Notes under the pieces: model-generated
What the model was told of the DNA's origin: nothing
The model's input: the letters and a program-made list of their open reading frames with translations, nothing else
Databases searched by the model: none
NCBI GenBank assembly: GCA_016218305.1
Contig: JACREJ010000112.1
Span: forward strand, 1 to 41,686
DNA: 41,686 bases
Direction of reading: 5' to 3'
Source: Gemmatimonadota bacterium
GTDB lineage: Bacteria; Gemmatimonadota; Gemmatimonadetes; Gemmatimonadales; Gemmatimonadaceae
In this document: in pieces, positions 1-41,686 of the stretch
Layout: each line of letters starts with the position of its first letter
Position numbering within the stretch: the first letter of the stretch is position 1
Made by a program: the position numbers and the translations under genes

Positions 1-621
1 GCGCACGAGGCGCCGCACTTCGAGTCCGAGCGCCTCACACAGCCGACGCACCTAGCGGTTGCGTCCTTCGCGGATGGTGATGGACAGCTGCCACTGGCGA
101 TCCTCGCCCTGCACGGCGTCCACGGCGACGGGCTTCACGAAGCCGTCCTCGAGTTCCACGCCGATGCGCGCCTGCCGCACGGCGGTGGGGACGTCGCCGC
201 GCGCGATGACCACGTACGTGCGCTCGATCTCCGACGACGGGTGCGTCAGGCGGTGCGCGGCCTCGCCATCGGTGGTGAGCAGGAGCACACCCTCCGTGAG
301 ATAGTCGAGTCGGCCGACGTAGGTGAGCCCCGGCACGTCAGGCACGAGCTCAAAGACCGTGCGGCGATCGGTGCCGTCAGGACGCGACGTGAGCACGCCG
401 GCCGGCTTGTGCAGCACGAGCCACGTGGGCTTCTGCGGTTTGGCCAGCTGCTCGCCGTCCACGGTGATGACGTCGCGCGCCGGATCCACGCTCTGACCGG
501 TCTTGGCAACCGCGCCGTTGATGCGCACGCGCCCGGCGGCGACCAGCTCCTCCGCCTTGCGCCGCGAGGCCACGCCGGCGCGGGCCAGGGCCCGGTGAAT
601 GCGCATCGAGTTGTCGCTCAT
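1..621 (-). pseudogene. rluB: RluB/RsuA-family rRNA pseudouridine synthase, interrupted by in-frame TAG, runs off window edge
   Basis: The N-terminus (ATG at 619-621) has an S4 RNA-binding domain (RIHRALARAGVASRRKAEEL). It is followed by the synthase domain with the catalytic-Asp motif GRLDYLTEGVLLL. Enzymes of this family isomerise a uridine in 23S or 16S rRNA. At 52-54 the frame hits TAG directly after REGRNR. The same frame continues without a shift as VRRLCEALGLEVRRLVR to the window edge, which is exactly the expected family continuation, where Gln or Glu normally stands at the stop. One base change from CAG or GAG explains it. A 189-residue product would lack the conserved C-terminal part of the fold. 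The gene overlaps the scpB stop (ATGA) and ends the M50-scpA-scpB group. Possible explanations are a real nonsense mutation, amber suppression or a sequence error. Family assignment is firm; the loss of function is inferred. Confidence 0.8.
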
Positions 622-1193
622 GACGCCGCGTCAGCGCCGACGACCTCGGCCAGCGTCTCCTGCTCGCGGGCGCGCAGCGCCACGGCGAGTTCGTCGGTGC
701 GCGGCAGCTCCTCGAGATGGCGCAGCGCGAACTGCTCGAGGAAGGCATCGGTCGTGCCGTACAGCAGCGGGCGGCCGAGCGCCTCGGAGCGGCCGACCAC
801 GTCGATGAGGCCGCGCTCCTGCAGCGACTTGAGCACACTGCCCACGTCCACGCCGCGGATCTCCTCCACCTCGGCGCGGCCGATCGGCTGCCGGTAGGCG
901 ACGATGGCCAGCGTCTCCAGCGCCGCCGGCGAGAGGCGCCGCGGGCGCACCGCCATCTGCGCGCGCTCGATCGCCTCCGTGTACTCGGGACGCGTCAGGA
1001 TCTGCCAGCCGCCGCCGGCATCCACGAGCTCCACGGCGTGTCCGTCCACGTCGTAGTGCTCGCGCAGCTCATCGAGCGCGGCCTGCAGGGCGGCGGGCGA
1101 CGCCTCGGCGTCGAGCGTCGCGAGTTCGTCGGTGGGAATGGGACGCGGGCTCGCGAAGAGCGCCGCCTCAAGCAGCTTCGCCAGCGAGTTCAC
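618..1193 (-). CDS. scpB: Segregation and condensation protein ScpB
   Basis: A 191-residue product with the ScpB winged-helix pattern. The motif LSPAALETLAIVAYRQPIGRAEVEEIRG lies around residues 90-118 (shown here as the diagnostic segments LSPAALETLAIVAYRQP and EIRGVDVGSVLKSLQERG). ScpB dimers bind the kleisin ScpA and help the SMC ring organise and segregate the chromosome in the cytoplasm. I place the start at GTG 1191-1193 because the homologous region begins at NSLAKLLEAALF; an upstream extension would run deep through scpA in another frame. The start lies inside the 3' end of scpA (26-base overlap) and the stop overlaps the next ATG, so translation is probably coupled. Confidence 0.93.
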   Translation of the reverse strand: MNSLAKLLEAALFASPRPIPTDELATLDAEASPAALQAALDELREHYDVDGHAVELVDAGGGWQILTRPEYTEAIERAQMAVRPRRLSPAALETLAIVAYRQPIGRAEVEEIRGVDVGSVLKSLQERGLIDVVGRSEALGRPLLYGTTDAFLEQFALRHLEELPRTDELAVALRAREQETLAEVVGADAAS

Positions 1194-1941
1194 GGCGGAT
1201 CTCCACGGAAGCAAAGGGACGGGGTTGGGCCAGGCGCAGTTCGCCGCGACGGGCCAGCTCAAGCAGGGCCAGGAGGCCGGAGAGCACTTCCCACGGCTCG
1301 GCGCCCGGCGGGACGACGTCGCGGAAGCGCGCCACCGCGCGCAGCGCAATGACGGCGCGCACGACCTCGATGAAGCCATCGACGTCGATCGGACGCGAGA
1401 TGACGTCGTGAATCTCGGGGCGCTCGGCATGGCGCAGCACGCGATCCACGGCGGCGAGCAGTTCGCCCAGCGAGAGCGAGAGCGGGGCCTGGATGACGGG
1501 TGAGAGCGACGAGGGCACGTAGGTGCGCGCGAAGCGGTTGCGCCGGTCCTCGCCCAGCCGCTCGAGGACGTCCACCACCTCGCGCATCTGCTGGTACTCG
1601 AGGAGACGGCGCACGAGCTCGGTGCGCGGATCCTCCCATGCCTCCTCGCCGTCGGGGCGCGGGAGGAGCATCTGCGCCTTGATGCGCAGCAGCCGCGCGG
1701 CCATCTCGAGGTACTCGGCCGCCTCGTTCAGCTTGAGGTGGTGCATGCGCGTGATGAACTGCTGGCAGATGCGCGCGACCGGGATGTCGTAGATGTCGAC
1801 CTTCTCGTCGCGAATCAGCGCGAGCAGGAGGTCGAGCGGCCCGCTGTAGTGTGGCAGGTCGACGGAGAAGCCCAGTTCGGCATCGCCGGCCGGGGCACCG
1901 CTGGCGCTGCCGGGCGCGCGGGAGGCGTTGTCGTCGGTCAT
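1168..1941 (-). CDS. scpA: Segregation and condensation protein ScpA (kleisin)
   Basis: A 257-residue kleisin subunit of the SMC-ScpAB condensin. The hallmark N-terminal motif SGPLDLLLALIRDEKVDIYDIPV lies near residues 33-55, followed by the helical YLEMAARLLRIKAQMLLP region. The C-terminal winged-helix portion ends in REL. The ATG at 1939-1941 overlaps the stop of the upstream M50 peptidase by four bases (ATGA) and is preferred over an upstream GTG one codon earlier. The first 20 or so residues are Ala/Ser/Gly-rich and poorly conserved. The order M50 peptidase, scpA, scpB, rluB is a common bacterial arrangement and supports the calls. Confidence 0.95.
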   Translation of the reverse strand: MTDDNASRAPGSASGAPAGDAELGFSVDLPHYSGPLDLLLALIRDEKVDIYDIPVARICQQFITRMHHLKLNEAAEYLEMAARLLRIKAQMLLPRPDGEEAWEDPRTELVRRLLEYQQMREVVDVLERLGEDRRNRFARTYVPSSLSPVIQAPLSLSLGELLAAVDRVLRHAERPEIHDVISRPIDVDGFIEVVRAVIALRAVARFRDVVPPGAEPWEVLSGLLALLELARRGELRLAQPRPFASVEIRRELAGEAA

Positions 1942-2627
1942 GACGTCGTCCACGGGCTGAGCAGGATGTAGGGAGAAGCAAACTGCATCGCGAGGCGATC
2001 GAGCCAGATGGCCGGCGCCATCCAGGCCGTCAGCACCGGGCCGCCGAACATGAGCAGCAGGATGAGGATCACAAAACCGAAGCGCGACACTCGCTGGTAG
2101 TGCACGGCCCACGAGAGCGGGAGGAAGTGCTTGACCACGTGCGAGCCGTCGAGCGGCGGCAGGGGCATCAGGTTGAAGACCGCCAGCAGGAGGTTGATGA
2201 AGATCCCGAGGCGGAACATCAGCTGCAGCAGCGAAATCGTGTCGGCGGCGGCGGGGATGAGCTGGCCCAGCAGGCCCAGCAGGATAATGGCCGGCACGAG
2301 CAGGAAGGCCAGCACCAGGTTGGTGCCGATGCCGGCGAGCGAGACGATGATGTCGCCGCGCCGGTAGTTGCGGTAATTGCGCGGGTCCACCGGCACCGGC
2401 TTGGCGCCGCCCAGCGCCATGCCCGTGGTGTAGAACATGACCGTCGGCAGGATGACCGTCATGAAGGGATCGATGTGGCGGAGCGGATTCCAGCTCAGGC
2501 GGCCGAGCAGCTTGGCGGTGTCGTCGCCCTGCTTGTGGGCCGCGTATCCATGGGCATACTCATGCGCGACCATCGCGAAGAGCAGCACCGGCGCACCGAG
2601 AAGTAACGTTATGGCCTTGGGGGTCAC
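1938..2627 (-). CDS. Site-2-protease-like M50 family membrane metallopeptidase
   Basis: A multi-pass membrane protein of about 229 residues with the zinc-protease motif HEYAH near residues 22-26. The third metal-ligand region FNLMPLPPLDGSH follows about 150 residues later. These are the signatures of short S2P/M50 proteins that cleave substrates inside the membrane; the substrate cannot be read from the sequence. Several long hydrophobic stretches are visible (for example VSLAGIGTNLVLAFLLVPAI). I choose GTG at 2625-2627 because the conserved segment begins right there. The frame stays open further upstream, but that part is low-complexity repeat DNA. No clear Shine-Dalgarno precedes the start. 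The stop overlaps the scpA ATG. It is divergent from rpsT. Confidence 0.85.
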   Translation of the reverse strand: MTPKAITLLLGAPVLLFAMVAHEYAHGYAAHKQGDDTAKLLGRLSWNPLRHIDPFMTVILPTVMFYTTGMALGGAKPVPVDPRNYRNYRRGDIIVSLAGIGTNLVLAFLLVPAIILLGLLGQLIPAAADTISLLQLMFRLGIFINLLLAVFNLMPLPPLDGSHVVKHFLPLSWAVHYQRVSRFGFVILILLLMFGGPVLTAWMAPAIWLDRLAMQFASPYILLSPWTTS

Positions 2628-2712
2628 GCGGTCGTCGCCGGGGGGAAGAAGAGGCCCATCGCGGGCAGTCGACTCTAAAGTAAGGGGGAGGTGCCCTCTG
2701 AGGGTAGATGAC

Positions 2713-2875
2713 TGGGGATTGGGAGCTCGGATTTGGATTAGCGATTTGGATTCGCGATGGGGATTTGTGATTGGGACTGGGGATTGACCCCGGACGTGGC
2801 CATCGCGAATCCCAATCGTGATCCTGATCGCCGGTCCAGATCCGGATTCCCCATCCGAGATCATACTCCCAATCG
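2713..2875. repeat. Family C degenerate inverted repeat between divergent M50 peptidase gene and rpsT
   Basis: The 341-base gap 2628-2968 holds no gene. Most of it is a GATTGGG/CGGATT-rich left arm (about 2713-2788) and a complementary CCAATC/ATCCGG-rich right arm (about 2801-2875). Both arms are built of imperfect short units. The right arm read in reverse (CGATTGGGAGTATGATCTCG) is nearly identical to the left arm of the copy at 10366. The left arm shares GGGAGCTCGGATT with the copy at 20281. A GGTAGATG motif (family B-like) is present at 2702-2709. The arms could fold into an imperfect cruciform. Function is unknown. Confidence 0.75.
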
Positions 2876-2886
2876 TTTGCCGCACC

Positions 2887-2920
2887 TTGACTTGCCCCCC
2901 TTCATCGACCATTTTTACAA
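2887..2920 (+). promoter_or_regulatory. Possible rpsT promoter
   Basis: TTGACT at 2887-2892 matches a -35 box. An AT-rich patch ATTTTTACAA at 2911-2920 could serve as the -10, but its spacing from the -35 is 18 bases or more depending on the hexamer chosen, and none is a good match. The position, about 50-80 bases upstream of the rpsT GTG, is right. Confidence 0.35.
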
Positions 2921-2968
2921 GCTGGCGCCGAACGGCGCGCCTCGAACCACTGACGGAGAGTACCAAGC

Positions 2969-3202
2969 GTGCCAAGAATCGCGTCCGCAAAGAAGAACAT
3001 GCGCAAGACCCGCGCGGCGACCGTGCGCAACCGTGCGCAGCGCGCCACGCTGCGGACTGCCCTGAAGAAGGCCAAGTCGGGAACCGCCACGCCCGCGGAG
3101 AAGAAGGTCGCCGTCCAGCTCGTGGACCGCGCCGCCCGCAAGGGACTGGTGCACAAGAACGCCGCGGCGAGGCATAAGTCGCAGATTGCGAAGAAGGCGT
3201 AA
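2969..3202 (+). CDS. rpsT: 30S ribosomal protein S20
   Basis: A 77-residue, strongly basic protein with the S20 signature PRIASAKKNMRKTRAA at the N-terminus and a Lys/Arg-rich helical body ending HKSQIAKKA. S20 binds 16S rRNA early in small-subunit assembly. The length is slightly short but within the family range. The start is GTG at 2969 with GGAGAG about nine bases upstream. It stands alone on the plus strand. Family C repeats lie upstream and a very long family A palindrome follows the stop, presumably ending transcription. Confidence 0.95.
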   Translation: MPRIASAKKNMRKTRAATVRNRAQRATLRTALKKAKSGTATPAEKKVAVQLVDRAARKGLVHKNAAARHKSQIAKKA

Positions 3203-3211
3203 GCCTTTCGC

Positions 3212-3342
3212 AGAGAAACAACAGAGAGACAACAGAAAGACAACAGAGAAACAACAGAGGGGGCGACGCGATGTCGCCCCCTCCGCTATTTCCGTCTGTT
3301 GTCTTTCTGTTGTCTCTCTGTTGTCTCTCTGTTGTTTCTCTC
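3212..3342. repeat. Family A long palindrome of 11-bp units, probable bidirectional terminator
   Basis: The left arm 3212-3257 consists of about four 11-base units of the form ACAACAGARAG. The right arm 3295-3342 is its near-perfect reverse complement, with only a few differences over about 46 bases. Nested in the middle is an 11-bp GC-rich hairpin (3257-3267 pairing with 3273-3283, loop gcgat). The structure fills the space between the convergent rpsT and zinc-ribbon genes; its last bases overlap the TGA of the latter (3341-3343). Single arms of the same family occur at 10113 and 37908. A terminator role is inferred. Confidence 0.85.
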
Positions 3343-4495
3343 AGAACGCTGCCAGCTCCCCGCCGCACCGCTCACAATACCACTCGGTCGGGAAGTTGAG
3401 CGTGCCGCACTCCTGGCAGCGCAGGGACTTGATCGCCTCGCTCGTGCGCGGGGTCGGCCGGCCGAAGTAGCTCTCCCGCGGCGGCGTCATCTCCTGGCTC
3501 ACCCGGGGCTCCGGCACGGGATCCGGGAACGGCATCGGCGGTTCGGGCGTGGCGTAATCGCCCGCCTTGCTCTGCGAAGGAGCCGGCGGCTCCGGCGCAG
3601 GGGGAGGCGGCGGTGCGGCCGCGCCGCGCTTGGGCGTACCGCGACGCGACTCGGCGGGCGTGCGTTTCGGCACGAGCGCCGGCTCCATCGGGTGGAAGGT
3701 CCCCACGGGCGTCGGCCGTCCGACGACCGACTTCAGGAAAGCGAGTTCGTCGAAGCTCGGCGCCAGCGGCTGCGCGGGCTCCACCGGCGCAATGACGGAC
3801 TGTTCGTGAATCGGGATCGTCGGTGGCGCCTGCACGACTTCCGTGTTCACCGGCGTCGGGCGCGACGGTTCCGGTACCGCCTCGCCGGCGGGCACCTCGT
3901 CAACCGGCACCGCCTGATACGCACCCTCCTGCGAGAACTTCCACGCGTCATCTGCTGCCGATTCCGGCTGGACCGACGCGCCGGACTCCGCGGGCACCTC
4001 GCCCGCATCGGTCGGCGGTGAGACCTCGCCCGCCGGCTCCTCCTCAGCGACCGAGCCCGGCCCCGCGACCTCAGCCAGCACGTCGCGCAGGCGACGCAGT
4101 TCATCACGCAACGCATCCCGCTCGGAGGTGACCGCCGCTACGTCGTCGTCGAGCCGCGCGCGACGCTTTTCCCACTCCCGCTCGGAGAACTCGCCCACCG
4201 CGGCGCGCAGTTCGGCCTCGGCGCGCTCGTCGCGCTTCTTGGCCAGCGCCTCTTCGCGCTCCGTGAGGCGCGACGCCGCGTCCACCGCCGCCACCTGCAC
4301 CGAATCGGACGCGGCCACGAGCTTGGCCTGCACCTTCTCCAGCTTGGCCGTGTAGTCGTCGTGCACCTTCTGGTAGACCGCCGACGCCGTCTCGGCCCGC
4401 TTGGCGGCGAGCGCGGCGATCCAGCCCGCCACCTTGCGGCGCTCGGCCAGGAGCTTCTCGACGGTCTCCGCCGTGTCTTTTTCGGGGGTGCTCAT
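3341..4495 (-). CDS. Coiled-coil protein with Pro-rich linker and C-terminal zinc ribbon
   Basis: 384 residues in three parts. Residues 1 to about 150 are charged heptad-like helix (for example AELRAAVGEFSEREWEKRRAR), likely a coiled coil. Residues 150 to about 345 are a low-complexity Pro/Glu/Ala linker. The last 30 residues hold a zinc ribbon with two CxxC pairs (CQEC and CERC, about 15 residues apart). There is no signal peptide or membrane segment, so it is probably cytoplasmic. I do not recognise a named family. It is the last gene of the pyr group, 15 bases after the aldolase stop, which does not by itself indicate a role in pyrimidine metabolism. A scaffold or adaptor role would be a guess. 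Confidence 0.75.
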   Translation of the reverse strand: MSTPEKDTAETVEKLLAERRKVAGWIAALAAKRAETASAVYQKVHDDYTAKLEKVQAKLVAASDSVQVAAVDAASRLTEREEALAKKRDERAEAELRAAVGEFSEREWEKRRARLDDDVAAVTSERDALRDELRRLRDVLAEVAGPGSVAEEEPAGEVSPPTDAGEVPAESGASVQPESAADDAWKFSQEGAYQAVPVDEVPAGEAVPEPSRPTPVNTEVVQAPPTIPIHEQSVIAPVEPAQPLAPSFDELAFLKSVVGRPTPVGTFHPMEPALVPKRTPAESRRGTPKRGAAAPPPPPAPEPPAPSQSKAGDYATPEPPMPFPDPVPEPRVSQEMTPPRESYFGRPTPRTSEAIKSLRCQECGTLNFPTEWYCERCGGELAAF

Positions 4496-4510
4496 CGGGG
4501 GATTACCTCG

Positions 4511-5164
4511 TCAGCGGTTGCGAGACGCCTGCCGCAGCGCGTCGAGCGCGGCGAGGGCGTCGGCCGGCAATGATCGCACGGGACCGAGCGCGCGGGCCGT
4601 CCACGTGATCCGCGCGCCGTTCTCGAGACTCTCCATCCGCTGGTGCGCCTCGGTCAGCGTGCGGCCGACGGTGAGCGCGCCGTGATGCGCCATCAGGAAG
4701 GCGTCGTGCGACGCCCAGAAGGGATCGAAGACATCGGCCGCCGCGTCGGTGCTCGGCGTGCCGTACGGCACGAGCGCCACCGGCCCGACGCCGTAGCGCA
4801 CCTCGGCGAGCGTCGTCGTATCGATCGACTCGCCCACGAGCGTGAACGCGGTCGCCACCGGGGGGTGGGCGTGGACGACGGCGCGCACGTCCGCGCGCCG
4901 CTGGTAGGCGCGCAGGTGCACCGCCAGCTCGGAAGTCGGTCGCCGCGCCCCGCTGCGCACGGTGCCATCGAGGCCGAGTTCCACGAGATCCTCCGGACGC
5001 AGGTCCACCTTCGACAGTCCGGCCGGCGTCACCAGCACGGCATCGTCGCCGACCCGAACGGAGACATTCCCGTCCTGGCCCGCGATGAGTCCGCGCTCAT
5101 AGAGTCGCCGGCAGACAGCACAAACCGCCTGCCGAACGTCGTCGGTCCGGTGCGTGGCGGTTAC
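4511..5164 (-). CDS. Class II aldolase/adducin family protein with apparently damaged start codon (GTA)
   Basis: Class II aldolases are zinc enzymes acting on sugar phosphates or related compounds. The metal-ligand motifs VVHAHPP and LMAHHGALTVG are present. The conserved N-terminal part YERGLIAGQDGNVSVRVG lies upstream of the first canonical start (GTG 5036-5038). It is read continuously in frame back to a TAA at about 5174. Within that stretch there is no ATG, GTG or TTG. GTA at 5162-5164, overlapping the pyrC stop TAA, sits exactly where a GTGA overlap would be expected. A single G-to-A change would have turned GTG/TGA into GTA/TAA. I therefore give a 217-residue extent. Initiation at GTG 5038 would give a 175-residue protein lacking the GNVS phosphate-binding segment. 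The substrate is unknown (fuculose-phosphate-aldolase-like or methylthioribulose-dehydratase-like). Confidence 0.75.
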   Translation of the reverse strand, partial: VTATHRTDDVRQAVCAVCRRLYERGLIAGQDGNVSVRVGDDAVLVTPAGLSKVDLRPEDLVELGLDGTVRSGARRPTSELAVHLRAYQRRADVRAVVHAHPPVATAFTLVGESIDTTTLAEVRYGVGPVALVPYGTPSTDAAADVFDPFWASHDAFLMAHHGALTVGRTLTEAHQRMESLENGARITWTARALGPVRSLPADALAALDALRQASRNR

Positions 5165-6456
5165 CCCATCGCCTTATAGACGATCCGACCATCCACGAGG
5201 GTACATCCGACCCGCCCGTGCAGGATCCGCCCGCCATAGGGGGTGTTGCGCCCCTTGGTGAGGAAGGCCTTGGGGTCCACGGTCCACGCCTGATCGGGAT
5301 CGAAGACCGTGATGTCGGCCGCGGTGCCGCGGCGCAGGGTGCCCCCGGGCAGGCCGAACAGGCGCGCCGGGGCGCAGGCCATCCGCTCGATCAGCGTGCC
5401 CAGGGAGAGGATGCCGGACTTCACGAGCCAGGTCACGTTCACGGCGAGCGCCGTCTCGAGTCCGATGATGCCGTTGGGGGCGTCGCTGAACTCGCGCTGC
5501 TTGTCGTCGTTGTGGTGCGGCGCGTGGTCGGTGGCGATCACGTCGATCGTGCCGTCCTTCACCGCCTGCTGCACCGCCTCGACGTCCACCGCGGTGCGCA
5601 GCGGCGGATTCATCTTGGCGTTGGTGTTGTAGCCCTCCACCGCGGCATCGGTGAGCGACAGGTGGTGCGGGCAGGCCTCGGCCGTCACCGGGATGCCGCG
5701 CTCCTTGCCCCAGCGGATCAGCTCCACCGAGCCCTTGGTGCTCATGTGGCAGAGATGCACGTGGCCGCCCGTGAGGCGCGCGAGCAGGATGTCGCGGATG
5801 GCCATGATCTCCTCGGCCTCCGCGGGTATCCCCTTGAGGCCGAGGCGAGCCGAGACGAAGCCTTCGTGCATGGCGCCGCCGGCGGCGAGGGTGGGCTCCT
5901 CGCAGTGATCGGCCACCGGGATGCCGAAGGTGCGCGCATACTCGAGCGCGGTGCGCATCAGCTGCGCGCTCACCACCGGCCTGCCGTCGTCGCTCACCGC
6001 CACCGCGCCGGCGTGCACCATCTCGCCGAACTCGGCGAGGCGCTCGCCCTTCTGCCCAATGGAGATGGCGCCGATGGGATAGACGCGGGCGGCGTTGGCG
6101 GCGCGCCCCTGCTTGAGGACGAAGCCGACGGCGGCCTGATTGTCGGTGACTGGATCCGTGTTGGGCATTGCGCAGACGGCGGTGAAGCCGCCGGCGGCCG
6201 CGGCGCGTGCGCCGGTGAGGATCGTCTCGACGTCTTCCCTCCCCGGCTCGCGCAGGTGGCAGTGCACGTCCACGAAGCCCGGTGACACCACCTGCCCGGC
6301 GCACGGGATGACCTCGGCGCCGTCGGGCGTGCCGATGGTGCCGCCGAGCGCTTCCACCTTGCCGTTGCGGATGAGCAGGTCGCCCACACCGTCGAGGTTC
6401 GAGGACGGGTCGAGCAGTCGCCCGCCCTTGAGGAGCACGTCACGGTGTTCAGTCAT
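5161..6456 (-). CDS. pyrC: Dihydroorotase (class I)
   Basis: 431 residues. The amidohydrolase metal motif [12 protein letters not shown] lies around residues 61-72, with EACPHHLSL and the catalytic ATDHAPHH further on, as in class I dihydroorotases. It cyclises carbamoyl-aspartate to dihydroorotate, the third step of pyrimidine synthesis, in the cytoplasm. The ATG at 6454-6456 starts inside the pyrB end (8-base ATGACTGA overlap). It follows pyrR and pyrB, so it is very likely one transcript. The TAA stop overlaps the putative GTA start of the aldolase. Confidence 0.95.
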
Positions 6457-7414
6457 CACTGGTCGCCTTTCTTGCGGCCTCGGCGAGCGCCGGAGCGTTG
6501 CCCGCAAGGAGATAGAGCACGGCCATGCGCACGGCCACGCCGTTGGTCACCTGGTCGAGGATCACCGAGTGCGGGCCGTCCGCCACCTCGCTGTCGATCT
6601 CGACGCCACGATTCATCGGACCCGGGTGCATGATCAGGATGTCGCGCGGCGCGCGGTCGAGCCGCTCGCGCGTGATGCCGAAGACCCGGTTGTACTCGCG
6701 CAGCGAGGGGATGTAGCCCGCCGTCATGCGCTCGAGCTGGAGCCGCAGCACGTTGAGCGCGTCGGCCCACTCAATGGCCTGCTCCACGCGGTCGAAGACC
6801 TGCACGCCGAAGTCGGCAATGGCGGTGGGGAGCAGCGAGCGCGGGCCGCAGACGGCGACTTCGGCGCCGAGCTTGGTGAGCCCCCAGATGTTGGAGCGTG
6901 CCACGCGCGAGTGCAGGACGTCGCCGACAATGCAGATGCGCTTGCCGGCGAGCGTGCCGAACTTCCGGCGCAGGGTCAGCATGTCGAGCAGGCCCTGCGT
7001 CGGGTGCTCGTGCGTGCCGTCGCCGGCGTTGATGACGTTGCTCTCGATGCGCTCGGCGAGGAAGCGCGCCGCCCCCGAGGAGGCATGGCGGATGACCACC
7101 ATGTCGATCTTCATCGCCTCGAGGTTCTTGGCGGTGTCCACGAGCGTCTCGCCCTTGCTCACGGAGCTCACGGATGTCGCGACGTTCACCGTGTCGGCCG
7201 ACATGCGCTTCTCGGCGAACTCGAACGAGATGCGCGTGCGGGTGGAGGCCTCGAAGAACAGGTTGACCACCGTGGCGCCGCGCAGCGTGGGCACCTTCTT
7301 GATGGCGCGCTCGCTGATTTCGCGCAGCGGTTCCGCGGTGTCGAGAATGAGCGTGATCTGCTCGGCAGACAGGTGCTCGAGCCCGAGCAGGTCCTTGCCG
7401 AGCGGAGCGCTCAC
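6449..7414 (-). CDS. pyrB: Aspartate carbamoyltransferase catalytic subunit
   Basis: 321 residues with the carbamoyl-phosphate motif [13 protein letters not shown] (residues 53-65), HPTQGLLDM, and the aspartate-binding region [12 protein letters not shown]. The enzyme condenses carbamoyl phosphate with aspartate. The start is GTG at 7412-7414, overlapping the pyrR stop (GTGA). No pyrI regulatory subunit is seen nearby; as in Gram-positive pyr operons, regulation probably goes through PyrR. Length and motifs are normal. Confidence 0.96.
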
Positions 7415-7962
7415 GTTTCCTCCCCGGCGATGACCATGGTGACTTCGTCGCGGCCATCGAGTTCACTCACGAAGACGTCCACCCGGCCGCCGGGCGGGAC
7501 GTCGACGGTCCGGCCCACGACGTCGGCGTGGATGGGGAGTTCGCGCCCCCCGCGGTCCACGAGCACGGCGAGCATGATGCGCGCGGGCCGGCCGAAGTCG
7601 GCCAGCTCGTCGAGCGCGGCGCGGATGGTGCGCCCCGTGTAGAGCACGTCGTCCACGATGCAGAGCGTCTTGCCGTCGATGCTCCACGGGATGACCGTCT
7701 TGCCGACGATGGGGCGCGGCCCCACGGTCTGCAGGTCGTCGCGGTAGAGCGTGATGTCGAGGGCGCCGCGCGGCACGGCCGCGTTCTCGCGCTGCGAGAT
7801 CAGGTGGGCGATCCGGTCGGCGAGCTGCACGCCACGACGCTGGATCCCGACGAGCACGAGCTGCTCGGTGCCGTCCGCGCGTTCCACAATTTCGTCCGCC
7901 ATGCGCGCCACAGTGCGTTCGAGCGCACGCGCGTTGAGGACGACGGTCGGAGCGGTGGCCAT
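7411..7962 (-). CDS. pyrR: PyrR: pyrimidine operon regulator / uracil phosphoribosyltransferase
   Basis: 183 residues with the PRPP-binding motif [13 protein letters not shown] (a classic PRTase loop) and the N-terminal [18 protein letters not shown] pattern of PyrR. PyrR binds pyr mRNA in response to UMP and can also make UMP from uracil. It heads the pyrR-pyrB-pyrC group. I choose ATG 7960-7962; an in-frame ATG nine codons upstream is possible, and neither has a clear Shine-Dalgarno. An intrinsic-terminator-like hairpin lies 60 bases upstream and could be an attenuator, but I cannot identify a PyrR-binding loop with confidence. Confidence 0.93.
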
Positions 7963-8011
7963 GCGCTGTGGAATATGTGTCCACGGCATGCGATTGGACA
8001 ACGGGTTGGCG

Positions 8012-8044
8012 CCAACAAGAAGCCCTCCGCGGGGAGCGGAGGGC
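8012..8044 (-). terminator. Hairpin terminator upstream of pyrR (possible attenuator)
   Basis: GCCCTCCGC (8022-8030) pairs perfectly with GCGGAGGGC (8036-8044). On the minus strand the hairpin is followed by TTCTTGTTGG. It lies between the small gene at 8137-8319 and pyrR. It either ends the short transcript or acts as a conditional attenuator for the pyr genes. Confidence 0.6.
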
Positions 8045-8136
8045 TCGAGTGGCTCACGCCCGGCGGCGACGCGGGCGTGGCGTGGTCCGGCGACCGTCCG
8101 GCCGCGGCGTGGCCGCGACGTCGGCGGGTCCGGCGA

Positions 8137-8319
8137 TCAGGCGGCGCGATTGGTGGCGTTCACGGGCACCGACTGCGGGCGGGCGAGGTAGACCTTCTCA
8201 CGTCCGGGGCCCAGCGCGTCGCGGCGGACCGGATACGGGATCCACCCGATGATCGTGCCGCGCTCGTCGCAGAGGCACAGAAGAGATCCGGCGGTTGTCA
8301 TCAGTACTCTGGCTTCCAT
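8137..8319 (-). CDS. Small protein of unknown function upstream of pyrR
   Basis: 60 residues beginning MEARVLMTTAGSLLCLCDER, with a Cys pair (CLC), a GWIPYPVRRDALGPG segment and a short polar tail. I recognise no family. Support for a real gene comes from a strong Shine-Dalgarno GGAGG eight bases before the ATG at 8317-8319, and from a clean hairpin terminator about 90 bases after the stop. The frame also extends five codons upstream to another ATG, but the Shine-Dalgarno favours the shorter form. Position between the SRAP promoter region and pyrR is compatible with a stand-alone transcript or a leader gene for pyr expression. Confidence 0.55.
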   Translation of the reverse strand: MEARVLMTTAGSLLCLCDERGTIIGWIPYPVRRDALGPGREKVYLARPQSVPVNATNRAA

Positions 8320-8402
8320 TGGGGGGTCCTCCATCTATCGACCCGGCTGTCGCGTGCCGCCGGGGGGTTCACTCTCTCTGACACTTCACGCGCCCGAAAG
8401 GT

Positions 8403-8431
8403 TTGCGACCCGTGTCACGGGGGCGTATTCT
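8403..8431 (+). promoter_or_regulatory. Sigma-70-like promoter for the SRAP gene
   Basis: TTGCGA at 8403-8408 and TATTCT at 8426-8431 are separated by exactly 17 bases. Transcription would begin near 8438, giving a leader of about 40 bases before the ATG at 8477. It is the best-looking housekeeping promoter that I find in the window. Confidence 0.55.
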
Positions 8432-8476
8432 GCCGGTATCGGCTCTGTCTCCCCTGTCCCCTGCACCCCCTGACCG

Positions 8477-9154
8477 ATGTGCGGCCGCTTTGCGCTCTCG
8501 AAGAGCGATCGAATTGACTGGGCGCAGTTCGGGGTGAAGCGCGGCCCCATGCTGCCACCGCACTGGAACCTCGGCCCCGGCCGGGCGATTGCTGCCGTGC
8601 GGGACGCCGGCGCGGAGGCGGAGGTGGCCATGCTCCGCTGGGGTCTCGTCCCCTTCTGGGCCTCCGATCCGACCATCGGCGGCCGCCTGGCGAACGCGCG
8701 CGCCGAGTCGGTGGCGGACAAGCCGGCCTTCCGGGCGGCGTTTCGCGCGCGCCGCTGCCTGATTCCGGCAGACGGCTTCTACGAGTGGCAGGTCGTGAAG
8801 GGGATGACCAAGAAGCAGCCGTGGTTCGTGCAGCGTGCGGACGGCGGCGTGTTCGCGCTGGCCGGGCTGTGGGAGCGGTGGGAGCCGAAGGCTGGCGGCG
8901 AGGTCATCGAGTCGTGCACGCTTCTCACGACGGAGCCGAACGCGCTGATGGCGCCCATTCACTCGCGGATGCCGGTGATCATCCCGCCGGCGTCGTACGC
9001 GGCGTGGCTGTCACCGGAGACGGATGGGGCGACGGCACGCGCGCTCGTCGCCGCGTGGGAGCCGGCGGAGTGGCGGGCGCATCGCGTGGGGCTGCGCGTG
9101 AACGCGACGGCGAACGACGACGAAGCGTGCGCCGCGCCGACCGCTGACGACTGA
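8477..9154 (+). CDS. SRAP domain protein (YedK/HMCES family) that crosslinks abasic sites
   Basis: 225 residues. It begins MCGRFAL, so after Met removal Cys2 is the catalytic residue that forms a covalent link with abasic sites in single-stranded DNA. Other family landmarks are RLANARAES (Asn), the IPADGFYEW segment with the active Glu, and PIHSRMPVII with the active His. The C-terminus ends with an acidic tail. The gene stands alone on the plus strand with its own promoter. A strong hairpin follows it. The name SOS-response-associated peptidase is historical; a LexA box is not evident here. Confidence 0.93.
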   Translation: MCGRFALSKSDRIDWAQFGVKRGPMLPPHWNLGPGRAIAAVRDAGAEAEVAMLRWGLVPFWASDPTIGGRLANARAESVADKPAFRAAFRARRCLIPADGFYEWQVVKGMTKKQPWFVQRADGGVFALAGLWERWEPKAGGEVIESCTLLTTEPNALMAPIHSRMPVIIPPASYAAWLSPETDGATARALVAAWEPAEWRAHRVGLRVNATANDDEACAAPTADD

Positions 9155-9285
9155 AGCTCGCTCGACGTGCTCGCTGCGGCGCAGCGCGGGGGACCCCTCC
9201 CGCGCAATTGTCGGGCCTGACTGGCGCAGCTCTCTTGCGGCGCGTCGACGCGTGGGCCGCACGGCCGACCATCCGCGGGGCGTGC

Positions 9286-9324
9286 ACGAAGCCCGCGGAG
9301 CAGGATCGCTCTCGCGGGCTTCGT
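9286..9324. terminator. Bidirectional hairpin terminator between SRAP and NTF2-like lipoprotein genes
   Basis: ACGAAGCCCGCG (9286-9297) is the exact reverse complement of CGCGGGCTTCGT (9313-9324), with a 15-base loop that can pair further (AGAGCGATC-like bases). It lies between convergent genes, and TTGT follows on the plus strand. Confidence 0.7.
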
Positions 9325-9350
9325 TGTCGCAATCACCGACGGGCTTCGGC

Positions 9351-9821
9351 TTACTTCTTGACCGGCGGATCGGGGATGCTGACCTGGGCGACCGTCTTCA
9401 TCGAGCCGTCCGGTTGCCGCTGGCTGACCGCCACAACGTAACCGGTGGGCGCGGTCACCCCACCTGTGAAACGGCTCACGGAGTAGGCCATGTCGCCGCT
9501 GGCACCCCACTTGACGATCTCGAGCTTGAGGTCCTTGCCGGCGCCCGGCGTCTTCAGCGCCTCCGTCCAGAAGGCCGTGATGCCGGCCGCGGAGTCATAC
9601 TTGCCTCGCGCGTTGATGAAGACGGCATCATCGGTAAAGGACTGGCCCACCTTGGCGGCGTCGCCAGCATTCAGGGCGGCCACCGTCGCCTGAACCGATT
9701 CTTCGACGCTCTGCTGCGTGATCGGCGGCGGCGCGGCAGGCTCTTCCTTGGCTGGAGCGGCGCAGGACGCGACCGCGACGACGAGCACAGCGGGGATCGT
9801 GCGTGAGAGGCGAGCGTACAT
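9351..9821 (-). CDS. NTF2/SnoaL-like (DUF4440-type) lipoprotein
   Basis: 156 residues. An N-terminal signal (IPAVLVVAVASC) ends in a Cys at about residue 19, so it is a probable lipoprotein. A short Pro/Ala linker follows. Then comes a cystatin-like cone fold pattern: VEESVQATVAALNAGDAAKVGQ..., DDAVFINARGKYDSAAGITAFWTEAL, and a C-terminal beta-rich part. Such domains bind small ligands or serve as enzymes; no activity can be assigned. The ATG at 9819-9821 is set by a strong AGGAGG about seven bases upstream. The frame is open further upstream, but that is not coding-like. Confidence 0.8.
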   Translation of the reverse strand: MYARLSRTIPAVLVVAVASCAAPAKEEPAAPPPITQQSVEESVQATVAALNAGDAAKVGQSFTDDAVFINARGKYDSAAGITAFWTEALKTPGAGKDLKLEIVKWGASGDMAYSVSRFTGGVTAPTGYVVAVSQRQPDGSMKTVAQVSIPDPPVKK

Positions 9822-9938
9822 CAGCAACCTCCTGAGGGGGGGGACCCACGAGCGCGACTCGCGTGTATTCTGTCGCCGATCGGCGGCGGGCGCAATCCGC
9901 CGGTCGGCAGCTCGAGCCGGAGAGGCTGGCTCAACGCG

Positions 9939-9972
9939 ACGGCCCCGTCGCACGAAGGTGCGGAGGGGCCGT
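9939..9972 (-). terminator. Hairpin downstream of tRNA-Ser(GGA)
   Basis: ACGGCCCC (9939-9946) pairs with GGGGCCGT (9965-9972), with an inner GCAC/GTGC stem. It lies about 45 bases after the 3' end of the minus-strand tRNA gene. It lacks a clear U-tract, so termination is probable rather than certain. Confidence 0.45.
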
Positions 9973-10017
9973 GATTTCGCTTCAGGTGCGGGGTGCTGGG
10001 TGCAGGGGAGCTATTAA

Positions 10018-10105
10018 CGGACAGGGTGGGATTCGAACCCACGGTACGCTTTTGACGTACACACACTTTCCAGGCGTGCGCCTTAAACCACTCGGCCACC
10101 TGTCC
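10018..10105 (-). tRNA. tRNA-Ser (anticodon GGA)
   Basis: Read on the minus strand. A 7-bp acceptor stem GGACAGG/CCTGTCC, D arm TGGCCGAGTGG, anticodon stem CACGC/GTGTG with loop CTGGAAA (anticodon GGA), a long variable arm (GTACG paired with a CGTAC-type arm) typical of class II serine tRNAs, and T arm with GTTCGAATC. The discriminator is G and no CCA is encoded. It reads UCC and UCU codons. The gene lies just downstream of a family A repeat and another tRNA-Ser. Confidence 0.95.
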
Positions 10106-10112
10106 GGGAACC

Positions 10113-10160
10113 ACAGAAAGACAACAGAAAAACAACAGAAAGACAACAGAGAAACAACAG
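10113..10160. repeat. Family A repeat, single arm, between two tRNA-Ser genes
   Basis: Four 11-base units of type ACAGAAAGACA/ACAACAGARA run on the plus strand without a matching inverted arm nearby. It lies in the 120-base gap between the two tRNA-Ser genes, just upstream of the 5' end of tRNA-Ser(GGA). The sequence is nearly the same as one arm of the palindrome at 3212-3342. Confidence 0.8.
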
Positions 10161-10225
10161 ACTCCCGCCCTACCGAACGACAGCGCGCCGGTGCGAGCAC
10201 CGACGCGCTGCGCGTCTTCATCGAA

Positions 10226-10312
10226 CGGACAGGGTGAGATTCGAACTCACGGTACCGTTGCCGGTACGCCGGTTTTCGAGACCGGTGCCTTCAGCCACTC
10301 GGCCACCTGTCC
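10226..10312 (-). tRNA. tRNA-Ser (anticodon CGA)
   Basis: Read on the minus strand. The acceptor stem GGACAGG/CCTGTCC and D arm are the same as in the neighbouring tRNA-Ser. The anticodon stem CCGGT/ACCGG has loop CTCGAAA (anticodon CGA). The long variable arm is GTACC-ggcaac-GGTAC, and the T arm contains GTTCGAATC. The discriminator is G and no CCA is encoded. It reads UCG. The shared outer parts suggest divergence after an old duplication of one serine tRNA gene, or shared identity elements. Confidence 0.95.
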
Positions 10313-10365
10313 AAGGCAAGATTTGAAAAATATCCCGACGACGCGGGTGGGTCAACGGGAGACGG

Positions 10366-10523
10366 CGATTGGGAGTGTGATCTCGGATGAGGATTGGAGA
10401 TTCCGATTCGCGGTCCGGATCACGATGAGGCGTGCAGATTGCATCGCCCGCCCTGCCCATCGTCGTCCATATCGCTCATCCGCACCGCAAATCCAAATCC
10501 GAGATCCCCATCCGAGATCCTCG
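10366..10523. repeat. Family C degenerate inverted repeat between tRNA-Ser(CGA) and namZ
   Basis: Left arm from 10366 (CGATTGGGAGTGTGATCTCG...) is GGAT/GATT-rich. The right arm (about 10470-10523, with AAATCCAAATCCGAGATCCC and ATCCGAGATCC) is complementary in style. It sits between divergent genes, as does the copy at 2713. The first 20 bases differ at only one position from the reverse of the right arm at 2713-2875. Confidence 0.75.
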
Positions 10524-10573
10524 TTGGACGCGCCTCGTTGCCCCCCTCTGCCTCCCGTGCCACTTTTAGGCTC

Positions 10574-11794
10574 ATGACTACTCTCCGCCGACTCCTCCTC
10601 GCGACTACGGCCCTCGCCGTGGTCGGCTCCCCTGCCCTCGCCCAGCCCAAGGTCAAGACGGGTATCGAGGTGCTCCTCAAGGACTCGCTCCACCTCGTGC
10701 GCGGAAAGCGCGTGGGGCTGCTCACCAACCATAGCGGCCGCCTCCCCGACGGCACGAGCACCGTGGACGCGCTCTTCCGGACGCCCGGCGTCAAGCTGAC
10801 CGCACTCTTCGGTCCGGAGCACGGCATCCGCGGCGTCGCCAAGGCCGGTGAGAAGATCGCCACCGAGGTCGACCCGGCCACGGGCGTCATGGTCTACTCG
10901 CTGTACGGTGACGTGCGCGCCCCCACCCCCGAGATGCTGAAGACGGTGGACGTGCTGCTCTACGACATCCAGGACGTCGGCGCGCGCGTCTACACGTATC
11001 AGTGGACGATGGCGCTGGCGCTCGAGGCGGCGGGCAAGGCGGGCGTGCCCTTCATCATCCTCGACCGTCCGAACCCGATCCGCGCCGACAAGGTGGACGG
11101 CGGCATGCTCGACACGGCCTTCTCGTCGCTCGTCGGGCTCCATCCGGTGGCGCTCCGCTACGGCTTCACGCCGGGCGAACTGGGGCGCTGGCTCGTCGGC
11201 AGCGGCCGGGTCAAGGCCGAGGTGAAGGTGGTGCCGATGCAGGGCTACAAGCGCGCGATGTACTACGAGGACACGGGCCTGCCCTGGGTGCATCCGTCGC
11301 CCAACCTGCGCAACAACGACGCCAACGTCCTCTACACCGGCACGGTGTTCTTCGAGGGCGTCAACGTGAGCGAGGGGCGCGGCACCGACAACCCGTTCGC
11401 GCAGGTGGGCGCCAGCTGGCTCACCGATGCGGGCGCCATCGTGAAGGCGTTGAACGACAAGAAGATCCCCGGCGTCTGGTTCGACTCGGTGCTGAAGCCG
11501 GTGGAAGCGGGCTACGAGTTCGGCGGCCAGACGATTCCGATGATCCGCGCGACCGTGACCGACCGCGACGCGGTGGTGCCGGTGAACGTCGGGGCGCACA
11601 TGCTCCGCGCCATTTACGAGCGCCACAAGGACAAGTGGGAGTGGCGGAAGGGCTCCATTGACCGGCTCTCCGGCAGCGCGCGCCTGCGCGAAGCGGTGGA
11701 GAAGGACGGCGGCATCGAGGCCTTGCTCCCGGTCTATCAGGCCGAGGCGAACAAGTTTCTGACGGAATCGAAGAAGTACTGGATCTACAAGTAG
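10574..11794 (+). CDS. namZ: Exported DUF1343 protein, NamZ-like exo-beta-N-acetylmuramidase
   Basis: 406 residues with an N-terminal signal peptide (LLLATTALAVVGSPALAQ, cleavage after AQA-type site near residue 24). The mature part carries DUF1343/PF07075 landmarks: GLLTNHSGR, FGPEHGIRG, DIQDVGARVYTYQWTMA, DRPNP, PSPNLRN and FEGVNVSEGRGT. NamZ removes N-acetylmuramic acid from the non-reducing ends of peptidoglycan fragments, so a cell-wall recycling role in the periplasm or outside is likely. The start ATG 10574 fits the signal peptide. The AT-rich patch CTTTTAGG ends only a few bases before the ATG, so a very short leader is possible. The family call is firm, the exact activity inferred. 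Confidence 0.88.
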   Translation: MTTLRRLLLATTALAVVGSPALAQPKVKTGIEVLLKDSLHLVRGKRVGLLTNHSGRLPDGTSTVDALFRTPGVKLTALFGPEHGIRGVAKAGEKIATEVDPATGVMVYSLYGDVRAPTPEMLKTVDVLLYDIQDVGARVYTYQWTMALALEAAGKAGVPFIILDRPNPIRADKVDGGMLDTAFSSLVGLHPVALRYGFTPGELGRWLVGSGRVKAEVKVVPMQGYKRAMYYEDTGLPWVHPSPNLRNNDANVLYTGTVFFEGVNVSEGRGTDNPFAQVGASWLTDAGAIVKALNDKKIPGVWFDSVLKPVEAGYEFGGQTIPMIRATVTDRDAVVPVNVGAHMLRAIYERHKDKWEWRKGSIDRLSGSARLREAVEKDGGIEALLPVYQAEANKFLTESKKYWIYK

Positions 11795-11925
11795 CTTCGA
11801 CCGCGAAGGACGAAGGGCGCGAAGGGCCGCGAAGAGTGACCTCTCTTCGCGACCCTTTGAGCACCTGGTCCTTGCCGGTCGATCGCCTTCGCGCCCCTTC
11901 GCGTCCCTCGTGCTTCGTTGTTGTC
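11795..11925. repeat. Family D palindrome (GCGAAGG units), probable bidirectional terminator
   Basis: Between the convergent namZ and tadA. A perfect inner stem CGCGAAGAG (11828-11836) pairs with CTCTTCGCG (11843-11851), and AAGGG/CCCTT extends it. An outer pair of GCGAAGGACGAAGGGCGCG-like and CTTCGCGCCCCTTCGCG-like arms (about 11802-11825 and 11885-11909) surrounds it. The design is the same as the family A palindrome (short degenerate units in long arms around a compact hairpin) but the unit is different. Confidence 0.75.
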
Positions 11926-11929
11926 GCTT

Positions 11930-12418
11930 CTATCGCCTCGACGCGAAGAACTCGCTGAGAATTGCGCTGCACTCCTCCGCGCGCACGCCGCCCTTCACTT
12001 CGGGACGGTGGTTGAGCTTCGGATTGCGCAGCAGGTCGTGCACCGACCCCGCCATTCCCGCCTTGTCGTCCCACGCGCCGAAGACGACGCGACCGACGCG
12101 CGCGAGCACGATGGCGCCGGCACACATCGCGCACGGCTCGAGCGTCACGTACAGCGTGGCCTGCCCCATGCGCGTGTCGCCGGCGGCATAGGCGCCGGCC
12201 TTGATGACGCGCATCTCGGCGTGCTGCGTAGCGTCCCTGGTGGCGACCATCGCGTTGCACGCCTTTGCCACCGCGGCGCCCGACACGAGCAGCACCGCGC
12301 CCACGGGCACCTCGCCCTTCGCCGCGGCGCTCCGCGCCTCGTCGAGGGCGACGCCCATCCAGTACGCATCTTCCGCGTCGCGGGAGGCGAAGGTCACGGG
12401 GCCGGGCTGTGGCGTCAT
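11930..12418 (-). CDS. tadA: tRNA adenosine(34) deaminase TadA
   Basis: 162 residues of the cytidine/deoxycytidylate deaminase fold. Zinc ligands and catalytic Glu are in HAEM (about residue 67) and PCAMC (about residue 94). The N-terminal part has MGVALDEARSAAAKGEVPVGAV. It converts A34 to inosine in tRNA-Arg(ACG). A guanine-deaminase-like enzyme is the alternative, but length and motifs favour TadA. The ATG is at 12416-12418. It follows the lipoprotein gene on the same strand by eight bases. Confidence 0.92.
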   Translation of the reverse strand: MTPQPGPVTFASRDAEDAYWMGVALDEARSAAAKGEVPVGAVLLVSGAAVAKACNAMVATRDATQHAEMRVIKAGAYAAGDTRMGQATLYVTLEPCAMCAGAIVLARVGRVVFGAWDDKAGMAGSVHDLLRNPKLNHRPEVKGGVRAEECSAILSEFFASRR

Positions 12419-12426
12419 GCTGGAAT

Positions 12427-13386
12427 CTACCGCGCCTGCGGCGTCCAGCCGTAGTGCAGGCGGAGGAATTCCAGCGTCGACGTCACGATGGCGCTGGCAA
12501 ACCGGGTGAGGTTCTCGGGCGTGTCACGCGCTCCGACGCGAAAGGCCTCGATTTGCACCGCATCGACGTTTCCGCCGAGCGAGGAACCATGCCGCTGGAC
12601 GGTATAACCGCCGTCGAAATAGGGCTCCTGGGCCGCGGGGGCCGGGTCGGACGGCGCGGGGACGGAGGGAAAGCCGTTCGCTGCGAAGAGCGCCCCCAGG
12701 CTCGTCGCTCCCCGCTTGAGGGCCGCGGGCGCCGTCCCACTGGCATTCGCGGTGAACAGGCGACCAATGCTCGACGCGGCCAGCGCGGGGCTGGAGGCGA
12801 GCGCGGCGTCGCTCAGCCGCAGCGTTGCCGCGTCGATGTCGTAGCCCAGTTCGAGCCGCGGCACGGCGTGCGCATGCCCGTGCAGGTCGATCAGCAACCC
12901 GCGGGTGCCGCTCCCGGAGACGCGTCCGCGAGCGGACTCGATGAACCTGTGGTACGAACTCCACGCGGGTGTCAGCGACGCGAGCCCGTCAGTGGCCTCC
13001 ACGACCTCACGATTCGCGTCGAGCTTTGAACGGTGCAGACGGTTGATCACCAGGTGAGGCCGGCGCCCCGTGCGCGCGTAGAACTCCGCGGCGACCCGTC
13101 GGGCCAGCTCCTCGGTGTTCACGTCTGCATCGCTGATGCAGGCGGCGCAATCACGATCCGGCAGCGCCGCCGGCTTCAGCGCGCCGCCATGGGGGGCGGA
13201 GACGATGAGCGGCGCGTCGCCGGTGGTGTACTCGATATATCCGGCGGCGTCCGTCAGGACGGTGCCCGGCGCGACACAGTCGGGACACCCCTTGGGCGTT
13301 GGCTGGAGCGTCGCTTTGTCGCCGCAGGCGGCGAGCAGCACCCCCAGCGACAGCCCCCGGAGAGACAGCCGAACCCGGCGCGTCAC
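12427..13386 (-). CDS. N-formylglutamate amidohydrolase-like lipoprotein
   Basis: 319 residues. The signal LSLGVLLAAC ends in a lipobox, so it is anchored in an envelope membrane. The catalytic-domain pattern of the FGase family is visible: SAPHGG, DVNTEELARRVAAEF, NRLHRSKLDANRE, LIDLHGHAH, QRHG and a late VQIEAFR. Canonical FGases are cytoplasmic enzymes of histidine or formylglutamate breakdown. An envelope-anchored version with three extra Cys (CPDC, CAAC regions) suggests another amide substrate, possibly in the periplasm. The start is GTG at 13384-13386, only three bases after the clpB stop, so it is probably co-transcribed with clpB. Confidence 0.82.
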   Translation of the reverse strand: MTRRVRLSLRGLSLGVLLAACGDKATLQPTPKGCPDCVAPGTVLTDAAGYIEYTTGDAPLIVSAPHGGALKPAALPDRDCAACISDADVNTEELARRVAAEFYARTGRRPHLVINRLHRSKLDANREVVEATDGLASLTPAWSSYHRFIESARGRVSGSGTRGLLIDLHGHAHAVPRLELGYDIDAATLRLSDAALASSPALAASSIGRLFTANASGTAPAALKRGATSLGALFAANGFPSVPAPSDPAPAAQEPYFDGGYTVQRHGSSLGGNVDAVQIEAFRVGARDTPENLTRFASAIVTSTLEFLRLHYGWTPQAR

Positions 13387-13389
13387 GAG

Positions 13390-15975
<2,586 letters not shown>

Positions 15976-16148
15976 CGGACCAAGGAGGCGGAGGGGTGCA
16001 GGGGCTTGGTTATGAGAGACGAGTGGAGCGCGGAGGGAGGAGAGAGGAGACATCGCTCCCTACGTGCAACTGTGGTGCCGTGCTTCGCCCGCCGTTCCGG
16101 CATCCTCGTGCGCCGGGCCGCGCGCTCGATGCGCCGCGGCGGCAGGGA

Positions 16149-16967
16149 CTACGGTGAAATCCGGTACTCCCGACGGATCTTCCTGACCTGCGCCTCGCCC
16201 TTCCACTTCGTCGCCCACGGGAAGAGGCGCCACACCCACCAGAGCGCCTTGGCGTAGAACGGGTAGACGATGAGCGCCTCGTTGCGCTCGACGCCGGCGA
16301 AGAGGCGGGAGATCAGGCCTTCCACCGGCATGATCGGGAACGGCGCCATCGTGCGCATGGCGTCTGGCTTGAGCCCCGCGACGAGCGTGCGGCTGTAGAT
16401 GTTGCTCTCGATGAAGCCCGGGCAGACGGCGCTGACCTGCACGCCCAGCCCCGCCCCCTCGAGACGCAGCGCATGCGTGAGACTCACCACCGCCCACTTG
16501 GACGCGCCGTACGCGCTGAGGCCCGGCGTGGGAATCAACCCGGCGAGCGAGGCGGTGTTGACGAGATGACCGTGCCCCTGCACCGCCATGCGCCGGAAGG
16601 CCGCGTGCGCCACGTGAATGACGCCGAAGAGGTTCACGTCCATCACGCGCCGCCACTGGTCGATGGTGGAGTCGCGGAACTCGCCGGCAAAGCCGATGCC
16701 GGCATTGTTGAAGCAGACGTCAATCCGCCCCTCGGCGGCAACGATCTCGGCGATGGCGCGCTCGACGTCGGCGGCATCGGTGACGTCGAGCCGGCGCTCG
16801 CGGGCGCGGCCGCCATCGGCGCGACACTCGCCGGCCACGGCGTGTGCGGCGGCCGCATCGATGTCCGTGACGCAGACAATCGCCCCGCGGCGAGCCGCCT
16901 CGAGGGCGATGTGGCGTCCGATGCCGGAGCCGGCACCGGTGATGAAGACGACCTGGTCCTGGAACAT
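16149..16967 (-). CDS. Short-chain dehydrogenase/reductase
   Basis: 272 residues, classical SDR. TGAGSGIGRHIA binds the nucleotide (residues 10-21), then NNAG (about 86-89), catalytic Ser in NTASLAGLIP, and YGASK with Tyr and Lys. The Asp in VTDID after beta-2 favours NAD(H). The C-terminal tail has a Trp-rich segment ALWWVWRLFPWATKWK, perhaps an amphipathic membrane contact. The substrate is unknown. The start is ATG 16965-16967. It is followed by clpB on the same strand after a gap of 173 bases. Confidence 0.9.
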   Translation of the reverse strand: MFQDQVVFITGAGSGIGRHIALEAARRGAIVCVTDIDAAAAHAVAGECRADGGRARERRLDVTDAADVERAIAEIVAAEGRIDVCFNNAGIGFAGEFRDSTIDQWRRVMDVNLFGVIHVAHAAFRRMAVQGHGHLVNTASLAGLIPTPGLSAYGASKWAVVSLTHALRLEGAGLGVQVSAVCPGFIESNIYSRTLVAGLKPDAMRTMAPFPIMPVEGLISRLFAGVERNEALIVYPFYAKALWWVWRLFPWATKWKGEAQVRKIRREYRISP

Positions 16968-17040
16968 TCCGGGGATTGAGAGGAGGCAGGAGAAAGTGGG
17001 GTGCGGGCGGAGCCTCGGCAACGGACACCCCCGACGACGA

Positions 17041-17079
17041 AAAAAGCCGCCCGGGAGGTGGATGGTCTCCCGGGCGGCT
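17041..17079 (-). terminator. Strong intrinsic terminator after the sorting-domain protein gene
   Basis: GCCGCCCGGGAG (17047-17058) is the exact reverse complement of CTCCCGGGCGGC (17068-17079). On the minus strand the 12-bp stem is followed at once by TTTTTT. It ends the transcript of the gene at 17088-17531. Confidence 0.93.
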
Positions 17080-17087
17080 CGTATTCG

Positions 17088-17531
17088 CTACTTGGTAATC
17101 AACATCTTCTTGACGGTCCGAAGACCATCCACCTCGACGACATACATGTAGATGCCCGAGGCGACTTCGTTGCTGGTATTGCGGTAGTTGCCGTTCCAGT
17201 ACGCGGTGTACTGGCCGCACGTCAGCAGAACATTCTCCAGCGGTTGACCCCCTGCCACACTGCCCGTTCCCCCCTGAAGTACCGGGACCGCGACAAACTG
17301 CGCGAGCAGGTTGTAGACGCGGACGGAAACCTTGAACTGCTGGCTTGGATCATTCGTGCAACCAATCTCGAATGGGATCCAGGTTTCCGGGTTAAACGGA
17401 TTTGGGTAGTTCTGTTTGAGCGTTACGACGGGGCGCTTGGCGGTTCCCTGCGTGCTGCCCTGGGCCTGCGCAAGCTGTGGCATGAGGGTGAGGGTCAGCA
17501 CCGCTGCGAGTGCTGCCCAACGAAACCTCAT
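17088..17531 (-). CDS. Small exported protein made of a FlgD-like / T9SS type A-like sorting domain
   Basis: 147 residues. A signal peptide (WAALAAVLTLTLMPQLAQAQ) is followed by about 20 residues of linker. The rest looks like the C-terminal domain normally found at the end of large secreted proteins: QNYPNPFNPETWIPFEI, a VYNLLAQFV strand, YWNG, SGIYMYVVEVDG and the final KKMLITK. Two Cys (in IGCTND and LLTCGQ) may form a disulfide. There is no cargo domain in front. The AGGAG seven bases upstream fixes the ATG at 17529-17531. A strong terminator follows. The family similarity is clear, but the role of a stand-alone sorting domain is unknown. Confidence 0.8.
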   Translation of the reverse strand: MRFRWAALAAVLTLTLMPQLAQAQGSTQGTAKRPVVTLKQNYPNPFNPETWIPFEIGCTNDPSQQFKVSVRVYNLLAQFVAVPVLQGGTGSVAGGQPLENVLLTCGQYTAYWNGNYRNTSNEVASGIYMYVVEVDGLRTVKKMLITK

Positions 17532-17614
17532 CTTGACTCCTTTTCTGACAATACAGGGTCTTTGGGTTGTTCTCCTCTAGGATTAGGTGTGGATGTGATT
17601 GGCCAACAACCAAC

Positions 17615-19516
17615 TTAGAGATCGCCAAGGGTACTGTCAAGTAACGCGGCAACGGCCGGGTTTGGACGGTCCCAGTGGAACTTCCGCCCCTCTCCAGCCC
17701 GCGTGCAGAGGCCCAGGCGGTCGCACGCTTCGATCAGCGGAATGGCGTACTTCCGGCTAATACCGAATATTTCCCGAAACTCACCCGCCGCGTAGCTTCG
17801 CGGATCCTGCGTGCCCGCGCGCAACGCCAGCAACGCGTCTCGCCACGCACCCGGCGACAGGAATCGCTCCTCCGCGATGGCCACCACCCGCCCCTCCCGC
17901 TCGAGCAACCTGAGGAGCGCCGGCGTCCGCGGGCCCGCTTCTGCGGCGATCTCGGCAGCCGTCGGCGCCTCCCGCCCCGCCGCTGCCAGCACACGCTCGA
18001 TGGTCTGGATGTCGACGCGGTCGTCCGATGAAAGCTTCGGTTGCCATCCCGCGCGCGACACGAGACCGTCGGAGATCGCAATGCGGCCGCGCTCCACGGC
18101 CGTCGCAAACACCCAGTCGGTGAGCGCGCTGCCAAGCCCGAGCCGGCTGCGCAATGGTTGCAGCGGCGTGCCACGGTCGAGCGGCCGAGCCGCATGCGCA
18201 GCGTCCACCGACTGCACCAACGCTTCCTCCGCGGCATCGAGTCGCTGACGCTCCACCAGGCACGCACCGACGCGGACGACATCGGCGGACAGCTGCCCGA
18301 TCACTGCCGCGCAGGCCTCGGGCGCGAGGCCCAGCCGCATCGGCGCCGCGGCCACGGCGAAGCCGCGTCCCGCCTCCTCTTCGATCATCCATCGCAGCCG
18401 CTGGTCGGCCGTGGCGCCCGCCGATGCGAACGGAGGCGTGCGACGGAAGGGCGGCGCGGGATCGGTGATGATGCCGCCGCCGATGGTCGTCGGCGGCGTT
18501 GCGGCGCGCAGCACGAAGCGGTCTCCGCCCCGCGCAACGAGCGGCTGGTCGAGGACGAGGCGCACGGGGACCACCGCTCCGGGGAGCACCGGTGCGCCGC
18601 GCGCCACCACGCGCGCACCAACATCGGCGGTGCCGAGATGCAGGCGCACGCGCGTCCGGGCGGTGAGCACCACCGCCGCATCATCGAAGAGGGCGACGTC
18701 GGCGCGCATGCGATCGCGCGCCACCCACGCATCAGCGGCGCCCACGAGCACGGCGCCGCGCTCCAGTGCGTCGCGGTCGGCCCCGGCGAGCGCCACGGCC
18801 ACGCGCTGCCCGGCGAGCCCGGACTCCGCCGCGTGACCGTGCGTCTCCACCCCGCGCACCCGCAGCGTCGCGCCGCCCGGGAATGCGCGCAGCGCGTCGT
18901 CTCTCCGCACGCTGCCGCTCCATACGGTGCCCGTGGCTACAGTGCCGGTGCCCTTCACCGTGAACACGCGATCCACGGGCATGCGAAAGGCGTCTCGGAC
19001 GTCGCGGGCCGGCACGGCGGCGGCGGCCGTGGCGAGCGCCGCACGAAGTTGTCCGATGCCCTCGCCGGTGCGCGCCGACACGGCGATGACGGGCGCGCCC
19101 GCGAGCGCAGAGCCCTCGAGCAGGAGCGCGACGTCGTCCGCGGCGAGGGCGCGCATCTCGTCGTCCACGGAATCGGACTTGGTGAGTGCCACCACGCCCC
19201 CACGAATGCCCAGCGCGCCGAGGATGGCGAGGTGCTCGCGCGTCTGCGGCATCACCCCTTCGTCGGCGGCGACCACGAGCAGCGCGAGATCGACCCCTGC
19301 CGCGCCGGCGAGCATGGTGCGGACGAACGCCTCGTGACCCGGCACGTCCACCACGCCCAGCGTGCCAATGCCGTCGAGCTCGAGCGGCGCGAAGCCGAGT
19401 TCGATGGTGATGCCGCGCCGCTTCTCCTCGGGCAGCCGGTCGGTGTCCACCCCGGTGAGCGCGCGGACGAGCGCCGTCTTGCCGTGATCGATGTGCCCGG
19501 CGGTGCCGAGAATCAC
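17615..19516 (-). CDS. selB: Selenocysteine-specific translation elongation factor SelB
   Basis: 633 residues. The GTPase domain has GTAGHIDHGKT (P-loop, residues 4-14), RRGITIELGF, DVPGHEAFVRTM and TKSD. Two EF-Tu-like beta domains follow. The C-terminal half holds winged-helix repeats that bind the SECIS RNA, ending EFREIFGISRKYAIPLIE and AGEGRKFHW. SelB carries Sec-tRNA to the ribosome at UGA codons followed by SECIS. GTG at 19514-19516 overlaps the recO stop (GTGA) and matches the family N-terminus VILGTAGHIDHG. An upstream in-frame start eight codons earlier is less likely. selA, selD and tRNA-Sec are not in the window. Confidence 0.94.
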   Translation of the reverse strand: MILGTAGHIDHGKTALVRALTGVDTDRLPEEKRRGITIELGFAPLELDGIGTLGVVDVPGHEAFVRTMLAGAAGVDLALLVVAADEGVMPQTREHLAILGALGIRGGVVALTKSDSVDDEMRALAADDVALLLEGSALAGAPVIAVSARTGEGIGQLRAALATAAAAVPARDVRDAFRMPVDRVFTVKGTGTVATGTVWSGSVRRDDALRAFPGGATLRVRGVETHGHAAESGLAGQRVAVALAGADRDALERGAVLVGAADAWVARDRMRADVALFDDAAVVLTARTRVRLHLGTADVGARVVARGAPVLPGAVVPVRLVLDQPLVARGGDRFVLRAATPPTTIGGGIITDPAPPFRRTPPFASAGATADQRLRWMIEEEAGRGFAVAAAPMRLGLAPEACAAVIGQLSADVVRVGACLVERQRLDAAEEALVQSVDAAHAARPLDRGTPLQPLRSRLGLGSALTDWVFATAVERGRIAISDGLVSRAGWQPKLSSDDRVDIQTIERVLAAAGREAPTAAEIAAEAGPRTPALLRLLEREGRVVAIAEERFLSPGAWRDALLALRAGTQDPRSYAAGEFREIFGISRKYAIPLIEACDRLGLCTRAGEGRKFHWDRPNPAVAALLDSTLGDL

Positions 19517-20268
19517 GCGTCCACCTCGTGGCGCTCCCACGCGAGCAGGGCGCGCAGCGGACGGCCGCCGTCGGTGAGGTGCTCCTCGAGGAACTCACGC
19601 AGCAGGCGCTGGTGCGCGCGCAGGCTCAGGTCGTCGAGCGGGGGCGGCACCTGCCGTCCGAGCCACGCCCGGATCGCGTCACGCGCCGCGGGCGGCAGCG
19701 TGCGCGCTCCCCGCGCCTGACGCGCGCAGGCGGCGCAGAGCGCGCCGCCAGCGCGGTGGTGGAAGCTCACGGCCACGGCGGGATCGATGGCCGCATGGCA
19801 CGAGACACACGCGTCGAGCGATGGCGCGAAGCCCAGCTCCGCGACCAGGCACCACGCGCCACCGAGCGCCACTGGCTCTGCCTCGCCCTTCGGCGCCAGC
19901 GCGATCGCATCGAGGGCATCGGTGACGGTGTCGAGCAGGCCCGGATCCTCCTGCTCCGGCGCAAACCGGAGCAGCAGTTCGGCCAGCGCCGCCGCCGCCG
20001 CGAAGCGGTCGAGCGACTCGGCCAGCGCGGGCCGCGACTTGGTGGCCTCGAAGGCGTTCAGGATGTGGAGGTCGCGCCCCATCGTGGTGACCAACTGCGC
20101 CTCGCCACTCGCAAACAGGTCGAGCGCCGCGCCGAACTTGCTGCGCGGACGCCGCGCGCCTCGGGCGATGGCCGACACGATCCCCAGCTCCCGCGTGACG
20201 AGTCGCACGATGCGCGACGTCTCGCGGTAGTCGAAGGCGTGGAGGACGAGGGCGTCAGTAGTGATCAC
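19513..20268 (-). CDS. recO: DNA repair protein RecO
   Basis: 251 residues. An OB-fold N-terminus (TTDALVLHAFDYRETSRIVRLVT) is followed by a helical part. The zinc site comes from CVSCHAA and CAACA. RecO works with RecR and RecF in loading RecA on gapped DNA. The start is GTG 20266-20268. No Shine-Dalgarno is visible; the bases directly upstream belong to a family C repeat. selB follows with a GTGA overlap. Confidence 0.93.
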   Translation of the reverse strand: MITTDALVLHAFDYRETSRIVRLVTRELGIVSAIARGARRPRSKFGAALDLFASGEAQLVTTMGRDLHILNAFEATKSRPALAESLDRFAAAAALAELLLRFAPEQEDPGLLDTVTDALDAIALAPKGEAEPVALGGAWCLVAELGFAPSLDACVSCHAAIDPAVAVSFHHRAGGALCAACARQARGARTLPPAARDAIRAWLGRQVPPPLDDLSLRAHQRLLREFLEEHLTDGGRPLRALLAWERHEVDA

Positions 20269-20269
20269 G

Positions 20270-20360
20270 AGTCAGGATGGGGAGCTCGGATTGGGACTGC
20301 GGATTGCGATTTTCGATGACGATGTCGATGTCGACCGGGATGGCGATTTCGAAGACGATG
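20270..20360. repeat. Family C repeat directly before recO
   Basis: GGGAGCTCGGATTGGGACTG and further GGATT/CGATG units occupy most of the gap between btuB and recO. The first units share GGGAGCTCGGATT with the copy at 2713. No clear second arm is present. It ends two bases before the recO start, so it takes the place of a ribosome-binding site. Confidence 0.65.
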
Positions 20361-20365
20361 ATTCG

Positions 20366-20392
20366 GCGGGCGGCAGACTTGCCGCCGCCCGC
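20366..20392 (-). terminator. Hairpin after btuB
   Basis: GCGGGCGGC (20366-20374) pairs with GCCGCCCGC (20384-20392), about 25 bases after the btuB stop on the minus strand. It has no U-tract, only AATCATCG, so efficiency is unclear. Confidence 0.55.
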
Positions 20393-20416
20393 AGTCTCCG
20401 CTCAAACATACCTCCG

Positions 20417-22345
20417 CTACGGGCGGCCGATGGTCAGGCCGGCGCGGAGGGAGCGTCCGGGCGCGCGGAAGCCGTAGATGCCCTGGTACGCGACATCGGT
20501 GACGTTGTCGGCGCGCAGGCGCGCGTGCACCGGGACCGACGCGTCGGCGGCGGACAGCCGGACATTGGCCGCGACGTCCACGAGGGTACGAGCGGGCAGT
20601 TCAACCGGCTTGGCGGGCCAGGCCGAGTAGTCGCGATCGTGCGCGCGCCCGGTGTAGGCGGCGCCAACCACGAGGTGGGCGCGCGACGCCACGCGGCGCG
20701 ACAGCTCGACGCGCGCGGTGTGCGCCGGGCGCCGCATCAGCGGCTGGCCGCGCACGAACGTGGCGCCATCTCCGACATCGAACCCTTCATCGGTGACGCG
20801 CGTGCGCGAGTACGCATACGTCACGCGCGCCCCTACGCCGCCGATCGGCGCGAACGCCGCCTCGGCCTCCACGCCATCGGCCTCGGCCGCCGCCACGTTC
20901 ACGTAGTTCGGCGCGGTGGGACTCATCGTGAGTGGATTGTACTGGATGAGGTCGCGGAAGCGCTGCTGGTAGGCGGTGACGACGAGCGTGGCGCTGGGCG
21001 TGGTGCGCTCGATGGCGACCTCCCGGCTGCGCGTCTGCTCCGGCACCAGCGCGGCATTCCCCCGCACGTAGCCCGTGGCGAAGTTTTCGAAGAAGCTCGG
21101 CGCGCGGAACGCCGAACCCACCGCGGCGCGCGTGCGCCATGCCTTGGAGAGCTGCCAGCCGGCGGACAGGCGCGCCGTGCGGAAGGTGCCGAACGCGCTG
21201 TTGTCGTCGAGGCGCGCGCCCACCTGGTACGAGCCGCGCGCGCCGAGGCCGCCGACCGCCTGCGCATAGACCGCACGGTCGTTGCGCGCGGCGACGAAGG
21301 AGCCCGCGTCCTCGCCATACTCGCTGAGCGAGCGCGTCGACGATCGCTCGTGGTCTCGCGATCCGTCGGCGCCGACCGTGAGGGAGTGCGTGGCGCCGAC
21401 GCGCGCCGTCAGCCGAAGCTCCGCCGCGCGGCGGGTGACGGTGCCTCGCGAGAAGAAGCCGTAGAAGCCAACCGTATCGGCGGCGGAATCGGGGCCGTCG
21501 TTGGCACGCGGAAAGTGCTCACTCGACGACAGGGTCCACGAAGCAGTGAGCCGATCACTGATGGCACGGCGCCCCGCGAATGCGAGCGCCAACCGGCGGG
21601 TGGTATTCTCCGCGTTGCGCTCACCGAGCGAGCCGTCCGACTCCGTGGGATAGTGGTACGACGCCGCCAGCCAGCGCGCCGAGAGCACGGCCTCGGTGCG
21701 CGCATCAGGGGCCAGGCGAAGCGAGGCTGCGGCCGAGCGGTTGCGATAGTCGTTGTTGAACGGGAGGATGCCGTTGGAGGAGCGATCCGCAAGCGAAGCG
21801 CTCGCCGAGGCGCGCGCGCCGCCGACCGCACCGGAGAGGGCGACGTCTCGCTGGCCGTACGATCCGCCGTCGGCCGCCAGTGCGGCCCGCGCACCGCTCG
21901 CCCCCGTGCGCGAGATGAGCTGGATGACCCCGGTGACCGCGTCGGCGCCGTAGAGCACGCTGGCGGGCCCACGCACGATCTCGATGCGCTCGATGTTGTC
22001 GAGCGTCAGGGCGCCGAGATCGATGGCGCCTCCGGGCTCGTTGAGCGGGGCGCCATCGAGCAGCACGCGCACGTAGTTGCCCTGGCCGCCCCGCACGAAG
22101 AGCGAGGCCTGCGAGCCATGCGAGGACGCCGTCACGACGCTCACGCCCGGCACGAGGCGCAGCGCGTCGGTGAGGTGCACCAGGCCGCGCGCGCGCAGCG
22201 AATCGCCGCTGAGCACGGTGACGCTGGCCGGCGCGCGCACGGCAGTCTCCACCCGGGTCGCCGTGACGACGACGGGCGAGAGCGGCGTGGAGGTGGATTG
22301 CGCGTACAGGGCGGCGGGGAGTGCGAGCAGGAATAGGGGGCGCAT
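20417..22345 (-). CDS. btuB: TonB-dependent outer-membrane receptor, BtuB-like
   Basis: 642 residues. Signal MRPLFLLALPAALYAQ, a TonB-box-like stretch (SPVVVTATRVET), then a plug domain with VPGVSVVTASSHGSQASLFVRG and IERIEIVRGPASVLYGADAV. The C-terminal two thirds is a beta-barrel of alternating strands ending near SLRAGLTIGRP. It is the fourth gene of an operon that begins with a cobalamin riboswitch and btuFCD, so the likely substrate is B12 or another corrinoid. The bases before ATG 22343-22345 lack a Shine-Dalgarno; a family B repeat occupies the gap of 46 bases to btuD. The specificity call comes from context. Confidence 0.87.
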   Translation of the reverse strand: MRPLFLLALPAALYAQSTSTPLSPVVVTATRVETAVRAPASVTVLSGDSLRARGLVHLTDALRLVPGVSVVTASSHGSQASLFVRGGQGNYVRVLLDGAPLNEPGGAIDLGALTLDNIERIEIVRGPASVLYGADAVTGVIQLISRTGASGARAALAADGGSYGQRDVALSGAVGGARASASASLADRSSNGILPFNNDYRNRSAAASLRLAPDARTEAVLSARWLAASYHYPTESDGSLGERNAENTTRRLALAFAGRRAISDRLTASWTLSSSEHFPRANDGPDSAADTVGFYGFFSRGTVTRRAAELRLTARVGATHSLTVGADGSRDHERSSTRSLSEYGEDAGSFVAARNDRAVYAQAVGGLGARGSYQVGARLDDNSAFGTFRTARLSAGWQLSKAWRTRAAVGSAFRAPSFFENFATGYVRGNAALVPEQTRSREVAIERTTPSATLVVTAYQQRFRDLIQYNPLTMSPTAPNYVNVAAAEADGVEAEAAFAPIGGVGARVTYAYSRTRVTDEGFDVGDGATFVRGQPLMRRPAHTARVELSRRVASRAHLVVGAAYTGRAHDRDYSAWPAKPVELPARTLVDVAANVRLSAADASVPVHARLRADNVTDVAYQGIYGFRAPGRSLRAGLTIGRP

Positions 22346-22351
22346 TGGGAC

Positions 22352-22384
22352 GGAGGGTAGATGGTGGAGGGTAGACGGTAGACC
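22352..22384. repeat. Family B repeat (GGTAGATGG-like units) between btuD and btuB
   Basis: Units GGGTAGATGG, GGAGGGTAGA and CGGTAGACC fill the gap between btuD and btuB. The same unit occurs at 37285-37318 before ribBA and as a single copy at 2702. It ends seven bases before the btuB start. Confidence 0.7.
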
Positions 22385-22391
22385 TTTCGGG

Positions 22392-23171
22392 CTAGCGGCG
22401 CTTCAGCGGGATCAGTACGGGCGCGCCGACGGCGGGGTCGCGCGCGACGACGAGGGGCCAGTCGTACACGGGCTCGAGCACGTCGCCTCGCATGACGTCG
22501 GCGGGCGTGCCGGCCGCGGCCACGTGGCCGTGGTGCAGCAGGACAATGTGCGCGGCGAAGCGCGCCACGAGGTTGAGCTGGTGGCTGACGAGCAGGATGG
22601 TGCGCCCCTCGCGCGCCAGTTCCTCGAGCAGCCCGAACGCCGCCATCTCGTGCGCGACGTCGAGGAAGGTGCCCGGTTCGTCGAGCACCAGCACGTCCCC
22701 GCCCTGCGCCAGCGCCCGCGCGAGCCGCACGCGCTGCCACTCCCCACCCGAGAGCTCATCGGTGCGGCGGTCCATCAGTTCGCTGGCGCCGGCGCGCACC
22801 GCGGCGGCTTCGGCCACCGCCGCATCGGCCGGACCGAGCGCGCTCCACGCCCCGTGGTGGGGATAGCGTCCGAGCATCACATAGTCGCGCGCGGCGAGCG
22901 GGAACGTGGGCTCCTCGCGTTGGGTGACCACCGCGAGCGTGCGCGCCATCGCGCGCCGGTCCGCCGTGGCCACGTCGAACGCGCCGACGCGCGCGCTGCC
23001 TGACGCGAGCGCCACCTGGCCGATCAACGCGCGCACCACGGTGCTCTTGCCGCTCCCGTTGGGCCCGACGACGGCGGTGATGCTCCCCGGCTGCGCCACG
23101 AACGACGCTCCGTCGAGCGCGTTCACGCGTGCGCCGGGATACCGCACGACGGCGTTCGTGATGGTGATCAT
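22392..23171 (-). CDS. btuD: Cobalamin ABC transporter ATP-binding protein
   Basis: 259 residues. Walker A GPNGSGKST (about residues 38-46), Q-loop in VVTQREEP, ABC signature LSGGEWQRV, Walker B VLVLDEP, and switch His in LLVSHQ. This belongs to the BtuD/FepC/FhuC subfamily. The ATG at 23169-23171 overlaps the btuC stop (ATGA). The C-terminal 40 residues (LEPVYDWPLVVARDP...) are typical for this subfamily. Confidence 0.93.
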   Translation of the reverse strand: MITITNAVVRYPGARVNALDGASFVAQPGSITAVVGPNGSGKSTVVRALIGQVALASGSARVGAFDVATADRRAMARTLAVVTQREEPTFPLAARDYVMLGRYPHHGAWSALGPADAAVAEAAAVRAGASELMDRRTDELSGGEWQRVRLARALAQGGDVLVLDEPGTFLDVAHEMAAFGLLEELAREGRTILLVSHQLNLVARFAAHIVLLHHGHVAAAGTPADVMRGDVLEPVYDWPLVVARDPAVGAPVLIPLKRR

Positions 23172-24142
23172 GCGGCCCGCCGCAGGCGCACGAGGAAGAA
23201 CGGCACGCCGACGAGCGCGGTGACGGCTCCCAGCGGCAGTTCGGCCGGGGCGCGCACCGTGCGCGCCACGACATCCGCACCGACCACGAGCGCCGCGCCG
23301 AGCACCGCGGACGCCAGGAGGAGTTCGCGCGCCCGACGGATGCCGAACGCGCGCGCGATCGCGGGCACGACGAGTCCGACGAACCCGACGAGTCCGGCGC
23401 CGGCCACGGTGACCGCCGCGAGGAGCGCCGACAGCAGGAAGATGCGGCGCGTGGCACTCGACACGCGCACGCCGAGTCCCGCCGCCGCGTCCTCGCCAAG
23501 CGCCAGCAGGTCGATGTCGCGGGCGACCGCCACCAGCAGCGTGCCGGCAACCAGCGCGTAGAACGCCAGCCACCGTATGGTCACCCACTCGGCGCCGGCC
23601 ACCGAACCCATCATCCACCAGAGTGCGTTGCGCACCGTCCCCTCACCGGCGCCCGCGAGCAGCACCATGATGGCCGCGTTCGCGAACGCACCCACCACGA
23701 CACCCGCCATGAGCAGCACGCGCGGGTCGGCGCGCCCGCTCGTCACGCGGGCGATGACGAGCACGAGCGCCACGGCGGAAGCCGCGCCGCCGAAGGCGGC
23801 CACGGGGAGCGCGACCGCCGCGGTGAGCCCCGCGACGACGGCGAGCACCGCGCCCATCGCCGCGCCGCCGGACACACCGAGCAGGTACGGTTCGGCGAGC
23901 GCATTGCGCAGCGTGCCCTGCAACGCGGCGCCGCTCATGCCGAGCACCGCACCGGCGATCATGGCGAGGCAGACGCGCGCGAGCCGCAGGTCGCGCACGA
24001 TGGCCACGGACTGGGCATCCCCGCTCCCCGCGAGCGCGCGCACCACGTCGACCACGCCGATCGAGACGGGCCCGATGGCCAGGCCGGCCGCACCGGCGAC
24101 GGCGAGCACGGCGAACAGGAGCAGCCAGCGTGCGCTGGTCAC
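23168..24142 (-). CDS. btuC: Cobalamin ABC transporter permease (FecCD/BtuC family)
   Basis: 324 residues with about nine to ten hydrophobic segments. FecCD landmarks: RDLRLARVCLAMIAGAVLGMSGAALQGTLRNALAEPYLLGVSGGA near residues 47-91 (shown by the segments LRLARVCLAMIAG and NALAEPYLLGVSGGA) and GFVGLVVPAIAR. The GTG at 24140-24142 overlaps the btuF stop (GTGA). It forms the membrane channel with the ATPase BtuD. Confidence 0.93.
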   Translation of the reverse strand: MTSARWLLLFAVLAVAGAAGLAIGPVSIGVVDVVRALAGSGDAQSVAIVRDLRLARVCLAMIAGAVLGMSGAALQGTLRNALAEPYLLGVSGGAAMGAVLAVVAGLTAAVALPVAAFGGAASAVALVLVIARVTSGRADPRVLLMAGVVVGAFANAAIMVLLAGAGEGTVRNALWWMMGSVAGAEWVTIRWLAFYALVAGTLLVAVARDIDLLALGEDAAAGLGVRVSSATRRIFLLSALLAAVTVAGAGLVGFVGLVVPAIARAFGIRRARELLLASAVLGAALVVGADVVARTVRAPAELPLGAVTALVGVPFFLVRLRRAA

Positions 24143-25077
24143 GGTGCGGTGCGCCCAGCGGAATCGCGCAGCGCGCGCGCCGCGGAATCGATTAGCGCAC
24201 GCAGCGAACGCGCCCCTTCGCCCAGCCGGACGCCGGGGCGACCGACCAACGACGTGTCGAAGACGAACACCCGTCCCTCGCGCACGGCCCGCACCGCGCG
24301 CCACCGCGCATCGGCTCGCAGGCGCCCAGCCGCCACCGGGCCGGCGAGAATGAGATCGGGATTCCGCTCGGCGACACTCTCGAGCGTCACCTGCGGCGAC
24401 GGTTGCGCCAGATCACCGAAGACATTGCGGGCGCCTGCCAACGTGATGAGCTCGTCAAGGTAGCTCCCGGCCCCGATGGTGATGATCGGCGACGGCCACG
24501 CATACCAGAAGACGGAGAGCGGCGGTTGGCCCGTGGCGCGCGCGCCGACGGCGTCGAGCGACCGGCGCACCGAGTCGGCGACCACGAGCGCCGCCGCACT
24601 ATCGCCGACGGCGGCTCCGAGGGCGCGTAAGACGCGCGCGAGGTCGGCGATGCGGTCGGTGCGCAGGGAGAGCGTCTGCACCCCTGCCCGGCGAAACGCC
24701 GAGGCCGCGGTGCGATTGGCTTCGGCGGCGTAGAGCACCACGAGGTCAGGGCGCGCGGCGAGCACGGCCTCCACATTGGGCTGGATGCCGTCACCGAGGT
24801 CCGCGATGCGGCGCACCTGCGGCGGCGAGGCGTCCCAGCGCGTGCGGCCGATCAGGCGCGCCTCGGCGCCGAGGGCGAACATCGCCTCGGTCGTCACGGG
24901 GTTCAGCGAGACAATCCGTTCGGCCGGCCGAGCGAGCCGCAGCGTATCGCCGAAGTCGTCCACCAGCGGCGTCGCGGACTGCGTCGCGCTGCGGGACGCG
25001 CGATCGCCCGACGGTGCGGCGCACGCAGCGAACGCCAGCGCGAGCGCCAGCGTGCGCGCGGGCGCGCGGCGATGCAT
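24139..25077 (-). CDS. btuF: Cobalamin ABC transporter substrate-binding lipoprotein
   Basis: 312 residues. The signal ALALAFAAC suggests lipidation at about residue 20. The periplasmic binding domain shows PAERIVSLNPVTTEAMFALGA, IGRTRWDASPPQVRRIADLG, RPDLVVLY and late GRVFVFDTSLVGRPG, characteristic of BtuF-type proteins. It is the first gene after the riboswitch and its attenuator. I use ATG 25075-25077; the longer open frame upstream is the riboswitch itself. No strong Shine-Dalgarno is evident. Confidence 0.88.
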   Translation of the reverse strand: MHRRAPARTLALALAFAACAAPSGDRASRSATQSATPLVDDFGDTLRLARPAERIVSLNPVTTEAMFALGAEARLIGRTRWDASPPQVRRIADLGDGIQPNVEAVLAARPDLVVLYAAEANRTAASAFRRAGVQTLSLRTDRIADLARVLRALGAAVGDSAAALVVADSVRRSLDAVGARATGQPPLSVFWYAWPSPIITIGAGSYLDELITLAGARNVFGDLAQPSPQVTLESVAERNPDLILAGPVAAGRLRADARWRAVRAVREGRVFVFDTSLVGRPGVRLGEGARSLRALIDSAARALRDSAGRTAP

Positions 25078-25094
25078 GCGACGACAGGTGGATG

Positions 25095-25132
25095 AAAACA
25101 CGACGGGCTCGCTCCGCCCGGGGAACGAGCCC
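25095..25132 (-). terminator. Attenuator terminator of the btu leader
   Basis: On the minus strand GGGCTCG and CGAGCCC form a stem with further pairing inside (25105-25132), followed by GTCGTGTTTT. It lies between the riboswitch and btuF, so B12 probably controls early termination of transcription. Confidence 0.7.
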
Positions 25133-25200
25133 TGCACGCCGAGCGCGCCAACGATGCGCCCGCCGCCACGTGGCCTCCCCCGAGGCATCTGGTGTGGCAC

Positions 25201-25343
25201 GGACGCGGGGCGTCTCCTGGCTCCGGGCCCCCGCTCCCCTTCCCAGCCGCGACGCGACCAGTGGGTGAATGAGCGGGGCGAACTACGCCCGTTACAGTGG
25301 CGGGGCCGCGCCGGACTTCCACCGGCTTCCGTGACCCGCATCC
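25201..25343 (-). promoter_or_regulatory. Cobalamin riboswitch
   Basis: Minus strand. The closing stem is GGATGCGGG (25335-25343 reversed) with CCCGCGTCC (25201-25209 reversed), one G-U pair. The core matches the B12-box architecture: GAAGCCGGTGGAAGTCCGG, then GCCACTGTAACGGG, and near the 3' side GGAGCCAGGAGACGCC. A loop region for the kissing interaction and the terminator follow. It regulates btuF-btuC-btuD-btuB. Cobalamin element family (Rfam RF00174) by pattern; I did not run a covariance search. Confidence 0.93.
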
Positions 25344-25370
25344 GTCATGACTTCTGTTGTGATCGGGAAC

Positions 25371-26624
25371 CTAAGACAGGCCCTGTTCGCGCGCAACAGC
25401 GTCGCTGATCTGCTTGGTGAGATGGGCGCGCGCCTGCCAGTGATCCGCGCGCTCATCCGCCGTCGGATTCGCGTTTGCGGCAAACGCGGCGTCGAGCGCC
25501 TCCAGCGCGGCGCGCAACTCGGCGATGCCCTCCGCGGGCCGCCGCCGGCGCGGGCGCCCGCCACGCGCCATCATCGTGCGGGCGAGGCCGATGAGCAGCA
25601 CGGCGCCGAGTGCGATCATGGTGAGCAGGACGCGCACCTGATTGCCCGACACGGCGCCCGCGCCCGGCACGCTGACGCGCACGACGGCACCCGCCGGCAC
25701 ATCCTGCGCAACGAAGCGCGCGAAGGTGCGGCCGCCCGACGTCGTCGCGCCGGTGGACGTGAGGCCGGCCCCCTCCGCGCGGCCCAACGCATCCTCGAGG
25801 AGCACTTCGAGGACGTCCGTAGGTCCGTCGACAATGAAGGCATGCTCCGTCTCGACGGGCACTTCGTACGAGAACGAGAACTGCTTGAGCCCCGGCGCGA
25901 AGGGCGCGGCGAGCCGCGCGCGCCCTTCCTCGAAGCGCACCGCACCGCCGGAGAAGTCGGTCTGCCCGACGCGGGCATTCCGCGCGCCGTCGAGCAGCAC
26001 GGCTTCCCACACAACGCCGGTGTCGCCGGCCGCCACGCGCGTCACCGTGGAGTCGTTGGACAGCTCGTATACCTCGAGGATGATCCGGCGCTTCTCTTCG
26101 CCCGGCGCCGAGAAGACGACGTGGCGCGCGCGGGTGTGCACGGGGACCGGGCCGCTGGTGGTGTCGTGCACGACCAGTTCGGCGTCGGCGCCGCTGACGT
26201 CGCGTGCGGTAAGCGGCGGCGTGAAGTAGGCAATACCAGCGTAGACGCTCGACGCAAAGTAGACGGCGTCCGGGTCGCCCGACGTGCGGTAACGGAAAGC
26301 AAAGCGGCCCGCGCCGTCGGTGCGCGTCGAGTCGAGCGGTGCGGCCCGGTCGGTGCCGACCCGATGCAGCACCACCCAGGTGTTGACCACCGGCCGCGCG
26401 GAGGTGCGCGCACCGCGGACCACGCGTCCGCGCACCGAGCGCGCCTCGCTGGGCGGCGTCGTGTGCGCGCTCCCGACGGACGGCGTGCGCGGCGACGCCG
26501 TCTGCGCCGGCGCCACGCACGGCAGCGCGACGAGCGCCACCCAGGCGGCAACCGCGGACCGGCGTGTGCGGCGCTGCCGGGCCGCCAGACGCGAGTGGGT
26601 GCGGCCCAACCGATGCGCGGTCAT
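25371..26624 (-). CDS. Exported membrane-anchored protein with carboxypeptidase-regulatory-like domain
   Basis: 417 residues. A long basic N-terminus with a signal (VAAWVALVALPCVAPAQ) is followed by a domain of about 90 residues with the pattern of carboxypeptidase-regulatory/Ig-like folds (VRGRVVRGARTSARPVVNTWVVLHRV..., TRTDGAGRFAFRYR). Further beta-rich regions come next. One transmembrane segment near residue 330 (LLTMIALGAVLLIGLA) is followed by an Arg-rich stop and a helical cytoplasmic tail of 60 residues. I know no named family. It follows the BFN gene by one base and so probably shares the metK transcript. A role in the envelope is likely, nothing more specific. Confidence 0.72.
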   Translation of the reverse strand: MTAHRLGRTHSRLAARQRRTRRSAVAAWVALVALPCVAPAQTASPRTPSVGSAHTTPPSEARSVRGRVVRGARTSARPVVNTWVVLHRVGTDRAAPLDSTRTDGAGRFAFRYRTSGDPDAVYFASSVYAGIAYFTPPLTARDVSGADAELVVHDTTSGPVPVHTRARHVVFSAPGEEKRRIILEVYELSNDSTVTRVAAGDTGVVWEAVLLDGARNARVGQTDFSGGAVRFEEGRARLAAPFAPGLKQFSFSYEVPVETEHAFIVDGPTDVLEVLLEDALGRAEGAGLTSTGATTSGGRTFARFVAQDVPAGAVVRVSVPGAGAVSGNQVRVLLTMIALGAVLLIGLARTMMARGGRPRRRRPAEGIAELRAALEALDAAFAANANPTADERADHWQARAHLTKQISDAVAREQGLS

Positions 26625-26625
26625 C

Positions 26626-27126
26626 TCAGAAGGAGAACTTGCCAAAGTCCTCGGGACGCATGTGCTCGAGGTGGCGCTGCAGCTGCTCGGCGGAGAGCGA
26701 ATCGTCGTCGCGGCCGACGTGCTCGGGCACACCCTCGTCGAGGTCACCACCCAGCAGCGACTCGTGCACGAACATCGGCGCGTCGAGCCGCAGCGCGATG
26801 GCGATGGCATCGCTGGGCCGCGCGTCCACGATGATGGGAGCGCCGCCGCGCGCCAGGTGCAGCTCCGCGTAGAACGTGGAGTCCTGCACGCGCGTCACCT
26901 GGATGCGCCGGAGCGAGGCGCCGAGCCCGGTGATGAGCGCATGGCAGAGGTCGTGCGTCATCGGGCGCGCGTGCTTCACGCCGTTGACGTGCACGGCGAT
27001 GGACTCCGCTTCCGGGCGGCCGATCCAGATGGGGAGGACGCGGTCGCCGTCGCGCTCCTGCAGGACCACGACGTACGTGTTGGACGCACTGTCGAGCCCG
27101 AGCTTGGCCACCCTGACCGGAATCAC
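26626..27126 (-). CDS. BFN-domain protein (bifunctional nuclease family, DUF151)
   Basis: 166 residues. VVVLQERDGDRVLPIWIGRPEAESI, then RPMTHDLCHALI and ARPSDAIAIALR are BFN landmarks. Members are reported to have RNase and DNase activity in plants, while bacterial roles are uncertain. The start GTG 27124-27126 is fixed by a strong GGGGAGGA nine bases upstream. The frame is open further, but through the metK end. The C-terminal 45 residues (acidic, ending EDFGKFSF) are variable in the family. It follows metK by 22 bases. Confidence 0.88.
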   Translation of the reverse strand: MIPVRVAKLGLDSASNTYVVVLQERDGDRVLPIWIGRPEAESIAVHVNGVKHARPMTHDLCHALITGLGASLRRIQVTRVQDSTFYAELHLARGGAPIIVDARPSDAIAIALRLDAPMFVHESLLGGDLDEGVPEHVGRDDDSLSAEQLQRHLEHMRPEDFGKFSF

Positions 27127-27148
27127 GAGTCCTCCCCGGGGTGGCGCG

Positions 27149-28327
27149 CTACGGCGCGCGCACCGCGCGCCTGAGCTCCGCCACCTTGTCGGTGCGCTCC
27201 CAATTGAAGAGCGACACTTTCTTGCCGAAACGCTCCACTTTGGTCGGCGTACGTCCGAAGTGCCCATAGGCCGCGGTGGGGCCGTAGATCGGCTTGCGCA
27301 AGTCGAGCGCCGTGATGATGCCGCGCGGCGTCAGGTCGAAGATGGACGTGACGGCGCGCATGATGGCCGTCTCCGGCACCGTGGCGGTGCCAAAGGTGTC
27401 CACCATCACCGACACCGGCTTGGCGACGCCGATGGCGTAGGCCAGCTGCACCTCGCACTTCGACGCGAGCTTGGCGGCGACGATGTTCTTGGCGACCCAG
27501 CGCGCCGCGTAGGCCGCCGAGCGATCCACCTTGGACGGGTCCTTGCCGGAGAAGGCGCCGCCGCCGTGCCGCCCCGTGCCGCCGTAGGTGTCGACGATGA
27601 TCTTGCGGCCGGTGAGGCCGGCATCGCCCTGCGGTCCGCCGACGACGAACCGGCCCGTCGGGTTGATGTGCACCTTCATGCGGCGCCCGCGCAGCTCGGG
27701 CGGGATGACCGCCTCGATGATGTCGTGCCGCACCGCCTCGTGGATCGCCTTGTTCTTCATCGAGTCGGCGTGCTGCGTCGAGATGACCACGGTGTCCACT
27801 TCGACGGGGCGCCCGTCTTCATACACCACCGACACCTGCGACTTGCCGTCCGGGCGCAGCCAGGCGAGCGTGCCGTCCTTGCGACGGTCGGCGAGCGCGT
27901 GGGTGAGCTTGTGCGCCAGCATGATCGGGAGCGGCATCAACTCCTCGGTCTCATCGCAGGCAAAGCCGAACATCATGCCCTGGTCGCCGGCGCCGCCGGT
28001 GTCCACGCCCTGCCCGATGTCGCGCGACTGCTGGCCGAGCGCGTTGAGCACGGCGCACGAGTCGGCGTCGAAGCCGATCCCGGCCTCGGTGTAGCCGATG
28101 TTCTTGATGGTCTCGCGCACGAGGCCGCGCAGGTCGACCCAGGCGGCGGTGGTCACCTCGCCGAAGATCGTCGCGAGCCCGGTGGTCACCATCGTCTCGC
28201 AGGCCACGCGGGACTGCGGGTCCTGGGCGAGCAGGGCGTCGAGCACGGCATCGGAAATCTGATCGGCAACCTTGTCCGGGTGGCCTTCAGTGACGGATTC
28301 GGACGTAAAGAGGTGGCGGTGCAGCAT
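27149..28327 (-). CDS. metK: S-adenosylmethionine synthetase
   Basis: 392 residues, normal length. [22 protein letters not shown] at the N-terminus, [16 protein letters not shown], the P-loop-like [16 protein letters not shown] and a terminal LTPRGII/WERTDK region. It makes SAM from methionine and ATP in the cytoplasm. The ATG at 28325-28327 lies 50 bases after the ptsI stop, with a hairpin between. I see no SAM riboswitch in that gap. Confidence 0.97.
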
Positions 28328-28354
28328 GGGGATCGAGTCGGGTAGAGGCGGAAA

Positions 28355-28375
28355 CGGCCGGCGATGTGCCGGCCG
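28355..28375 (-). terminator. Hairpin terminator after ptsI
   Basis: CGGCCGGC (28355-28362) pairs with GCCGGCCG (28368-28375). On the minus strand TTTCC follows. It begins three bases after the ptsI stop and would separate the PTS operon from metK, though the U-tract is short. Confidence 0.65.
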
Positions 28376-28377
28376 CT

Positions 28378-30186
28378 CTAATGCGAGTCCGCGATATCAG
28401 GAACAATATGGGTGTCGACGAGGGCGATCAACCCATCGACGGCATCGCCGCTCAATCGGAGCTCGGCGAGCAGGCGCTCGCGCAGCAGCAGCTCCGCGGC
28501 CGCCGCCGTGCCCGCATCCACCGCCGCGGCCGCCGCGGATGCGGCCTCCGCCGCCCGGATGCTCCGGATGAGATGCTTGACGGCGGCGACGGAACGCGGC
28601 GCCACGCTCAGCTCGCGGATGCCGAGGCCGAGCAGCGCGAAGGCCATCACCGGTTGCGACGCCATCTCACCGCAGACCGACACCTCGATGCCGGCGGCGT
28701 GGCCCTCGGCCTGCGTGCGCGCGATGAGGCGCAGGATGGCGGGGTGCAGCGCCGTGAAGCGGGAGACGAGCTGGATGTTGCCGCGATCCACGGCCAGCGA
28801 GTACTGCACGAGGTCGTTGGTGCCGATGGAGAAGAAGGCCGTCTCGCGCGCGAGCGCATCGGCCGTGATGACCGCGGCCGGCGTCTCGATCATGACCCCG
28901 AGGGGAATGTCGGTGCGGTGCGGCACGCCCAGCGCCGCGAGCTCGCGCGCCGCCTCGTCGAGGAGCACGCGGGCCTGCCGCACCTCGTCGACCGAGACGA
29001 TGAGCGGGAGCATGATCCGCAGGTCGCCGTGCATCGCGGACCGCAGCAGCGCGCGCAGCTGCACCTTGAAGAGCTCGGGCTCGTCCAGGCACATGCGGAT
29101 GGCGCGCCAGCCGAGGAACGGATTCGCCTCGTGCGGGAAGCCGCCCACCGGGAGCTTGTCACCGCCGATGTCGTACGTGCGAATGACCACCGGATGCGGG
29201 GCGAAGGCGCGCAGGACCTTGCTGTATGCCTCGTATTGCTCCTCCTCATCGGGCATGGCGGCGCGCCCAACCACCAGGAACTCGGTGCGCATGAGGCCCA
29301 CGCCCTCGGCGCCGCTGGTCGCGGCGGCCGCCGCCTCGTCGGGCATGTCCACGTTGGCGCGCAGCGTGATGCGCACGCCGTCGGCGGTCACCGCCTCCTC
29401 GCGCGCGTAGCGCTGCAGTTCGCGCGCCTCTTCCTGCTCGATGCGCGCGCGGCCGCGGTAATCCGCGATGCGCGCGGGCGACGGACTGAGGATCAGCAGG
29501 CCGTGCGTGCCATCGAGAATGGCGGTGGCGCCCGACTCCATCCGCGCCGTCGCGTCGCGCAGGCCGACGACGGCCGGCAAGCCGAGGGAGCGCGCGAGGA
29601 TGGCCACGTGCGACGTGCCGGTGCCCGCGTCGGTCGCGATCGCCGCGATGGTCTCGCGGTCGAACTGGACCGTCAGCGACGGCGTCAGGTCATGCGTGAC
29701 GAGGATCGCGTTGCTTCCCTTGGGCAGGTCCACCGGGTCGCGGTCGGGGAGGTCGAGCAGGACCGACAGCACGCGGATCTGCACGTCGAGCAGGTCGCTC
29801 ACGCGTTCGCGCATCAGCGCGTTGCTGGAGCGCGCGAAGTGCTCGCGCCACTCGAGGAGCACGAGGTCGAAGGCCTTCTCGGCGGCGAACCCCTGCCGGA
29901 TGAGCGTCTCGACGCTGGTGTGGAGGTCGGCGTCGGCGCAGATGGAGATCTGCACGTCGAAGATGGCGGCCTCTTCGGGGCCGGCATGCTCCTCCACGCG
30001 ATCACGCACCTTGCGCAGGCGCTCGATGGCGTGGTTGCACGCGGCGTGCAGGCGGGCGATCTCGCCGTCCACCTCCTCGGGCTCGACCATGCGCGCCGCC
30101 ACTTCGGGCACCTCCCACCGCAGGAGGTGCACGGGCCCGATGATGATGCCGGGCGAGGCGGAGACGCCGGTGATGACGACGCTCAC
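28378..30186 (-). CDS. ptsI: PTS enzyme I (phosphoenolpyruvate-protein phosphotransferase)
   Basis: 602 residues. The phosphorylated His is His193 in [12 protein letters not shown]. The PEP-binding half has [34 protein letters not shown] and the catalytic Cys in VCGEMA. EI takes phosphate from PEP and passes it to HPr. The start is GTG 30184-30186, one base after the ptsH stop; homology ([10 protein letters not shown]) begins there. An Ala-rich stretch near residues 550-570 is a lineage feature. It ends the long minus-strand operon. Confidence 0.95.
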
Positions 30187-30187
30187 C

Positions 30188-30454
30188 TCACGCCTCGCCG
30201 AACTTAGTGTGGACGAGCGCCACGAGCGCCTCCGCGGCCGCGGCCTCGTCGTCACCCACGGCGCGGATCACGATGGTGGCGCCGCACTCGGCGGCCATCA
30301 TCATCACGCCCATTATGCTCTTGCCGTTCACTTCGAGGTCGTCGCGCACCAGCGTGATGGCCGACCGGAACCGTGCGGCAACCTTCACGATCTCCGCCGC
30401 GGGGCGCGCGTGGATGCCGTGGGCGTTCTGCACCTGGACCGAACGTTCGACCAT
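30188..30454 (-). CDS. ptsH: Phosphocarrier protein HPr
   Basis: 88 residues. The His15 site is in AHGIHARPAAEIV, and Ser46 is in NGKSIMGVMMMAA at exactly the canonical number, so both EI-dependent His and HprK-dependent Ser phosphorylation are possible. The ATG at 30452-30454 overlaps the IID stop (TGATG). Confidence 0.96.
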   Translation of the reverse strand: MVERSVQVQNAHGIHARPAAEIVKVAARFRSAITLVRDDLEVNGKSIMGVMMMAAECGATIVIRAVGDDEAAAAEALVALVHTKFGEA

Positions 30455-31212
30455 CAGCGCACCACCGAGTAGATGAAGAAGAGCAGCAGCAGGATGACGC
30501 CCACGCGCCATCCATCGGTGCGAGCCTGCCAGCGGGCGAGCGCGACGGCGAGCAGCGCAGCGAGGCCCAACTCGAAACCGATGGGCGTCGGATGACCGGC
30601 CCGGACCCGCAGCAGCACCAGCGGCAGCGCCACGCCGGCGACGATCGCCAGCGCCCGCGCCACGTGCAGCGGACCCGTGCGCAACACGGGGCTCCCAAGC
30701 GCCGAAGCGACCTTGAGCCCCTCCCGATACCCCGCCCGCAACCCCCACGCGCGCAGGGCCACATGGGCGACGTTGTAAGTTCCCACAAAGGTCAGGAGCA
30801 CGCCAGCCGCAGAGGCCCCAAGTCCGTACGCGAGCAGGGCGAGCGCGGAACAGAAGGGGAGCCAGCCCGCCCACACGAGGCGATCCCCGGCGGCACCAAG
30901 CGGTCCGCAGCAGGCCGTCCGGAAGCGTTCCACGCGCTCGCCGGCCTCGCCGTCAAGTTCGGCACGCACGAGGGCCCCGACCGCAAGCGCGGCCAGGTAC
31001 GGATGCGCGTTGAAGTACCGGCTGTGCCGCGCCATGGCCGCGTGATACGCGTCGCCGTCACGGCCGCCGGGAAGCAGGCGGAAGGCGGGCTCTGCGGCGA
31101 AGGCGATGCCGTTGCCGATCATCGTCTCGTAGTTGTAGCTCCCCTGCACGGCGAAGAGCCGCACGAAGACGTGCAGCCAGGTGCCGAGCGGCAGCGTCGG
31201 CGCCGCCTTCAC
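30454..31212 (-). CDS. PTS mannose-family transporter subunit IID
   Basis: 252 residues. The N-terminal part has NYETMIGNGIAFAAEPAFRLLPG and FNAHPYLAALAVGAL, the IID pattern, then several membrane helices at the C-terminus (for example GLAALLAVALA and VILLLLFFIYSVV). IID and IIC form the sugar channel. GTG 31210-31212 overlaps the IIC stop (GTGA). The sequence is divergent from textbook mannose IID, so the sugar is unknown. Confidence 0.85.
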   Translation of the reverse strand: MKAAPTLPLGTWLHVFVRLFAVQGSYNYETMIGNGIAFAAEPAFRLLPGGRDGDAYHAAMARHSRYFNAHPYLAALAVGALVRAELDGEAGERVERFRTACCGPLGAAGDRLVWAGWLPFCSALALLAYGLGASAAGVLLTFVGTYNVAHVALRAWGLRAGYREGLKVASALGSPVLRTGPLHVARALAIVAGVALPLVLLRVRAGHPTPIGFELGLAALLAVALARWQARTDGWRVGVILLLLFFIYSVVR

Positions 31213-31907
31213 AGGAGCACCGCCGCGGCCGATCCCAGCGCCACCCCAGCCGCCAGGTACCACTCATACCCCCTCGCGGAGTGCACCACTTTCCAGATCG
31301 CGCCGGCGCCGACGCCGACGGCGAGCACGCCGACGACCGTCAGGGACGCCGCGTGGCCACCGACGTTGAGCCCGTCGAGCAGGGCGTCCCGCAGCGGCAG
31401 GAGCACGACGAGGAACAACGCCGTCACGGCGCCGGCGCGGCCAAAGTCGATGACGAGGCCGGTCCACTGCACGGACGTCACGGCGGCCGCATCACCTGCC
31501 GCGAGTTCATCGCGGTAGCGCGCGGCCACCTTCAGGTTGAACTGGCGCAGCCAGACGAGCGTTTGTCCGCCAGCCATCGCGCCGAGCAGGCCGGCGAGCA
31601 CCGCAAAGGGCAGCATGCGCGCCGTGAGTTCCGCATCGGCGCCCGGCACGGCCGCCACGGCGCCGGCCGCCACGGAGGCCGGGCCCCACTCGGGATAGCG
31701 CGACGCCCCGAATGGCATCGTCTCCAGGGCGAAGCACTCGAGCAGCACGCCGGCGAGCAAGCCGGCCGTCACATTCCCGCAGACCGCGCCCGCGAGCGTG
31801 GCGGCGACGAGCGGGCGCGACAGCATGGCCTGCGGGAACGACACGAAGTCGAGGCCGACGACCGCGCCCAGCCCAGTGAGCACAACCAGCGTGCCGGGCT
31901 CCATCAT
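31209..31907 (-). CDS. PTS mannose-family transporter subunit IIC
   Basis: 232 residues, very hydrophobic. Family traits: VGLDFVSFPQAMLSRPLVAATLAGAVCGN, with the IIC-type Pro-Leu-Val-Ala/Thr-Gly pattern, and LLECFALETMPFGASRYPEWGP. The start is at one of two adjacent ATG codons (31905-31907 or 31902-31904), both overlapping the IIB stop; I use the first. It is a partner of IID. Confidence 0.87.
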   Translation of the reverse strand: MMEPGTLVVLTGLGAVVGLDFVSFPQAMLSRPLVAATLAGAVCGNVTAGLLAGVLLECFALETMPFGASRYPEWGPASVAAGAVAAVPGADAELTARMLPFAVLAGLLGAMAGGQTLVWLRQFNLKVAARYRDELAAGDAAAVTSVQWTGLVIDFGRAGAVTALFLVVLLPLRDALLDGLNVGGHAASLTVVGVLAVGVGAGAIWKVVHSARGYEWYLAAGVALGSAAAVLL

Positions 31908-32392
31908 CCGCCGCTCCGCGTGAGCAGGTCGTCGAGGGGGACGGGATCGGCGCCGGGAACATCCTGTGCCGAAACCTTCACGCCGCGCGCGCCGATGGCG
32001 CGAAGGTCTGCCTCTTCCGACGCGTCCAGAAAGACGTAGCGCAGCCGCGGCGACCGTCCGGCGCGGTGATGCAGGCCGCCCACGTTGACGTGGGTAATCG
32101 CCGGATCCCCCTCGACGAGCGCCCGCATGGTGGCGGTGCTGCCGGCGAGGAGCAGTCCCGGCGACGGCAGCAGCCGGTAGGCCGGCAGCCGCGAGAGCGC
32201 GCCGGCGACGGACTCGAAGTGCACCTGCATCTCGGGCGGCACGCCCATCCGATAGAGGTCCTGTTCCCAGGCACTCTCGGCCACCTGATCGTCCACGAGC
32301 ACGATGAAACCGAGGGCCAACGGCTGGCCCCACCCCACGACGACCTGCCCGTGCACCAGTCGATCGTCGATCCGGTAGGCCTCAATCGGCAC
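31904..32392 (-). CDS. PTS mannose-family transporter subunit IIB
   Basis: 162 residues. Begins PIEAYRIDDRLVHGQVVVGWG with the phosphorylated His in RLVHGQ at about residue 14. A PEMQVHFESV segment and the ITHVNVGGLHHRAG region follow, as in this family. It takes phosphate from IIA and gives it to the sugar. The start is GTG 32390-32392, inside the end of IIA (11-base overlap). Confidence 0.92.
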   Translation of the reverse strand: MPIEAYRIDDRLVHGQVVVGWGQPLALGFIVLVDDQVAESAWEQDLYRMGVPPEMQVHFESVAGALSRLPAYRLLPSPGLLLAGSTATMRALVEGDPAITHVNVGGLHHRAGRSPRLRYVFLDASEEADLRAIGARGVKVSAQDVPGADPVPLDDLLTRSGG

Positions 32393-32783
32393 GCACGCCC
32401 TCCTCGGCGACGCACATGGCGGCCTGCCCCTTCTGCACGGCGGCGCGCCAGGTCTCCGGTCCACCACTCGATGCCATGACGAACGAGAGCAGCATCGGCA
32501 GGTTGGCGCCGCAGACCACGGCGAGGCCGGCCGACTCGCGCGCGATGCGTCGCGCCGCGATGGTGCAGCTGCCGGCCGGCAGGTCGGTGAACACCACCTG
32601 GGCGCCGCTCGTCGTCACAGCCTGCCGCAGCGCGTCCACCAGCTCGGCGCCGCCGAGCGTGGCGTTGCTGAATGGCATGAGGCGCGAGGCCGCCGCGGCG
32701 CCGGCGACGCGGGAGACGGCGCTGACGAGCCCCTCGGCGAGGTCTCCATGCGCGGCGACGATGGCGCGAGGGCCCTCACTCAT
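32382..32783 (-). CDS. PTS mannose-family transporter subunit IIA
   Basis: 133 residues with the active His12 in VAAHGDLAEGLVSAV and family features FTDLPAGS and GANLPMLLSF. In many Gram-negative bacteria such a IIA next to hprK has a regulatory role. Here IIB, IIC and IID follow, so a transport role is also possible. The ATG 32781-32783 lies in the end of hprK (8-base ATGAGTGA overlap). The tail lacks a fused IIB domain. Confidence 0.93.
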   Translation of the reverse strand: MSEGPRAIVAAHGDLAEGLVSAVSRVAGAAAASRLMPFSNATLGGAELVDALRQAVTTSGAQVVFTDLPAGSCTIAARRIARESAGLAVVCGANLPMLLSFVMASSGGPETWRAAVQKGQAAMCVAEEGVRAD

Positions 32784-33744
32784 CGTCGTCGAGCAGGTAC
32801 TTGCCGAGGTCGGCAGTGCGGCGGACCATGTTGGCCTTGAGCCGCTCGTTGAACGAGTGCGCGGCATCCACCCCGGTATACCGCAGCAGGTGATTCATCG
32901 CGATCACCTCGGAGATCACCGTGATGTTCTTTCCCGGATTCAGGGGGACGGTGATCTTGGGAAGGTCCACGCCGAGAATGTTGACGGTCTGCCCGTCGAG
33001 CCCGGTGCGGTCCACCTGCAGCGTCTTGTCCCAGACGACGAGGTCCACCACCACCTCGATGCGCTTCTGCTGGCGCACGGAGTGGATACCGAAGATCGCA
33101 CTGACGTCGATGAGCCCGACGCCGCGGATCTCCATGAAGTGCCGCTGCAGCTCGTGCCCGCGGCCGATCACCACGTCGGCGCCCTTGCGGCGTGCGAGCA
33201 CAAGGTCATCGGCCACGAGGCGGTGGCCGCGCTCGACGAGGTCGAGCACGCACTCCGACTTCCCGATGCCGCTTTCGCCCGTAAAGAGCAGGCCCACGCC
33301 GAAGACGTCGGCGAGCGATCCGTGCAGCGAGATGGCGGGCGAGAATTCGTTCTCGAGGAACGGCGTGATGAGGCGGTAGAACTCCTGCGTCTTGAGCCCC
33401 GAGACGAGAATCGCGACGCCGGCGCGGCGCGCCTCCTCCTCCATGCCATCAGGAAGCGCCTGCCCCTTGGTGACCATCACGCAGGGGATCGGATAACTGA
33501 AGTAGGTGTGGAGGTTCCGGCGCCGCGTGTCGTCATCAAGCGTGCGGAGGTAGGTGATCTCGGTCTCGCCCAGCACCTGCACGCGCTGGTGCACGAAGCG
33601 GCCGGTATAGCCCGCCAGCACCAGTCCCGGACCCGACGCGTCGGAGGTCGGAATCTCGCGTGCGAGCCCCTCGGGACTCCCGAGCACGGTGAGGGCGAGG
33701 GCCTCGCCCATGCGCTCCACCAGCCCGCGGACGGTCAGCGCCAT
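32776..33744 (-). CDS. hprK: HPr kinase/phosphorylase
   Basis: 322 residues. The catalytic His141 in SLHGSLADVFGVG is followed by the P-loop GESGIGKS (residues 156-163). The signature region EIRGVGLIDVSAIFG and the C-terminal HSFNERLKANM are present. It phosphorylates Ser46 of HPr with ATP or PPi and reverses it with phosphate. The neighbouring HPr retains Ser46, so the pair can work. It is hexameric in known cases. The ATG is at 33742-33744, six bases after hpf. Confidence 0.96.
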   Translation of the reverse strand: MALTVRGLVERMGEALALTVLGSPEGLAREIPTSDASGPGLVLAGYTGRFVHQRVQVLGETEITYLRTLDDDTRRRNLHTYFSYPIPCVMVTKGQALPDGMEEEARRAGVAILVSGLKTQEFYRLITPFLENEFSPAISLHGSLADVFGVGLLFTGESGIGKSECVLDLVERGHRLVADDLVLARRKGADVVIGRGHELQRHFMEIRGVGLIDVSAIFGIHSVRQQKRIEVVVDLVVWDKTLQVDRTGLDGQTVNILGVDLPKITVPLNPGKNITVISEVIAMNHLLRYTGVDAAHSFNERLKANMVRRTADLGKYLLDDDE

Positions 33745-33750
33745 GGCGGC

Positions 33751-34071
33751 TCAGCCCCGCCCGGCGGCGCGGCGCGCAGGCGAGTGGCGCGCCGGCGTGC
33801 GGCGCTCCTTCGAGGCCTGCCTCACCAGCTTGGTGAGCGCCGCGTTCAGGGCCGGCCCCCAGTAGCGGCCGGCGGCCGCCGCAACGAGCCGCGTGCCGCG
33901 CGGGCCGTTGAAGACGATTTCGACGCGGCGCTCGGGGCCATCCGAGTCGAACCGGACGATGGCGCTGGTGGCGCGCGGGATGCGCTCCGACGCCTTGACG
34001 ACGGCCGCCTCGGCCTTCTTGAGCATGGACTGCGTCAGTGCGATGCCGCGATGCGAAAAGACCAACTCCAC
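33751..34071 (-). CDS. hpf: Ribosome hibernation promoting factor, short form (HPF/YfiA-like)
   Basis: 106 residues. The pattern is VFSHRGIALTQSMLKKAEAAVVKASERIP followed by a beta-strand pair with EIVFNGPRG, then a helix and a basic tail of about 25 residues (RRTPARHSPARRAAGRG). This is the ribosome-binding domain without the dimerisation domain of long HPF. It is divergent; the family call also rests on the standard neighbourhood hpf-hprK. The start is GTG 34069-34071. Gap to the glycosyltransferase stop is one base. Confidence 0.72.
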   Translation of the reverse strand: MELVFSHRGIALTQSMLKKAEAAVVKASERIPRATSAIVRFDSDGPERRVEIVFNGPRGTRLVAAAAGRYWGPALNAALTKLVRQASKERRTPARHSPARRAAGRG

Positions 34072-34072
34072 G

Positions 34073-35179
34073 CTAGCCTCCCGTCTGGATCACTTGCTGA
34101 AGATGTGCCACGGTATCGTCCGCCGCACGGTCCCACGTGAAGGATTCGGCAAATCGACGCGCATTCCCGCCGAGCCGTGCGACCAGGTCCGGCGCCCCGC
34201 AAAGCCGCTGCATGGCGGCCGCCATGGCATCAATATCACCGTGGGGCACGAGAAAGCCCGTGTCGCCGTGGCGCACCGACTCCCTGATGCCCGGCGAGTT
34301 GGAGGCGACCACGGGCGTTCCGCACGCCGAGGCCTCGATATTGGTGAGCCCCCACCCTTCCTTGGGTGACGCAAATGCCGTGGCCCACGCGCGGCGCAGC
34401 AGTGCCAGCTTCTCGTTTTCGCCCACAAAGCCAAGAAACCGCACGCGGGTGGTCAGGTCAAGCGATGCGGCCAGGCGTTCGAGCGCCGGCCGGTAGTCCC
34501 CCTCCCCCGCGATCTCGAGAACCGCCCGGGGGTCGGCAACGCGGGCGAAGGCCCGGATGACAAGATCCACGCCCTTGTACTTCTTGAGCCGGCCAAGGTA
34601 CGCAAAGACCGGCGTCGGGGAGCGCTGGGCGGCGTCCGGCGTATAGTAGTCGCACGACGCGCCGGGGTAGATGACGCGCACCTGCTCGCGCCGGATGCCG
34701 CGCCCGACAAGGTCATCGGCCGTGCTCTCGCTGATGGCCTCAAACGGCGTGCGGCGATAGACGAGCGGGATGGGGCGTTCCGACAACCAGACCGCGGCGG
34801 CCAGCGGCGCCGCCAGCTCCTGGAACGCCGTGCCGCCGAACAGGTGCGGCACGCACGCCACGACGCGGCGAGCGCCCCACAGCGGCGTGTAGAGCGGCAT
34901 CTTGTTGATGTCCTCGACGAGGACGTCAAACGGCCGGGCGGCGAGATGGCGCCGGAAGTACGGCCACGCGAGGAGCGCGAACGTCTGGCGGATGCCGGTG
35001 CGATGCACCGCGATGCCGCCGAGCTCGGCGCGGGGCGGGCACCCGGGCCAGCCGCCGCACAGCATCGTGATCTCGTGCCCGCGCGCGGCGAGCCGCTCGA
35101 AGATCTCGTGCAGGTGGATTTCGGCGCCACCGGCCAGCGGATTCTCGCGGTCCTGCCAGTTGACCACCAGCAGGCGCAC
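34073..35179 (-). CDS. Glycosyltransferase family 4
   Basis: 368 residues, GT-B fold pattern: RLLVVNWQDRENPLAGGAEIHLHEIFERLAARGHEIT at the N-terminus, VFAYLGRLKKYKGVDLVIRAF in the middle and the C-terminal nucleotide-sugar site with SPKEGWGLTNIEASACGTPVVAS. The donor and acceptor cannot be deduced; typical roles are in cell-surface polysaccharide or glycolipid assembly. The start GTG 35177-35179 overlaps the nusB TAG. Confidence 0.9.
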   Translation of the reverse strand: MRLLVVNWQDRENPLAGGAEIHLHEIFERLAARGHEITMLCGGWPGCPPRAELGGIAVHRTGIRQTFALLAWPYFRRHLAARPFDVLVEDINKMPLYTPLWGARRVVACVPHLFGGTAFQELAAPLAAAVWLSERPIPLVYRRTPFEAISESTADDLVGRGIRREQVRVIYPGASCDYYTPDAAQRSPTPVFAYLGRLKKYKGVDLVIRAFARVADPRAVLEIAGEGDYRPALERLAASLDLTTRVRFLGFVGENEKLALLRRAWATAFASPKEGWGLTNIEASACGTPVVASNSPGIRESVRHGDTGFLVPHGDIDAMAAAMQRLCGAPDLVARLGGNARRFAESFTWDRAADDTVAHLQQVIQTGG

Positions 35180-35592
35180 TAGAGGCGCCCCATGCGTCGC
35201 GCGAGGGCGTCGAGCACTCCGTTCACGAAACGGGCACTCTGCTCGCTGCCGAAGCGCTCGGCGAGCCGCACCGCCTCCTGGAGGACAACGCGAGGCGGGG
35301 TGCTGCCCTGCGAGAGCTCCGCCGCGGCCAGGCGCAGCACGCAGCGCTCGATGGCGCCCAGGCGCTCAATGCGCCAGTTGGTGGTGACTTCCCCGAGTTC
35401 GGCGTCGAGCGCCTCTCCCTGCGCCTGCACGATGCGCAACAGCGCGTCGGCGAAGGCCCGCTCTTCCGGCGCGACTTCGAGATCATCCCACAGGAGCAGC
35501 GCGACGCGGTCGAGCGGCTGCCCGTCGCGGAGGTCCCACGCGTACAGCGCCTGGAGCGCCCGCGCCCGTCCCCGCGTCTCAAGTCGAGCCAT
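35179..35592 (-). CDS. nusB: Transcription antitermination factor NusB
   Basis: 137 residues, all helical. Begins RGRARALQALYAWDL; later NWRIERLGAIERCVLRLAAAEL and VVLQEAVRLAERFGSEQSARFVNGVLDAL are typical. It binds boxA with NusE in rRNA antitermination. The gene follows ribH (TGATG overlap), the standard ribH-nusB order. Confidence 0.95.
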   Translation of the reverse strand: MARLETRGRARALQALYAWDLRDGQPLDRVALLLWDDLEVAPEERAFADALLRIVQAQGEALDAELGEVTTNWRIERLGAIERCVLRLAAAELSQGSTPPRVVLQEAVRLAERFGSEQSARFVNGVLDALARRMGRL

Positions 35593-36080
35593 CAGTCATC
35601 CCCGGCGTCGCTGCCCGCGTCCAACAGTCCGAAGAGGTCGGCCATCTGCATCGCGGCCAGCGCCGCGTCCCATCCCTTGTTGCCATGCGCGCCGCCGGCA
35701 CGCTGCAGCGCCTGCTCGAGCGTGTCGGTCGTCAGCAGCGCGAAGCCAATGGGCACGCCGTACTCCCCCTGGAGCATGGAGAGGCCGCGCGAGGCCTCGC
35801 CGGCGACGAAATCGAAGTGCGGCGTCTCCCCGCGGATCACCGCGCCGCAGGCTACCACGGCGTCGTAGCGCTCGCTCATCAGGACGCGGGCCACGGCCGC
35901 GGGCAGCTCCCACGCGCCCGGCACCCACACCACGTCCACGTCGTCGGCCCGCGCGCCGTGACGCACCAGGCAGTCGAGCGCACCGTTGACGAGCGACTGC
36001 GTCACGGTCTCGTTGAAGCGGCTCGCGACGACGACGAAGCGGCGTCCGGCCCCGGTCGGCGTTCCTTCGAACTCGGCCAT
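35592..36080 (-). CDS. ribH: 6,7-dimethyl-8-ribityllumazine synthase
   Basis: 162 residues. FVVVASRFNETVTQSLVNGAL, WVPGAWELP, the active-site region CGAVIRGETPHFDFVAGEASRGL, and GFALLTTDTLEQALQRAG, all as in lumazine synthase. It makes the lumazine precursor of riboflavin, often as an icosahedral shell. Overlaps ribBA by one base (TGATG). Confidence 0.97.
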   Translation of the reverse strand: MAEFEGTPTGAGRRFVVVASRFNETVTQSLVNGALDCLVRHGARADDVDVVWVPGAWELPAAVARVLMSERYDAVVACGAVIRGETPHFDFVAGEASRGLSMLQGEYGVPIGFALLTTDTLEQALQRAGGAHGNKGWDAALAAMQMADLFGLLDAGSDAGDD

Positions 36081-37282
36081 CAGAGCGCTCGCAGGTGCCC
36101 GAGCTTGCGCACCTTGGTTTCGAGGTAGTTGGCGTTCTCGACCGTCGCGGGCGAGATGATCGGCACGCGTTCACCGAGGCGCAGTCCATAGCCCTCGAGG
36201 CCGACCAGCTTCTTGGGATTGTTGGTGATCGGGCGGATGGACTTGAGGCCGAGGTCGAGCAGGATCTGCGCGCCGATGCCGTAGTTCCGGAGGTCGGGAG
36301 CGAAGCCGAGCTTCTCGTTGGCCTCCACCGTGTCGGCGCCGAGGTCCTGCAGTTCGTACGCCTTCAGCTTGTTGAGCAGGCCGATGCCGCGTCCTTCCTG
36401 GTCGAGATAGACGATCACGCCCCGCTCCGCCTCGGCGACGAGCCGCATCGCCTCATGCAGCTGCCAGCGGCAGTCGCAACGCAGCGAATGGAACGTGTCG
36501 CCCGTGAGGCACTTGGAGTGCATGCGCACGAGCACGTCCTCGTCGCCGTCCACGCTGCCCATCACCAGCGCCACGTGTTCGCGATCGTCCACGTCGTTGC
36601 GATAGCCAATGACAGTGAACTCGCCGAACTCCGTGGGGAGGCGCGCCTCCGCGACACGGTGCACCAGGCGCTCGTTCTGCAGCCGGTGCGCCACGAGCTG
36701 CGCCACCGTGATGAAGGTGAGGCCGTGCTTCTCGCAGAACTGCTCGAGCTGCGGCCGCTTGGCCGTGGAGCCGTCCTCGGTCAGGATCTCGCAGATGACG
36801 CCGGCGGGCTGGAGCCCGGCCAGCCGCATCAGGTCCACGGCGGCCTCGGTGTGCCCGACCCGTTCCAGCACGCCGCCTTCGCGCGCGCAGAGCGGGTGCA
36901 CGTGACCGGGACGCCGGAAGTCGGAGGGAACGGCCAGCGGGTCGGCGCAGCGACGAATCGTGGCCGCCTGGTCGGCGGCGCTGATGCCGGTGGTCACGCC
37001 GTAGCGGCGCACCGCGTCGATGGTCACCGTGTACGCGGTGCGGAGCGCGTCGGTGTTCTCACTCCCCATCATGGGCAGGTCGAGCTGCGCCACCCGCGCC
37101 GGACTGAGCGCGACGCAGATCATGCCCTTGGCGTGCATGAGGAAGTTGACCTTCTCCGGCGTGACGAATTCCGCCGCCAGGATGAGGTCTCCCTCATTCT
37201 CGCGGTCTTCGTCGTCCGCGACGACGATGAACTTGCCGGTGCGCAGGTCGTGGAGGGCCTGATCAATGGTCGAGAAAGGCAT
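36080..37282 (-). CDS. ribBA: Bifunctional DHBP synthase / GTP cyclohydrolase II
   Basis: 400 residues. N-terminal DHBP synthase: DDEDRENEGDLILAAEF, metal His in GHTEAAVDL. C-terminal GTP cyclohydrolase II: zinc Cys in CLTGDTFHSLRCDC, DQEGRGIGLLNKLKAYELQD. Both starting branches of riboflavin synthesis are supplied by one protein. The ATG at 37280-37282 shares a base with the ribE TGA, and no Shine-Dalgarno is visible because the upstream bases are a family B repeat within ribE. Initiation likely depends on coupling. Confidence 0.97.
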   Translation of the reverse strand: MPFSTIDQALHDLRTGKFIVVADDEDRENEGDLILAAEFVTPEKVNFLMHAKGMICVALSPARVAQLDLPMMGSENTDALRTAYTVTIDAVRRYGVTTGISAADQAATIRRCADPLAVPSDFRRPGHVHPLCAREGGVLERVGHTEAAVDLMRLAGLQPAGVICEILTEDGSTAKRPQLEQFCEKHGLTFITVAQLVAHRLQNERLVHRVAEARLPTEFGEFTVIGYRNDVDDREHVALVMGSVDGDEDVLVRMHSKCLTGDTFHSLRCDCRWQLHEAMRLVAEAERGVIVYLDQEGRGIGLLNKLKAYELQDLGADTVEANEKLGFAPDLRNYGIGAQILLDLGLKSIRPITNNPKKLVGLEGYGLRLGERVPIISPATVENANYLETKVRKLGHLRAL

Positions 37283-37899
37283 CAGGCAGATGGTAGATGG
37301 TAGATGGTAGACGGCAGGTGCGGCGCAGCCAGGCGCTGCACGTACTTGCCCACCAGATCGGCTTCGACGTTTACACGGTCGCCGGCGCGCAAGTCGCCAA
37401 GCATCGTGTGACGCAGGGTGTACTCGATCAGCGAGACCTGCACGCCGCCATCGAGGAGTTCGTTCACCGTGAGGCTCACGCCGTTCACGGCGATGGAGCC
37501 GTGCGGCACCATCAGGGGCGTCCACTCGGCGCCCAGCGCGAGATCCACCAGCAGCGCGTCGCCGTACGCCGCAACACGCGTGACGTCGGCCACGGTGTCC
37601 ACGTGTCCCGCCACGAGGTGGCCGCCGAGCCGGTCGCCCAGCGCCATCGACCGCTCGGTGTTGATGCGGCGACCCGCCGTCCAGGCGCCGAGCGTGGTGC
37701 GCTCGAGCGTCGTGGTCACGGCCGCCACGGTGAATGTGCCCGCCCCCGACTCGCGCACGGTCAGGCAGACCCCATCGCAGGCGATGCTCTCACCGGCCGT
37801 GAGGTCGGTATACACCGAACGTACGACAAACTCGCGGCCGGCCGGAGTCGGCGTGGCCGCAACTATAGTGCCGATGTCGCTGACAATACCGGTGAACAT
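37282..37899 (-). CDS. ribE: Riboflavin synthase alpha chain, with C-terminus encoded by a repeat
   Basis: 205 residues. MFTGIVSDIG start, GESIACDGVCLTV, and the second lumazine-protein domain with GHVDTVADV, SIAVNGVSLTVNE and the usual end VNVEADLVGKYVQRL. The last dozen residues (PHLPSTIYHLPSA) are not family sequence; they are the translation of the family B repeat at 37285-37318. The enzyme dismutates lumazine to riboflavin as a trimer. The ATG 37897-37899 lacks a Shine-Dalgarno; a family A repeat ends nine bases upstream. Confidence 0.95.
   Translation of the reverse strand: MFTGIVSDIGTIVAATPTPAGREFVVRSVYTDLTAGESIACDGVCLTVRESGAGTFTVAAVTTTLERTTLGAWTAGRRINTERSMALGDRLGGHLVAGHVDTVADVTRVAAYGDALLVDLALGAEWTPLMVPHGSIAVNGVSLTVNELLDGGVQVSLIEYTLRHTMLGDLRAGDRVNVEADLVGKYVQRLAAPHLPSTIYHLPSA
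37285..37318. repeat. Family B repeat (GGTAGATG units) in the 3' end of ribE
   Basis: Three to four copies of a 7-base GGTAGAT unit, then GGTAGACGG, form the last codons of ribE and end three bases before the ribBA start. The unit is the same as that at 22352-22384. Confidence 0.8.
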
Positions 37900-37907
37900 A
37901 GATAGTT

Positions 37908-37957
37908 CAGAGAAACAACAGAAAAACAACAGAGAGACAACAGAGAGACAACAGACT
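37908..37957. repeat. Family A repeat, single arm, between ribD and ribE
   Basis: Four 11-base units ACAACAGARAG on the plus strand (the reverse of the coding strand) occupy most of the 68-base ribD-ribE gap. No opposite arm is present. It lies nine bases before the ribE ATG, in the position of a ribosome-binding site. Confidence 0.8.
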
Positions 37958-37967
37958 ACCTACGGCA

Positions 37968-39071
37968 TCAGCGATCGGGTGGGGCGAGGATCGTCATCAG
38001 GTCATCGTCGAATTCTCGGCGTTCGACGACGCGCCAGCGCGACAGGGCGCTGGTGGCTGCGGCGGGGGCCGCGGAGAAGGCGCCGAGTGCCCCGGCCCCC
38101 AGCAGCACCGGGGCCTGAAAGATAACCAGACGGTCCACCAGATTGCCCCCTAACAAGGCGCCCGCAAGGGTAGCGCCGCCCTCGACCAGCAGGTGCTGCA
38201 CGCCCCGCGCATGGAGGGCCTGAAGCGCCGAGGAGAGATCGGGCGCCTCGACCGGCTCAACCCCCTTTCGAGCCAGCGCCAGGGCGCTTTCACCCGAGGG
38301 AGCGGACGTCAGGAGGACCACGGGGGCCTTCTTGGCGCTCCGCACCAGCTGACTTCCAAGCGGCAGCCGCGCCGAGTGGTCGAAGACCACCCGAAGCGGC
38401 GCCACTCGCGGCTTCTTGACCCCACGAACGGTCAGCGCCGGGTCGTCGGCGATGGCCGTCCCGATGCCCACCGCCACGGCGTCGGCACCGGCCCGCAACC
38501 GGTGCACCTGCTTCCGCGCCGCTTCACCCGTCAGCCATCCCCGCTCGCGGTCGCCGGCGGCGATGGCGCCGTCCAGGGAGACCGCGAGCTTGAGCGTGAT
38601 CCATGGTCGCTTCGCGCCGCTCGCCCAGTGCAGGAACGGCGCGTTCAACTCGCGCGCCGCCTCCTCCTCGAGACCGAACTCGACGGCTATGCCGGCGGCG
38701 CGCAGCGCCTCGGCGCCGCGCGCCTTGGCCGGATTGGGGTCGGGAGTGGCGGCCACCACGCGCCGCACGCCGGCGGCGATGAGCGCCTGCGAGCACGGCG
38801 GCTGTTTGCCATGGCCATTGCACGGTTCGAGGGTGCAGTACACGTCGGCCCCGCGCGCGTGGTCCCCGGCCTGCGCGAGTGCCGCCGCCTCGGCGTGCAA
38901 CTCCCCGAACCGCGCGTGGTGTCCCGCACCGACCAGGACGCCATCACGGACGATGACGGCGCCGACCATCGGGTTCGGCGCCGTCTGCCCCCAGCCGCGC
39001 GCGGCCAGAGCGAGCGCGCGCCGCATCCACGCCCGCTCGCGGACACTCCACGCGCTGCCCGAGTCTCGCAT
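37968..39071 (-). CDS. ribD: Bifunctional pyrimidine deaminase/reductase RibD
   Basis: 367 residues. The deaminase half (1 to about 150) has HAEAAAL and LEPCNGHGKQPPC zinc motifs; the family usually has PCSHxGRTPPC, so the Asn-Gly-His-Gly variant is slightly unusual. The reductase half has TLKLAVSLDGAIA, GIGTAIADDPALTVR, and LLVEGGATLAGALL. It performs two steps after GTP cyclohydrolase II. ATG 39069-39071 overlaps the TGA of the outer-membrane gene. Confidence 0.96.
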   Translation of the reverse strand: MRDSGSAWSVRERAWMRRALALAARGWGQTAPNPMVGAVIVRDGVLVGAGHHARFGELHAEAAALAQAGDHARGADVYCTLEPCNGHGKQPPCSQALIAAGVRRVVAATPDPNPAKARGAEALRAAGIAVEFGLEEEAARELNAPFLHWASGAKRPWITLKLAVSLDGAIAAGDRERGWLTGEAARKQVHRLRAGADAVAVGIGTAIADDPALTVRGVKKPRVAPLRVVFDHSARLPLGSQLVRSAKKAPVVLLTSAPSGESALALARKGVEPVEAPDLSSALQALHARGVQHLLVEGGATLAGALLGGNLVDRLVIFQAPVLLGAGALGAFSAAPAAATSALSRWRVVERREFDDDLMTILAPPDR

Positions 39072-40075
39072 CAGAAGCCCGTGCGGAGTCCCACCGAGAA
39101 GTAGCCGCGACTGGCCGCCGCATCGGATCCGAAGGAGTTGATCGCAGCCGGCAGCGACCCGCCGCTCACCTGCCCCACCTCGGCGACCAGCTTGCCGATG
39201 ATGAAGTTGAGGCTGAACCCCGCGTAGATGTTCGTGCGCGTCATGCTGTTGCTGACATCGACGTTGGTGGTCTGGGCCGGGAACGGCGCCTGCGGACGGA
39301 CGGTGACCCGCAAGTTCGCCGAGTTGTCGTACTTGTCTTGCCCGACGCCCGCCTGCAAGCCAAACACCATGAAGGTCTTTGACGCGCTCAGCCGCCAGCT
39401 GATCGTCTTGATGTCCAGGTCATTCATCGCAAACTCGCCCGGCGCGGAGGTGACGCCGCCGCTGACGGTGCTCTGGCCGGCCACCGAGATCGTGGGGAGC
39501 GCGCGCTGTACCCAGCTGAACGAGACGCCGGGCACGAGAATCGACTCCTGCAACAGGCCCACGCGCAGCCCGTAACCAAACTTCGTGGAGCCGCCGGGGA
39601 GCGACACGGTGACATCACCACCCTCGGGCGCCGTGGGGACGTACGTGGCCGTCAGCAGCGCGTCGACGCCGCCAATGCGCGTGACGCCCAGCGGGAATCC
39701 CTTGTAGATGCCTACCGCCCCGTCAATGGACGCCATCGGGATGTACTGGTCCTCGCCCGGATACGACGTCGGCTGCGCCGAGGTGGTATTGAAGCCGACA
39801 TTCTCGAGCTGCGGAAAGGTCCCCTTCACTGCGGTGGCGCGCATCGCGATCGTGAAGTGCGGGAAGCCGCCGAGGACGCCCCCCTGGCCGAGCGTCGTGC
39901 TGCCGCCCACGAGCGCCGTGGAAATCTGCGGGGTGAGGAAGTTGAAGAGATCCGTCGTCTTGCGGCAGGCATCCGCGGTCGTCCCCGACGTCGCGCACTG
40001 CGCCTGGACGCTTGAACTGGCTGCCAGCATCATCGCGCCGGCAAGAACCATCGCATTCGGTACCCGCATGTTCAT
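39071..40075 (-). CDS. Outer-membrane beta-barrel protein of unknown function
   Basis: 334 residues. Signal peptide (AMVLAGAMMLAASSSVQA), early Cys pair (CATS..., DACRK), then alternating amphipathic strands to a final aromatic residue (VGLRTGF), typical of barrels. I recognise no named family. It sits between purM and ribD with 4- and 1-base overlaps, an odd place for an envelope protein in a housekeeping operon. It may be a lineage-specific insertion into the operon. Confidence 0.8.
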   Translation of the reverse strand: MNMRVPNAMVLAGAMMLAASSSVQAQCATSGTTADACRKTTDLFNFLTPQISTALVGGSTTLGQGGVLGGFPHFTIAMRATAVKGTFPQLENVGFNTTSAQPTSYPGEDQYIPMASIDGAVGIYKGFPLGVTRIGGVDALLTATYVPTAPEGGDVTVSLPGGSTKFGYGLRVGLLQESILVPGVSFSWVQRALPTISVAGQSTVSGGVTSAPGEFAMNDLDIKTISWRLSASKTFMVFGLQAGVGQDKYDNSANLRVTVRPQAPFPAQTTNVDVSNSMTRTNIYAGFSLNFIIGKLVAEVGQVSGGSLPAAINSFGSDAAASRGYFSVGLRTGF

Positions 40076-41109
40076 CTGCCTCCACTAAGGTTGACTCGTC
40101 CGGTCCCCGCAACGACCTCGCCGAGCATCCAGCTCTCGACGCCGGCCGCGGTGGCGCTGGCGCAGACCGTTGCGGCGCCCGCTGCGTCGGTGATAACCAC
40201 CATGCCGACGCCCATGTTGAACGCCCTGAACATCTCGTCCCGGGCCACGCCCCCGGCCTCGGCGAGCACGCGGAAGACATTGGGCACCTGCCACGAGGCC
40301 GTGTCCACCACGGCATCGAGCGTCGGAGGCAGCGAGCGGTCGAGGTTCCCCGGCAGGCCGCCTCCCGTGATGTGCGCCATCGCATGAATAACACCACGGA
40401 CCGGCGCGAGTGCCTTGAGGTACGACCGGTGCACCGCCAGCAGGACGTCGGCCGTGGTCCGGGTGTCCCCCGGGAAGGTGTCCCCCGGCGCGAGCTTCAG
40501 CCGCTCAGTCACGATGCGACGCGCCAGCGAATAGCCATTGGTGTGCAGCCCGCTCGACGCGAGCCCCACCAGCACGTCGCCGGCGCGCACGCGGTCGCGC
40601 GTGATGACCTCGTCCTCCTCGACCCAGCCGACGATAAAGCCGGCGAGGTCGTAGTCGGGCGGCGTGTAGAGGCCGGGCATCTCCGCGGTCTCCCCGCCGA
40701 CGAGCGAGCAGCCGTTTTCGCGGCACCCGGCGGCGACGCCGGCCACGACCTGTTCCACGACATGCGGGAGCAGCTTCCCAAAGGCCACGTAGTCGAGGAA
40801 GAAGAGCGGCTCCGCCCCCTGCACGAGAATGTCGTTGACGCAGTGGTTCACGAGGCAGTGGCCGATGGTGTCGTGCCGGCCGGCCTCGATGGCCACCTTG
40901 ATCTTGGTCCCGACGCCGTCGGCGCTCGACACGAGCAGCGGCGCGCGCGCGCCGGCCGGGACGCGGAACATCCCGCCGAAGCCGCCGAAGGCGCCGCGCG
41001 CGCCCGCGGTGAACGTGCTCTCGACGAGCGCCTTGATGCGGTGCTTCGACGATTCGGCGGCGTCGATGTCGACGCCGGCGCCCGCGTAGGTCAGGCCTGC
41101 GTCACTCAC
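40072..41109 (-). CDS. purM: Phosphoribosylformylglycinamidine cyclo-ligase
   Basis: 345 residues. TYAGAGVDIDAAE at the start, GGFGGMFR, SADGVGTKIKVA, LVNHCVNDILVQGAEPLFFLDY, GGETAEMPG and HITGGGLPGNL all match PurM (AIR synthase). It closes the imidazole ring in the fifth step of purine synthesis. GTG 41107-41109 overlaps the stop of the PfkB gene (GTGA). Confidence 0.97.
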   Translation of the reverse strand: MSDAGLTYAGAGVDIDAAESSKHRIKALVESTFTAGARGAFGGFGGMFRVPAGARAPLLVSSADGVGTKIKVAIEAGRHDTIGHCLVNHCVNDILVQGAEPLFFLDYVAFGKLLPHVVEQVVAGVAAGCRENGCSLVGGETAEMPGLYTPPDYDLAGFIVGWVEEDEVITRDRVRAGDVLVGLASSGLHTNGYSLARRIVTERLKLAPGDTFPGDTRTTADVLLAVHRSYLKALAPVRGVIHAMAHITGGGLPGNLDRSLPPTLDAVVDTASWQVPNVFRVLAEAGGVARDEMFRAFNMGVGMVVITDAAGAATVCASATAAGVESWMLGEVVAGTGRVNLSGGR

Positions 41110-41686
41110 GACGGCATGTCCTGGTCAAAGGAAACGAGGCGGTGGAAGTCGGCGATGCGACGGTCAATGTCCTCGCGGGTCACCGAGAGCAGCCGCGTGA
41201 TCGAGAACGCCTCCACGACGAACGAGCCCATGGCCGAGCCGATGACGACGGCGCGGCGCAGGTTGGCATCGCTCAGGTCGTTGGTGCGCGCCAGGTAGCC
41301 CATGAAGCCGCCCGCGAACGAGTCGCCCGCGCCCGTGGGATCGAAGACCGCCTCGAGCGGATAGGCCGGCGCGTAGAAGATGGAGTCGCGCGTAAACATG
41401 AAGGCGCCGTGCTCGCCCTTCTTGATGAGCACCGTCTTGGGGCCGCGGGCGAGAATCCAGCGCGCCGCCTGCACCAGGTTGGACTGCTCCGTGAGCTGGC
41501 GCGCCTCCCCGTCATTGAGCGTGATGAGGTCCACGCGGCCGAGCAGGTCGAGCAGGTCGCCGCGCCGCGATTCGATCCAGAAATTCATCGTGTCGCAGGC
41601 CACGAAGCGCGGCTTCTCCACCTGCTCGAGCACCTGCAGCTGGAGGCGCGGGTCGATGTTGGCAAGGAAGACATACTGCGCCGACC
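41106..41686 (-). CDS. PfkB-family carbohydrate kinase (N-terminus beyond window)
   Basis: The C-terminal 193 codons (192 residues) of a ribokinase/adenosine-kinase-type protein, open to the window edge. TLNDGEARQLTE, VLIKKGEHGAFMF and the ATP/catalytic signature DPTGAGDSFAGGFMGYLA are clear, with the catalytic Asp in GAGD. Substrate is unknown; a nucleoside or sugar is possible. The position before purM suggests a nucleoside link, but that is inference only. Confidence 0.92.
   Translation of the reverse strand, partial: SAQYVFLANIDPRLQLQVLEQVEKPRFVACDTMNFWIESRRGDLLDLLGRVDLITLNDGEARQLTEQSNLVQAARWILARGPKTVLIKKGEHGAFMFTRDSIFYAPAYPLEAVFDPTGAGDSFAGGFMGYLARTNDLSDANLRRAVVIGSAMGSFVVEAFSITRLLSVTREDIDRRIADFHRLVSFDQDMPS

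Follow-up and report, generated by a model that had tools for sequence, protein, structure and literature searches.

Purine-first tandem-repeat arms at gene ends of a Gemmatimonadota bacterium as candidate parts of bidirectional terminators

Short repeats of the types GGGAATC and GGGGA(C/T)T are known from Xanthomonas and Nostoc (Rehm 2015, PMC4692102), and the two Xanthomonas genomes carry 70 and 75 convergently oriented pairs. They have been studied for G-quadruplex formation, and the available part of that report assigns them no function. The arrays described here share with them short G-rich units, a preference for four copies, an intergenic location near stop codons and a position closer to the 5' neighbouring ORF irrespective of its orientation. 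The GGGNATC unit is not shared in general; among our families, only C resembles the GGGAATC type. Furthermore, one family was studied per genome and no core is reported in the available text (PMC4692102), whereas many families occur here, families are exchanged at matching sites, and most arrays are not quadruplex-capable.

Judged by the available parts of their descriptions, other systems also resemble our arrays. Intrinsic (Rho-independent) bidirectional terminators place a hairpin 3' of stop codons with the purine side first, and their stems vary while pairing stays (PMC5381666, PMC4824070); their A/U tracts span a few bases, whereas our arms consist of about 25-100 nt of repeats and switch family. 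The DNA uptake sequence (DUS) dialects of Neisseriaceae are short dispersed repeats with species dialects and terminator-associated inverted pairs (PMC3630211). In contrast, the arms here are tandem arrays of several families per genome, with no known role in uptake. TAACTGA direct repeats of Beggiatoaceae form heptamer arrays a few nucleotides 5' of start codons and occur patchily over distant phyla; the published count is 169 sets of direct repeats and a single indirect one, and recruitment of S1 or cold-shock-type proteins was proposed (PMC4679880). They resemble only our start-adjacent single arms. The short tandemly repeated repetitive (STRR) sequences of filamentous cyanobacteria are likewise short, non-coding, hairpin-capable tandem arrays (PMC2670836). 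In the open-licence literature we found nothing similar to our elements in print. To our knowledge, STRR sequences have no link to terminators.

How does a single locus compare with these systems? The window is the whole analysed stretch of 41,686 nucleotides of a Gemmatimonadota bacterium (GCA_016218305.1, contig JACREJ010000112.1). A sequence-only reading had listed repeats at nine places in it, and the repeats are present at every one. In the divergent gap upstream of rpsT, about six degenerate 13-bp units of family C make up a purine arm (C1, 2714..2785, + strand), which pairs in the predicted fold with a degenerate pyrimidine partner (2801..2880, end approximate, - strand; z -7.25 against dinucleotide shuffles, as for all folds below). 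On the 3' side of the rpsT stop codon, element A1 consists of four ACAACAGARAR units (3211..3259, +), the G+C core hairpin GAGGGGGCGACGCGATGTCGCCCCCTC (3257..3283, direct reading), similar cores being present in G006 and G001, and four pyrimidine-arm units (3295..3341, -) adjoining the stop of the gene at 3341-4495. The whole element folds with a z of -13.36. Element D fills a convergent gap, its purine arm (11803..11834, +) lying 8 nt 3' of the stop of the NamZ-family gene 10574-11794 and its pyrimidine arm at 11886..11908 (-); the pair was also recovered by k-mer matching (fold z -5.34). C2, with arms at 10366..10425 (+) and 10485..10525 (-) in the divergent gap between a tRNA-Ser gene and gene 10574, is a weak element (fold z only -2.26).

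The remaining arrays of the window are single and lie on the + strand. A2 (10109..10161), located between two tRNA-Ser genes, is pyrimidine-rich in the tRNA transcript, where it is preceded by a G+C hairpin (10182..10209, direct reading) between the upstream tRNA-Ser and the arm. C3 (20275..20360), upstream of recO (19513-20268) and also compared in sister species, is pyrimidine-rich in the transcript as well; a G+C hairpin (20365..20392, direct reading) separates it from the upstream TonB-receptor gene, and several sister species carry G+C hairpins at the matching site, as judged by eye. B1 (22352..22383), of the AGAYGGN superfamily, is pyrimidine-rich and directly 5' of the start codon of gene 20417-22345. 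A3 (37908..37955) occupies the ribD-ribE gap inside an operon, pyrimidine-rich in the transcript directly 5' of the ribE start, with no core. B2 (37288..37311) lies within the final ribE codons, a placement that rests on a home-made gene call, and directly 5' of an overlapping ribAB-type gene start; a tract resembling it was seen by eye in 10/10 loci read across the genus. Rfam matches in the window comprise one cobalamin riboswitch and two tRNAs, nothing else.

To place the window in its genome, we used 39 stretches of the own genome chosen by a fixed rule, namely the opening 20 kb of each third contig, and knowingly added contig C72 (L070) as well as the window. The G001 stretches are contigs 1-20; those of G005, G006 and, in a few cases, G008 were partly picked from contigs in earlier match lists. 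Arrays with a purine fraction of 0.35-0.65 or without both neighbouring genes were excluded, and genes were called with a home-made hexamer gene finder, so that gene starts may be off. Within the 557 kb sampled from the own genome, counting only non-coding sequence with 15 nt added on each side, ACAACAGAG has 63 occurrences where an order-2 Markov model predicts 0.29, GATGGGAGA 67 where it predicts 0.9 and GGATTGGGA 32 where it predicts 0.7. Seed-defined arrays number 97 between genes and 6 within coding sequence. The suggestion that such units are enriched genome-wide at gene boundaries is supported, their distribution being neither unenriched nor random relative to genes, and so is the suggestion of one common design. 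The proposed number of four families was too low, at least eight being found in the own genome; B proved to be one variant of the heptamer superfamily AGAYGGN, and a further family, E, is the heptamer GGGAGATGG. The earlier mention of comparable arrays elsewhere agrees with the GGGAATC repeats (PMC4692102) and with related repeats, which occur scattered over several phyla. In the genome searches the reversed-pattern control also matched for the heptamer pattern, and for unit A it is not a clean negative because that unit is mirror-symmetric. The earlier account did not mention that the polarity is fixed as purine-first, that sister species swap families at corresponding sites, or that some of these sites carry plain or one-armed hairpins.

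Wherever two arrays of opposite strand share a gap in the 557 kb of the own genome, the purine array comes first (22/22 gaps, 20 with arms of one family and 2 mixed); besides these there are one ++ gap and one -- gap. The rule holds irrespective of family. Among 46 inverted pairs from five species, 7 were ambiguous and dropped; the 39 with clear bias in both arms comprise 38 purine-first pairs and a single pyrimidine-first pair (G001, L268 10804-10883). By array orientation, the 49 multi-array gaps are distributed as 40 +-, 0 -+, 6 ++, 2 -- and 1 +--, and the rule-chosen stretches alone as 16, 0, 4, 2 and 1, respectively. Array-free hairpins of the same genomes are purine-first over pyrimidine-first by 30 to 2 in convergent gaps (of 33), 61 to 30 in codirectional gaps (of 112) and 17 to 15 in divergent gaps (of 33).

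Leaving out gaps under 60 bp, arrays are present in 42/99 convergent, 110/488 codirectional and 22/174 divergent gaps (convergent versus divergent, p=5e-8), and in 27/50, 63/221 and 10/74 gaps of the rule-chosen stretches alone (p=2e-6). Enrichment in convergent and depletion in divergent gaps is the distribution looked for in bidirectional terminators. The 5' end of the purine strand is the one nearer a gene in 195/235 arrays, so that this strand points away from the gene; together with the 38/39 pairs, this is the arrangement of the GGGAATC repeats. Past stop codons, arrays begin at a median distance of 4-5 nt.

Do the arrays bring hairpin cores with them? In 38/235 arrays a strict G+C hairpin is located no more than 60 nt from the purine arm, against 3.2 expected from mononucleotide shuffles. 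Compared with random 60-nt windows of array-free gaps of matching kind, this enrichment is absent: 18/58 versus 14/57 in convergent, 18/151 versus 39/378 in codirectional and 2/26 versus 9/152 in divergent gaps. The arrays thus appear to occupy the locations of ordinary hairpins and to add no cores. GGGAATC pairs of other genomes (80 of 85 stretches examined) have a G+C core in 5/80, against a chance rate of 4.4%; this search says nothing on polarity because its pattern fixed the polarity. The elements do not match a REP- or MITE-type element with a conserved body copied as a unit: the family A cores of the own genome (6 from 5 elements) are as unlike one another as random G+C-rich 24-mers (similarity 0.46 in both). 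The RNA:DNA hybrid of pyrimidine arms has -1.46 kcal/step, against -1.75 for coding sequence and -0.21 for a T tract. Such modestly weak hybrids do not make the arms U-tracts, and equivalence to A/U tracts is unsupported as a general rule. A U-run after the stem is not the norm; among the families read, A alone looks U-rich. The pyrimidine strand forms the weaker hybrid in 235/235 arrays, partly because of how arrays were selected.

At five convergent junctions that we compared within one genus, the hairpins of some species are plain or one-armed and those of others two-armed, and the arm families, assigned by eye, differ between species at matching junctions. After length filtering (<60 bp or >300 bp dropped), the 5' side of the paired region has the higher purine content in all 39 junction elements, and 24/39 have a strict core. 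Arms pair better with their own-species partner than with that of another species in 201/290 comparisons (summed), which would fit co-evolution of the arms, with arm length as a confounder and several species scoring low. A telomere-like 3' extension at breaks would give the same purine-outward polarity; it was dropped because matching junctions show plain and one-armed hairpins at the same sites.

On balance, we think it more likely than not that the arrays chiefly form the arms of long hairpins of the bidirectional intrinsic-terminator type. What the sequences show is how paired elements are built, how they are polarised and where they lie, and that sister species carry plain, one-armed or two-armed hairpins at corresponding sites; that these hairpins terminate transcription is what we infer. 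The reading draws on the arm polarity, which array-free convergent hairpins share, on the preference for convergent gaps, on the outward-pointing purine strand, on the junction comparison and on the fold of A1. An element would run from the stop codon through a purine array, often a G+C core hairpin, and a pyrimidine array to the next gene. Transcription of the second arm would yield pyrimidine-rich RNA with a somewhat weaker hybrid to the template DNA, while the growing RNA stem zips up behind RNA polymerase, with tandem units allowing pairing in several registers. A single element could serve both strands: in a convergent gap it would suffice for both genes, and between divergent promoters it might cut stray transcripts from either direction. 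Single arrays would be half-elements with one arm retained, and pyrimidine-only arms before start codons within operons probably either represent a second use or are relics. Against the terminator reading we count the ordinary core frequency, the pyrimidine-only half, roughly, of codirectional singles before start codons, the ribDE arm inside an operon, the elements in divergent gaps (22/174), pyrimidine arms that are not U-tracts, and GGGAATC pairs with no cores beyond chance.

A more tentative reading, to which we grant a real if minor chance, takes the arms as exchangeable cassettes. Some process would rewrite both arms of terminator hairpins genome-wide with the current species dialect, keeping the locus-specific core and the purine-first polarity, and transcript ends would evolve in concert. 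Since the purine arms of transcript ends and the pyrimidine arms before start codons complement each other throughout the genome, the dialect might be read by a trans-acting RNA or protein.

Could the arrays instead be a tolerated, functionless by-product of slippage and fold-back copying inside existing terminators or free gaps? We hold this to be rather unlikely, though the missing core enrichment made us grade it higher and the terminator reading lower. The arrays do sit in tolerant locations, armless sister species retain plain hairpins, the vicinity of arrays is not enriched in cores relative to array-free gaps, and the copy number of family A in G006 ranges widely, from 3 to 12. However, a blind process should also yield pyrimidine-first pairs, seen in 1/39, and it sits poorly with one family recurring at dozens of sites and with unrelated families substituting for each other at one site.

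The start-adjacent arrays might point to post-transcriptional elements, pyrimidine leaders that would recruit S1, cold-shock or similar proteins. Among codirectional single arrays, 46/90 put the pyrimidine strand into the RNA before a start codon, 28 of these 46 at no more than 20 nt from it, and a clear pyrimidine array drawn from several families precedes ribE in 8/10 species (by eye). As an explanation of the arrays this is improbable, since it gives no account of stop-adjacent arms, paired arms and the enrichment in convergent gaps.

Species dialects, in turn, recall a sequence-specific signal, either DNA-uptake-like or a site for a DNA- or RNA-binding factor, which molecular drive would have spread and which settled in terminators, where DUS inverted pairs are located according to the available part of PMC3630211. 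Family A occurs in 8/395 genomes of the phylum, all 8 within this genus, at densities per Mb of 118 (G000), 85 (G001), 51 (G005), 152 (G006) and 3 (G008), those of the partly hand-picked G005, G006 and G008 stretches, for the first two from contigs known to carry the family, being possibly inflated. The density of ACGACAGA per Mb is 90 in G001 and 0-15 in the remaining four species. ComEC is encoded in 11/11 genomes, but also in 10/14 control genomes, and being so widespread it is no proof of uptake specificity. Several dissimilar tandem-unit families coexist per genome, not the single motif of DNA uptake sequences, and each of these many unrelated families would need its own receptor; with the polarity also left unexplained, we regard such a signal as quite improbable. 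G-quadruplexes as the common mechanism are largely refuted and have next to no chance of being right: G-runs are present in families C, E and G, but a canonical quadruplex is possible in only 26/235 arrays and in 0/50 of family A.

What, then, would armed terminators mean for these genomes? Where there had been only intergenic repeats without a role, polarity across unrelated families, together with the plain and one-armed hairpins of sister species at matching junctions, gives rise to a claim on transcript ends that can be tested and for which the junctions compared here are natural controls. Family exchange poses an evolutionary problem of its own: what carries 50-bp arms to dozens of sites and leaves the intervening sequence behind?

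All nine repeat sites named by the sequence-only reading contain the described repeats on inspection, and the sites are real and systematic. In an own-genome sample of 557,230 bp (39 stretches selected by rule, C72 as one chosen stretch, and the window itself), key 9-mers occur in non-coding sequence at tens to hundreds of times the Markov expectation. The proposed enrichment at gene boundaries is borne out by seed-defined arrays, 97 of which are intergenic and 6 coding; TRF output comprised 403 arrays, 133 of them intergenic. Four families proved too few. We distinguish A (unit ACAACAGARAR, 11 bp), a heptamer superfamily AGAYGGN that takes in the former B, C (GATTNGG.. units of 13 bp, headed by GAGCTCGGATTGGG), D (GCGCGAAGGG), P (CACGGAGG..), F (GGAGTGGAG), G (GGGTGCAGGG..) and H (GTACGACAG). 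Copy number in family A is nearly fixed, with four units in 19 of 23 sampled own-genome arrays. Its unit ACAACAGAGAG (e.g. window 3211-3259) is mirror-symmetric (ACAACA + GAGAG) and thus also matches backwards, which spoiled the backwards-read pattern control for A. By Pfam, neighbouring genes encode S20 (rpsT), NamZ, a TadA-kind deaminase, RecO, a TonB receptor, RibD, lumazine-binding RibE and a RibAB-type protein. A G-like array (GGTGCGGGGTGCTGGGTGCAGGGG), previously unlisted, adjoins tRNA-Ser at window 9985-10008, and a cobalamin riboswitch occupies 25190-25355 on the minus strand. Own-genome gaps also hold longer tandem repeats of another kind, in the sampled stretches L041 (7107-7225, 59-bp units), L054 (1348-1471, 46-bp units) and L058 (1108-1219, 43-bp units).

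How are the arrays placed relative to genes? They begin a few bases from the adjoining gene, and in 195 of 235 the purine strand is directed away from it. Median distances are 4-5 nt past stop codons and, ahead of start codons, 18 nt in codirectional and 35 nt in divergent gaps. Convergent gaps carry arrays most often (42/99), followed by codirectional (110/488) and divergent ones (22/174), a ranking repeated in the rule-chosen stretches (27/50, 63/221 and 10/74). The purine-rich arm leads in 22 of 22 own-genome gaps that hold two arrays on opposite strands, and in 20 of them both arms are of one family; besides these, one gap holds two purine-rich arrays and another two pyrimidine-rich arrays. 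Family-agnostic inverted pairs from five species were purine-first in 38 cases, pyrimidine-first in 1 and ambiguous in 7; the sole clear pyrimidine-first pair among 39 has CATCGGCCATCCGCC units (L268 10804-10883, sister species G001). Writing purine-rich arrays as + and pyrimidine-rich arrays as -, gaps with at least two biased arrays read +- 40 times, ++ 6, -- 2, +-- 1 and -+ 0 in all stretches, and 16, 4, 2, 1 and 0 in the rule-chosen stretches alone. Because an inverted pair is identical from both strands, a fixed polarity of this kind suggests that a directional process, for instance transcription, is at work. Single arrays behave like half a pair, the gene-adjoining arm being oriented as in the full element.

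Some purine arms continue directly into a G+C-rich hairpin, the core; for the family A site A1, folding together with its arms gives -90.7 kcal/mol (z -13.4). Under a strict rule (perfect stem of at least 7, within 60 nt), which imperfect stems escape, a core adjoins 38 of 235 arrays versus 3.2 in mononucleotide shuffles. The fair baseline, however, is array-free gaps: such hairpins occur in 14/57 convergent, 39/378 codirectional and 9/152 divergent random 60-nt windows there, against 18/58, 18/151 and 2/26 beside arrays. Arrays therefore occupy hairpin sites of ordinary frequency and add no extra cores. Array-free convergent hairpins already have a purine-rich 5' and pyrimidine-rich 3' flank (30 versus 2 opposite; 61 against 30 for codirectional and 17 against 15 for divergent hairpins), and the arms seem to elaborate this pattern.

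We compared five convergent junctions across the genus (G000, own genome; G001-G010, sister species). J1 (rpsT-X, window 3203-3340) is readable in eight species, own included: family A arms flank a G+C core in G000, G006, G005 and G001, related ACGACAGAGA arms do so in G010, G007 has one single flanking unit, and G008 and G004 have plain hairpins. At J2-J5, arm families were assigned by eye. J2 carries A in G000, G006, G010 and G001, AGAGAGAAAGC in G005 and G002 and AACAGAGTAG in G009; G008 has an ACGACAG form that is weak, and in G004 the gap is 12 bp. At J3, G000, G006 and G010 show heptamer variants, G003 shows family P, and G009 has a hairpin bearing a single pyrimidine array; gaps in the remaining six species are at most 58 bp. 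At J4, the former D site, G000 and G007 have D, whereas heptamer variants stand in G006, G010, G005 and G001; G004 and G008 have a hairpin bearing a single pyrimidine arm, G003 has a GCTCGTGC repeat, and the gap in G002 is 9 bp. At J5, nine species have C variants, G003 has GCGCACGA and G005 a plain hairpin; its neighbour protein is only 36-48% alike in 7 of 11 species, including G005, making strict orthology of that side unsure.

Among the 39 junction elements kept (60-300 bp), the 5' paired side is more purine-rich in all 39. In 201 of 290 summed comparisons, an arm pairs better with its own partner than with one from another species, a count confounded by length. Mean between-species core identity, from the 24 elements in which a core could be detected (J2 and J3 contribute only two each), is 0.58, 0.65, 0.48, 0.56 and 0.63 for J1 to J5, versus 0.54, 0.52, 0.27, 0.40 and 0.52 for the 45 nt of 5' arm next to it; random G+C-rich 24-mers and own-genome A cores (6 cores, 5 elements) both give 0.46. 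Cores thus track the site and arms the family, a modest contrast. In other genera, the rpsT junction has AGTTGAAGAGTTGAAAAGT arms in L099 (same order) and ACTAGTG units in L090 (same family). Upstream of rpsT, between divergent genes, the C1 hairpin is by eye retained in L072, L074 and L076-L078 with altered but complementary-looking arms; L075 and L079 show a single arm.

Of 395 phylum genomes, 8 contain family A, every one from this genus (10 members drawn; 0/385 outside), at 0 to 212 matches per genus genome. Matches to a four-unit heptamer pattern were present in 28 of the 395 and in 13 of 138 genera, and unit dialects differ among five sister species. GGGAATC pairs arranged in this way are present in, among others, Xanthomonadaceae, Solimonas, Gemmatimonas, Planctomycetota and Verrucomicrobia, with no G+C core beyond chance at these pairs; in some (L180, L187, L201) a loop-adjoining, purine-first GTAAAAGC ... 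GCTTTTAC-like sequence replaces it.

Start-adjacent arms were read by eye. A clear pyrimidine-rich array precedes ribE in 8 of 10 species (upstream gene unaligned): G000, G006, G001, G005 and G010 have family A or a close variant of it, G002 has a CTCTGCTTTC type, G003 an H-like and G007 a G-type array; G004 is irregular and C-rich, and G008 gives no clear reading. The array fills the whole stretch read in G007 and G010, and no core was seen at this position in the 10 species. In all 10, ribE ends in a B-type tract just ahead of the following start. The C3 site has a core followed by C3 in the own genome, a B-type array instead in G003, a core alone in G002 and G010, and short gaps in G005 and G007. 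For the ribDE arm, termination is no explanation.

For this genus we infer the following steps of termination. As RNA polymerase runs past the stop codon, the purine arm would emerge and the core or loop would fold; the stem would lengthen during synthesis of the pyrimidine arm, when the RNA-DNA hybrid would be somewhat weaker (hybrid strength -1.46 for the pyrimidine arm versus -1.75 kcal/step), and the polymerase might then pause or let go. The purine arm also adds spacing between ribosome and hairpin; in an E. coli test reported in PMC4824070, more such distance gave higher termination. Xanthomonas transcript starts and stops are described in PMC4692102 as falling more often at quadruplex-capable than at control repeats. 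The repeat sites are best read as predicted repeat-armed terminator hairpins and their one-armed relatives.
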